64,000 nucleotides of DNA, taken from NCBI GenBank assembly GCA_016165875.1, contig JABBOT010000012.1, positions 5,735,534 to 5,799,533 on the forward strand, given 5' to 3'. How positions within the stretch are numbered: position 1 is the first letter of the stretch; each line of letters begins with the position of its first letter. Of the stretch, positions 1 to 64,000 are shown in pieces. The stretch is from Acanthopleura granulata (taxonomy: Eukaryota; Mollusca; Polyplacophora; Chitonida; Chitonidae). Below the pieces are notes generated by a model that saw only the letters and a program-made list of their open reading frames with translations, did not search any database and had not been told where the DNA came from. Both the position numbers and the translations under genes were made by a program.

Positions 1-178
1 GAAGGTAGGGTGATATCCTGTTGAAAAAAAAAGGTGTCCCCAGACGTAATGTTTTGTGACATTAAATACCATCCAAAAATGTGTCCCCAGACGTAATGTT
101 TTGTGACATTAAATACCATCCAAAAATGTGTCCCCAGACGTAATGTTTTGTGACATTAAATACCATCCAAAATGCAGT
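1..178. repeat. 47-bp tandem repeat, about 3.5 copies, at the window edge
   Basis: A unit with the core GTGTCCCCAGACGTAATG and ATTAAATACCATCC is repeated with almost no divergence from about 30 to 175. The array probably lies in the intron after PLD3 exon h. On the minus strand each unit reads GGATG|GTATTT, which resembles a weak donor, but no adjacent exon can be seen. Confidence 0.85.
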
Positions 179-509
179 GTTGGGGGCGAAATTTTAGGTC
201 ATTTAAGGTAGCTGTAGTGACAAGAACGAGCAATACACTCCAAATCTTTCGTCAGACAGATTTCTGACACAGACTGGAGGAGACGATTTCACCTCGACAG
301 GCACCTGACAAACCTCATGACCACAACCCACCCAAACCAGCACAGACCTGGATTAAAATAGCTGCATGCAGCCTCACAGGGCAAGCCATCCAATAACTGT
401 TGTTTTTCTTTGTCATTTAAATTACCCTTAGACTCCAATTCTCTGTGCACAAGAAAGCCTTAATATCTCAGTCAGAATGGAGTAGGCTGTACACGTGCAT
501 GTGCATTAC

Positions 510-612
510 CTATGTAAGCTGACCGCTCTGTCACCATGTACTTGTTATGGTTCACCCTTGCAAACGGAATCCGTGCCTGTGCCTCCGAGTAAGTTGGTAC
601 CTTAAACATTTT
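510..612 (-). CDS. PLD3: PLD3 exon h: second HKD catalytic motif
   Basis: The acceptor is TTTGTTTGAACAG|AAA and the donor ATAG|GTAATG; the exon is 103 bp and leaves in phase 1. It encodes [20 protein letters not shown], then the second catalytic motif HNKYMVTE and SAYIG. The next exon should begin TSNWSG-like, but I do not find it between 1 and 505, so it must lie off the left end. This exon was too short to appear as a long open frame. Confidence 0.92.
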
Positions 613-3600
613 CTGTTCAAACAAAAAGAAAACAAACTAGCTATTAATCATGTCTATTTCATGACAGCACTTAGGGCAGAAGCTTTGGTGATTATTTTAA
701 ATCAATATTTAATGTAAGGCTCTAAGCACATGAATAGAGATTTGTCTATCTGCTTACCTATAGCCCGCAGCCATCCTGTTATAGAGTTTAGATTTGATTT
801 CTTGCTTTATACTTGGTGCCTACATACAGAAACTTGACGCCTTGTTTGCCTGAAGACTTCTTGATAAATTCTCTTACAGATGTGACTTCCTGATTGTCCA
901 CAGCCTACACCTGTAGAGCTTACAGATGACTCACCACTTCTACAGAGCCCTGACCAATCTCCAGGATATCAGATTGTGACTTTACGAACGTCAGCAGTCC
1001 TGGTATGGAGCTGACTGACTTGACTCACCACTTCTATGGAGCCCTGACCAATCATACTGATATCCGACAGTGACTTCAGCAGTCCTGGTATGGAGCTGAC
1101 AGTGTTGACTCACCACTTCTATGGAGCCCTGACCAATCATTCTGATATCCGACAGTGACTTCAGCAGTCCTGTTATAGAGCTTACAGTCTTGACTCACTA
1201 CTTCTATGGAGCCCAGACCAATCATTCTGATATCCGACAGTGACTTCAGCAGTCCTGTTATAGAGCTTACAGTCTTGACTCACTACTTCTATGGAGCCCA
1301 GACCAGTCATCCGACAGTGACTTCAGGGATATCAGCGAGATATAGAGCTGACACACCACTTTTACACAGCCCTGAACAGTCCTGCTGATTTCAGAGAGTG
1401 ACTTTAGGGACTTAAGCAGTCCTGTTATAGAGCTGACATGCTTGACTCACCACTTGTATGGAGCCCTCACCAGTCCAGCTGGTATCAGACAACTGACTTC
1501 AGGAACTTCAGCAATCTTGTTACAGAGCTGACAGACTTGACCCACCACTTCCAGGGAGCCCTTACCAGCCTAGGTGATATCAGACAGAGACTTCAGGAAC
1601 TTAAGCAGTCCTGTTATAGAGCTGACTGACTTGACTCACCACTTCTATGGAGCCCTGACCAATCATACTGATATCCGACAGTGACTTCAGCAGTCCTGGT
1701 ATGGAGCTGACAGTCTTGACTCACCACTTCTATGGAGCCCTGACCAATCATACTGATATCCGACAGTGACTTCAGCAGTCCTGGTATGGAGCTGACAGTC
1801 TTGACTCACCACTTCTATGGAGCCCTGACCAATCATACTGATATCCGACAGTGACTTCAGCAGTCCTGGTATGGAGCTGACAGTCTTGACTCACCACTTC
1901 TATGGAGCCCTGACCAATCATTCTGATATCCGACAGTGACTTCAGCAGTCCTGTTATAGAGCTTACAGTCTTGACTCACTACTTCTATGGAGCCCTGACC
2001 AATCATTCTGATATCCGACAGTGACTTCAGCAGTCCTGTTATAGAGCTTACAGTCTTGACTCACTACTTCTATGGAGCCCAGACCAATCATTCTGATATC
2101 CGACAGTGACTTCAGCAGTCCTGTTATAGAGCTTACAGTCTTGACTCACTACTTCTATGGAGCCCAGACCAATCATTCTGATATCCGACAGTGACTTCAT
2201 CAGTCCTGTTATAGAGCTTACAGTCTTGACTCACTACTTCTATGGAGCCTGGACCAGTCATCCGACAGTGACTTCAGGGATATCAGCGAGATATAGAGCT
2301 GACACGCCACTTTTACACAGCCCTGAACAGTCCTGCTGATTTCAGAGAGTGACTTTAGGAACTTAAGCAGTCCTGTTATAGAGCTGACATGCTTGACTCA
2401 CCACTTGTATGGAGCCCTCACCAGTCCAGCTGGTATCAGACAACTGACTTCAGGAACTTCAGCAATCTTGTTACAGAGCTGACAGACTTGACCCACTACT
2501 TCTAGGGAGCCCTGACCAGCCTAGGTGATATCAGACAGAGACTTCAGGAACTTAAGCAGTCCTGTTATAGAGCTGACTGACTTGACTCACCACTTCTATA
2601 GAGCCCTGACCAGTCCTGCTGATCTCAGACAATGACTTGAGGAACTTGGACATGGCTGGGTCAGTGTGGTTCCACAAACTTCCCAGCACACGGACTTGTA
2701 CCTGACGGTCAAAGGCAGCACGGCGAAGCTCATCGTCTATTACCGGCCAAAACCTGCAAAAGATTTTAAACTTGAAACTGACCGATAAAGTTTCATTAAA
2801 TCCGATCTTTTGCAATCAAATGATGACTGATATACAATATTTTTCATTACTGAGCTTAAAGTTACTGAACTTTTGTTAATCATGTATGCATTTGAAATGT
2901 ATTTGGCAGGTATCCAAGGGCACGGTTGTATTCAAAAATAAAACTCCAACAAAATGCCAGATTTTTAATAAAATTATTTCATAACAATATATACATATTC
3001 AGTCTATATTAGTGAAATTGTGGTATATTATGAATCATATGAATCCATCATAATGCCCATTTATATAAGAAATGCACACGGAATATAGAAATGTGAAATT
3101 TCTGCTCCAGGTACCATGTTTACTCACTTGTCAGGTTTTCCATAGTTAACGATAACAGGAAGATAATCCATGACTGCCACAAAGACAAACTCTTGAGCTT
3201 CCCTGATGACCTGTAAGATGGCATCAATATCCACAGTCCGACCTTTGGGGCAAAATGACGCGGGAGAACTCTGTGAACAACAACAACACAGCAACTTCAG
3301 TAACGGCTATATCTTTGTTGGCATCTTCATTAAGTCCATCAATGACTTTGCGAACTTTCATCAAATCATTACAGGATTCTCATATCTCAATGTGATGGAA
3401 ATCCACCAAATTGCCTAATTGCCTACGTACATGTAATCTTCTTCTTGAACAAGTCACAGGAGGAGCAATTTCAGGGGTTGTTCTAGCCCCTTGCTCTTTG
3501 TGGTATTAAATCACAAGAGAAAATTCAGAAAATTGAGTTCGACAAATTTTGCATTGAGTTTTCATGAAATAAATTCAGTTCTTGATCCAGTGGTGATGAA

Positions 3601-6600
3601 AAAATATTGAGATTTCTATCTGTTCAAACTGAGGTTCTAAAATGAAATTGGCTAGAAATATCCACAATGTTTATGTAATAAATTTGATTGGTGTCTCATG
3701 CAACACACAAGAATATTTCACTATATTCCAGCATTATGGTGGGAGGAAACAGAGCACAGGCCAGGGGAAACCCATGTCCATCTGCAGGTTTATCGAACTC
3801 ATAATCTGTAAGCTAAAACATATGCCATTTTCGTGTTCTTTCTACAAAAAACAGACGTATGTTTATGTCAAAAGTCTATCCCACAAATTTTGGGAGTTTT
3901 TCATCTTTTCTGGGGATGGATACAACAGGTGCAAGACAGACAGACGAACAGACATCTTACATTCCACAGCCCCTGGGCTCACAATCCTTTTTAACTGAGG
4001 GTCAACAAGTAAATGTCTTGACCAAGCAAGACGCGCGAGACGTATCACTCACAGAGAGATAGGTGGAGGCTGGCTGACCGTTGTACGTGATCTCTGCCGG
4101 ATGTGTGCTGTTGATCTGGGTACTGTAGGAGTCTGGCCAATCAGGAGGCACTGCGGGACTGTCGCCAAGATACCAGTACACATCAAATATCTTGCCCATG
4201 TCCTCTGCCATACAGCTGCAGTTCTGAACCACTCCTCCCAGCTCCTTCACCTGAAGAGTACAAAAAAATTCCATGATAACCTTCCTGCACACACAGAAAA
4301 AGCAAAAAAGAAATGCTTTTTGGAAACATTTTAAGGGCTAATTATTTTTGCCAGTACTTTTCAGATTGAGTAAACAGCTTTATGTGGAGATTAATGGACA
4401 GAGGTACTATGTATGCAGTAGCTCGCTTTTCTGTCCAAATTTAACATGATGTGGTAACAATATGATATTTTTAACACTGAAAAATCAAATACTTCCAAGA
4501 TCTTGAAAACCTTTAAACGAAATTCAAGTACATGTACTTCAGAGTACCAATGTGGAGTCGGCGTACAGTAAACATATGTATAAACACCTAGATATAACCA
4601 TATTTCTGAAATGTAAAAAAACATCTACAAACTGTTCCAGGTTGATATTTATATGCCATATTGAAATGTGACTATATGCCTGTTAAGAGATCTCCAGCCT
4701 AGGTTTGCCATCTGACATGGTTGAGATATTGCACACATGGCTTAAAGCCTTAATCATTCATTCATTCCAGTCTAGGTTAGCACTGTTCACACATAACTGT
4801 GACTCCACATCTGAGTTACAGAGCTCCAGTCCAGGTTAGCACTGCCCACATAGAAATGTGAATCCACATCTGAGTTAGAGAGCTCCAGTCCAGGTTAGCA
4901 CTGCCCACCCGGAATTGTGACTCCACACCTGAGTTAAAGGTCTCCAGTCTAGGTTAGCACTGCCCACAGAGAAATGTGAATCCACACCTGAGTTAAGGGT
5001 ATCCAGCCTAGGTTAGCCCTGCCCACATAGAAATGTCACTCCATACGTGAGTTGGAGAGCTCCAGTCCAGGTTAGCACTGACCACATAGAACTGAGTTAG
5101 AGAGCTCCAGTCCAGGTTAGCAATGACCACACAGAAATGTGACTCCACACCTGAGTTAGATATCTCCAATCCAGGTTAGCGATGACCATGCAGAAATGTG
5201 ACTCCACACCTGAGTTAGAGATCTCCAGTCCAGGATATCACTGTACACACAGAAATGTGACTCCACACCTGAGTTAGAGATCTCCAGTCCAGGTTAGCAA
5301 TGACCACACAGAAATGTGACTCCACACCTGAGTTAGATATCTCCAATCCAGGTTAGCGATGACCATGCAGAAATGTGACTCCACACCTGAGTTAGAGATC
5401 TCCAGTCCAGGATATCACTGTACACACAGAAATGTGACTCCACACCTGAGTTAGAGATCTCCAGTCCAGGTTAGCAATGACCATGCAGAAATGTGACTCC
5501 ACACCTGAGTTAGAGATCTCCAGTCCAGGATAGCACTGTACACATAGAAATGTGATTACATATCTGAGTTAAGAGAGCTCCAGTCCAGGTTATCACTGCC
5601 CACACAGAAATGTGACTCCATACCTACAATAGAGCTCTCCAGTCCAGGATAGCATTGCCCACATAGAAATGTGATTACATGTACCTGAGTTAGAGATCTC
5701 CAGTCCAGGTTAGCAATGACCACACAGAAATGTGACTCCATACCTGAGTTAGAGATCTCCAGTCCAGGATAGCATTGCCCACATAGAAATGTGATTACAT
5801 GTACCTGAGTTAGAGATCTCCAGTCCAGGTTAGCACTGCCCACATAGAAATGTGACTCCATACCTGAGTTAGAGATCTCCAGTCCAGGTTAGCACTGCCA
5901 ACATAGAAATGTGACTCCATACCTGAGTTAGAGATCTCCAGTCCAGGTTAGCACTGCCAACATAGAAATGTGACTCCATACCTGAGTTAGAGATCTCCAG
6001 TCCAGGTTAGCACTGCCAACATAGAAATGTGACTACACACCTGAATTAAAGACCTCCAGTTCACCTTAGCACTGCCCACATAGATTTGTGTTAGAGACCT
6101 CTGGTCCAGGTTAGCAACGACCACACAGAAATGTGACTCCATACCTGAGTTAGAGCTCTCCAGTCCAGGTTAGCAACGACCACACAGAAATGTGACTCCA
6201 TACCTGAGTTAGAGATCTCCAGTCCAGGTTAGCACTGCCAACATAGAAATGTGACTCCATACCTGAGTTAGAGATCTCCAGTCCAGGTTAGCACTGCCAA
6301 CATAGAAATGTGACTCCATACCTGAGTTAGAGATCTCCAGTCCAGGTTAGCACTGCCCACATAGAAATGTGACTCCATACCTGAGTTAGAGATCTCCAGT
6401 CCAGGTTAGCACTGCCAACATAGAAATGTGACTCCATACCTGAGTTAGAGATCTCCAGTCCAGGTTAGCACTGCACACATACAAATGTGACTCCATACCT
6501 GAGTTAGAGAGCTAGTCCAGGTTAGCAATGACCACACAGAAATGTGACTCCATACCTGAGTTAGAGATCTCCAGTCCAGGTTAGCACTGCCCACATAGAA

Positions 6601-9600
6601 ATGTTTCCGGTCAATAAGCCACATCTTGGTGTGAAGAATTCCTGCTCCTACCAGCTTGTCGAAATCTAGACTTCTCACCTCAGCACCCGCTGAAAGAAAC
6701 ATGATCAATTAAGAATTGATCAAAAAGTCATGACTATAAGAGATTCAAGCAAGTAGTGTAAGACACCTAAGTCAGTAAAGAGCACAGGTTTTTCAAAATC
6801 CTGACTGCATAGTTCTCCCTTCCTCTCATCTATTTCCCTACATGTAGACTTACTGATGATTATGCCATAAAATGTCTCATATGATAAAAACCTCGCCATT
6901 TATTTTTTCATTCTGATCTGACTTGTTTCTGGAATAGACAGAATTTATTTTCATTCCCTTTTCAAGCCAAAGACTACACATAAGTCAGACAAAAAAAGTA
7001 CTGGTATAAAAGGAAAGATACATTAGATAAGAATCACTCTAAGTCACGGTACATATTCTGAGTGCTTTTAAAAGTGTATAAAAGCTGATCAGTGAATCAA
7101 TTTAATCATTTAATGTGCATTCATAATATTTATTAACAATGTTTTAATGCTACTCTAGCTTTACTGGCCACATAAGAGTATTTCTTTTTACTGTTAAACC
7201 AATAAAACATTCAAACCGTTTATTAACCTGAGAATCACATTGCACAATAACAGCAAAACATCTAGGAAGCACCACATGTGACATCTGATATTTGACACAT
7301 TTTCCGTTTTAATTACAAATATATAAATCAGGCTCAATGACATTTTTCTGTCTTCAGATAACACCACATGACCAATGTAACTAATCAGTGCTCATAAAGA
7401 TATCTGATTTTCTCTCTAGCTGACTTACCCTCACTAGCCAGGATCTGTGTATCTATCTGTGGGTACAGGTCAGTCGGTTTGTTCTGAGCTATTCTGATCT
7501 TTATCTTCCGGAATTTTCCAGCCTTGTACAACATGTCGAATAAACTCTGACCCTTCAAAGATAAATGTTGTACATTCAATACATTAATCACCTTGGAAGG
7601 CTTAATTCACCATATTTGATTGTTGTTTACAGACAAACTCAACGATGTTTACCTTTCTAAGATGGCAGTCAGTATTTTGAGTGAAGAGCCCTGAGTGTCT
7701 ACCTAAAGCATCCACTCACGGTTGAAGAAACTGATCCTGTATCCTAAGTGTTTTAATTTTATTAATTCCAACAATAACATTCTGTTTACCTTATTATCCA
7801 TTACTGACATACAGCACATTGTGACATACATGTACCCTATAGTGGCACACACACTTTGTAAACTTGTGAAGTAGAAATCAGTAAAAACCTGATAAACAAA
7901 TGATTTGTGAATATTTCACTACAAAAAAAAAAGAATATTTCAAGTTTACTTTCTATGGGAGTAAAAGGTTGAAATTTTAGGTCATAGCCACTTTTGCAGT
8001 GTATAACAGTTTTCCAAATGACCTCAGCACCGGGTCCATGCAGGAAGTATGTCTTCCTTTCCTGTGGAAAAAAATCCAATGTCCTTCCTTGTTGATTTAG
8101 TGCAAATACTGCTGGGTTTGTTTACACAGCAGCCCTCAGGCGCTGGGTTACTTGTAATGCTGTTTTCATCAGGTTACTGGCTCAATGAGGAAAATTTCAC
8201 GGTGTTCTACCTGCACATATTGCAGACCTTCTGCTGGTACATCCATCATTCACTTCTAATACCGTATAGGACATAAAGTTTAGCTGAAAATCTCACAAAC
8301 TGTATCCTATGATTTCTTGCAACTAGTTGTTATCATTGCTAACTGATCACAGCTGGGTAGCAGTGAGGTGGGAGGAGTGTGTTGACAAAACCAATCAACA
8401 CACTCATGCTTCACTGAACAATGGACAGCATACAGGTATTTCACAACATGATTAAACGACGGGTAGGATTACTGAGATAAATACTAGAGGGTGACTAAGC
8501 CACTACATAAATAATGACATGGGGAAGTTTCTGGAATTGGCTTTCATCCATTTTATGCTGCATCAAAATAATCTCCGCGTTTTACCAGGGACGTAATACC
8601 CTTGTGTTTGTGTAACAGCTCATAAAAGTCCTGCTTACACGGATGAATTTATTGAAATCAGCCAATAAAAATGACGCATATTTAAGAGCTTGCTGTCAAC
8701 GTGGCACACAGCTTGCACAAAAATTGTAACCTTAAAAAGTTTTGTATCCAAACAGTTTATGAGGTTTTTCTCGACAGTAAATCCGGGCAACACATCACAT
8801 AAAAGTTACAAATCAAAAACTGGCACTTATCACCAGGCACATATGCATGTTCATGCTAATCCATGGTGCTAATCCATTGCTATTGAATAATTAATCCAGC
8901 ATAAAATGTTGCTCATGCTTGTTTGTCCATATACCTGTGTTCTGAATGTTGTATACGCACAAAAATATCCCACCTATACTTACACAACTGACACTTTTCA
9001 AACCCACAACTGTCACTGTATGAGAAATAGGCATTTTGCTGGCTGACGCGTAAAATTTTGGCTGTAAGTTTTGATGACCACCGCCTGTGCTTCAGGCCAC
9101 GTCACTCCTCTTCACTGTGCTTGTGCATTTAGCTTGTTGGTTTGTAACTTCATAAAAAATCATGTGAGCATCAGCAGAGTTCAATTTATGCACAAACCTG
9201 AATGCTATAAACACTGCAACAGTTTAGTCTTTAAATGTAATACAGTAATTCTCATATACTGAGCTCACAGGTGTGGATGTTTCCCTCAGCTGCAACCAAT
9301 GGCATTCTTATGCAAATTACCTGTCAAGAAGTAACGGGTTGTAATCCCTGGCTTTACAGATGTACAGTCTTTGCTGGAAATGCTGCAAGCTTTAAGTATT
9401 TTTCCTTTAAGAGGAGGTGGTGGTAAGATTATAGCAGCTGCTATCCAGTATTATGAAAGCCCAGAAATTGAGGCCCTCTATACCCATGCTTTGAACAGTT
9501 TAGTTCCGGTAACATACATCATTACACATGGCTGATTTGAGAGACACAACCTAAACTTAGAGGCAAATGTATTCCTACGTTAAGATTTTGTCATTTTCCT

Positions 9601-12422
9601 GGTTTCTGTATACATCGGGAACCAGGTAGACAGTGTGTAAATTTAGAAAGTTATGAGATGGCAAACGTACTCACAGAAAGAACTGAAACGTCACACTTTT
9701 CTCGTACTCTGTTGGAGGAACATAAATCGTGTTCGACCTTGATATGAACTGAATAATGTTTTGACCTGCTTTTTTCAGGTATCTATGTTTGTCACTCTTA
9801 GAGAACGTTTGGCGTACAAGACATCTTTGAATGAAGGCTCTGTGGGGGTAGCCATCTTGAACACTAATGACCTTATGTCAGAAATTATTTGTTCAAATTT
9901 AACACTGCTTGCGTGATTTAACCATTTTCCCCCATTCGCAATGAAAATATCTGACATGTATTTAAATTTCAAAGTAAGGCCGAGCCCACTTTTTGGAGGA
10001 TGATGGCCACTCAATACACGCAAGTCTAGATTGAGCCATTCTCGATTTAACCCGAAGACAGGCAGACCGGGTCAGGGTTGGGGAGAGACGACCAGTCTGT
10101 GAACAGCCGTCTGTGACAGAGCTTCAAAGCTGTGAAACCGTGGGATCTTCCACTGCAATTACAAATTTTTTGTGGCTATTGGAGGCTCTACATCAAGCTC
10201 CCATAACCAGAAGCCCCAAACCCACCCCCTCACCCCCAAATTAGTTCAACTCCTCTGCACGTGTGCCTCTTGATTACTATATGAATACATATGAAGACTT
10301 GGACAACCATGACCAAAATGAATACAAGATAAATTGCCAGGCTTGTCAGTCATATCGTAATACTGCAACCAGATCTACGTTTCCCCGCGATCACTACCAC
10401 CCCGTAGGATTACTTGCCACAACCACGCCAGGTTTGTCAGATTTCGCTCGACATTTTCTTTCGTTAAATTCATGAAAAACAAAACAGAACCCCAGCGTGA
10501 AAATGGCCTGTCTTTAAAGTAAAAGACAGCTCATGACTGAGGTCATGTTCCTTAAAAGATTATAAAATTCTTTCTTGAATGTAAAAACCTGTTTGAATTA
10601 TATGAATTCTTTGCTGAATTCTCTTAGTTTGAAGTGAGGAGTATTGTGCTGCTGACTGGGGGTGCCTATGCTTTTAAGCTTATCAGGAACTGACCAATCA
10701 GTGAGCTAGGAGATATCAGCTATTTATAAGCTGTGACGTAAATGTTCTGAGTTGTCTGTTAATGCAACATGTAAAAACATTGGGTCAGCACAGTGTTTCA
10801 ATGCTAAATGTTTTAATTATAGCAAGTACATAGGTGAACAACACTGCAAAGTACTTCATTGCATTGTGGCGGAAGTAAGTTTCTTGATCATTTCAAGTTA
10901 TAAATTGGCATATATACTTAAGTTACAAAGACAATCCTAGCAGTTTACTCCAGCCTCAGGTGACCAGAGTATTCCGTGCTTCGAACAATTACGTCACAGC
11001 CAAGACAGAATGGTGGCGTTTCATGCTTGAGGACGGAGCGCGGTCAAATGTCAGTTTCCTCTGTCGTAGTAGACGTTAGAAAAAATACTTTACCGAAATG
11101 AACATAATGCTGTACATCCTTTTAGCCAAGTTAACTCAGAACATGTGCTGTCTTTCACTTTATGAAGCATACCGTTCACAATGACATAGAATGTAAGTGT
11201 ATATAAATAGGCTTCAGTCAGTTCATGTCTGGGTTGTCTACCCCTTGCGGAGCCGACCGGCGACCACACCGTCAACGGCCCTGACTTACCCTTGCATAGC
11301 TGGAAGCTGATCACTATTTTCTCTATCTCTACCGCCAAATCAATTCAGCTAAACTAGGGCTACAATTTATCGGCTGAACATTACATCATTTACGGTATGC
11401 GGTAACTAAATGCCATGTACAACTGCTATCTACTTCATCTTTTACAATGAATATTGACTAAAAACATATGCTGTAATAAAGTACCTTTAACAAAACTTAT
11501 ACTCTAAGTAAACACTATAAGGTAATATGAGAAAAGATATCAATAACTAATTTACAAAGTTTTTGAAAGTTGGCCAAGGTTTTATCGCACTAATAAGTAG
11601 GCACATTGGAGGAAATCTGTACATGTTGCCTTCAATAGTTACCTCCCATGATGACGGATCAGCTGGTAAAGGAGGAACATCGTTGTCTCGCAATGTCCAG
11701 TAAAATGAGGCGATTTCAATGGTGGACTGAGCATTTCTAAGTAGAGTGGACAGCCCTGTGTATGTGGACATGTGGGATGGGGTTCCTGAAGGGTACGTCA
11801 GATTCTGGGGGATACTCTCTACGACTGTAAACCTGCAAAAAAAAAAAAAAAAATAGTAATAAATTTTGGATCAGCACACCTCAACAACAAGCCCAGCTGT
11901 GCTATCATCAGGAACTTTGCAAAGTTGTGAAAATAATATTTTCCTGACTTGTTTAACATTTGTGATTTTACTTTTTTTGGTAAACTGCAACTTCCAATGA
12001 TTTCTAGTTCACTAAATTATAAAGTAAAGAAATAATAATATTGTTTTAAGTAAACTTTTTCACTCATACAGGCCTAAATGGTTCTAAAATGTTCATCTAC
12101 TCACACTATCAATTGAATTTAACAGTCTATCTTAAACATACCGACACTGAGGATCAGCATGACACAAGCTATAGCTGGCTGCAATTTTCGCTCTTCTAGC
12201 TGAACTGTTGCGAAGGATGAAGATGCTGGTGATGATCGGCATGGCAATGAGGATGATGAAAATGGTTACGAAGAAGATGACATGGATTGGTCGCCGGATG
12301 AAGGATTTCTCTCCTGGATCCTCAGTGCTGGTTTTGTTTGTGTCATTGACAGTCTGAATGTAAAAGTCTGTGCTGTCATCATCTCGAATGCTGATGCCGG
12401 TAATACTGGAATTCTCAGACTT
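510..12422 (-). CDS. PLD3: PLD3/PLD4-family phospholipase D-like protein, eight exons, both ends incomplete
   Basis: In vertebrates this family comprises type II membrane proteins of the ER and endolysosome that act as 5' exonucleases on single-stranded nucleic acid. Eight exons (12142-12422, 11643-11832, 7429-7552, 6556-6689, 4053-4250, 3128-3270, 2591-2753, 510-612) join in phase to at least 445 residues, compared with about 490 in human PLD3. In order they give a cytoplasmic stub, one membrane segment, the VESIP and IASFYWTL blocks, a first HKD motif (HTKMWLID followed by [12 protein letters not shown]), [25 protein letters not shown], and a second HKD motif (HNKYMVTE, with the Glu variant typical of PLD3/4). 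No ATG precedes residue 1 in frame, so a 5' coding exon lies above 12422. The GTSNWSG-type C-terminal exon lies beyond the left edge. Family identity is secure; PLD3 versus PLD4 is not resolved in invertebrates. Confidence 0.93.
905..2640 (-). repeat. About 85-98 bp tandem array grown from the 3' end and donor of PLD3 exon g
   Basis: About 20 units run from inside exon g (2640) across its donor and down the intron. On the gene strand each unit carries a copy of the exon end (GGGCTCCATAGAAGTG), the donor GTGAGTCAAG, and about 30 bases of intron. Most units are 85 bp; some are near 97 bp. A higher-order block is visible: roughly 1206-1640 recurs at 2157-2590, offset 951 bp. The exonic part is degenerate in the copies (stops such as the TAG in ATCACCTAG), but GTGAGT is kept in most. 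Confidence 0.92.
2591..2753 (-). CDS. PLD3: PLD3 exon g: [12 protein letters not shown] block
   Basis: The acceptor is TTTTGCAG|G and the donor GAAGTG|GTGAGTC; the exon runs from phase 2 to phase 0 (163 bp). It encodes [16 protein letters not shown] and ends with [18 protein letters not shown], which aligns with the FLLSLAAL...DIQV segment before the second HKD motif. Its last 50 or so bases and the donor seed the roughly 85-bp array in the next intron (905-2590). Confidence 0.93.
3128..3270 (-). CDS. PLD3: PLD3 exon f: FVAVMDYLP block
   Basis: The acceptor is TTGTTCACAG|AGT and the donor GACAA|GTGAGTA; the exon is 143 bp and leaves in phase 2. The peptide contains [12 protein letters not shown] and [13 protein letters not shown], matching the CPSGRT...YVAVMNYLP stretch of PLD3. 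There is no repeat array at this donor, which makes it a useful internal control for the arrays at neighbouring exons. Confidence 0.93.
3655..3800 (-). mobile_element. SINE fragment (3' body), diverged
   Basis: The stretch reads TTTGATTGGTGT, then AAGAATATTTCACTAT, CAGCATTATGGTGGGAGGAAA and GGGGAAACCCATG, matching the body of the SINE found repeatedly in this window, here inverted. The tRNA-like head is missing. It sits in the intron between PLD3 exons e and f. Confidence 0.75.
4053..4250 (-). CDS. PLD3: PLD3 exon e: VKELG / NCSC block
   Basis: The acceptor is TACTCTTCAG|GTG and the donor TCT|GTGAGT; the exon is exactly 66 codons in phase 0. It starts [13 protein letters not shown] and continues [11 protein letters not shown] and QPASTYLS, collinear with vertebrate PLD3 directly after LTQ. 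This fixes the preceding splice junction at LTQ|VKEL. Confidence 0.95.
4690..6604 (-). repeat. 60-bp tandem array grown from the 3' end and donor of PLD3 exon d
   Basis: About 30 units of 60 bp occupy some 80% of the intron between exons d and e. On the gene strand each unit is 48 bases copying the exon end ([16 protein letters not shown] in the best copies) plus 12 bases starting with the donor GTATGGAGTCA. The unit length is a multiple of three and reads open in the exon frame as VWSH between copies. The unit next to the exon carries a small deletion (near 6515) that breaks this frame. Units at the far end (4690-5050) are the most diverged. Confidence 0.95.
6556..6689 (-). CDS. PLD3: PLD3 exon d: first HKD catalytic motif
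   Basis: The acceptor is TTTCTTTCAG|CG and the donor ACTCAG|GTATGG; the exon is 134 bp and leaves in phase 0. It encodes [13 protein letters not shown], then the first active-site motif HTKMWLID, and ends [16 protein letters not shown]. The last 48 bases and the donor are the seed of the 60-bp tandem array that fills the following intron down to about 4690. The exon copy is distinguished by upstream coding sequence absent from every array unit. Confidence 0.95.
7429..7552 (-). CDS. PLD3: PLD3 exon c
   Basis: The acceptor is ATCTTTGAAG|GG and the donor GAGG|GTAAGT; the exon is 124 bp and runs from phase 0 to phase 1. It encodes [14 protein letters not shown] and [11 protein letters not shown], aligning with the VNVRIAVSKP segment of vertebrate PLD3 just before the first catalytic motif. 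The acceptor has only a modest pyrimidine tract. Confidence 0.88.
11643..11832 (-). CDS. PLD3: PLD3 exon b: VESIP / IASFYWTL block
   Basis: The acceptor is a poly-T tract ending TTTTGCAG and the donor is GAG|GTAACT. It enters in phase 2 and leaves in phase 0 (190 bp). The peptide starts [16 protein letters not shown] and includes [14 protein letters not shown], both diagnostic of the PLD3/4 luminal domain. LTYPSG and similar sites suggest N-glycosylation, as expected for a luminal protein. The following intron is about 4.1 kb. Confidence 0.92.
12142..12422 (-). CDS. PLD3: PLD3 exon a: N-terminal tail and transmembrane anchor
   Basis: The acceptor is TTTGTTTGCAG and the donor CG|GTATGT; the exon enters in phase 0 and leaves in phase 2. 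It encodes a hydrophilic stub rich in Ser, Thr and Asp, then FIRRP followed by about 24 hydrophobic residues ([20 protein letters not shown]), fitting a type II signal anchor. After this come luminal residues ending in a Cys-rich CHADPQC, which matches the Cys pair before VESIP in PLD3. The open frame runs upstream of the acceptor only to a TTG, not an ATG, so translation must begin in an exon further right, probably between 12.5 and 14 kb. Confidence 0.85.
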
Positions 12423-13149
12423 CTGCAAACAAAAATTTGAGAGGAGAATATATACATAGTCACACCAACAAAAATCTCTCAACGGATAAACAGTTTCCTT
12501 TTTTTTCCCCGCGATCAAAGAATTTGATTAATGTCTACCTGATCCAGGATGCATGATGTAAAACGATGCACTAAAGATCCTTTTTCCATTCGTCTGTTAC
12601 ATGTTCGTTTAGCGTATGTTAAACACAACATGCACTGTGCTATAGTGTCCTGATTAAGTGTACTGACAAACCAAGTACTATGCCTCATGGAATACCACAT
12701 TTACAGTAGTCTCAAAAATATAAACCAAAAACATTTATGTTGTTCAAGATACTATTTGGATTACTGAAAGTTAATAACAGTACTTAAGCCAACATGTATG
12801 CAGATTTGCAGGTTCATGTATATTGCCAGTTAAATGCTTTTAGCGGAATAACGTGGATGATAAGTCACGCTTGAGTGAAGACTGCCTCTGCTGTCTTACA
12901 TAGCCAAAGATGGGAACCTTATCTGCCTTCAAACTGCACCGCGAAGACATGAAACGTGAAAGAACTGCTAAATCTTACAAGTATGCAGCTTGTGTCCAAC
13001 AAAGGAAATTGAAAGAGAAAAATGAAACTTAAGTCCGTTTGGTCATTGAGGTAGATCAAACAACATTTTGGACAGCTCATGAATGAAAGCCTTACATCCA
13101 TTTTGATGACAACCTTCCCTTGCAAACAGATGATTTGCTTCGTGTAGCT

Positions 13150-13900
13150 TAACACTTTTGACTCACGTCACATTCCCGCCGTTGTTGTGAAGACACTGCC
13201 CTCATGTGACATCGATAAACCTGTCATCGTGACGTGAACACTCTCCAGTGTTCGGGAACCTCCGGCACACGGGGCCCACTCGTACTTTCCTCCAGGCCAC
13301 AGGCATTGGTAAAGTACACCATGCAGATAAATCTACGAGGTACTCAATAAAGCGTGTTCCGGTTGCAAAGTCTCAAAGTGTGGAGATCGGTGTCATAAAG
13401 ACGTTTGTCACGCATTTCTTGGCTTGAGTTTTCGGAGTCCGACTGAATTGTTGTAAGAGATTGGTTTGAAGAATCGATTGTTTTGAATGTTTGCATTTAT
13501 GGTAGGTTAGAAGGCATTGGTAGCAGTCTGCGACAAGACGAAATGAAACTGGATAAAGATACGTAACCACGACGCTGTGGTTATTTGTTTGCTGAATTTG
13601 GATTCGTTTCATTTTCAGATCCATTTGATTCTGACGGAATGACACGTGTAAACAAGCATGACGAGGTGGCTGGGACCTCAGCGCGCATTCCTGAAGTTGA
13701 GTGGAAAAAAGTTGTATTTTTCACCTCTGTTCTCGTGTGACATATGCAGTGTATGGATCCGCTGTGCGTGCGTCGTCTAGCTGAATAAATTGGGCAGTAG
13801 TAAGGATGAGGGTGATATAACGTGGTAGAGTGACGTCAATTCATTGGAAAATGGCCTTTTCTCAATGAACATCGGAAAAGTGGATCAGCGACGAACAATA
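13150..13900. promoter_or_regulatory. Candidate shared promoter region between PLD3 and CNST
   Basis: This GC-richer stretch lies between the two divergent genes. It contains a perfect palindromic CRE, TGACGTCA, at 13831-13838, with an inverted CCAAT box (ATTGG) at 13843-13847, and a CRE half-site variant in ATCGTGACGTGAAC near 13230. No TATA box is obvious. These motifs suit a housekeeping, possibly bidirectional promoter, but transcription start sites cannot be read from sequence alone. Confidence 0.4.
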
Positions 13901-14924
13901 GCTCAACCTATTCTTTACAAATTCCATAAACTGTGCCTTGTGGGTTCCATTTTTCAAGTATAGCTCTATTCACAATTAAGTTTTCATCTAGCCTCGATCT
14001 GAACTCTGAGGTATGCACACTTCCATAATTTAACAAGCGAAACGTTACAGCTTTATTGTTTTCTTTCCTTTTTTTTTTTGCATTGAACAGATGCAACGAC
14101 TAACCAAGTAAATTTCAGAATCACAAATTATGGCGATAATGTTAGCTTTCTGAATTAATATCTTCATGGCCTTTCGGTACCGGTAACTAATATACATTTG
14201 TCTTTATACGCTTAATAAATTTTATCTACTTTTGAATTAAGAAACCTTCTAGGTCCATCTAGGTGAAAAATGTTTAATTACCTGCATTTTATATCCGTTC
14301 AGATGACATGAACCACCAATCAGGTATATGCATGCATTCATTAACATGAGCTGTGGAATAGTTTTCTCATAGATAAATCACAAGGCAGTCTTCATCTGCT
14401 ACATGTAGGGCTATATTTAATGCACAGTCTTGTTTACAAACAATACCTTCTCCTGAGGTCTTAATCTGCGAATGGTACTGGTGAATGCGGTTAATAATGG
14501 TTGCCTGTAAGGACAGTTGCTCTTGATTACTTGTTTCCTGTGCCAGCCTGCACCGGATTGCCCCTGATCCACCCTTGCACTGGTACTCATTATTTCATTT
14601 CTTAGCAGAAACTGGTGCCAAAGATGAGATTATCATAAAATTTAGCCAAAATATTATGACAGAGATCAAGAGTCATGGGTCTATGAGGCTGTCCATTTTC
14701 ACCATCCAAGGTCCTCATTTTCTCAAAAGTTGGAACAAAAGTCTTGTTAATGTGTAATAATGACTGGCAGACTAACTGTACAGCCATTCTTACTGCTATC
14801 CTATTATAAATCCAGGCTTTAAAAGACAAGCTAGTTTTTATTGACAGATAGTTCACAGATTATCATTGATAACATAATTAGCCAAAGATACCTGTACCGT
14901 ATGTAATGTGCCTGGTATTTAAGC

Positions 14925-15180
14925 CACAGAGGGGTTAGCGAACTAGTTTGGCACGATGTCCCAAAAGCCTCTTGCCCATGCGGCTGTTGTGAGTTTAAAT
15001 CCACCTTATGCTGGTTTCCTCTCATATTATATATTGGATTGTGATGTCGGCAAGCTGCATATTGTCTTGGGTTTCCCCATGCTCTCCCCAGTTTCCTCCC
15101 ACCATAATGCTGACCAATGTTGTATAAGTGAAATATTCTTGAATACAACATAAAACACAAATCAAACAAAAAATGAATAA
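14925..15180 (+). mobile_element. tRNA-headed SINE, near full length
   Basis: The head GGGGTTAGCGAACTAG resembles a tRNA A box, and GGCTGTTGTGAGTTTAAATCC resembles a B box. The body (GGTTTCCTCTC, GGGTTTCCCC, CTCCCACCATAATGCTG, GTATAAGTGAAATATTCTTGA) and the tail TCAAACAAAAAATGAATAAA match the other copies here. It is inserted upstream of the first CNST coding exon. Confidence 0.8.
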
Positions 15181-15355
15181 AGAGACTTTTTAAAGAGTGT
15201 GAATTAAGTGGTTAAACTGACATGCGTGGAAAATACCTGTAGGAATAGGTGATGACAATACGTACTGGTAATAAATGTCTCAATGAAAAGATTTTGAGGT
15301 GCTAATAATGACCAAATCAAACTTATTGTATTTTGATTCCTGTGGTGTTTTACAG

Positions 15356-15561
15356 GTGTTTGAACATATGTGGCATGTGATACAGTCCAGTCATGAAAGG
15401 TGCAGGAGCAGATATTGAGGACAGAGGAAGTCGAGCAGGGAACAGTGTTGAGAAGGACACCCAGCTGCTCAGTACAGACTCTGGTGCAGTCAAAGAGCCT
15501 ACTGCCAATGGCCATGCTGAATGTGAAACCAGCAAGCTGAGACCATCTCCCACAGAATCAG
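15356..15561 (+). CDS. CNST: CNST exon 1 (first coding exon)
   Basis: The acceptor is GTGGTGTTTTACAG, followed by a 37-base leader and ATG at 15393. It encodes MKGAGADIEDRGSRAG and a Ser/Glu-rich, probably disordered tail ending SPTES. I chose the donor TCAG|GTGTAT because it leaves in phase 1, as exon 2 requires (Gly or Glu codon completed by AG). Reading past it meets a stop at 15627. Just after the donor a 26-bp segment (TCTAACCATGTTAAGAACAG core) is duplicated. An upstream noncoding exon is implied by the acceptor. Confidence 0.7.
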
Positions 15562-18500
15562 GTGTATCTGAGTCTAACCATGTTAAGAACAGACCATGTC
15601 TAACCATGTTAAGAACAAACCACATTTAAACAAAGCACACACCATCTGAAAGGCCATTTGGAACAAATGAACCTTCATTATTTTTAGTAGTTCTCTCCAA
15701 GTGATTAAAATGGAGATAAAGACTGAAGACTGATTCTTTTTTACCGCTAAGTATCGTCTGATGGCTATATGTTTATGTTCTGCATGAATGTGTGTCTGGG
15801 GGTCATAGAAATCATTTTTCTACCAAGCAACCATTACTCTCAGGAGGAAATTGAGTTTTTCTCTCAATCGAAATTGAATATTTTTTTCTTTCGACCGACC
15901 TTTTATTGTACCGAAATTGAATATTATTGTACTTAAACATTCCTCGTTAACTGAAGTAATTATAAGTGCCTTTATATGAAGTCAAGCTGGTCTTCGAACT
16001 GTATGATATTACTAATTGATAACAGGAGCAAATTGCAGTTGCGGTTATTTCAAGCTTCCACACACCATCAGTGTTGAGGTCTGTGAAGACCTGCCCAGAA
16101 CCTTACAACCAAGATAATCTGGACCCAAACTTTATGGAGTTGGTGTTGACATCACTTTTAACAATACCTCAGTCTTGAGTCATGATAGAGTGTTGGTGCC
16201 ATAATGGATTAAGGAAATTGTAGTGGTAATTCTGTCAGAGAAAAGGCATATGAAAAACAACGAACTTGAAGGGTTGGGTGGAAAACCTCAAAAACGCAAC
16301 AACATACAAAGAAAAACAGTTGAGACAGGGTATAGAAAGTGAACAATCATGAAACATCTTACATAAAAATAATAATGGATGTAGATGAATTCTGACATTG
16401 TTGATAATGGTTGATGTAAAGGAACTTGAAACCCTTTTTAACAAGTTACAGGACACAAAATTTGAAAAAAAAAAAAAAAGACCAATGTGGGTAAATCAGA
16501 AAATACAGAGACTCTTTAGCCCGGATGATGGAATTGTATTTTATAATTACTTGTATCTTAAAATAGACAAGCTACAGATTTAGAGGTATCAGATTTAGAG
16601 AGATTTTCACTTGTTCTATGACCATTACCACAGCTTCAAGTCCTGTGTGGTTCACAATCTTATGGCCATGAACAAAAGAAACCAGGCATTTAAAAGGAAT
16701 GGAGCTGGCGAAAAAATGTTTGCATGTGTAAATGGCGCATTCATGTGAGTGGCGCATTCATGTAAGTGGCGCACCCATAACTAATGAGATAAATTCCAGA
16801 AAAAGTCCTTGTACCCATAAGTTTTTCTGAGTGCGACGCCCTTGCGGACACCCTGTGAGCCAACAGCATCTTTTGGGGTTGACATCATTTATTCGAATCA
16901 GATATAGCGACAGCGAATGCCATCACAGTGTGACAGTGAAGATAGTAGCGAAGAGTGAAACAGTGACAAGTGACAAGTGAATGTTACTGGTCCGTTATTT
17001 CTTCATGGGATCGACATGAGGTCTGGCATAGTCTGACAGATATGATACGATTCACGATACAGAAGCCACGATACGATACTTTCATGATACAGTAATATTT
17101 ATTTATTTAATCCATGTTTTACACCATACTAGAGAATATGTCACTTATACCCTGAAGGCCAGCATTATAGTGGGTTGAAATCACCTTAAGTGTCTTACCT
17201 GACCATGGTAACATGATACATGTACATGAAGTATATGATGGAAATAATTTCATAATTATAAGAAGTAGTTTTAGAGAAAAACAAACTTTGGTGTGTGGTT
17301 GCTGTGTCCGTGTTTCAAAAGAAAGTCATTTAGGCCCTATATTAAAAGATCCCATCGCTACTAGGCCAGATGAAGTGACAGATGTGTTGACATGTTTTTG
17401 TGCTTCCTGTGTATTTAATAACGGTTTTGCAAGCCCGAAACACAGTTGTCACGTCATCGCCATCAGGGAATGCAAAATAATAGTTGGTGTGACGTGATGT
17501 TTTTATGCATTTGCAACAATGTTTATTGATAGGAAATAAAACTATTATATTGACTGTGTTTTGATACGTGTTTTGCGTATCTTGCACAGGGGTTTGTCAA
17601 GCCAGTTTCTTTATATAAGCTCAATTTGAACAAATCAGAAAGCTCAATATTTTTCATCACCAATGTGTGTAAAATGTATCTAAAACTCATTTATTTTATC
17701 AAAAATCCATACAAAGTTTTTCTAAAACTCAGTTTTCTGATATTGGTTAGAAAAACCCCTGTGTGCATCAAATCACAACATATCGATATGGTCACTGTTA
17801 ACGGTGACGCTTGTGTGACTGCACAGTCCATTGTTTGTTGAAGATGCTTGACTTCCACCAATATGGCGCACATCTGTGTGTCATTTAATTGCCAGTTTAA
17901 ACCCGAGAATAAAACTGACTGGCATTGAATCAAAGTAAATGAGTAAATGACCACAGAAAAAAATAACAGTAATGAACTGTTTATTTGTCATATCCTTAAC
18001 CATCAGTGGAGTTATATGTATTGGTAGTGTCTTAATGTAGTACAGATAATACACCATAAACATGATCCAGGGACTGCATTATAACAAATATAATAACTTC
18101 TTCATGATTTTCAGAGAAAATTGATGATGATGAAGAAATTGCGAGCGGAGGCGACGCCTCGCCTATGGGTGGAGATGACGGCGACTCGCCTATGGGTGGA
18201 GATGACCGCAACAAGCTGTTTCAGAGAGGGCTGTTACATGAAGGGAATGACGAGTCTGATGCCGCTCTGAAGTGTTATCTGGGCTGCCTGTCAGGATTGA
18301 CCCAGACTACTACATTCCCTCTCTTACCTCAGTGTCTGCGCCATGTGAGTTACATGAAACCGTCTTTAAAAAACATTTTTTTCTTAGGGCATAACGTAAC
18401 CCTTTCAGAAAAATTAAGGTATAACAGTAGGGAACATTTTTTTTTTATTAAAAAAGGTAGTGATTTTACAGTAACTAATGTGAAGAGAATAATATTTAAA

Positions 18501-21500
18501 AAATTTCTGTCAAAGACCCTTTTTGGATGGTTGATTGAATTATGACCAAGGAACATATTTTGAATGATGGCCTAATTGAGTGTGACGTGGTATCAACAGT
18601 TCATTCAGTCCAGTATAAAACTTTACTACTGACAAAGGCCACTGAAGAATTGATTGTTCTATGAATTAAAAAATAATGTTTTGATAACCTCTTTTCAAGA
18701 ATGTAGGACTTCATGCAGCCCTCAATAAAGGCACTCTTGTGATTTTCTGATAACAAATCAATGCATGTTTGAGAACCATATTTTAGGCTAATTATGTTGT
18801 CCCAATTTTCATTCATCCATGTGATAGGTGGGGCAAACCCATGGGATTTGCCCAGGCGGAAAGCTCTGGCCAGTTGGCATTGGGCAGTATCTCTTTAATA
18901 CAGTTTGATTCTGAAGATTTTTTGTTTGAGGTTGAAAGATCCTTATTTTATCTTGGAATGTTTGCCAACACGAAAGAAAGATTTTTTTATTTATGTATTT
19001 TGCTTTATTCTGCCTCGCAGGTTGCTGACATCTACTACAAGAAAGAGGACTGTATCCTTTTTGTCAACACAAGTATCGCTGATCAATCAATCAGTGTACA
19101 TACAAAAATTAATGTCACAGTTGTGTATTATATGTACACTGTTCAACTTCTGTTAGCCTACTCGTACATCTGAAATGATTCCAAAATGTCCAAAATCTTC
19201 AGTCTCAAGTTTTGTGAATAATTATCTGTATCAGTTTATGTTAAAGAAAAATGATGATGTGAAAAAACAGAAATAGGTTTTCTTTAATAAAACTCTCTCA
19301 GTTCAGAGGGCCATTCAGTTCATTCAAGCAGAGAAGCTCTTCTACGAAAATGCGCTGATAGATATTTCAGAGCTACAGAAGAAGATAGGTGAGTAGATCT
19401 TCATGTATATATCATGCTGGTGTAGTAATTAAGCTGCCCGGGAGTTAGGGGCATCTGTAGCTTTTGGGGCCTCTGTGGCCGATGACCCAGGTGCCTCTCA
19501 CCTATGTGGTTGCTGTGAGTTCAAGACTGGCTTTCTCTCTGGCCAGACATGGGAAGATCTGCCTGCGACCTGCAGAGGTTGTGGATTTCCCCTGGGCTCT
19601 GCCGGGTTTCCTCCCACCATAATACTGGCTGTCAGTGTATAAGTAAAATATTCTTGAGTGTGGTGTACAACATCAGTCAAATAAATAAATCAGATCTTAT
19701 AGCTTATATTGCATATAGCTATCTTCGCACATTGACCTTTTTACACTGAAGCAGTGTGGAGAGAAGTCTGTGTTTGTATACGTTGTTCTTCCATAATTTC
19801 TTTACCTTTACCCAAAGTTTAGTTGTTGTTTTTTTTTTCAAGTGACACACTTTGCTTTATTCTGAATGATTCATTCACTCTGTAGATCTGTTTGTTTTGG
19901 GTGAAGTTTGACTAATTTCATATAAGAAAATATATTCTTGGGCCAGGTCACCAGGATCCATCCAGCAGCTGTATTGGTGGGGGAGATGGCTCAAATACTG
20001 AGGGTGCCAGGGCAGAAGAGTATGAACAGCTGGCCAGGCTGTGTCTGGATAGGAAACAGTAAGTTTGTGATTAGCTGGTCACTCTGTGTCTGGATAGGAA
20101 ACAGTAAGTGTATGATTAACTTGTCAGGCTGTGTCTGGAAAGGAAAGAGTAAGTGTATGATTAGCTGGTCAGGCTGTGTCTGGGGAGGAAACATTAAGTG
20201 TGTGATTAGCCTGTCAGGCTGTGTCTGGAAAGTAAACAGTAAGTGTATGATTAGCTGGTCAGGCTGTGTCTGGGGAGGAAACATTAAGAGTGTGATTAGC
20301 CTGTCAGGCTGTGTCTGGAAAGGAAACAGTAAGTGTATGATTAGCTGGTCAGGCTATGTCTGGGGAGGAAACATTAAGTGGGTTATCAGCTGGCCAGGCT
20401 GTGTCTGCAGAGGAAACGGTAGGTGTGTGATTAGCTGGTCAGGCTGTGTCTGGAGAGGAAACGGTAAGCGTGTGATTAGCTGGCCAGGCTGTGTCTGCAG
20501 AGGAAACGGTAGGAGTGTGATTAGCTGGTCAGGCTGTGTCTGGAGAGAAAACAGTAAGCGTGTGATTAGCTGGTCAGGCTGTGTCTGGGGAGGAAACATT
20601 AAGTGGGTTATCAGCTGGCCAGGCTGTGTCTGCAGAGGAAATGGTAGGTGTGTGATTAGCTGGTCAGGCTTTGTCTGGAGAGGAAACAGTAAGCGTGTGA
20701 TTAGCTGGTCAGGCTGTGTCGTGTCTGGAGAGGAAACAGTGTTGATTAGCTGGTCAGGCTGTGTCTGGAGAGGAAACAGTAAGTGTGTGATTAGCTGGTC
20801 AGGCTGTGCCTGGAGAGGAAACAGTAAGTGTGTGATTAGCTTGTCAGGCTGTGTCTGGAAAGGAAACAGTAAGTGTATGATTAGCTTGTCAGACTGTGTC
20901 TAGAAAGGAAACAGTAAGTGTATGATTAGCTGGTCAGGCTCTGTCAGGGGAGGAAACAGTAAGCGTGTGATTAGCTGGTCAGGCTGTGTCATGCCTGGAG
21001 AGGAAAAAGTGTTGATTAGCTGGTCAGGCTGTGCCTGGAAAGGAAACAGTAAGTGTGTGATTAGCTGGTCAGGCTATGTCTGGGGAGGAAACAGTAAGCG
21101 TGTGATTAGCTGGTCAGGCTGTGTCATGTCTGGAGAGGAAACAGTGTTGATTAGCTGGTCAGGCTGTGTCTGGAGAGGAAACAGTAAGTGTGTGATTAGC
21201 TGGTCAGGCTGTGCCTGGAGAGGAAACAGTAAGTGTGTGATTAGCTTGTCAGGCTGTGTCTGGAAAGGAAACAGTAAGTGTATGATTAGCTTGTCAGACT
21301 GTGTCTAGAAAGGAAACAGTAAGTGTATGATTAGCTGGTCAGGCTCTGTCAGGGGAGGAAACAGTAAGCGTGTGATTAGCTGGTCAGGCTGTGTCATGCC
21401 TGGAGAGGAAAAAGTGTTGATTAGCTGGTCAGGCTGTGCCTGGAAAGGAAACAGTAAGTGTGTGATTAGCTGGTCAGGCTATGTCTGGGGAGGAAACAGT

Positions 21501-24500
21501 AAGCGTGTGATTAGCTGGTCAGGCTGTGTCATGTCTGGAGAGGAAAAAGTGTTGATTAGCTGGTCAGGCTGTGTCTGGAAAGGAAACAGTAAGTGTGTGG
21601 TTAGCTGGTCAGGCTGTGTCTGGAGAGGAAACAGTAAGTGTTTGATTAGCTGGTCAGGCTGTGTCTGGAAAGGAAACAGTAAGTGTGTGATTAGGTGGTC
21701 AGACCATTTGAAGGGAAAAGTTTAGGGAAACAATAAGGTTATGATTGGCTGGCCTGGGAAATATTATAAAGCCCTAATATACAGTGTATGTGTTTATGGA
21801 CAGATAACCTTTTTTTATATTTCACGAGACATTTTACAAGGCTGAATGTGCTAATTTTATTGGTTTGAGGCATATGAAGGCTTAAAATAGCTGTTGGATC
21901 AAAACGACATGTACAAGGATAATGTCTTGGTGTCTGTCTGATATGGAGAAGAAGCATTAAGTATGTGATAGCTGACAGTCTGTGTCTACTGGAGAAACAG
22001 TGCATGAAGGTCTATAATTAAATGGCTAGACTGTATCTTGATAAGAGTGTAAAGTAAAAAACCTTTCTCGGCTGAATTCTGCATATTAAATGCTTGCTTT
22101 CTTTATTCAGTTATTCTGTCTAATTTGCAAAACTGAAATTTAAATCTGCTGAATATTTTATTGAGAGCGAAAGAAGTTGTATTAAAATACACCATGTATG
22201 TGTGAATAGTGATGTTACACACGTGCATGGATGATGTGAAACTTAACTCTTGGATATCAATAGTTAACTTATAAGACCACAGTATGATTTTTTTTTTGTA
22301 CTTCACAAAGTCGTAACATTAACTGGTCGTGCCATAGTTAGCAATTAGGGATTGTGACAATTTTGTTAATTTTGTGTTGCAGACACCACTTGGCTTTGGA
22401 ATATGCTGGAAAGGTAACGCATAAGTTGAAATTAATGTACTGGTATCCAGGAGTTGTGTCCCTTGCACCAGTATGGTGTGCATGTATTCACCTTGTAGCC
22501 AGTTGTTCAGATTGATCATTAGGTTAAATTGTTGAATGAAAGTCAGCAGGAGATCATTGTGCTGGGAAGATCTCTTGGAATACAGATCACTACCAGAAGC
22601 ATGATGCTTTGTTGCTGTGCTTATTGGTATGTTAATAATTTCTGTTACAAAAATATGTTACAAAAAGATACAAAAAATTTATCAGGACAAAAGCACAGAA
22701 TATTTGCTAAATAATGAAGGAGCAAAACTTTTTTGCAAGGAATATTGATGTCTTTTTAAAAGTTATTTGACATGAAAAGATTTTTTTTTTAATATAGAGC
22801 TTGGACTTCTATGTGCAATTTTGTACAGTTATGATACTCCCCATTTTCAATTCATGAACTTTTTACCCAGTTTGCATTATGCATATTGATTGTTCTGACC
22901 AATTTCAAAACTCATTTAAATAAGAATTTAAATAAAAAAATTAGAACTTATGTATCCAATAAATGGCATATAAACAATGTTCATTTGAGTAAGTAAATGT
23001 GTCCTCCATGTGGATCACCTCGACTTCTTTTAGGCTACAAAGATACGACAAGGTCTCTATGGTGACAATCATCCTGACACATTACAAAGTCTGGACTTCT
23101 TTGCATCTGTCTATGCAGAAGTGGGAAAGCAGCAGTATTCAGGTCAGTTTAACACAGATATATGTTTAAAATCTTTTTTAGATTTTTGTCTTATCTGGAA
23201 AAAAGTTTAGCCCTCAATTTGATCTGTATGTTTTGAGTTTTGTTTTGAGTTGGATTTGTTTTCTTTGGTTTCACCATGATTCAGTGTTTATTGGTTAGCT
23301 TTTCACCATTGTAAAATATACCCGCCCATGTATGTGGCTAAATCGGTGATGAGATTGTTTAGAGGCAAGAGGATGTATGATATCGTGGGTAGCCATTGAT
23401 AGGATTCTTATCGAAAAGATTGTTTACACTTTATCTTTTTCGTAAAATGAGCAATAAGTCAGGTAGAAGATGCAGTACATATTCTTAAACCAGTCACATG
23501 ACATGTTTTCAGAATCCCTGGGTCAGCTGTCCTCTGTTGAGTCTGAGGCAGAGACTCAACCACCTCCGGCCGGTCAGGAAACAACTGAAACAGGGGAGAC
23601 AATTCCCACATCTATCCTGAGACACAGAAAGGGAAGGCAGAGTGAGTAGTCTTAAGATATCAGCAGGCTGATTGGACTTCATTAACATGACTTATGCCTA
23701 CTGGGGTACATTTATAGAACAGAGAGTCTTGGTATTATTGGCGCTAAAACATTCTGTTCAAAGAAGATAAAAAAATTACGTTCTTCAATTTAATAGTCTT
23801 ACAGTGATTTCAGGAGGTGATTTTGTATGGAGTGTCTCTCTGCCATATGAGAATATCACACTACCTTTCTCACACGGCTTTGGTGTTAGATTGATAACAG
23901 AGCTTGGCATACAAAATCACCTTCAGAAATCCTCACATGAGAAAGGACTTTACTTTAAAAGAAAAGACAATACTAGAGGAAATCTATATGTGTAGTGGTA
24001 ATATATCCTGCCAAAGTTGCATATTTATTTTTATTTGTAATAATGAATACCCAAGATAACCACTTTGTTATCAGTTTTAACCAGTCATAGGCCTTGTATT
24101 TCCATTAGCTGAGAACACACCTGTTTCCTGTGTGGTGTCATATAATCTCATTTTGCCTTTTTGTCATATAGACCGAACAGTATTGGAACGTTCAGTTGGT
24201 CATAGGGATTACTAAGCACATATAAAGAGAAGAGAAAAATTTTGCTAAGCCTTTAGGTCTTGTTTTCACCCCTCTTCCACAGGGGCGAAGGGTGCATTAT
24301 TTATTTTCTTTTAGACAGATTTTCTTTTCCTTTAAATAGGAAGTGTTCCCAACCAAAGACGTGAATTTGGCAATATTTAGCTGTATGAGCCTTTAATATT
24401 ATCAGTGTGCATACTGTTACAAATGTTATTTGGATCTAGCAGGCACAGTCTTGTGGAAGAAAAATTAAGAAATTTAAAAGTACATAAAATATACTTTAAA

Positions 24501-25516
24501 GATGTGTCATATTTTTAAATAATAAAATAATATGTAATATTTTTAAATATTTGAATGGTATTGACATATGTTTCAGATGGAGTAAGGAGGAAATCTGTGA
24601 GGTTTAGAGACCATGATGAAAGCTTTGAGAGCACAGTAAATGAGCAAAACCAACAAGAGCATGGTGAGTGGGTACAGAGTACAGTGCACAGTAAATGAGC
24701 ACAACCAACAAGAGCATGGTGAGTGGGTACAGAATACAGTGCACAGTAAATGAGCACAACCAACAAGAGCATGGTGAGTGGGTACAGAATACAGTGCACA
24801 GTAAATGAGCACAACCAACAAGAGCATGGTGAGTGGGTACAGAATACAGTGCACAGTAAATGAGCACAACCTACAAGAGCATGGTGAGTGGGTACAGAAT
24901 ACAGTGCACAATAAATGAGCACAACATACAAGAACATGGTGAGTGGGTACAGAGTACAGTGCCACATCTCAGTACACCTGTGGTGTTTTAGATTGATTTT
25001 TTTATGCTACAAATACGGAACATGACATTAACCTCAGCCTCCTTAGTGAAAACTTGTTCATGTCAAGGAGATATGCATTTTATGACTATCTTAGTATTTA
25101 GATGCACTTCTTAAATTAGGTGCATCTAATTTATAAGTGTCCCCGAAACAATCAAATGATTTTTGTGAATTGAAATAAATCCATAATATAAATTGGGATG
25201 TTGTCAGTTATACACTTTGAGAATCTTGAAGAATAAAACATTTTTATGATAGCTTAATAACAATTGTATTGACAGTTGGGTCTAATATGTTGTCGTTGTT
25301 GTTGTAGAGGAGAGGGTGTCCAACAAGCTACTGGTGACGTTATTCCTGATATGTTCCGTACTGCTCTCCGTACTAGGGGTGTTGCTGTACTGTCGGATCT
25401 TCATGGAGAGTTCAGGGTCCTGCCTTACAATCAAGTCCCATGTGCACTATGCCTACATGAAACTCAAATATTATTATTATTATTACTCCTCCACTAAACT
25501 GCTCAAATACGTCTAA
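15356..25516 (+). CDS. CNST: Consortin orthologue, ten exons
   Basis: In vertebrates consortin is a trans-Golgi cargo receptor that binds connexins and helps deliver them to the plasma membrane; it is also listed as a protein phosphatase 1 partner (PPP1R64). Ten exons (CDS 15393-15561, 18115-18344, 19021-19051, 19302-19388, 19947-20058, 22383-22413, 23034-23142, 23513-23641, 24577-24663, 25308-25516) sum to 1194 bp, in frame throughout: 397 residues plus stop, against 725 in human. Residues 95-220 carry the TPR-like region (KCYLGCLSGL, LLPQCLRH, AIQFIQAEKLFYE, EYEQLARLC). SILR is at about 290-293 and KSVRF at 305-309. One membrane helix lies near 335-359, and the short tail ends KLLKYV. The C-terminal block aligns closely with human consortin. 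The disordered middle of the human protein is mostly absent. Confidence 0.92.
17100..17185 (-). mobile_element. SINE tail fragment
   Basis: TTTATTTAATCCATGTTTTACACC, GAATATGTCACTTATACC and GGCCAGCATTATAGTGGG are a diverged copy of the tail-proximal body, inverted relative to CNST, in the intron between exons 1 and 2. Confidence 0.6.
18115..18344 (+). CDS. CNST: CNST exon 2: acidic linker and start of TPR-like region
   Basis: The acceptor is ATGATTTTCAG|AG and the donor CGCCAT|GTGAGT. It encodes KIDDDEEIASGGD, a 9-residue in-frame duplication (SPMGGDDGD then SPMGGDDRN, 27-bp unit), then LFQRGLLHEGND, AALKCYLGCLSGL and FPLLPQCLRH. The last part matches the LPLCLHQIAE segment of consortin. Confidence 0.9.
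19021..19051 (+). CDS. CNST: CNST exon 3, 31-bp microexon
   Basis: The acceptor is TCTGCCTCGCAG|GTT and the donor GACT|GTATCC. It encodes VADIYYKKED, equivalent to IAESYFQEED in human consortin. It enters in phase 0 and leaves in phase 1; joining to exon 4 gives EDFQRAIQFIQ, matching the EDYEKAMKFIQ pattern. The donor is weak, but the phase and homology agree. Confidence 0.85.
19302..19388 (+). CDS. CNST: CNST exon 4
   Basis: The acceptor is AACTCTCTCAG|TT and the donor ATAG|GTGAGT. It encodes QRAIQFIQAEKLFYENAL and IDISELQKKI, aligning with FIQLERLYHEQLLANLSAIQE of consortin. An alternative acceptor four codon positions on (TTCAG|AGG) would break the phase. Confidence 0.9.
19450..19695 (+). 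mobile_element. tRNA-headed SINE, near full length
   Basis: It has the head TTTGGGGCCTCTGTGGCC, the B-box-like TGGTTGCTGTGAGTTCAAGAC, the body CCACCATAATACTGGC, ATAAGTAAAATATTCTTGAG, and the tail CAGTCAAATAAATAAAT. It lies in sense orientation in the CNST intron between exons 4 and 5. Confidence 0.85.
19947..20058 (+). CDS. CNST: CNST exon 5
   Basis: The acceptor is TTCTTGGGCCAG|GT and the donor AAACA|GTAAGT; it leaves in phase 2. It encodes GHQDPSSSCIGGGDGSN and then EEYEQLARLCLDRKQ, matching EDFERLTKLCATHQ of human consortin. The final 29 or so bases and the donor are the seed of the 45-bp array filling most of the next intron. Confidence 0.9.
20030..21715 (+). repeat. 45-bp tandem array grown from the 3' end and donor of CNST exon 5
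   Basis: About 37 units follow the exon donor without a gap. Each unit is a copy of the exon end (GGCTGTGTCTGGATAGGAAACA), the donor GTAAGT, and GTGATTAGCTGGTCA. Units are 45 bp; some have a GTGTCATGTCTGG variant that replaces the donor with GTGTTG. A nine-unit, 405-bp higher-order repeat is evident: 20922-21308 is almost identical to 21327-21713. Because 45 is a multiple of three, long open frames run through it in a frame different from that of the exon; in the exon frame the first donor itself supplies a TAA. Confidence 0.95.
22383..22413 (+). CDS. CNST: CNST exon 6, 31-bp microexon
   Basis: The acceptor is TTTGTGTTGCAG|A and the donor GGAAAG|GTAACG. After completing the split Gln codon it encodes HHLALEYAGK, the start of a kinesin-light-chain-like TPR helix. 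It is the second 31-bp exon in the gene. Confidence 0.88.
23034..23142 (+). CDS. CNST: CNST exon 7: TPR-like LYGDNHPDT
   Basis: The acceptor is CTTCTTTTAG|GCT and the donor TTCAG|GTCAGT. It encodes ATKIRQGLYGDNHPDTLQSL and FFASVYAEVGKQQYS. LYGDNHPDT is the classic loop of tetratricopeptide pairs in kinesin-light-chain-type proteins. Human consortin does not show this loop as clearly, so the invertebrate protein may keep a more complete TPR domain. Confidence 0.9.
23513..23641 (+). CDS. CNST: CNST exon 8: linker with SILR motif
   Basis: The acceptor is CATGTTTTCAG|AA and the donor GGCAGA|GTGAGT. It encodes a Glu/Thr/Pro-rich linker (ETQPPPAGQETTETGE) and then IPTSILRHRKGRQ. SILR fits the SILK-type protein phosphatase 1 docking motif and corresponds to SILKKR in human consortin. 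Confidence 0.9.
24577..24663 (+). CDS. CNST: CNST exon 9: RVxF motif
   Basis: The acceptor is ATATGTTTCAG|AT and the donor GCATG|GTGAGT. It encodes NGVRRKSVRFRDHDESFES and NEQNQQEH. KSVRF fits the RVxF consensus for protein phosphatase 1 and corresponds to RRVRF in human consortin. The last 30 bases and the donor seed the 55-bp array that follows. Confidence 0.92.
24633..24962 (+). repeat. 55-bp tandem array grown from the 3' end and donor of CNST exon 9
   Basis: Six units, the first overlapping the exon end, carry GAGCACAACCAACAAGAGCA, the donor TGGTGAGTGGG, and TACAGAATACAGTGCACAG. Divergence between units is very low, suggesting recent growth. 55 bp is not a multiple of three, so use of a distal donor would shift the frame. 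Confidence 0.95.
25308..25516 (+). CDS. CNST: CNST exon 10: tail anchor and C terminus
   Basis: The acceptor is GTTGTTGTTGTAG|AG. The exon encodes EERVSN, a hydrophobic helix (LLVTLFLICSVLLSVLGVLL), YC, a short domain ESSGSCLTIK and a Tyr-rich stretch YYYYYYSS ending KLLKYV and a stop at 25514-25516. The vertebrate counterpart has the same order: helix, YC, Cys-containing loop, and a YYTKLLQ tail. The six-Tyr run comes from a TAT/TTA microsatellite within the coding frame. Confidence 0.92.
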
Positions 25517-26500
25517 TACATTATAGATTATGGACACTGTACTGTTGATTGTAGATCGTACATGACAGGGAGATTTTCACGTCCAAAGATGGCTAACTGC
25601 TGAAAGTTTTGTACAAAGTGTTTCGGATTTATAGCTTAATTGTTATGTAATTGAGATCAGTTCTTTCTGTTGTTATTAAGCTTTTGGATCATTTTATTAA
25701 AGGTTTGATGTGTTTTTGCTAGGAGGTCAGAGGACAGCTGAGCGCTGTAGTACTATCATAGTTGGCACCGCACAGTGTCTTGTAAGACTGGGGAATATTT
25801 TGCATGTACATGTATATGTAAGTGTGCCAAAGATGTCAATATTCAATGTCTGCTGTTAGATGGACAATCGTCTGTAATACCTAGACATCTGTAGAGAACT
25901 GAATACAGTTAAATCACGATTGAATTAGTCAAATGAATGGGTGTTGAGAAGTTCAAATGTAAATTATGAAGTTAACTAAGCCAGATTAACACTCTTGCCT
26001 TAAGCAGCAATCACAACATATACAACTTAGTTACCATGGTAATTACTAGCTAGTTCACATGACTGACCCTTTGCAAGGTATTGACAATTACCATGAGACA
26101 GTGGGAAAAACTTAACTGTATTCTGCATTCATTCACATTTATACTATTATATTTTTGAGAAACACCGAAAGAAGTTGCAGTATACTGAACCTTTTTTATT
26201 TTTTTGAACAGTATACATATACTATCATATGTGTGGTTTATTTGTGTCTTTCATAAAGTTGTCTGTTCAAAATTCCTTAACAGTTTAGTGGTGTATTGCT
26301 CCGGGTAGCCTTGAATATTCTGTTTTGTCATCATAGAATTTCTACCTCAACTTTGGATCAGTCAGTTGACAATAGTAACAAAACCATTAAAATAAAGTCA
26401 CGTATTAGGGTAACTACCTCCATGCAGATGTAGAATGGTAGCTTCTGTGGTTAACATTGACCTGCAGATCACATATAAATAAGTGCCAAGAAATTTCTCC
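25517..26500. other. Probable CNST 3' untranslated region
   Basis: AT-rich sequence with no open frame of note follows the CNST stop. It is interpreted as 3' UTR up to roughly the AATAAA at 26391. Confidence 0.4.
26391..26396 (+). terminator. Candidate CNST polyadenylation signal
   Basis: A canonical AATAAA lies 875 bases after the CNST stop codon in ATTAAAATAAAGTCACG. It is the most convincing signal I see in the AT-rich stretch that follows. The actual cleavage site cannot be fixed from sequence. Confidence 0.4.
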
Positions 26501-26502
26501 AA

Positions 26503-26876
26503 CAGAGAGTCCACGTTGAACAAAATGATGTGGGAAGCTCTGCAAAGAAAACATCAGCGCAAGACCTAAGGAAGTATTTTAGCAAGGTTTAAATGAAACT
26601 GCAGTCTTCGATTCTCGTTGGCCTAGGTGCGATTTTTAGTTAGGCACACTGGGGCAACTCTTCATTAAACTTTGTAAGTTAAGATTTCTCATAAATGACC
26701 TTGCTACTGGGCGGCGTGATTTGCGAGAAAAGATACGAAAACTTGACTACGAAGATTTGTGGAAGCTGTTGAGGACAACAGAACAATATAGAGAATGTTC
26801 ACAGACTTTGCATTTTGCGCATGAAATTGTCAGTGGGGATCAGTTATGTCTATTTCTGTGGATAGATTCTCGTTGA
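26503..26876 (+). pseudogene. Unidentified coding-like fragments
   Basis: Two short open stretches look protein-coding by composition. 26503-26592 reads VEQNDVGSSAKKTSAQDLRK and ends KYFSKV and stop. 26640-26876 reads FLINDLATGRRDLREKIRKL, then DYEDLWKLLRTTEQYREC and stop. Neither has a suitable ATG, and they are in different frames. I do not recognise the protein. They may be remnants of a decayed gene or mobile element, or exons of an unseen gene. Confidence 0.3.
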
Positions 26877-27424
26877 TCTCTGGTTTATTTGGAGTTAATT
26901 TGTCAGCATATTATATATAACCAACATTTATTTATAGTGTGGATTTATATATATATGATTAATCAAAATTTGTATCATTTATAGACAGTTAATCTTATTT
27001 TTATACTGTGTTGTGTGCAATTTAAGATAATGACCCAAACACGCTTTAAAAAAATCAACGATTAACATAGTTTACGAAGTGAAAGTTTTCATATGATTTT
27101 GTTGATTGGCATATATTACTAAGAAGAAAATGACGTGCAGTTGTATATCTACTGTAATCAGTCTTACCAGTATATAGTTTGTTATTGATTTAAAAATGCT
27201 TTTGTTTATACTTCCTTCATTGTATATACATTTAGAAGCTGGAGTTATATTTCCTTATTTTGATCTCGTTGGAATGTATTGAATTATTCAATATATTATA
27301 TTAAACCTTCTCTGGATGTATGTTGACGTTCCAGATCCGTTATATTTCTGTGTAATTCAGTGAAGATGGTTTGTAGGGGAATTAATTGAAGCAACGATTT
27401 ATGTACAGTGTATGGCGAGGGAGT

Positions 27425-27600
27425 GGGTGGTGGCCCAGCTGTTCAGATGGTCGTCTTTCTTTTGCCAGGACACACGGGGCGTGGGTTCGATCCCAGCCTA
27501 GGGCAGGGAATTTGTGGATTGTTATTGTCATTGTTAACAATAAGCGGGTAAGACCAATATAACGTTGAACAACTCTCAAAATGACTAAGCGTATGTATGG
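27425..27600 (+). mobile_element. tRNA-derived SINE of a second family
   Basis: TGGTGGCCCAGCTGTTCAGATGG resembles a tRNA A-box region, and GGGTTCGATCCCAGCC at 27483-27498 contains a near-perfect B box (GGTTCGATCC). The body differs from the abundant family. Only one clear copy is in the window; B-box-like fragments at 30083-30160 and 32205-32310 may be relatives. Confidence 0.6.
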
Positions 27601-27689
27601 CAGTATTGGAGACGGGTCTGGGCGACATTATTATACGACCGACATGTAAATACTCTCACTTAACCGTTGTGTACCCTAGATGATCCACG

Positions 27690-28495
27690 ATGTCAAACAC
27701 CGACAGCATCGGTGGAACATCAACCAGATATCGGCTGTCCATTCGGAATGAGGATCGTACCAAGATTTTCGTACCGGGATGAATTCCCGAATGTTTTGGA
27801 ACTGTTGAAACATTTGCTAATTTTAAGTGTGAAGAAACAGCGATTAAAATTCTGGATGTCATCGAATTGAAATGTGGATTATTTCGGTATATAGATGTCA
27901 AGAACAGTGGATTGAGTAAAGCGGCGACTTTTCGCGACTATATCACAACATCGAGACAAATTGGGTGAAAGAAGTGGGCAAGATCCTGACAAGATCGATG
28001 TCACAAGACAACATCGTCAAACAGCGACTTGGCAATGTGGCAGCTTATATAGGCGACAGGAAACGATCACAGTGGAATATCTGAAAGGCCCTAGGTGGAA
28101 AGATCTGCCAGCAACATGGGTTTCCACCAGGGTCTGCCTGGTTTCATCCCACCATAATGCTGGCCGGCGCCGTATAAGTGAAATCTTTTTGACAACGGCG
28201 TAAAACACCAGTCAAATAAATAAATTGATTAATAAACATCTGTGAAAGGACCTGTGAGGAACTCGTCTAGCGAAAAACTTCTAGTCCTATCAGTGGTCAT
28301 TTTGATCCCGAAAACAAATAAGCCCTGAAGTTAAGATCCAAATTATGCAGAATTCTTGATTCAACTCATAGATAATGAACTCGGAAAAATTATGTTTCGA
28401 AATCTGTTCCCTGTGTCAGAAAATGCTACCACTGTCCGAGTGACTGATAGCGCTAAAATCATGGAATGTAAAACCGGAGCGGCGACGACGGTGTG
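27690..28495 (+). pseudogene. Decayed intronless reading frame, interrupted by a SINE
   Basis: From ATG at 27690 the frame reads MSNTDSIGGTSTRYRLSIRN, reaches a TGA at 27780, and reopens in the same frame as TVETFANFKCEETAIKILDV and GLFRYIDVKNSGLSKAATFR to a TGA at 27966. A +1 continuation gives VKEVGKILTRSMSQDN and ends at 28084. A SINE (28085-28235) follows, and another coding-like piece (MFRNLFPVSENATTVRV) ends at 28495. The amino-acid texture is that of a real protein with one nonsense change, one frameshift and one insertion. I cannot name the family. Confidence 0.4.
28085..28235 (+). mobile_element. SINE, 5'-truncated
   Basis: It begins within the body (GGAAAGATCTGCCAGCAAC), continues TCCCACCATAATGCTGGCCG and GTATAAGTGAAATC, and ends GTCAAATAAATAAAT. 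It lies inside the decayed reading frame described separately. Confidence 0.8.
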
Positions 28496-28499
28496 ATCT

Positions 28500-30830
28500 G
28501 CATTATTCTAAGTATTATATATGTGGCCGTGTTAAATACATACTTAAATATAGGCCCATACCGTTAGGTACTACTGTCGATGGTTGATTATTCTCCAGAT
28601 TAAGAGCCGTTCACAAGATATATGGTGATTTGTAGTCCTCTAACATTCCTCCGAATTTCAAGAGGCGAAAACTGGTCCAGTCGGACGTGCTGGCTTGAGA
28701 GGAAAGTGTGCCGTGTCTTCTTGATCATTGATTGATATGGCATAATAGTTAGGTATCCACATCCAACATCGGCTTGCAAAGAGGCCGGCATTTTCTGACA
28801 ACTGTTACTATTACCTGGGGTATGGGAAAAACCAAAAACAAAAAAACGGTAATTATGCACTCACTGAGCACTATATGGCCATCTTATAATTACAGTCCTC
28901 CAGACGCGTTTCGCTGCGGATTGAAGCCATGCGTTAGGTATATAGACTAGAAAGAAATGATAACCCTCTTAAATTGGTAATTATTCGAAATGTTTAAAAT
29001 AAATGACCGTAGATATTTAACATACTATACAACTTTCAGGAAAATATTCAGCAGCTTCGGGAAATAGTATTAAAACAGCAATACAGTTAACAGTGCTTGT
29101 TAGAAATGTTCAGTGTCAGACAGAGTGGCATGCATCAAATACCTAGGATGCGGTACATCACAGACATATGCTGATACACCTGATATTGAGAACTTCATGG
29201 TTTTAAACCATCGGGTATTCTTTGATTATGGAGGGACACTTTACAAAGGTGTTATCTGTACCAAACTGTGAAACTACCAATTTGCAGAGTAAAAGCCTAG
29301 CCCAGGGGCACAATTTCCGAGAGTCCCTAAATTAGGCCCCTAATTCGGGCCCATCCTCCAAAAGCCCCCTTCGTAACAGCGGGCGGACAAGTCAGTAGCA
29401 GACGACAGTGTCACCTCCGGCGAAAACCCCAAGTTATCTTCAACAAATATTGATTTCAATGTCGTTTTCCTAACTAGAGTGGAAACCTGACCTAGTGATG
29501 ATGACGGTTATAAAGCTAGTTCTTGAAAACAAGGGGTATTAGCGATGTGCTGAATGACAGGCTGACGTCTTCAAACCCTACCACTTAGCGCAGATCAGTA
29601 GGCTGTTAGTTACACTGGGGAATTACCGCCAATTTCCTACCGACAAAACTGACCCCCAAAACGTAACGTGGGCTCCACAAGCAAATTTACGTGTAGATTA
29701 CAAGACGACTAAAAGAAAACCCACTTATTTGGCTATCCTTAAAGCGCTATTTATTGAAAAATGACGAAGAAAAAAAGATGGCATACAGGGAAAAAAAAAT
29801 AACACCTTAGAAATTACCGTTTGTTGCAAATGACACGTTTTTGCCTGTTCGTCTATTTTTGGTGTGCTCTTTCTTCATCCGTAATATCTGAGCAATGAAA
29901 GATTTTGTCTGTTGCGAGTGCATAGAAGCACCATATGAATTTTCTTTTGCAAAGAACAAACATATGAAAATCCGAATACTTTAATTTGGAGTTTTATATT
30001 TTATTTTAAATTCACTGCATCGTGTATTCATCGTATTATTTTACAAACGAATCATCTTCTCATTAAGATACTAATTCAGCTTATGCTATAGAGAGTTTGG
30101 AGCTGGCATTGGACGAATGATTCAGGTGGTTGCCTTTCAGTCGTGGGATCAATCCCAAATAGTAAGGTACCAAAATTGCTGATTAGTTCGGATTTAGTTT
30201 AAACCAAATGTTCATGATTCAATGACAGTTTGTTTAATATGGAAATGCCAGTTTTATTTCTTTCCATTGTGTATTCAGCTTGATACTGGAGTGTACCAAA
30301 TGTTTATTATCAGAGAGTTTAGTTTGATATGGATATACCCGTTTTTCTATTTATCTATTTACCCGTCTTTTCCTATTTCTGTTGAGGATTTAGCTAGACT
30401 AGTATAGGAATATACTGTGTTGGTATGGTCAGTAAGAACCAAGTTTGATATGCATGTTTCAATTTTTTTTTATATTTCCATTGTGGATTCAGGTTGGCGT
30501 GAGGGTAGGCCTCCATATTTTTATGATTCACTGTGTTAGTTTAAGCGATATCAAACAGAACCAAATTTTGTATCATCTCCATTGCGGATGTAACTGAAAG
30601 GGAGTGTACCAAGGAAACTATACTAATTTGAAAGAATGGTTTAATTTTCGAAAGTTCGGTTATTTATAGTTGTCAGTTAAATTACAATTACACAGAAAAC
30701 TTTTATATGGGGCATTTAATTATTGTCGACTTAAAACGATGAAATGAGTCATCAAAGAAGTAATTTTAACTGTCGCTTTAATGCTTCGAATAAACTGTAA
30801 AATCCATCTGTGTTTGAAAGCTTGGAGCCC
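28500..30830. other. Intergenic, no gene seen
   Basis: Unique AT-rich sequence with no supported gene. There is a tRNA-like fragment with a weak B box (GTGGGATCAATCCC) near 30083-30160. Confidence 0.5.
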
Positions 30831-30965
30831 TGAGTTAAAAACGACGATGAAGTTGAAGGTCTTCTCTAGCGCCGTTATTCATGCGATCGAAAGCGGCCAT
30901 TCCAAGCAGCAGCGTTCCTTAGAAGGGTTCGGTCAACGCAGCGATTAACCTTCTAAGCCAAAGAA
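30830..30965. promoter_or_regulatory. GC-richer block, possible conserved noncoding element
   Basis: A compact, non-repetitive block (GCGCCGTTATTCATGCGATC, AAAGCGGCCATTCCAAGCAG, CAACGCAGCGATTAACC) is embedded in AT-rich surroundings. It has no reading frame. The regulatory suggestion is inference from composition only. Confidence 0.2.
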
Positions 30966-31514
30966 TTAAGGTAGTGGTTGATGAGAAAATGTTATTGCTG
31001 ATACGCTGGCAATAAGTTTGATTGTTACCCCAATGAGAAACCTATCAAACTGAAATTGACGCTTTATGTTATTAATACAATCCGTTTAATATGCGTAATC
31101 TCTGAGGGAACTTCTTAAAATATCATGCACAGATGAATTACACGATCAGATTTATTCCATGCGCCACATCAGTGATATAATGATGGATGGCTTACTTGGT
31201 GCGCTTTTCGTAAACACAACAACTTTTCAAACTTTCTCTACCTAAAGAAATGCTTTAAATGGTCATCAAATTATGAGTTGGAGATTACAGAAATAAATTT
31301 TTGACGGTCATGAGTGAAATACACGTATAGTTTAATATATTGAACCTTCTGACCATACAGCCATGTATATAACCTTCAGCTGTTCCAGCATTAACTTTCG
31401 ACATTATACCCACATAAAGGAAATTGTACAGGTTCCATCATCACATATGAATCTGTAGGCGGAACTCAAACATAGCCATGTGCACAAAGGCATGGCGCCT
31501 GTACGGATTCAATA

Positions 31515-31785
31515 CGAGCGTTATATGTGGACTGGGAATTCCCACGCTCGGTTGCTGTGAGTTCAAGCCCATCTCATAATTGTTTCCTCTCCGGCCGGCC
31601 GTGGGACGGTCTGCCAGCAACCTGCGGTTGGAAGTGGGTTTCCCCCAGGCTCTACCCGATTTCCTCCCACCATGATGCAGGCCGCCGTCGTGTAAGTTAA
31701 ATATTCTTGAGTAAGGCGTAAAATAACAATCAAATAAATAAATAAATAGATAAATAAATAAATAAATAAATAAAAAAATCTCCAC
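31515..31785 (+). mobile_element. tRNA-headed SINE with long (TAAA) tail
   Basis: CGGTTGCTGTGAGTTCAAGCC (B-box-like), CTCCGGCCGGCCGTGGGACG, GTGGGTTTCCCCCAGGCTC, CTCCCACCATGATGC and TCGTGTAAGTTAAATATTC are followed by TCAAATAAATAAATAAATAG and more (TAAA) units. The long uniform tail suggests a younger insertion. Confidence 0.88.
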
Positions 31786-32399
31786 GCTGTATAACTGCTC
31801 GTGGGGGTATTGCATAATGACAATAAGCTGTCAACGATGTTCGTGAGGCCGCATGCGTACACTTATTTCCGTGGAAGACAACTTAAATCTCAAACCAACA
31901 TGGTGTGTCTATCTGAACACACTTGACACGAGGGAAAGTTGGTCAGTAATTTATCAACGATCAGGGTTTCATTCCAGGTTTCCTTCACTGGGAGCCATGG
32001 TATATAAGTGAACAATTTATCAGTACCCGTTAGGCCAGAGTGGAGTAAATAAAAACAATGCATCAGTTACTTGCAAATTTGCGACAATCGCCAGACCAGA
32101 TTAAAAAAATAATAAATAACAGATCACTACATAAAATAAGAAAAAAAAAATCGCTGCAGAATGACGACCTCTGACACTCTGACCTATGAGGTCACTATCT
32201 CGAAACCAGCTCTCGCCACTTGGGCCTGGGCTTTAAGACAGGAGGTTTGTCGGCATACTTGGTGAAGGACTATGGTTTGATCCCGGCACTGCAGAAACCT
32301 CCATCATGCCAAATATCATTCGTCAGTGCAACACATACAACACAGTTTGATCGCTATCTGTGTACGCACATTCTTCAAATTTTGTTTCATTGGTGTTTT

Positions 32400-32530
32400 A
32401 TGTCGTACTCTCTCTGCATATATATTCTCCTAAGCCCCCCCGCCCCCAAAAAGAAAAAAAACCAAACCCCAAAAAACCCCCAAAACAAAAGAAACAAAAA
32501 ATAAATAAACAAACAAACAAACAAAAGAAC
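32400..32530. repeat. C/A-rich low-complexity tract
   Basis: A run of CCCCCCGCCCCCAAAAAG followed by A-rich AAACCCC and AAACAAAC units. It has no sign of coding. Confidence 0.8.
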
Positions 32531-32859
32531 GCATAGTCAAAATATCTTTTGAGACACCAGGCGTTATCAACGTCCACAGTGAATCTATGACCTAGTGTCA
32601 TGGCTGAATGAAATTCTCCTGCTCATTCCATGATCACTGACAATTGGATTATGTCACTGCGTAATCTGGCTGAAACTGACAGCGTAATTTAAATTTTTAT
32701 CCACCTTTTAAAAAGCAGATTTTTAAGGTGAAAATTCAAACTATGCGTTACTTTTCGGCACTCATACCTATACTTATCACACTACCTAACTGCTTACCAT
32801 AACTGTATACGTGATAACCGTTCCTTGACCTTTGACACGTCACATCGGTGAAAGGTTAA

Positions 32860-33490
32860 AACCGTCTCACCGGTGGCGGCCATTAAAATTTTTGTTTTCC
32901 ACTGAAAAAATACACCATTGCATAAAAACCGCGGAGAATAATGGCAAGTTTGTTTTCACACCAAATCTTGTTAAATACAGCGGATTAATTGGCAGCGTGC
33001 CATTTAGCAGTGAGGACCAGCTGGGAACTGAGGTTTAGGTACGGAGAAAGCTAGTAAAACCATCCACCAGAACGGGTAACGTATACTTAATAAGGTCGGA
33101 GGCGCCCGGTAACCTCCTGTACATAAATATACACAATTCCCAATTTTCTATATGGATAAACTGAAAGCGTGCGCTTCAAGCTCGTGCTTTAACCTGGGAC
33201 TGTTCGGAAAATGGACGGTAGAGGTTGAGCCAACATGTGCCACAACCAGGAACACGAGCAGCAACAAACAACAGCGTGTCGGATGGCCTTGTTTGACTAA
33301 AGACCGACAGGGAAAATAAACTGCCATTAGCTCCTACGTGGGACCACCGAAGACGAGCGAAACCCGAGCCCCTGAGGGATGTCATCCTGCAAGGTGTGCA
33401 CTACGAAAAATGAAAGGCAATTAGCACGCCAATTTTAAGACTAGTTATGGAGTTCGGCAAGATTTTGCGAAGAGGATGGAGAAGTTAAAT
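32860..33490. promoter_or_regulatory. Non-repetitive blocks, possible conserved noncoding elements
   Basis: Complex, GC-richer sequence contains TCACCGGTGGCGGCCATTAA, CAGCGGATTAATTGGCAGCG (homeodomain-type GGATTA and TAATTG) and GGCAATTAGCACGCCAATTT. It has no credible open frame. The distance to the Vsx start (about 23 kb) fits a long-range enhancer, but this is inference. Confidence 0.25.
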
Positions 33491-33835
33491 TATATACCTA
33501 TATAGTGTTACATATGTAACAATTATGTATTATTTTGACGTTTCAGGCGAATGGACTCCTACGCGGTACCTTTTTTGTATTTATAAAGAAACCAATAAGG
33601 CGCATGGAGTTTCGGGTCCAATCTGTATTGACTATTGCTCTCTTACAATCGATGAGTCAATACGTTACCAGTTTGTTCCGAAAATGTCACCGAAAGTACA
33701 AAAATGAATAACAGAGTACACAGCCTGCAGGAGAATAACTTGCTTGGCGCCATTCCTGGTGGCAATTTGAGTGAGTGGAATTTCCATTGATTCCATATTC
33801 AGAATACATATCGCCTTCAGTACAGTGAGCGGAGA

Positions 33836-34640
33836 GTGACTGTTACCCTGGAGAAATATGGGTGTTATCCCAGAGAGGTAATAGTGGTCTTATCCCGGAG
33901 ATTTATTTACTCGATTAGTGTTTTACGCCGTACTCAAGAATATTTCACTTATACGACGGCGGCCTGCATTATATTGGGAGGAAACTGGGCAAAGCCCGGT
34001 GGAAACCCACGACCATCCACAGGTTGCTGGCAGACTTTATCCAATAAAAGTAATCTCAGTGCTGTCCCAGAGAGGTAATGTGGGTGTGATCCCAGCAGGA
34101 GAGGTGATGTGGGTGAGCGGAGAGTGATTGTTATCCTGGAGAAGTAGTATGGGAGTTATCCCAGAGAATTAATGTGGGTGTTATCCCGGAGAAGTGATCT
34201 CGGTGTTGTCCCAGAGAGTTAATGTGGATGGTGTTCCCGGCAGGAGAAGTAATTAATGTGGGTGTAATGTGGGTTTTATCCAGGAGAGGTATTGTGGGTA
34301 TCATGCTGGAGAGGTAATATTAGTGTTATCCGGGGGAGGTAATGTGGGTGTTATCCTGGAGAAGTAATCTCTGTGTTGTCCCAGAGAGTTAATGTGGATG
34401 TTATACCCGGCAGAAGAGGTAATGCAGGTGTTATCCTCGGCAGGAGAGGTAATGTGGGTGTTATCCCGTATGGGTGATGTGGGTTTTTCCCGGTCGAAGA
34501 TCTAATGTGGGTGTAATCCGGGAGAGGTAATGCGGGTATTATTCCGGAGGGGTAACGTTGGTGTTATTCCGGAGAGTTAACGTGGGCATTATCCCGGGTA
34601 GATACTCTAGGTGTTATCCCCTGAGAGATAATGTAAATGC
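33836..34640 (+). repeat. Degenerate minisatellite, roughly 24-30 bp units
   Basis: Imperfect units of the form GGAGAGGTAATGTGGGTGTTATCCC recur about 20 times. The array is split by an inverted SINE at 33896-34045. Many units contain GAG|GTAAT, which looks like a splice donor, recalling the donor arrays of PLD3 and CNST, but no exon is evident beside it. Confidence 0.85.
33896..34045 (-). mobile_element. SINE, inserted within a minisatellite
   Basis: ATTTATTTACTCGATTAGTG, TTACGCCGTACTCAAGAATA, ACTTATACGACGGCGGCC, GGAAACCCACGACC and CAGGTTGCTGGCAG match the SINE body in inverse orientation. The tRNA-like head is missing. Minisatellite units lie on both sides. Confidence 0.88.
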
Positions 34641-34859
34641 TATTTACCATGTAGACTGTACCAAATGTATGTGTTATCTCTTGGGATTCATCCAGACTTA
34701 ATGTCGGAGAGTTCATGTAGGTTTTATATGTCATGTATACACTGTATATGCTATAGCTAATGACAGAGGTTATATAGAGAATTGATATAGGCGTTAGTAA
34801 GGACAGCTGATGTGCATGTTACCTCGGCAAGCTGATACTGTTACCGTACAGTGGACAGC

Positions 34860-35130
34860 TGATAAAGGTTATCCGGGCGGCGGGGCGGGTGACGGGAAAG
34901 GTCGGCTGGGGATGACAGAAGATCCGCCGGCCTAACGGTTCTCGGCCACGCGCTCAGTCGGCTTCATAACGAGGCTAATTCCTACTCCCTCGTCGCCGTA
35001 CATGCCAATGGGTGCACTAATTAACGGGTTGGTAGAACTTGGTAGAAATCAAGTTGGCGTGTTTCACGAGGCCTTATTACGGACGGCCGTTACCTTTATT
35101 GGCTATTGTTATTAGGAACTATCCTGTCTT
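34860..35130. promoter_or_regulatory. GC-rich block with homeodomain motifs, candidate regulatory element
   Basis: This is one of the most GC-rich non-repetitive stretches in the desert (GGGCGGCGGGGCGGGTGACG, CGGCCACGCGCTCAGTCGGC). It contains GAGGCTAATTCC, CACTAATTAACGGG and CTTTATTGGCTATTG. It has no open frame. It could be an enhancer or the promoter of an unannotated noncoding transcript. Confidence 0.3.
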
Positions 35131-35654
35131 AACCCAACTCAAAGAATTGTCACAAGAGCACTTCGGTGAATTTATGGCGCGTTCTTATGTATTTATATTA
35201 AATGACGCTACAAGAATCGATCGATTTAGTTATAGATGGAAAATGTCGTAAAAACGTCATATATGTTAGCTGTTTATATTGGAACGGGTTAAATGTGTGA
35301 GAACTGATATTTTGTCCCTACACCATGTTACAATAAAAATGATGTTGAAGTTACTCTTGATACCGACGTAAAAAATAATGTGCAAAAGCCACATGCATCA
35401 ACAGGTTAAATATTGATATATTGTAAGAATTTTCATGGGACTATGTTAGTCACGATCTGATAAAGAACATCCTTAAAAGATTTACAATATTATTAAGCAA
35501 TGTTTATTTAACAGCACATACTTTCTGTTTAAGAGAAATAAGTTCACATTCCACACTAATGATCTGATTTTCACAGGTCGAGCAATTTTCTTTCAACAAC
35601 TATATGTAGTTGGTTCATGTATACATTTATAAACGAATGTCAATTAACTTTGCG

Positions 35655-35915
35655 TCATCATTTATTTATTTATTTATTTATTTGATTGGTGTTTTACAGT
35701 GTACTCAACAATATTTCACTTATGCGACAACGGCCAGCATTATGGTGGGAGCAAACCGGGCAGCAACCGAGGGAAACCCACGACCACCCGCAGGTTGCTG
35801 ACGCCCCTTCCCAAGTATTGCCGGAGAGGAAGCCAGCATGAGCAGGACTTGCGATTGCATTGATACATGAGAGGCTCCTGGCTCATTATAAAGCGCTACT
35901 CAGGCCCCCATCACC
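35655..35915 (-). mobile_element. tRNA-headed SINE, near full length, inverted
   Basis: It starts with a (TTTA) tail and TTGATTGGTGTTTTACAGTG, continues CAGCATTATGGTGGGAGC, GGGAAACCCACGACC, CGCAGGTTGCTG, GCCGGAGAGGAAGCCAGCAT, and reaches the tRNA-like head GAGAGGCTCCTGGCTCATTA. It is the most complete copy for defining the element's ends. Confidence 0.88.
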
Positions 35916-35957
35916 GTTTATACGGACAGAGACTTGCAGTTTATCCTTTTGCACATA

Positions 35958-36113
35958 CATGCGATAAACAAAGTAAAACTATGGATAGGGTATGCCAGTG
36001 TGTACGCTCTCAAAAGTTATGTCCTGTGTGGCATACATGCGATAAACAAAGTAAAACTATGGACAGGGTATCCTATTGTATATGCTCTCAAAAGTTATGT
36101 CCTGCGTGGCATA
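35958..36113 (+). repeat. 78-bp direct repeat, two copies
   Basis: The segment CATGCGATAAACAAAGTAAA through GTCCTGTGTGGCATA is followed at once by a second copy with about seven differences. It directly follows the SINE at 35655-35915. The length is a multiple of three, which keeps a fortuitous frame open. Confidence 0.9.
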
Positions 36114-36114
36114 A

Positions 36115-38560
36115 AGTATACTGCGATGCCGATAAACATATGCTATATAAAGATACATTTTTGAAAGCCTGTTCCCAGCGTATTTTTTTATATGTCTTTG
36201 ATTTCAAGATACGAAATATGTTAATTATCCTTAAGATGAAATGTACATTTTTTCATCTTGTATTTATTTTGTATTCAGTGGGTACGAACTGCAGCCACCA
36301 TGTTGATGTCCTTACAGACTTGTAAGCTGGTGACGCCAGGTAAAATATAAAACGTACACGAGACGCGATCATAACTGATGTCAATGTGTGTAAAATAGAA
36401 TTGTTGCTTTTAATCAATACACAGCGGTAATTGACCATAAGCGCAATGCAGAGACTTGATGGAGAAAAGCTTTACAGAGTATTGAGGAGAACACATCATT
36501 GCATATAATTTTCTTTTGAATGAGCATGAACCCAATGTCCAGAACCTCTCTGTTGTATAAAATTACCATGCATTGTGGAAGCAACTGTCAACCATTTGTT
36601 CATTTAACGACAACTTCTAAACTAGCTTGGTATACACGATTTGCGTACTGATAAAACGCCCGGGCCTTGATCCTGCCTGACGTCTTCAAAGGCAGTGACA
36701 TGTATATGTGCACATACTTAACAGACAGCTATACTGAATTTTCAATGAGTTAGGTATAAAATAGAATCTCAGACCTTTGAAGATTTTTATAATAATTATC
36801 ATATGTACAAGTCGATAAGCACATTTGGGTAGCCACTTAATGGAATGGCTAAATGCCTGTGGTTTAACATCACTTAGGCAACACTGCAGCTATATATATT
36901 TTGGAGACCCGGATCAGAGGAACTCATCAGGCAATACTACATTATCTCGGGCATTTATCAAGTACATACTAGGATGTACATGGCTTTTGTAGTATTTCAA
37001 TAATTCATTAGGAATTGAAAACCAACGGATAAATGAATAAGTAGGTTAAATGTGGTCTGTTTATGTCTTCTTCATTTCCAAATATAGGGAGTTGCGATGT
37101 GATGAAGAATATACAGGTGGACAAAGCATTTAAGGATGTATCCGCCCAACTGTGATGTAGTGCCACATATTCGAACAAATCAGCAAAACTATTAACACTT
37201 CAGAACGCATGGCGGTGAATGTGTGTGTATTCATTATCTTATTCTATAACATCATCAGAGCGCGGATTTAAGTGCATGTGTTCTACACGTATACATAAAC
37301 GTCTTTCGTTCGATCTTTAACAAAGCATTCAGAAAACTATATTCCATATCATGCTTTACAGAGCTTTTTCTATGTAGCCACTGAGATCATTTGCTGTTGA
37401 GTATAAATTTGGTTAATTTGATCTCACGGCTACCGCAAAGAGAACAGGAGAAATTTGTCTCCATCATTTCATCTCGGTAAATAATTAAGACGTATTTAGT
37501 TCAGTCTGAAGACGTATTAAGGCAAAGTCGAGCGTCACCTGACAGCGCCTTCGGATAATTTTCCGATGATGAGCGGAGACAAGAATGAAGATATCGATCG
37601 GTTTATCAATAAAATCAGGTGCGGACAGGTGATTGGCCTCGTCAAGAGTTAACTCAGGTAACAAAGTCAAAGGTAAAACGACATCAAACAGGACAGGTAA
37701 AAGGCAGTCGGTGTTCTTCGATCGCTTACAGGTATATCCATCCTCGTGGCTCTGCCTTCTGAGTTTGATTAACTAAACTAATTATACCGGGTACAAAGTA
37801 GTCTGTTAAAACTTTTAATCATAGACATAGTGGCTTGCATAGAATGAAACAGCCTTCTGGTTGTTGGAATATATATACATGAAGACTAAACCACGTCATA
37901 TGACTGCTGCTTGTTGGTTATTGCCATATACAAACAAATCAACGGTACTCGAGAAAAAGGAATAGCCTTAAACTATTAGTAATAATGATGATAACTCTGG
38001 TATCATGATTTATTAGCATGACTCTTTTGAAAGGTCACTTACTGTCATTTGGTTTAAATGTTTATATAAGGACTGGTGAATTTTTATATGTACTACATGC
38101 AGATTTTGAGCTTGAAATTATAAAATCCCTATAAAAGTTCTTTGGGGGTTGACAAAATAAAAAACGTATAGAAAGAAGACAGAAAAGTGTCCAGAGTAAT
38201 GAAATGATACAGATGAAATGCAAATGCAATAAATTGGCAGGCTTTGGCTTTGACTGTTAAGTTTTCTGTCTCATCTTGTTGCACCCAGGCGACCTTCAAT
38301 TTCTTTTCTCGGCAGGAATTCAAGGTCAAATAAAAGAGTCGACCTCCGCTCAAGTAAACGAAATATTTTCTTTGCTTCTCTGAAACATAAGCTGATTAGA
38401 GGTATTTTTAAGATATTTTGACGAACCGGGCAGATGCAGACGACCCACGCGGTATCACATGACACCCAAACGTTTGGGGGTAGTTTCATTTTGTCGGAAA
38501 AGCCGAAGTGTTTACATAAAAATAACGTTAGATACATCAGTATTCCAGAGGCGCTGAAGC
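36115..38560. other. Intergenic, no gene seen
   Basis: AT-rich unique sequence. Short open frames show no recognisable domain. Confidence 0.5.
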
Positions 38561-38569
38561 GTGGGTCCG

Positions 38570-39550
38570 TGGCACATTGACCTTCCTAAGCTGGACGAAT
38601 TCGGCACCTGTAAAAACTTGCCTGTGATATAAGCACCAATTAAGAGAAATAATATTACTGGCAATTATAACCGGCCCCGTATGGTTCCCCCTTGTAGATA
38701 TTTTCACATATCTGACATCTCGGGATCTCGTTCCGCCCTGTCACTCACGTGCTAGATGATGGCAATTTACACGAAACACGTGGTTTACGTTGCCTTTGGG
38801 CCTGGCGATGACGTAAACCTACACAGCTGAAAAATAATCTACACATAATTACCGTGAAGCATGCACCGTGTCGAAGTAACCCAGGTGCACGGAAGCTAAT
38901 CTTCTCATTGGTCAAACACTAGTTCCAGTGACGTGAATCTTCTCCGTGTTCCTATAACATGCACGTTAGTGGCACGAATATCTCCGGAAGTCTTCCACCT
39001 AAGTGCTGTTTAATAGGAACCAAATTTGACATCTCAGTGTAGCAAGAACAGCAACACACTGAAGAGAAACAGCTACGGTAATCTAATTTTAGAGACGCAT
39101 AAAAGCAGTACTAATAATAAATACAGCTTGTAAAATATCGGTTGTGGACGATCTGTTGTCGCATTTACAAAATTCACAGAATGGAGGTTTCGGAGGTGAC
39201 AGAACACGCCTGCACAGTATCCGCTAATACGCCAGTTAAAAGCCGAATCGAGTCGTCGAGGTCAAGTACCGTAATGATGTTTACATAGACTAATAGTTGC
39301 GCTAATTTCCAAGTGTATTTTCCGGTAAAAAATGAAGGAAAAGTCAATAACAATCTTCAGCAAGAGCCACTTTACGCCTGCCACAACACGTCAACTTTCG
39401 GCAGATCTCGGTAATCTCCGGCAGCCGACAGATTGACACTTCTGACATGTTGATTTCACAGCTGACGTGGCTAGCATGTTCATTGCCGCTAAAAGAAATA
39501 AACAGTCTCTACCGCTGAGTGAGCGGCTCAGTACGAGACACTTGACACTT
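38570..39550. promoter_or_regulatory. Non-repetitive, GC-richer stretch, possible regulatory DNA
   Basis: There is mixed unique sequence with E-box and CRE-like motifs (TCACGTGCTAG, CACGTGGTTTACG, GGCGATGACGTAAACC, CAGTGACGTGAATC). It has no supported exon. The density of CACGTG and TGACGT cores is higher than in the flanks. Confidence 0.2.
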
Positions 39551-40794
39551 GAACAGAGTAAAGTTTTCAATATGTGTTCCTGCTACAAGAAGAAGAACTA
39601 AAGAACTAAAGATACATGTTAATTTACGTGATGATAGAACCATAGGCAAATATCGTCAATGTCCGAAATTTCGACAGCGATGATATAAATGAAAAAATGC
39701 TGATATGGTGTCGGAAATTAATGAAGCATGCTGCTTTCATACAAGTTCCTGCTGCATAACAACATGCAAGTGATGGCTCTCATTTGTTTTACACAGTGTG
39801 AAGAATATGCTGTTTTTATAAACCAGCGTACAAACTGTCCTGCGGTTTTGAAATCGCGCCATTGAGATTTAGTATTTGTATAGCCAGAATAAAATTTATA
39901 AATAAATAAAATAAATAAATAAATCAAGGAGATCTCTTGTTATTACATTTGATTTTGTCAGAATCCAAGCACAAAGAAATAAATTGCGTTGCGACGTAAA
40001 AGTCACTACATATGTCGTTCATCCCCAGTTTGTTATATCGAGAGATGCATTCCCTTGCCGGAAGTGACGTGCAACGCAGTAGCTGATTGGTGCTTGGTCT
40101 GGTATCTCTCAGTTTGACACATGCCCCAGGTGAGTCCGAACTCATAACATGTTCTTTTCCTTACACGCATCTAAATTACGTAATCTTTTTGCCACTGACA
40201 GACGGCGCTGAAAAGCTATTTGGAGCATTTACTGTTCCGTTACAAATGTTTGTTTTATCAAATGATATACAATAGAAAAGTATTTTATGCAATGTTGTTA
40301 ATAAGTATTGGTCTTCACCTGTTTAAGTTAAAGAAGATGACAGGCAACAACTAAAATGACGCTACAATATACAAGCAGGCGCGGAAGAGGCCTGTTAATG
40401 TGTTGTATATAGATTCAACGTATCAGTCCCAGTTGTATGCAGATAGAGTGACGATGTATAACATTTGCATTGCATCGATTCCACCAGGCGATTTCTGGCT
40501 TAAAAGTCAAAATTTAATACCTCGTAACTCTGCTTAGTTCTTGGTACTAAAAAGGATGTCGACACATTAAATACATCTGCCGTGAGATGACAATTCTGTG
40601 GTGGTAAGTTAACATCCTTCTATATTTATGTTTCGCATAAGAAGAATATTATCAACACTATAGATATATCCTGTGTTGAAATGAACGGAAGAATGACGCA
40701 CGAACTGCGGATTAATTGTACGTTCGGCTTTAATTTATCTGCGACCATATGTATTACCTTATTTATGTATCAAAGGGTCCCTCTGATTTAGATG

Positions 40795-41010
40795 TGTATA
40801 GCGCGGGCTCGCTGCGACACTTGGGTAATATGGTTACAGGTTCAAATCACGTTACTTTCGAGTTACTTCGACTATAGCAGCTTTATAGCTAGAAGGTTTA
40901 CCGGGTATATAGTGAAAGTCACCTGCTTTCCCTGGTTCCCTGCACTCATTAACCTGACCGCTGTTGTATAAGTTAAAAATTCTTGAGCAAAACCATTCCA
41001 TTAAATGAAT
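40795..41010 (+). mobile_element. SINE, old and diverged
   Basis: AGCGCGGGCTCGCTGCGACA, a B-box-like GGTTACAGGTTCAAATCACG, TTTCCCTGGTTCCCTGCACT and TTGTATAAGTTAAAAATTCTTG trace the full element with many changes. Confidence 0.6.
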
Positions 41011-41484
41011 ACATGCTTCGCTCTTGCATTACAAATCTTGTTAACGACGGTTTATCATATTTACTTATTTATCATTTAAAGTGATTCTTACACATTTCTC
41101 CTTTCATGAGTTTTTTCTTAAGAATTATTTCTCCCTGTCATATAGAGGAGGTTTCGGAAGAATCGTCATTTGAGAAGATTAAGGTTCTGAAACAGAAAGA
41201 GTATATATATAATTATATATATATATATGCTGGAAAATATAACCTAAAGTCCCAGGCTTTAGGTTTTGTACTCAGTCCGTAATTACTCATACAGATTGAT
41301 TATAAAGGAAAATATATAAAGCCATCGTCCATTTGGGCAGCATGAAAGGTAAACCACATAGCAGTTGGAACATGAGCCCTTTCACCACCTCGCGATGTTT
41401 GGAGCATTTGACATAAATTCTCTTATTGTACGACAAATTACAATTAATAAAGTTACATTGTTCTTCCCATATACACGTGTATTT

Positions 41485-41722
41485 CAGGGAGCGGATCGTG
41501 GACGATTGGTTCAGACGTTTGTCTGTCAATCTCTAGAACACAATGTAGGGGTGAGTTCAATCCTACTCTTGGGTAGCCTATTTGTGGATTTCTCTCGGTC
41601 TTATATATTGTACGCCAGCAACCTGCGCATGGTCGTGGGTTTCCTCCAGGCTCTTTCCGGTTTTCTCCCACCATAATACTGGCCGCCATCGCATAAGTGA
41701 AATCAAATAAATAAATATATAT
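41485..41722 (+). mobile_element. tRNA-headed SINE, near full length
   Basis: The head GCGGATCGTGGACGATTGG, B-box-like GGGGTGAGTTCAATCC, body GCCAGCAACCTGCGCATGGT, TCTCCCACCATAATACTGGC and CGCATAAGTGAAATC, and the tail AAATAAATAAATAT. A segment of the usual 3' part before the tail is deleted. Confidence 0.82.
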
Positions 41723-42029
41723 TGCGAAGCCTTGGTAACAAAAAGCAGTCGGCGACTGTTCCTGTGGCCATTTGCCTATAGTCTAACATTAGTTGAAGAT
41801 CATGCACGCGTCCTCCATCAATATGCTGTGTAAATTACACGTATGGGAAAGTTTGTCAGTAATGACTTACTTGATGTCGTTGGTTTACAATTTAAGGGCA
41901 CTCCAGTTTCATATCTCAGTAAAACAGACTGCCACGGTATGTATATGGAAAGAGCAGACAAAACATGAAGTTATGGTGAGTGAAAAGATTCAGTTTTTTG
42001 TTTTTACCAAATTAAACGGTAAAATGTTT

Positions 42030-43610
42030 TGATTGTATGCTTGGTTTTATGGTCCATATTAATAATGTGGTTCACCAGTGACGTCACGAGAGCAGAAATT
42101 TAATGTCATATTAGCTTTTTCATACAAAACCAAATGATTGCAGGAGTGCTCTTCACAAGAATTTTATTCAGAGCTGTGTACATAAAGGAGTACAAAAAGT
42201 TTTGTCCATGAAACCCAACATACAATTAAAGCATTTGACTGCGTTTAATTTGATTAGGACGTGAAACAGCAATCTGATAAATATAAATAAATACTCATGT
42301 ACCTGAATGGAGTTTCTCCTTTATATATGCCACGCTCTGTACATTGTATATTTATCCTGTATGTAACACTCGTTTATCCATATATATGTATGTATAACGT
42401 TCCTTAAAAAAAAAACTTCGGAATGTTTAATGAGCCAGTTTTCAAACGCAATTTCCCCGCAGACAGACAAACGTATGTAGGTGTAGATAACATTGGTTCA
42501 ATTATTCTGAATGTCGCATTTTCCTATAATATTTGTTCGATTGAATTAAGATATTGCATTAAATCGAAGAGTGAATCATAATAAGACCAGGCATTATCAT
42601 GACCATTTGTTAATAAAAGGACTGGTGTATTGGATAAATAATAATTATCATAACTGAACGATATTACCAAGATTGAAATAATCGTCGCAGTTCGTCTAAG
42701 TTTGAAGCCATTTGTCCAAAGGTACATGCATTGTTTCAGTCGTTTGAGTCATCGATGTTTATCTTATGCAGGTGTATATATATATATGTGTATTTGTACA
42801 TGTGTGTGTTCTGTTCAAAGCCTGCTGTATCGTAAATATTTTGTACATTCAAAGGAGCAAAACATAAAGTATAATTTTGCTCATATAAAAACGTTCATAA
42901 TGCAGATATTCATTGCCAATGACCGCACACGTGCTTGTCCGGAATCATCAAAGGCACAGCTGAAGATTGCCTTCTTCGGATATCCAAAGAAATGTTTTCA
43001 TTTCCCCTTAAATACAAACACGTTAGGATAGACATTATACTTTCGTTGCCGTTCGAGTGTCCGGGTGCCGGTTTTGTTTATCAAGTTAAAGAATTGTTCT
43101 CGATATATAGAGACACGTGCTTAAGGTATTTTTTGTTGAAATTCTCATTTCCTGCGTATAACAATTCCTCGGTAGGCTGTTGAGCTGTATGGTGTATAAC
43201 CTCCATCGACCCAGCTTTGATGTCAGGCTGGTTAAGACGCACTCCTTGGAAAGTATAATTTTACAATCCGTCCTAGTAACGATGTACACGTGCGTAAATA
43301 CCGTACAATCGTTTATATAGTGGCAATAAACGCTACAACAAAGACACACGTGGTACTAAGAGGGGCTATCTATGAGGACTTATTATCTGTTTATTTTTCT
43401 TTCAGTATAATTTATATTGTTTAACTTTACTATGAATGTTATTGCACTATCCAGCAACCAGTAATGTCAGGAAAGATGCCTGAAAACGGTGCGGATGCAA
43501 CATACAACATTTAACGTAAGAATTGACGCGGTTAAGATGCGATAAAGACGGTAGGATTCCCAAGCCGTGGGTGTGTGCGGACTAAACCAGATAAGGCCGA
43601 ACAAATGTGG
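42030..43610. other. Intergenic, no gene seen
   Basis: AT-rich sequence with a short TA microsatellite near 42775-42800. No coding signal. Confidence 0.5.
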
Positions 43611-43614
43611 AAGC

Positions 43615-43990
43615 TTTGTTTATTTATTTATTTGGTTGGTGTTTAACGTCATACCAAAGAATAGGGAGCCTTTCCCGCCAAAGCTATGTAGTCTATTGTT
43701 CATTCCTGCAATTACGGTGGCGTTTTGAGGACAAAGTGATAACGCTTTACTCGTGCGGTGTAAGAGAACAACAGTCACGTTGGCTTGGTACCGAGTCGCC
43801 ATTACGCGGGGGGAAAGGTATCCATTTATACTGGTGGAGGATTCTGCTGTTCCCGCGGGGTAAACCATTGCCCTCCATGCACCATGCAGGTATTTACTTA
43901 CCTCCTGATTTAAAGTTGAGGCCCAACAGGAACTAGCTGGGTTCAAGCCAGTGACCTTATTCATCCAGTCTACGTATGCTGTAATCAAAG
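43615..43990 (-). mobile_element. SINE-like element, diverged relative
   Basis: It starts TTTATTTATTTATTTGGTTG and GTGTTTAACGTCATACC, as in the tail of the abundant SINE, and ends with CTGGGTTCAAGCCAGTGACC, an inverted B-box-like stretch. The middle (CTCGTGCGGTGTAAGAGAAC, CGAGTCGCCATTACGCGG) differs from the abundant family, so this may be a related or composite element. Confidence 0.5.
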
Positions 43991-43999
43991 CGTTGTTAA

Positions 44000-46800
44000 A
44001 TGGTCAATCTGAGTTGTATGATTAACGTTCCCAGTGATTTATTTCATCGATGATATTATTTTGGAATAATCATGATTCTAAATCTAGCTTCAATGATACG
44101 TAGTTATCTGACATATACAGAAACGGCAGCTGCATCATGGTAGTTCTGTTGTCAGCTACATTTTGTTCTTTGTTATGTATGCCTTTATGATCCATGTTGA
44201 GTCCAAAAGAGGCCCAATACAGGCTTACACTGTAGGCCTAGCTGAATCCCTGAAATAAAAAATTGCCATAAAGACGAAGTATAGGGCGAATCAATGTAAC
44301 TCTTTTTGAACAGCTATACTGAAGATATAAATTTTGAAAATAATGTTTTTCAATTCAGAGAATATAGGAGGGACAACAACGGGCATACATTGGCACAAAT
44401 GTTAACTCAGGTTATGCAAATGTTTTCTTAAGAATATTCATATATGAAAGCTGCAATTATGCATCTGTTTAATGCACAATTTTCTTTTGGCTAATAAATA
44501 AGAGGTAGCACCACCAGCAGCAACAAAATCAACAAGAAAACGCGATCGCGATTTAATTGGTGATTTCGCACAGGCCTGCTTTATAGCTAATGTAACTATT
44601 ATGGGTATGGTATCTGGTGTAACAAGGCGTTTCACCTTCCTTGTTAGCCGGGTGCTGACACCGCTAATGGTTCGTTATATATGGAACGTGAGAACGGCCA
44701 CAACTGTATACCAGCTGTCAACGGGGCCCCTGGAACGAAAGCTTCACGAACGAACGAAAGCCCAGACAGAACGCAAAAATCTGGAAATCATAGATGTCTA
44801 AAAGTTAGGCCAATTATGAGATTTTGGAACTCTTCAGTGCGTTATATCAATTAGGCTACAAGAAAAGGATCCACTAGGAGACGATCTTAGAAGATCCGTA
44901 GGTTGGCAGGGCCACAGCTGGGGTGGCTTCCATCATGCCCAAATCTCAGCATACCTCGAGGCAGCAGGCGAAACGCTTTGAATCCAATTTAACAACAAAC
45001 GTTAATTGTTATGCTATGGAACCAATTCCACATCAAACGATCTAATTCACTTCATTGAGACGACACCTAACGCAATAAGTATTGACAGTTCGTCGCCTGT
45101 ATTTTTCGTGGCTTCGCCTAATTTGATAACCTGGGGGCTGGTGGGTCCACCGTGTGTCATTAGTAGCTTAACTGTCTCTTCTTGTCCGGCACTCACCACA
45201 CTAACCGGCGTGACAGCTTCATCCAAAACCTCCGCAGCTCAATGAAAAATCAGCGGAAATCTTTGTCTCCAATCATCCATGTGTCCGCCATTGTTTTTTG
45301 TAATGCGAAGTGATGTCACAAGTCTTGGTGGCTTTCTCCTGCAGCAATGGCCCGGTCTCAATCGGTTTTCGTTGAGGCCCTAAGGCCCGATGACAAGAGG
45401 GCAGCTAATTTAATTTGTCCAGTCTCCTGTTAATAGAATTTTAACTACGACTCTAAGTTCAGATAGAAGAATAGACCTAAGTTGAGGTAATTCCAGACAC
45501 CACTTTAACTAATAACTCTAAACATTTAAGCTAATGGTAACCAAAACATTTACCATTGTCAGTAAGAGTGCTGCGGTGGAATTCATTGGTAAGGCAGAGT
45601 GATGGCATCGTTAGATTGACACTCTTGATAAGATGACAGGATAAGGCAAGGGCGGTATCGTTTTAACAGCAACGCCTCAAACCACCTATGCAGAGAAACA
45701 TTGCCGTTAAGCTGACGCTTTCGTGTTATGTCACTTAGCCACCGAGTGCCACGTGCTCCTTACGTCACAACTGTGGTATGTCATGGAGTATAATAAGCGG
45801 TATATTAATTCAACTCGCAGAAACCTCGCGAGATTCTTGAGATTCCACGCGGAGTAGCAACAGATTTGGGGAAGGCCTGTCACTTTACACACTGCCTTTG
45901 AATGGACGGCAGTTGCACCTTATTACTGATTATTCATTATTCTGATGCTTATCTGTCAAAGCATTCCAACTTAAATATATATTGTTAACCTATAGACCTA
46001 CATGGGTGATTTATCTTGTGATATCAGTTCATAATTGGCGAGTAATCTTGTGTCAAACCAATAAATCCAAAGTACACTGACACGCAGTAATTCCTGAAAT
46101 CTGTTACCATGCACGCAGATCTGCTACTCACAAAATCCCGTGAGATTTTAAACAGCGCTTACTGAGCTGCATTACAACGGATTATATGACAAAACACACA
46201 CCGGTATTGAAATTTATACAGGCTTTCTATGAAAGACACTTCCCCTTTATATCCTATTTAATAAGAATGTTCAGTGCTTTCTGGAGGTAGCACAACATGG
46301 CTGCTTCAAACACAACAGTGTTTCAGTACTCAAAAAATCCAGAAACAGGCTACTTTATATCCAAACCAAATCAAGTCCAAATGTTCAGATGAAAAAACAA
46401 TGCACACACACTGTACACAAGCGAATCCTTACACAAACTTAATGGGATAATATTACGAGACTTACGACACTTAACTCTGAATCTTTACACACTTACTGTT
46501 CATTGTTCAGACAAGACTGTTACTTCTCACCCGCGAACTCCAGCAGTATTTATAATTTTCCAACTTAAACTTGAAAATAGTACAGATGCAGAAGGATTCG
46601 TAGATTGTTTTCGGGGGACATCATGTAGGCCTAATTTAAGGGAAGTAGGTCTACTTATACAAAATGGCAATGCATTTCAAAGCTTATTAAAACAACATTT
46701 TAAGCGGTTTCTGCGTGAAAAATCTAGTCAACTAATCAAATTTTGCATGCAAATAAAGAAAACCTTGAAATTCACTTTGGCTGTGTGCTGCTAATTATAT
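44000..46800. other. Intergenic, no gene seen
   Basis: Unique sequence, moderately GC-rich near 45250-45400 and 45720-45860. Short open frames only; nothing recognisable. Confidence 0.45.
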
Positions 46801-47480
46801 TAACCTTGTGAACGTCCTGAGTTGGCCAGCCTGGCGGTCGTCTCAGTGTAAAGCGTTGATCTGGTCAGTGCAGCTGAATGCCCCTCCTCGCGCTGAAGAG
46901 TTCCCAATAAGGGCACCGAAAACCTGACCTAATAGAGCCAGCCCTGATTGAAATTATCAGCCCATATTTACAGAGCACCCTGTCAAAAGTCAAGGTATTA
47001 GTAACTGTTGTTGGACATCCACTTGATTCCCTTCAATCTGTGCCGTCCGACAGACGGGCTGAATAAGACTTTGCTCCCCTCATTTCCTCGCCGCTTCGAG
47101 AAGAATCCTTACTGGAGCCTGGTGCGTAATGAAGAGTCCATCTCGATCTAATTCTCTCCCATGCTCTTCCACCAATTTTCACTAATCCTTACGTGGCAAA
47201 CTTTAAACATCACTTCGGATTGAGTATTTACGCCCATTTTCTTCGTCTTTGCCGAAGTCGTAATTCGATAACAAGTCTATTTCATGCCGGCGGCTATGAG
47301 AAAAATAAGCATTGTGTAAATCGATTTGCCATAATCGTATTGAAAATTGCCGATTAAACTCCACATTGATCGGACATATTGGTCCAATGATATGCGCAAA
47401 TTCTGTTAAATTATCCGAGATTGAGTTGACTTTCTTTCCCGCAAGCTCACTCTAACAACTTGACTGACTAGCCGAACATT
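46800..47480. promoter_or_regulatory. Candidate conserved noncoding block upstream of the Vsx gene
   Basis: Complex sequence is rich in homeodomain and Otx-like cores (GATCTAATTCTC, CACTAATCCTTACG, CTTCGGATTGAG, CGTAATTCGATAAC, AGAAGAATCCTTAC). It lies about 9 kb upstream of the Vsx start. It has no open frame. The regulatory role is inferred from composition and context. Confidence 0.3.
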
Positions 47481-47499
47481 TTTGGCTTCCGCGCTAAAC

Positions 47500-50150
47500 A
47501 TAATTATGTCCCGCCGAGGATGGTGTAGTTATGAACACTTATTCGCGCTCTGTCCACTGGCTTTTGTAGGGCTCCAATCTCCAGCATTTATACAGGGAAT
47601 TTCCTACCAAAAGTCGCCGCGACTAAATCGACAGCGCTCTAAAGTAAATGTTTTAATTAATGAGTAAAATAGTGCCTCAGCTCTCATCCCCTATCCAGAC
47701 GGCCCCCAATAGAATTAAAGCACAAGAGTCCAGTCGTACAAGTGATTGTAATGTGGAGAAAAAAAAAAGATTTTCCAAAGTAATAACTAAAAGGTTATTC
47801 CACGGTCAGAATCACAAATTTCTTGTGTGCACCCTTGAAGGCGACAAATACCACAATTTGAATCATATAAATTCAAACTTTTACTGAATTTGTCTTGGGA
47901 ATATTGATGTTGGCATTCTCTTAGCAACTGTTAAATTCCGTTTCACAGCGCTGGACACGATACTTCGAAACAAAGAGTTACAATGACCAAATGTTACCTG
48001 TTTCCTAGGTAAAAAGCCAAATTTTAAATGTTCTGCGGGAGCCTTCACCTGAAAAATAATGCCAGTATATATCGCTACATTCTGTCTGGTGTTTTTTTTA
48101 CACTATAATTAATGCAAATACAGTCTGTATCACGCTAAATGATGTGGATATATCATCTTTCCAGTATAACGGTGAAGAATATACCTATATACCCTCTGTA
48201 GTATACGTCGGCAATTAATGTAGCTCTTCAATACATCAAGGATGCAAACATTTCCGTCAATCATATCCCGAAACGTTTACCGTCTGTTGGCAAATAAATA
48301 ATCCTTTCAGTATGTAGCAAAAACAGACTTCAAGTCGGATTAGGATTAGTAGACAGAATAATCCTTACCAATCATCTCCAGTGTAATCAATGTATGTAGG
48401 CCTACTTAGATTACGTCATCCCGACTTCATGGCTGGTGGCTGGCAGGAAATTACCAGCTCACAGGGCAACCAGACAATACCAATTACAGCACAGGGAAGA
48501 GCTCGTGTTAACCTTTTGTATACATTGTATATATATACAAGAGTGATCTATACTCCGTTAAGTCATCAGACTATCACGTGACTCGGTCATCAAAACTTTG
48601 GAATCTCCTTCTGTTTGTGTGAATCATAATTTCTTACATTATTACGCTTTCTTGGTTCTTTGGTGGTTTGGGTTCCTATGTTGTTCTGGAAACTCACCAT
48701 GCGGCCTGAAATAATCGATGTCGTTGACGGCTGGTGTACGAATATCTGTTTCGATGCTAGATTTTGTTTAAATCGTAAACATTATCACAGTTCGACTGGC
48801 AGAATCTGAGTATTTGTTTCTGGTTACAACAAAATCATCAAACACAATGAATGAAGACAGAATTTAGCCCAGAGAAGCCTGTTCAATGAGCAAATAGGCT
48901 CTTGGATTTAATGGACAGTTAAAAATTCTTGTCGTGTCAAAGTTTGTGCTGCGATTCCCCACAAATGCCCTCTCCGGATAGTAAGCATACAAGGTCAGTA
49001 GCAGCGCAAGAGGTTTGGGCACACGTACCAAGCATTGAATTCCATACAGCAGGCGGTCCTACAAATATAACAAACTCAGCTAAGAAAAACACGCTGAAAA
49101 TGGCAACTTCATTTTACAAAGGAGAACTTGGATTGCACTGCGCGATGAAATTGTGCAGTTTTCCCATGGAATTTCGGTCTTTCCATACGCTTTTTTTATC
49201 TTTTCCGTTTGCTGTTAAAGAAAAATTGGCGATGCCTTGTACAACTTGCTTTATTGTATTCCAACACTGGCATAACTTTATTCCTTTTTCTGCTGAAGAA
49301 ATATTAATAAGTAACAAACTGTGTTTTGTGGCAGGTGCTTGTCATTTTTATTTCAAAATTGAGGAATTGAAAAGAAAAAAGAACAAAAACAAAACAAACG
49401 AAAAAAACCTATGCAGCTTCTACGAGCTCCCTTGGCTCACCCCATGTATAAAGCTACTTCTACTTTGGCCCGCATTGGGATACGAGTTTCAATTGGACCG
49501 AGCACATGCAATACATCTATAATAAATCCGCAAGACAAATTAGGAATCCTTCATTTTAACTTAACACGGGCTTTTACATCCGTTTTATGATCGTGAGAGA
49601 GACCATTTGGTAGATTAAATCCTAACCACATGCAAGTATGCATTAAAAAGTGACATTCTACGGTTAAGCCGCATAAAGATATACAAGCCAGTAATTGAGG
49701 AATGGGCCACAGTGTTGATAAACAATTACTGAAGGGAATAGTGTTGCTTTATTGGTTTTGCTTTATCATTTATGGCTAAGTCTCTTGGCGGTTTCTTCAC
49801 GCGATCGTATCCATCTTGGAATTACAGAGGATTCCGCGACCTATAGGAGTTATGTATTGTTTCTAGGCGACCTGTTGCCCTATCTTCTCCACTCGTTTGT
49901 CTTTAACATGCAAGTTGATCAGAACAAGTGTGTGCAAAGAGGCACTTTGACCCATCAGAGACGTTAGGGAATTTACAAATCTGTAATTTGCAAAAATGTC
50001 GCCACTTTTGCTCTTGTTCACCGATTTGGCAAATCTTTTGCTCTCCCATTAAACGGTAATTTACATCAGGTGGCGGATGGTAATCGTCCGCCATTATTCT
50101 TTTCCACCATGGCGAAGGCTATCGGGCACCCTTCATCAATAGGCAGGAAA
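47500..50150. other. Intergenic, no supported gene
   Basis: The longest open frame, from an ATG at 48965 to 49522 on the plus strand, shows no recognisable domain and low-complexity Lys/Asn runs; it is treated as fortuitous. The rest is AT-rich unique sequence. Confidence 0.4.
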
Positions 50151-50179
50151 TGATGAAAATTAAACATTATTGAAATTAA

Positions 50180-50700
50180 TTTGTTAATTTTGATTGTCCT
50201 GATTCGTGCACCTTTGCACGCCACTGTAGCCGGGGCGGGAAGCTGATAAGATTAGCGGGGTGTTTTATTCTCTGATTTTGTGACCGCGGGGAGACGCACG
50301 CTATATGGTCGAGTTTCGTGCTAAGACAACCGTCATTGAAATCTCCTGGAGCCGACACCTAGCCTATGTAGCCGTGTCAAATGCGTCATCCAAGACTATA
50401 GATAGCTTTTCACATGTAAGATTTCGTATTTTAAATCCTCAGACGACAGATTGGAAGCTATATATGACGCCAGATAACCATATGTGAATATGAAGTCCAA
50501 AGTCGCCTTTGGACCAAAAACGCCTGGCACAATTGGGGAGATTGTTTTCTGAGTTTCACCCTCAATACGAAGGCGTGCACACTCTCTCTAGCTGGTTAGG
50601 TGGCGAGTCAAAGTTAATTTCCCGACCGCTGAAGGAGCCATAAATAAGGGCTTTATAGGGGCGTCTAGAAGACCTGCTTCAGCTTGCAAATGAAACAAGG
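50180..50700. promoter_or_regulatory. Candidate conserved noncoding block
   Basis: GC-rich non-repetitive sequence includes GCACCTTTGCACGCCACTGT, CTGATAAGATTAGCGGGGTG (an Otx-type TAATC core in reverse) and GACCGCGGGGAGACGCACGC. It has no open frame with coding character. It lies about 5.5 kb upstream of the Vsx start. Confidence 0.28.
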
Positions 50701-51059
50701 TAAAATTGGTCGTTAGGATGGTTGAGTGAAGTTTGAATCGAGTCACGCAATCTCCCCGCATGCACAGACACTGTGTGTCATACGCTGAGCTCTTTCCAAC
50801 AAGGTCTGGAATCAGAGAGTTATAGGCTTATCTTATACAGTGGTATATGGGTAATGGCGATAAGGGACGAGGTCAAATTGACAAGTAAATGGAAGAGTAT
50901 GAACACAGCTATATATCATGAATAAGTCATACAGATGTATAACGGATTGATAGTTTAGCTTACTTACTTATATTGTCAAACCGCTTTTCTCTGTATGTTT
51001 TGCTGTAGTATCCAAGTATGTAGGACATCACAGGCTCCAGAAATTTCGAGTGAATTCAG

Positions 51060-51370
51060 TTTCATGAATTGTTGTCGGTCCTCTAAAATGCGAAATAGGG
51101 GGTTTAACTGGAACCTAATAGTAACCCTATACAGTTGGGCTCAGTAGGAACTCTATAAGTGGGCTCAGTATTATAGCGTTATTGTCATTCTCAGTGTATA
51201 TATAAGTGCACTACTGGTGGACTTTTCTATAGAAAACCTTAAAGGAATGCTGTATTTGGGTTCCTAAAGAACCCTACAGTTGTGTTAAAGCAGGAATCTC
51301 GATTGGGCTCTGCAGGAACACTATATTTGGGCTCTGCATTATCCCTGGAACCCTGTACATCAACTGTACT
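51060..51370 (+). repeat. Degenerate repeat, units of about 24-30 bp
   Basis: Imperfect units built on GGGCTCAGTAGGAACTCTAT recur about nine times, with variants such as GGGCTCTGCAGGAACACTAT. Confidence 0.7.
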
Positions 51371-51429
51371 TCTCCTTACCACAATGTTATGAATAGTTGT
51401 ATTATTACTGAAGAGAACTCTATGATATA

Positions 51430-51555
51430 GAGTATAGGGTATATTATGGTGTATGAGGGGTATATTATGGTATATGAGGGTATATTATGGTGTATGAGGG
51501 GTATGTGGTATATGAGGGGTTTATTATGGTATATGAGAGGTATATTATGGTGGGC
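51430..51555 (+). repeat. Minisatellite, about 20-22 bp units
   Basis: Units of the type GTATATTATGGTGTATGAGG recur six or seven times with small length changes. Confidence 0.88.
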
Positions 51556-52024
51556 CACCAGAGTATATAGCTGCTTACAAAGAGACCAGTTTTCATTAGT
51601 AAATGGTCATTCACAGTGCAACAGCCTCTTAAAATAAAAAAAAGAATAAAGAATAAAGAAATTTAAGATGTCTTAAGACTTTTCACTTTGAATGGCCACT
51701 ATATGGTAATAGACCTGATGTGGGGTGTTTTGCCGACAGATAAGCAAAACAAGACAAAGACGTTGATGTTATCATCAAATAATTACTGAATGCTTTATGT
51801 TTAATATTTCGTTTTCAGCGCTGTGCGTGCGGCTTCAACAGCAATAACTTTTATCATATGGTTGGGTCAAATATTGCATAAATTCATTTTATGTCGCCCA
51901 TTATGTTTATAAGGGTTGTTGTTATACTAACATATAACCGTTACTTTTAAATACTTTTCACTAGTCCGCAATAATTTATAAACTGAGCCATTTACTTCAT
52001 TGCTCATTCGCACACAGAATTTAT

Positions 52025-52160
52025 ATATTTGATTGTGTTTTATGCCGTACTCAGGAATATTTCACTTATATGACGTCGACCAGCATTACTATGGGAGGAA
52101 ACCAGACAGAGCCCGGGGGAAACACACGACCATGCCCAGGTTGCTGGTGGACCTCGCACA
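52025..52160 (-). mobile_element. SINE, head missing, inverted
   Basis: TTGATTGTGTTTTATGCCG, ACTCAGGAATATTTCACTTA, GGGAGGAAACCAGACAGAGC and CCCAGGTTGCTGGTGGA match the abundant SINE body. Confidence 0.85.
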
Positions 52161-53039
52161 CAGAAGCACTAATTCCTACATATATACAGTCATATAATGA
52201 ACGGATTATAGCGCATATTTTATTTTTGTTTTTATAACCCCCGGAGCGTTTCTTCTGACCGCCATTCCTCTTGATTTCAAGAAATATATGCAAACTCATT
52301 ACTCTGTATGTATTGTCCTATTGTTGTCACCTGATACCACGTGACAATGGTATATCTGGTAACCTTTTTGGGGTAATCGGGTGTTTCTTCCACAGTGAAA
52401 CGCTTCCCGGGGAGGGCTGTGTGTGGGAGACATATTGTACCTGTCAGTAATTATCCCTGCCCAATTTGGGGATCACCATTTCGCGGGGCTGGGCTCACAC
52501 CTTGTGCGGTGGCCATTGTAATCCGCCTACCCTACAATTAACTCAAGGATCCGTTCTGCAGAAAACGTATTATACGACATTAAACGCTTCCACGTATAAC
52601 AAAGAAAATCACGCGACAATCCGTATACAGTTTTACTTGACATCTCTTGTTGACAAGGGTTAACCGCGTAATTTACGCAAATCAACACCTGACAAGGTGT
52701 CATGTTAAATTGCTGTATTTACCTCTGTCCTTCAGGATATACAGCATAGGTGAGGTGAGTGCAGTCAGATCCGGTGGTAAAAAATAATAATCAAAACTTT
52801 TCAACCCCATGATTCAGAACGATTCATGCAAAGTAAAGCCACATTTATGAAGAATTCTTGTCGAATTTCCGCTCCCTATGAAAAGCGCACAACGTGCCAC
52901 AAAACTCACGGTACGTATTAATAATAGTAATGATAATGATAATGATAATAATAATAACACACAAAAAAGCTTCATTGAAAATTTTGTGGGATGCTGAGAA
53001 TCTAATCCTTTATATCGTGATTTTTTTTTTTCAGTTCTT

Positions 53040-53490
53040 CTACAACAGCTGATTACATAGTTCAACGCATCCATGTGTAAAGTGAGTGAGCACACATCAT
53101 GTAGAACCGCAGTGTTATACAGAAACTTCGTAGGCTTGTTCCATAAAGGTGGACAGAACGGTCTGTATGCGTGGGAACGTCCAGTGAACCATGAGATGCA
53201 GCCCAACGACACACAAACCCGACGGCGGATCCAAACCTTGCGGATCTGTAGACCAAAGTGGAGAATGGAAAACCGAGGTCCGAGCGTTTCCTCATTCCAT
53301 TGGCCATGTCCGGACACCCACAGGGCTATATACCGCTGACCAAATTGTCCGCAGCCACTTCAAGGCACTACAGCCTAGCCTCGAAACCTTTCTCGTTTCT
53401 CCGATGGCTGAGCTTTAAACAGGGCGATTTGGGCTGCGAGCACTTTTTTTTAAAAAAGAATCTCGTGGTTACTTTTAATTGCTAGGTCAA
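53040..53490. other. GC-richer segment open in several frames on both strands
   Basis: Few stop codons occur on either strand between about 53060 and 53420. Plus-strand text such as SGEWKTEVRAFPHS and minus-strand text such as WNEETLGPRFSILHFG both read through. No frame has recognisable homology or a splice-bounded structure, so the openness probably reflects base composition. Confidence 0.2.
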
Positions 53491-54639
53491 ATAAAGGAGG
53501 AAATATAAAGAAATTCTTGACAAATCTAAGGTTGAATGGGTGTGTCAGATTTGAGTGGTGAGCCTGAATTGCAAAGAGCAGAATGCTCTGTAAGGCGATG
53601 AATTAGTGGCATTATGTAGAAAGTTGGTAGCGTCAGTCAACTTACGCTTGGTCAAGTTCTCGCCATTTAAGTCTGTCTGGGTGGTATATATACCACAGAC
53701 AACCACTAAATTAACAATGCCACTATATTATCCCACGGATAAAAAATTCTGACAATAAAAGAAGAATCGAAAACTGTCATCTTGAGCAAGACCCATAAGT
53801 TTCAAATTCATGAGTTTTAACACATCGGTGGTCAAGACATTATTATCACACTCGTCGAAATTGTTACCGGATTCGTTTCTTAGATGATTTGTTTGCTCTT
53901 TGGGAAAATAGGTGATTTTATTTTTCATTGTCAAGATATATTGCCTTTGGTGATATCAAGTATCGGTCTAGACAGTGAAAGTTTTTCAAGTCGTTTGATA
54001 TTTGATATACCCTAATTTCTAGTGGATGCTCGAATATTGTAGTAGGAGATTCAAGAGAATGATTTATTTTTCGGCTCAACCGTAAAAAAAAGTTTCAAAA
54101 AAAGGCACCAGTAGTTGTCAACATGTTTATAGTGGACCTGTCATATATAAAATTTCTGATTTTTTTTTCCAAAGAAAAATGGCCCGTAAACTTCACGACT
54201 TAAAACCCACAACCACATATAAACAATTTTCATATAATTTCTTGTCCGATGTCAGTCTTTGAAATGCTTGTCCATTCGTGTGCCCACGTCTCTGTCACGT
54301 TTTGAGGAGCAAACTGTCAGGACACATGCAGGATAGTGGTATGTTTTCCAAGGACACGCAAACATCTTGTGGAGAAACGCTCACCACGATAGTTAATTAG
54401 AATTGGCTGTTTGTATATTTTGTTTAGCTAATGGGATGATTTCTGGACACGTGTGTTCATGGCTTACTGACGAAGATGCGGGATAGGCAAGCACAATCCC
54501 TAAACAACCCTCCTCAAATATCTGCAGCATATACACGAAGCCTCGTGGACTAGGCTCTGACACCAGTCACACACAAGCAACTTCTGTTGCGTTATACTAC
54601 AGATGCTATGTATGATATGATCCTTCAACGGTTTAGTCT

Positions 54640-54722
54640 ATGTGTATATATATGTGCCTCACTTTAATATATATATACATATAAAAGTATAAAATATATA
54701 TATATATATATATATATACATC
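54640..54722. repeat. TA microsatellite
   Basis: A run of TATATATA units with interruptions. Confidence 0.95.
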
Positions 54723-55249
54723 CTGTTTAAATGCAGGACATATGTGTTTCTTTTGAATTCTGAAATAAGCTAATTAAATTGTATGCGTACTATACCAGAT
54801 CTACAAAGCGAATGTCGTTGAAAACTTTTCGTACTCTGCGTACTCTCAACATTTTACAAGTTTTGTTCTTTGACCTAAAGCAATGATACGGTTTCAGTAT
54901 GTCATAATCCTAGAATTTTTATAGCTGATTTAACAAGGGATATTTTTGGTCTATACAGGAACATAAACACCCACACATTGATCGCACATGTCCCAATGTC
55001 TCGGGTCTTTCCGTGGTTTTTTGTCACGGACAGTGAAGAAAATTGACTGGATCTGTGTCGGTTTTATTCACGTTTGGAGAAGCTCGCGGGAGCATACGCG
55101 TCGCGCTTCGGCTGGTCCCAGTCTACTGAGAGAGGCCTCAAGAAAGCTTTCATTTGTAATGGCTAAACAAGAGCGTCCCTTGACTTTATCTCTGGCAAAT
55201 TAATTCCAACCAAACAGTGCTACGCGGTATCGTGAGAGTTCCATTCATT

Positions 55250-55560
55250 GACCACATCCTCCAATCGGCAGTCGGGGATGGTGGTCCTCAAACTCTCTAT
55301 TGCCCGCTGACAAGTACCTCCCGACAAGCAATCAATGGGCGAGATGGCTAAACGGCCCATTGGGACTTTCGGCTAAGTGCAAAATATGACTTGCGGGAAG
55401 CGATAAGGTATCCAATATGCCACACAGGCGCATACCAATCGCAACGACGAACTACCGTGATTGACAAGCCGGCTTATTGATATTTCAATTAGGAAGGCGG
55501 TAATTTGTTCCGTAGACAAAAGCTAATTACCGCCAGGCTAGATGGCGGTCTATAAATGAC
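55250..55560. promoter_or_regulatory. Promoter-proximal candidate element of the Vsx gene
   Basis: Dense non-repetitive sequence 450-750 bases upstream of the ATG contains CAATCAATGGGCGAGATGGC, GGCTTATTGATATTTCAATT, and an imperfect inverted pair, CGGTAATTTGTTCCG with GCTAATTACCGCC. The TAATTACCGCC core and its inverse, GGCGGTAATT, face each other about 30 bases apart, a plausible paired homeodomain site. Confidence 0.35.
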
Positions 55561-55945
55561 AGAAGATGAGGAGATGTCATGTGTTTCCAATGTAGGAGTG
55601 TCGGAGTCGGCAGGCATGTATTCACCGAGAACGGGACTGACAACGCGTTTACCGTTATAGAGTGGAAATAAGATAGAGGGTGAAAAACGCTGGGTTCTTA
55701 CGGGCGAGGGCTGCCGAGTGTTGTTTTGGGGGAAGAGAACACCGTGTCAGTAAAGTTACACCGCGCCGCGGCAGACAGCGGGCTGAAGTCGGGCAAAGAT
55801 AGAGATTGTTAGGAAACTGTCAAGTGTCAGTTATGGTAAGACGTCAACAAGGACCCGATCAGCGCTAACCCATCGCCTACTACACATCCGACTGACAAGT
55901 TGGTTTCCCCTTCAACTTTGTTACGGTCGCTGTGAGTTCCCCGAC

Positions 55946-55955
55946 TATATATATA
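55946..55955 (+). promoter_or_regulatory. TATA box of the Vsx-type gene
   Basis: CTATATATATACACGG lies 53-62 bases before the ATG. It would place the start of transcription near 55975-55985, giving a short 5' leader of about 25-35 bases. Other TA runs occur in the window, so the call rests on position. Confidence 0.5.
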
Positions 55956-56007
55956 CACGGCAATTTGAGAAATTTTAATCGGAGTTGGGCGCACTCAAAA
56001 AAAGACA

Positions 56008-56458
56008 ATGAATATTGCCCACCCGGGCCACCCTGCCCTTAACATGGGTGTATCAGCTCACGGGGCTTTGGGACTTACCACCCCCTTCAGCAACTCCCCA
56101 GCTTCTCTCCATCAGAGATCACCTTTTGCCATACAGGAATTACTTGGACTAAGCCACGCTCACGCGCACCAAGATACGGGCGTGCGGACTTGCACGGGCC
56201 GATCGTGCGGCTTTCAAACAGCCGATGCCTCGTCTCTTCTCTCCGCTGCGTCTTCGTACATTCCAAGAACTCTCGCAGCATCTCACGAACATGTTTTATC
56301 CAGTGCCAACTCGGCCATTTCCTACTCGACCTGGAGACCTAGTTTCCTCAGTCCGTTCTCGTCGTCCGGTTCAAGTCCGAACCACGTCAGTATGTTTGGA
56401 CTGTCATCATCTCATCAATCCAACCTCAGCAGCAATTGTAGCGAAAACAACAATAACG
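56008..56458 (+). CDS. Vsx: First coding exon of a Vsx-type paired-like homeobox gene (partial)
   Basis: Vsx/Chx10/ceh-10 proteins are transcription factors of retinal and interneuron development. ATG at 56008 opens 150 codons ending at the donor AACG|GTAAGT in phase 1. The key evidence is SPFAIQELLGLSHAH at residues 37-51, the octapeptide-type motif of Vsx proteins (vertebrate form FGIQEILGL). The rest is Ser/Asn/His/Pro-rich and low in charge, as usual for N termini of this family. The reading frame continues past the donor to a stop at 56514, but the strong donor and the missing homeodomain show that the exon ends here. The homeodomain and CVC exons must lie beyond the right edge. Goosecoid- and Rx-type octapeptides differ (IxxILx without QE). 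Confidence 0.8.
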
Positions 56459-57544
56459 GTAAGTCTAACGGGGATTTACTGAAACTTTCTCCACACATGA
56501 TTTCGTGCATTTAAAATAATAAAACAGCGATCAAAACATTCATTTATTTGGGGAGTTTCGAGTTCGAACTCTTTTGTCGCAAAAGGTAAAAAGAGTCCAA
56601 CTGTGTCATGTGACTTATCAAAAATGTCAAACAATTTTGTTCACCTTAAATTACCGATCATCCGTCTGTAAGGGAGTTACAAACGACCTCTCCTTCAATC
56701 AGCAGCTTCTTAAGTTAAACAAACTTTCAGTTCCTCAATTTTGCCTATCGCACGTCTAGTTTGAATAACTTATTGTGACCCTTTTCTTAGGCGTCCATGT
56801 TATAGTACATGTAATCAGAAATAACTGCCTATCATTTTTGACAGATCACATTGTACAGTAGGGCTTTTCTTACCTTTAACGATCGAAGAAATTGAACTCG
56901 AAACTCCCTTATTAAAAATGTATATATTTAGCAATATTAAAATTCGGAATTTTCCTTAGACGCCAATTATTATTGTATCATTATAATGCCTTCATCTAAA
57001 TGGCATGTTTTCTCTCAGATTCGAAAATTGGGTTTTATACATGTATCTTTTCTCGAACTTCTAGTCTCGAGCTATGCTTAAGACAGTCAGCTGTTTTTAA
57101 TTGTAAAAACTATTTCTGGCTGCATTTGTAAGATATCGTCCCTGTATATTTAGATGCTTATATGCCTTATATAGGGTGAAGACGTGTTTTTTTTAATTTG
57201 AATTCGCACACTTTAATACATACATTGTGACTCTCTGACTGTCACACATACATAAATGTCTAACGTAGCTGCTGTGAAATTTACCTTGCATGGAGGTATA
57301 AATAGTTTGCATTAATTTAAGCGCTTCTCCACACCATTAAAACAAATTGTAACATCACTTGTCACAGGTAGATCCCGATCAAGTTTAATCTGTAGAAGCA
57401 CTCATCACTGAATATATGTGCATTAACTTTTAACATTAACTTTAAATTATATGTATAATTACAGGTGTATACGTGTGTGTTGAGTGTTGATAATACTAAG
57501 AGAGCCATGTTGTCCGAAATAAAAATTAAATATTGGTGAATAAT

Positions 57545-57563
57545 TTGATATATATATATAGCC

Positions 57564-57594
<31 letters not shown>

Positions 57595-57630
57595 GTATAT
57601 GTATATATATATACACACACACACGTCTGT
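57545..57630. repeat. TA/CA microsatellite
   Basis: TATATATA runs with GTATATG and CACACACA interruptions. Confidence 0.95.
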
Positions 57631-58835
57631 ATGTTAAAGCCTATTGGCTATTACCACGTGTTAATTAGCCAATCAAAGTTAGCGGTTAGTCATTTACCAC
57701 ATCCTCCACGTATCGATTGGTTTTCAATACAGTAGCTTATCGATCAACCATTTGCACAGGTACATCAGGTGTTGAGCGAGACCCAGGTGAGAAATAAACA
57801 CCGCCTGCAGGGTGAGATCAAATACAGGCGCTTTAATCCAGAGCACGCCAATGGAGTATTGGGCAAACTCGCTAATTAAACAGAGAGTTTCTGCATTAAT
57901 TCTGATAATAAATATGCCTATAATGGGTTGAAAGTGCTAGTCAATAGGTAGTCTATGGTGTGAAACATTTCCGCGTGAATTCCCTGCAAATAGATGGAAC
58001 AATTTTGTGATTTGGAAAGAAAATATGAAAACGAGGAAGCTTTACATCTGTCTCTAGATATAAATATATAGACCGATAAATCCTGTCTTTAATATTCTGT
58101 TTTACCCATGTTGCTGTAAAAACCACGATTGTCTAGATTGCTTGTAATGGTGTGAATATATATATGGACAAATGAATACGTGTCTAAAGCGATTATGTTT
58201 CAACATTTGTTGGCCACAGGAAGTTTTAAATTGCTTCTTCGTAACCATGCAGAATGTGGTTATTATTTCTGGGTTGTTACCTTTGATTGTCAAATAATAT
58301 AATGTAATTGGGAGTATAATAAACATGTGGCATATTTATGATTTTATCCTCAATAAAAAGCCATTCGCTCTGTAGGAACAGTTGGCTTAATTCTTTTCCA
58401 CGAGGATAGATATATATGTACTATTATTGTTGTATTATTGCATAATTAATGGATATATGTATGATATTACATTCGTCATAATTCTGAAACCACTGTGCTT
58501 CCCTCAGTGACTGATAAACTACCGTATATTCATCAGTACAGAACATGGAGTTAACCATTTACATGATGTAAACAAGAATTTCCAAAATTCTTTGGCACAG
58601 GGCTTTGAGAATGGTAATATTTTCTAACGTCACTTATAACTCGATATAACACATTTACATGTGTTGTTGATTCTCAGGTTTGTTTTGCTGTGGCTCTGGA
58701 ACTAGAACATATATGACTGTTTTTTTCATGTTACAGTTATTTCACTTGAAAGGACAGTTTGCAATAGTAGTTATTTGGAAGTATTATTACAATACAGGTG
58801 TATAGGTAAAATAAGACCTCAAACAATGGCATGTT

Positions 58836-58950
58836 TACCCACATACATACATACACGCACACATACATACACACACATACATACACAAACATACATACAT
58901 ACACACATGCTTACATGCATACACGCATACGTGCATACATGCATATATGT
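58836..58950. repeat. (CATA)/(CACA) microsatellite
   Basis: CATACATACATACACGCACA and related tetranucleotide units. Open frames on both strands here are repeat artefacts. Confidence 0.95.
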
Positions 58951-59929
58951 GTAATAATTTATTTCAACATACCATTTTTCCGGATAGTGAAATATTTCCC
59001 TCAGCATTCCCTAGAGAAAAACAAACATTTCAGAAAAAGATACAAACGTAAAGAGTGCAGGCCTTCTACAGGACAAAAACGATGTATGTCCACCATTTTA
59101 ATAAGACTTTTTGATCCCCAGTGCTATTGATTTTCGCTTATTTGAAGTGCACTTGTCCATGTGTATGACGATGCCGACCATTCTTCTGAAGCCTATCTGC
59201 ATGCTGTCATGTAAGCATTATATACGACAGTCCTGTGGGATAATTATTTGGGGCTATGTCTGCATGCTTAAATGTCAGGCAATCCGCATTAACAGTTAAC
59301 ATACGAATATTATGAAGTGTAATCGTTTGCTAACGATTTTATATATGAAAACAAATATTGTTGTATCACACAATAATGGGCAATAACACTGAATGATGTC
59401 AAAATCCATGCACCTACATGTGCTCTCCCTCTCTCCCTCTCTCTCTCCAATACACGTGATATATGTATGAGATACGTATTAGATTGCCTCATACGTCAAA
59501 GATTATTATTGCGGAATTATTATTGTGATAATCAACTATATGGTCATGCATGAAGTTTTTTTTTAATATGGCAGAGGTAGAAGGCAAAAGTAATGTGGTC
59601 TCTCAGAAACACCATAAAAATACAGATCTTGTTAATCGGGATAGAAATATCTCGAAGGGCTAATGAGCAGGCCATGCATGGATGAAAGTTATACAGTCAT
59701 TGTTTATGATTTGTATGTGTTTTTCTTGTTCAAGTTTTCTTGTCCGAGATGCATGACATCAAGCGGATTATACACACAGTATACGCCCTGTCACATCCCT
59801 AAATAGACACTTGATGTTGATACATGTAGAGGTAGTTTATATAAAAACACCAGGGATATAGAATGGATAAATAAGTCATGGTTAAAGAAACTGTTACCAA
59901 TATACAGTAAGACCATCATAATGGACAGC

Positions 59930-60415
59930 AAGAGTAACATATATCGGATACATTTGAAGGCCATCTTAGAGGCAAGAACACGCAATATCATATGCATGTG
60001 GAGGTCATCTTGGTATAGAAGCACAGGCAATATTAGATACAGGTGGAGGACATGTCGGTAAAAAGCACTTGCAATATTAGATACATTCGTCTCGGCAATG
60101 TCAGACATATAGGGTGGAAAGCACGCGCAATACCAGATACATGTGGCGTCCATTTCGGTAGAAAGCACATGTGTTATTTGAACTGCATCTTGGTGGAAGG
60201 CGCACGCAATACATGTGGAGGAAATCTCGGTGGAAAAACACGCAATACATCTCCAGGAAATTTCGATGGAAAGCATAGGCAATATTAGATACAGGTATAG
60301 GCCATGTCTGTGGACAGCACATGTGATATTAGATACATGTGGAAAATGTGGGGGATAGCACAAGTAATATAAAATACCTGTGAAGGTGATTTCGATGGAA
60401 GACATCCTCAACATT
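59930..60415 (-). repeat. Degenerate minisatellite, about 42-45 bp units
   Basis: Units with GCAATATTAGATACAGGTGG and CGGTAGAAAGCAC recur about ten times. A 207-codon open frame on the minus strand across it arises from the repeat rather than from a gene. It lies within the Vsx intron. Confidence 0.85.
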
Positions 60416-60699
60416 TAGATATAGAAGTAACGTCAATATACGACTGTTGGGTAAAGATGCTTTATGGCTATAATTCTGTTCTTTGACAAGCCTTTAATTC
60501 AAGTACCAGCAATACAGCATTATTGTTGAGGAACTCCATGAAAGAAATCTGGAAGAACAACTGCAGAAATGTTATATGAAAATCAGATGGCTAGGATAGT
60601 GGATATCTCTACCATGAAGTGAATGGGGCTTGAGGTTAAAGTGTTTAAGGATGCTACGAGATGAATGCCCTCAATGAGCTTGTCTCCTCACATCTTTAA

Positions 60700-61420
60700 T
60701 TCACTCTCACTAACACTGTGTTAGCCCGGTTTGTTTTCCGTGGGTTATAGCCAATCGACTTTGGGGTCGAGCTATCCCGTCTCCCCATCCCCACCCCAAC
60801 CCAGCCACACATGGGGCTCAAGGATTCAGAAACTCCTAGGCTTTGTCTCAGTGTTAATAGGAAAGCGACTGACTATATATTTTAATATTTGGCGGATTTT
60901 AATTTCGGATCTCATCCTGGGAACATGAGCTAATTTGTTTAGTTTGCCTTACAATCTAGCCCGGGTCGAATTTTATACTATTAGACATCAATTAGTCCGG
61001 GACGAAACGCAGATAATTCCCAGCCAATTTACGCATTTCCTTTCTGCTACATTTAATTCCAATTTCATTTATCTAATTTTAAGCAATAATATTGATAGGA
61101 AAAATGGATCGACGACTTCTGGGGTTTAACAATTCTTTAAGGCGATTGTTCGCGGGAAGGTTTTTCATCGCCAAGGGATCAGCCACTCGATGGAAGCGTC
61201 GCTGCAAGTTGAGTTAATATGTATAAATCTGCTCGTCTCGTGGAACGCTATTTCACTCTATGTGCCGGTCGCGCCACTCGCTCCAATACTGCCCATATTG
61301 TGCGAGGCTGGCAACCGGTCCCCTGAGGACGGCCAACCTTGTATTAGCCTGGGTCGGGCTTAGTGGCTAATTTTAATCAGCGCTAACCATTATTCTGCCA
61401 AAACCCGAAACAAGGCTGGT
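60700..61420. promoter_or_regulatory. Candidate intronic regulatory block of the Vsx gene
   Basis: Complex sequence 4.2-5 kb into intron 1 contains GAGCTAATTTGTTTAGTTTG, CATCAATTAGTCCGGGACG, TTTAATTCCAATTTC, GGAAGCGTCGCTGCAAGTTG and GTGGCTAATTTTAATCAGCG. It has many TAAT cores and no repeat or coding character. It is the strongest enhancer-like block by eye in the intron. Confidence 0.3.
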
Positions 61421-63004
61421 AGCAACCCGATTGACAAGCTGAAATGTTGAATGCGTTGTAGACATGACATTTCGGAATTCGTTCTGGTCTCTGTGGGCGA
61501 GGTTGTGTGCGGAACAACACAGGCCCTCTCTCACCAGTCCTTTCACCTCGGGCACAAAGGAAAACAGGGTCACAAAATTGTCGATTGTCCCTCAACTCGT
61601 AATAGTCACCAAGGTCAATAATGTAATTCCGAAGTTTCGTGTTCATAAAACTATTGTTGCGAAAAATCATCAGTTTTACAACGCCCTACGGAACGGTAAA
61701 TCTGAATGAAGCAAGAATTAAGTATTGGAAAATATTTTGACACATGATTCAGTATTTATGCGTGTTTGGTCGTTATACGTGTCTTCCAAAAATCTTGGCA
61801 CGAGATTTTGCTTAATGCAATTTCTTGGATCTGCTTTCTATATTCAGTTTACACGATGTTGGAGCAATCGTAATATACATGTTATATATATTTTGCATTT
61901 AAAATTCCTCTCGTTCAAACGCAGTTTTAACCTACATATGCTTACAGCAATACAGAAAAAAAGCAACCGAGAATCAACGAAGCGTTGCTTCGATGTGTTC
62001 AATGACTACATTTTACCTCCAACACAATAAAACCGCTTCTTATTAAATTTTTGATCAAAGGAGGAAAGGAAATTCGGAAATTATAGCTCTGATTTTCAGA
62101 CATTTTTGCTTGACATATACTTGTAACACATTGTATTCTACTCTTCACAATATAAAATACTATATGGTTACCTCATACTTTACATACAGTTGTGGTGCAG
62201 AAAGAACGTCTTAAATAAGATCAACATTTTTTGCATTCCTAAAATTGTATCAAAATTTCTCTGAGTGAAGTTCACATAAAGCAAATCCTCTGTCTGATTG
62301 GAAAACCAATGGAACCATTGATCCAAGTGGTCTCGTACATTGGCTGTGACATGTTATTGGACTTGACAGCGTCAGTTGACCTGCTAACAACGCCAGAAAC
62401 AAGCATCAGTGCTTCATTTGCCACATCCATGGACGTGTATTAGGTTGAGCAATGACCCTACTATTCGATTTGACATTGATATCTGTGGTTTGTCAGTTTG
62501 CAATATTGACTTATATCTGTAGGACATAATTGTTCCACGCACGTGTACACGTCTGTAAGGATAAGGATTTTGCTGGGTTTGATATCACTATATAGCAATT
62601 CTTTCATACTGCCAGCGTAGCGTTGACGCCTGTTGGCTCTGTTACTATACACAGTATTGCCACTTATGGCGCTAAGACATATGACACCCATCTGTTTAGC
62701 TTAGTGTACTGAGTCCGGTTTTACTGATACAGTATATTTTTGAGGTACAAAACGATGACAAAGCTTTACTCCATACGCTTAAATCAATGCACGTCTGGTT
62801 CATTTTCAAATACAAGAAAGCGAAATTGGTACCTGTTTCGAACCGAGGATCATTTTTTTGCTTTTCATAAAGAGGGCACCAGATTAATGCTCAACATTCA
62901 ACACTATATTCCCCCAAAATGTAGCTAATACAGCTAGGGATATGAGGTTGATTGTTAAGTTGGAATCCTGTGACAGCTTCTACAGTGGTTATATTTATAT
63001 AATT

Positions 63005-63155
63005 GCATATTGGTTTCGCCCATAACATATATACCCTCAGTTTATGACTCACATAACATATGTACCCTTAATTTATGACTCATGTAACAAAGGTATCCTC
63101 CATTTCTCACTCACATAACATACTTACCCTCAATTTGTGACCCACATTATATATG
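63005..63155. repeat. About 31-bp tandem repeat, four to five copies
   Basis: Units of CATAACATATATACCCTCAG with TTTATGACTCA recur with moderate divergence. Confidence 0.8.
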
Positions 63156-64000
63156 GTGATGTCTCATGTGTAACGTTATATATACGTGCTACGACAGCAC
63201 TGAGTACATACATACTTCACTTCGTCATATTTAACCATTTCTGAATATACCTCCCCATCACCCGCCTCTCTCTGACCCGACAAGGTATTTAGTATAGCGT
63301 CCGTTGTAATCCAGGTAATAAAGATCTTTTTACAGCTCTTGGCCAATTATTTAGACACATAATGTATTTGAATGTGAAGGCGTTAACAATGGCCTGTATG
63401 ACAGCCGCGGTTTCCGGACGACAAGACCGCATTCAGACGCAACGGGTGATTCGCATGCAATGACTGTGAAGACGGTGTCCTTAAGAGGGTGAATCCTGCT
63501 GCGAAAATTGTCCCTTTTTTGATAGGAAACGACAAATTATTTCACATTTGAAAATGGCTTGGCTAATTCCCATGAACCTTGATCTTCAACGCCTTCAACA
63601 TTATAGTATCGTTTGTTAGAGCCTAACAGTTATCCCCCACCTTCCCCACATATGTGTGACATTAGTAAAATATGTTAAGTTATTCGTTTGTCGCTGTATC
63701 AGAATTATGAAACAGTATAACTCAAGCACAAAAATTGTCATCTTTGAATAAATAGGCAAGAAACGCAGCAGTATGCATTCCTTTTACCACATTTCCCATT
63801 TATTTGATAAGTGTTCTCGTAAACTTTTCCCCAAAAGCGCTTTATGGCTTTTTACATTTGAGACTGGGTTTTTAATCTCTTATAAGTGCACGGTTATAAG
63901 AAAAACGAAAGAACATAAATTCAGTCGTCATGGGCAGATGTCATTCCCGATCGTTTGTGCATCGTATACACACTTAAACCACCAATTCTTCTCTAAACCT

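What the first reader, a model, noticed from the sequence alone, without database searches (positions are those of the whole stretch)
905..24962. Four independent tandem arrays, each seeded by a coding exon's 3' end plus its 5' splice site
Seen directly: in PLD3 (minus strand) the exons ending at 2591 and 6556, and in CNST (plus strand) the exons ending at 20058 and 24663, are each followed without a gap by a tandem array. In every case the unit consists of the last 20-50 bases of that exon, the intact donor (GTGAGT, GTATGG, GTAAGT or GTGAGT) and a short piece of intron. Arrays always run from the donor into the intron, never from an acceptor, and their strand follows the gene. Unit lengths differ (85, 60, 45, 55 bp) and the sequences are unrelated, so this is a repeated process and not a dispersed element. 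About 4 of the 18 donors visible carry one. Random minisatellites should not start at exon/intron borders. Tandem duplication of AGGT-containing exon segments is known as a route to intron gain, but arrays of 6-37 donor copies are not something I recognise. Possible causes: replication or repair slippage tied to nascent RNA or R-loops at donors, or selection for clustered U1 sites.
Basis: partly seen in the sequence, partly recalled or inferred. Interest (0 to 1): 0.93.

Follow-up and report, generated by a model that had tools for sequence, protein, structure and literature searches.

The report
Splice-donor tandem repeats in a chiton
In DNA that likely comes from a chiton (a mollusc), four introns of two neighbouring genes begin with head-to-tail repeats of the preceding exon's end together with its splice donor, a little-studied kind of repeat already described in amphioxus under the name 'mirage', which likely arises by local tandem duplication and is likely tolerated because splicing would still use the first copy.

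Summary
In the PLD3 gene (minus strand) and the consortin gene CNST (plus strand), 4 of 17 modelled splice donors carry a tandem array. Each array starts inside the exon, has the donor in its unit and runs into the intron. None of 17 modelled acceptors does. The four arrays make up 5,620 of 7,094 bases in the window's tandem arrays of period 15 or more. Random placement of the 14 arrays never gave four donor-anchored ones in 20,000 trials. The donor-versus-acceptor contrast alone is weak (one-sided P = 0.051).

Protein homology runs straight across all four junctions, so the exon-most donor makes the protein and the copies are intronic. In the two arrays with most copies the donor letters are less well kept than the rest, which argues against selection for clustered U1 sites. 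Three of four donors lack AG|GT, which argues against AGGT intron gain.

The kind is known: repeats across exon-intron borders are called 'mirages' in amphioxus. New here are the phylum (closest relative a chiton), the density and the copy numbers. Whether donors are duplication hotspots genome-wide could not be tested; the genome search did not complete.

The parts
905..2647 (-). PLD3_i7 array: about 20 copies of an 85-94 bp unit = last 48-57 bases of PLD3 exon 7 + donor GTGAGT + intron; fills about 85% of the intron; internal 951-bp block repeat
   Evidence: TRF; copy alignment; extent; block period and intron share
2591..2753 (-). PLD3 exon 7 (true donor after 2591)
510..612 (-). PLD3 exon 8, to which the exon-7 donor is joined (SIEV|KMF)
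4735..6604 (-). PLD3_i4 array: about 32 copies of a 59-bp unit = last 49 bases of exon 4 + GTATGGAGTC; about 79% of the intron; a degenerate remnant is seen by eye to about 4660
   Evidence: TRF
6556..6689 (-). PLD3 exon 4 (true donor after 6556; the only AG|GT donor of the four)
4053..4250 (-). PLD3 exon 5, to which the exon-4 donor is joined (SLTQ|VKEL)
20028..21702 (+). CNST_i5 array: about 37 copies of a 45-bp unit = last 31 bases of exon 5 + GTAAGTGTGTGATT; 405-bp block repeat; about 71% of the intron; a further degenerate match lies downstream, by eye near 21.95-22.03 kb
   Evidence: TRF
19947..20058 (+). CNST exon 5 (true donor after 20058)
22383..22413 (+). CNST exon 6, to which the exon-5 donor is joined (KQ|HHL)
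24631..24962 (+). CNST_i9 array: 6 copies, 97% matching, of a 55-bp unit = last 33 bases of exon 9 + GTGAGT + 16 intron bases; the most uniform and so probably youngest array; about 46% of the intron
   Evidence: TRF
24577..24663 (+). CNST exon 9 (true donor after 24663)
25308..25516 (+). CNST last coding exon, to which the exon-9 donor is joined (QQEH|EERV)

Best explanation
These are four independent 'mirage'-type minisatellites, each a 45-94 bp stretch bridging a coding exon's end and its splice donor repeated head to tail into the intron, likely begun by a short tandem duplication, likely grown by unequal exchange, and likely kept because splicing would still use the exon-most donor. Shown: the anatomy, the largely unrelated units, the copy numbers, clear block repeats inside two arrays (951 and 405 bp), and unbroken protein homology across the four junctions. 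Inferred: the first duplication (in the most uniform array only two bases, GC, match exactly at the two ends, fitting end-joining or template switching without long homology), growth by exchange of multi-unit blocks, and the filter: a copy made at a donor is put downstream of the donor that is transcribed first and so is spliced away, whereas a copy made at an acceptor or inside an exon would add coding sequence. The filter does not explain why donors beat intron interiors (4 donor arrays against 3 others in the gene half), so I also infer a raised rate of small tandem duplication at donors, perhaps tied to transcription; that step is untested.
For: Arrays and units. Exons and junctions; PLD3 aligns without a gap at either join (SLTQ|VKEL and SIEV|KMF) to solved PLD3 (best E 2.5e-110) and to Liolophura PLD3 (94% identical); CNST likewise to Liolophura (78%). 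Use of a later donor copy: of 88 further donor-like sites counted with patterns of my choice, 86 lead to a stop codon in the retained part or further on (22 of 22, 32 of 34, 27 of 27, 5 of 5), so using them would truncate the protein. No consistent sign of selection on the copies' donors: GT kept in 76 of 91 copies (19/19, 25/31, 27/36, 5/5; exon copy and copies covering under 80% of the unit dropped), donor columns less conserved than the rest in the two arrays with most copies. Block periods 951 and 405 bp. No hairpin tendency of the seed stretches beyond shuffles (z +0.23, +0.98, -1.60, -0.93). Non-random position. Precedent: passages of PMC3087553 and PMC3902484.
Against: No RNA data: use of the first donor is inferred from protein homology only. 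Donor against acceptor is borderline (P 0.051 one-sided, 0.10 two-sided). Donor columns are slightly better kept than the rest in two of four arrays. No consistent age gradient: copy order against likeness to the exon copy gives rho -0.50 (PLD3_i4), -0.89 (CNST_i9, 5 copies), -0.01 and +0.18. As I recall from the splicing literature (searched for it, only listings seen), with identical competing donors the intron-proximal one can win in vitro, the opposite of what the proteins demand here. In PLD3_i4 the second donor (+57) keeps the frame open. The position tests were made after the pattern had been seen.
Confidence: 0.72

Rival explanations
1. Donor hotspot: in this lineage donors actively provoke small tandem duplications, for instance where U1-bound nascent RNA, pausing or R-loops meet replication or repair, and the arrays are a genome-wide signature of it.
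For: 4 of 17 donors against 14 of 400 random points (P 0.004) and a mean of 0.16 by random placement; four arrays of different units and apparent ages; amphioxus precedent.
Against: One window, two genes; strong G skew in only one array (0.47; others 0.12-0.22); no hairpin tendency; the donors that carry arrays are not the best U1 matches.
Confidence: 0.35
2. Selection keeps clusters of donors: repeated U1 sites secure or regulate splicing or protect long introns from early polyadenylation.
For: GT kept in 76 of 91 intronic copies; 19 of 19 in PLD3_i7, where donor columns are slightly better kept than the rest.
Against: In the two arrays with most copies donor columns are less conserved than the rest of the unit (0.849 and 0.880). 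The introns are only 0.6-2.3 kb. 86 of 88 further donor-like sites lead to a stop.
Confidence: 0.07
3. Intron gain or growth by duplication of AGGT-containing exon pieces, copies serving as donor and acceptor (dual-specific sites).
For: PLD3_i4 has CAG|GTATGG in the unit; the model is well described (PMC3443670 passages; PMC10809524 abstract and passages).
Against: Three of four donors are GTG|GT, ACA|GT, ATG|GT, and in all four introns the modelled acceptor lies outside the array.
Confidence: 0.06
4. Chance: ordinary minisatellites that happen to touch donors, or assembly errors.
For: 10 of the 14 arrays in the window are not donor-anchored; some random points score as high as the weakest of the four donors; one published chiton genome has 9.21% called by TRF (PMC11545220 table).
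Against: 0 of 20,000 placements gave four; TRF copies match at 80-97% with many private changes, not exact assembly copies.
Confidence: 0.1

Closest known systems
'Mirages': minisatellites across exon-intron borders in amphioxus (Adh3, globin BflGb6 and BflGb9, troponin C, PGBD5)
   Same: Tandem units made of exon edge plus intron edge, many with splice signals; unit lengths differ by locus (Adh3 10-72 bp, globins about 150-160 bp); splicing reported undisturbed for Adh3 and globins; authors also suggest unequal crossing-over (PMC3087553 and PMC3902484, passages).
   Different: Here a mollusc; four in two adjacent genes; donors only (amphioxus has 3' borders too); 6 to about 37 copies, against 6 and 3 in the two BflGb6 haplotypes and 2-7 in PGBD5. 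Length instability and RNA not tested here.
Internal tandem repeats at exon-intron boundaries of human duplicated genes (PMC2812944, passages)
   Same: Minisatellites placed on exon-intron borders that change intron structure.
   Different: There recent, on average 4 units of 30 bp, and said to form novel introns; here larger arrays in introns whose acceptors lie outside the array.
Tandem genomic duplication / dual-specific AGGT splice sites (PMC3443670, PMC10809524; passages)
   Same: Tandem copies of a splice signal taken from an exon edge.
   Different: Only 1 of 4 donors is AG|GT and the modelled acceptors lie outside the arrays.
Introner elements (known here only from a passage in PMC3443670)
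   Same: Introns with repeat sequence in the gene's direction.
   Different: Introners are one family dispersed over many introns; here each unit is local and the units look largely unrelated.

Membership tests
Mirage minisatellite | Tandem units span an exon-intron border and include the splice signal | tested here: met
   all four arrays
Mirage minisatellite | Unit derived from the local gene, different at each locus | tested here: met
   5 of 6 unit pairs no better than shuffles, one pair weakly better (7 of 200 shuffles as good); units match the exon's own end
Mirage minisatellite | Does not disturb the mature mRNA | tested here: inconclusive
   Protein homology unbroken across all four joins; no RNA data
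Mirage minisatellite | Length instability between alleles or in the soma | not testable with these tools
   One assembled sequence only
Mirage minisatellite | Homogenised copies with edges left out of homogenisation | tested here: inconclusive
   Block repeats in two arrays; the last aligned rows are 0.48-0.77 identical to the exon copy, but these rows run into flanking sequence, and two of four arrays show no gradient
AGGT intron gain / dual-specific splice sites | Duplicated segment carries AG|GT usable as donor and acceptor | tested here: not met
   3 of 4 donors lack AG before GT; acceptors outside the arrays
Introner elements | Same sequence family in many introns | tested here: not met
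   within this window only; best matches elsewhere in the window score 24-26, and 52 for CNST_i5 in the 2-kb block at its own array

The most novel reading that the evidence does not exclude
In this chiton lineage splice donors are hotspots for tandem duplication: a transcription-linked error repeatedly copies the exon end plus donor into the intron, so that donor-born minisatellites supply much of intron length genome-wide and the same process acts in molluscs and amphioxus.
Probability: 0.33. Interest if true: 0.8.

Novelty: new member of a known kind. Interest (0 to 1): 0.52.

Why it matters
In the papers I could see, mirages are a curiosity of amphioxus. Four of them in two adjacent genes of a likely mollusc, all on donors, suggest either that the process is widespread in animals or that it arose more than once, and chromosome-level chiton genomes make the count of arrays at donors, acceptors and intron interiors directly testable. 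If donors prove to be duplication hotspots, that would link splicing or transcription to local genome instability and to intron growth. It also gives a natural test of donor choice: a spliceosome facing dozens of near-identical donors (27 of 36 counted CNST_i5 copies still have GT) would have to pick the first.

Tried and rejected
Rejected: host is amphioxus (my first guess from the 'mirage' precedent): the closest CNST and PLD3 proteins are from the chiton Liolophura sinensis; the amphioxus CNST proteins listed are 35-40% identical. Rejected: a near-constant exonic length of 31-39 bases per unit, suggested; the extents are 48-57, 49, 31 and 33-36. Rejected: the arrays as records of older exon states in general. 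CNST_i9 copies carry His like Liolophura where the exon has Gln, and CNST_i5 copies mostly carry Glu like Liolophura where the exon has Asp, but at another CNST_i5 site the exon (Ala) matches Liolophura and the copies (mostly Val) do not, and PLD3 exon 7 matches Liolophura where the copies differ. Rejected: DNA hairpins as cause. Rejected: consistent growth from the exon end.

The original mirage paper PMC117041 is not held, so it is known only through citing papers. Rfam and tRNA scans were empty. Whether the four introns are ancient or young could not be tested: no eukaryote gene structures were available. Paper searches for this pattern outside amphioxus showed no mollusc case; most hits were seen as listings only, and searches listed 20 of 62, 15 of 30 and 15 of 24 papers. 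Passages were seen of PMC2206037, PMC11545220 and PMC12783039 (intronic minisatellites in an earthworm gene, whether they span a border was not in the passages). The library holds open-licence papers only.

Full report
What was checked. TRF on the window lists the four arrays as its four highest-scoring distinct loci: 20028-21702, 4766-6604, 991-2638 and 24631-24962. I built gene models by hand. PLD3 lies on the minus strand with eight exons in the window (12142-12422, 11643-11832, 7429-7552, 6556-6689, 4053-4250, 3128-3270, 2591-2753, 510-612). CNST (consortin) lies on the plus strand with ten coding exons from 15393 to 25516. All modelled joins have AG and GT ends and each gene reads as one open frame. 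PLD3 matches solved PLD3 structures (best E 2.5e-110). CNST has the Pfam Consortin_N domain (E 8.7e-22). The two genes are head to head.

Organism. The closest proteins are from the chiton Liolophura sinensis: CNST 78% identical, PLD3 94%; the next rows of both lists are at about 40-60%. The lineage was looked up (Mollusca, Polyplacophora). I infer a chiton; the species is not known.

Where the arrays sit. With these models there are 17 donors and 17 acceptors; this is a lower bound, since the scan for further genes finds only 11 of the 18 known exons in its 70 top rows. Comparing the 100 bases around each donor with the next 550 bases (for acceptors, the preceding 550), four donors score 119-173, the other 13 at most 25 and the 17 acceptors at most 30. 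Of 400 random points in 26.7-63.3 kb, 14 reach 60 and the highest reaches 128. Donors against random points: P = 0.004. Donors against acceptors: P = 0.051 one-sided, 0.10 two-sided. Random placement of 14 arrays (period 15 or more, merged by hand, with my own outer limits 905 and 4735 for the two PLD3 arrays) never gave four donor-anchored arrays in 20,000 trials; the most was three. These tests came after the pattern had been seen. The four arrays hold 5,620 of 7,094 bases in such arrays and fill about 85, 79, 71 and 46% of their introns.

Anatomy. Wrap-around alignment of copies and comparison of exon ends with copies give units of 48-57 exon bases plus donor plus intron (PLD3 exon 7), 49 + 10 (PLD3 exon 4), 31 + 14 (CNST exon 5) and 33-36 + about 20 (CNST exon 9). 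The four units look unrelated in 5 of 6 pairs; PLD3_i7 against CNST_i5 is better than most shuffles (7 of 200 as good). Two arrays have clear larger inner periods: 951 bp in PLD3_i7 and 405 bp in CNST_i5; in PLD3_i4 no offset beats the unit length. A degenerate match lies beyond CNST_i5, and one is seen by eye beyond PLD3_i4, so the arrays fade into the intron. The last aligned rows are 0.48-0.77 identical to the exon copy, but these rows include flank.

Which donor makes the protein. The proteins read straight through: SLTQ|VKEL and SIEV|KMF in PLD3, KQ|HHL and QQEH|EERV in CNST. If a later donor were used, 86 of 88 donor-like sites counted would lead to a stop codon; the two exceptions are in PLD3_i4, a chance site at +18 and the second copy's donor at +57, which would add 19 residues. 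So the first donor must be used for a full-length protein in nearly every case; that it is used has not been seen in RNA.

Selection on the copies. Among copies covering at least 80% of the unit, exon copy left out, GT is kept in 19/19, 25/31, 27/36 and 5/5. Donor columns are less conserved than the rest in the two arrays with most copies and slightly more in the other two. This does not look like selection for many U1 sites. Predicted U1 pairing of the array-bearing donors (-5.1 to -8.7 kcal/mol) lies within the range of the others (-0.5 to -10.1).

Mechanism. The most uniform array (CNST_i9) shows the birth best: the sequence after the last copy exactly shares only GC with the unit start, which fits a small tandem duplication made without long homology. 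Later growth in blocks fits unequal exchange. Retention fits a filter: downstream copies of a donor stay in the intron as long as the first donor is used, whereas extra acceptor or exon copies would enter the mRNA. The filter does not explain the excess over intron interiors (7 arrays in the gene half: 4 at donors, one starting 11 bases after a donor, two elsewhere), so a duplication bias at donors is likely but untested.

What it is. Repeats of this kind are called mirages in amphioxus: tandem repeats across exon-intron borders in Adh3, globin, troponin C and PGBD5 genes (passages of PMC3087553, and PMC3902484; the original 2002 paper was not held). Related things are tandem repeats at exon-intron borders in human duplicated genes (PMC2812944) and AGGT-based intron gain (PMC3443670; PMC10809524). 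The arrays here meet the anatomical definition of a mirage; instability and RNA are untested. They do not meet the AGGT model (3 of 4 donors) or, within this window, the introner model. My paper searches showed no mollusc case, mostly as listings and in an open-licence library only.

Verdict. A real and striking pattern, and a known kind of thing in a new phylum, with an open and testable question about donor hotspots.

Noticed in passing
window 33840-34634: A degenerate 25-bp array with units like GAGAGGTAATGTGGGTGTTATCCCG, donor-like in look, interrupted by a SINE-like stretch; no exon was found beside it.
   Followed up: partly
window 15572-15622: A 26-bp sequence repeated twice starts 11 bases after the CNST exon-1 donor without including the exon; possibly an incipient array.
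   Followed up: no
window 510-25516: PLD3 and CNST are head-to-head neighbours; consecutive locus numbers of their homologs in Patella (SNE40_009398/009399) and Nucella (ACOMHN_051838/051839) suggest that the pair is conserved in molluscs.
   Followed up: no
window 24631-24962: The intronic copies carry a His codon where the exon has Gln and Liolophura has His, as if the array kept an older exon state; one CNST_i5 site (Glu/Asp) behaves alike, other sites do not.
   Followed up: partly
window 20028-21702: This array is strongly G-rich on the RNA-like strand (skew 0.47), unlike the other three.
   Followed up: no
window 19480-19690, 15050-15170, and near 31.5, 33.9 and 52 kb: Scattered copies of a short element (GGTGGGAGGAAACC...AAATATTCTTGAG) seen by eye and in translations; it looks like a molluscan SINE, a label that is recalled and comes from no call.
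   Followed up: no
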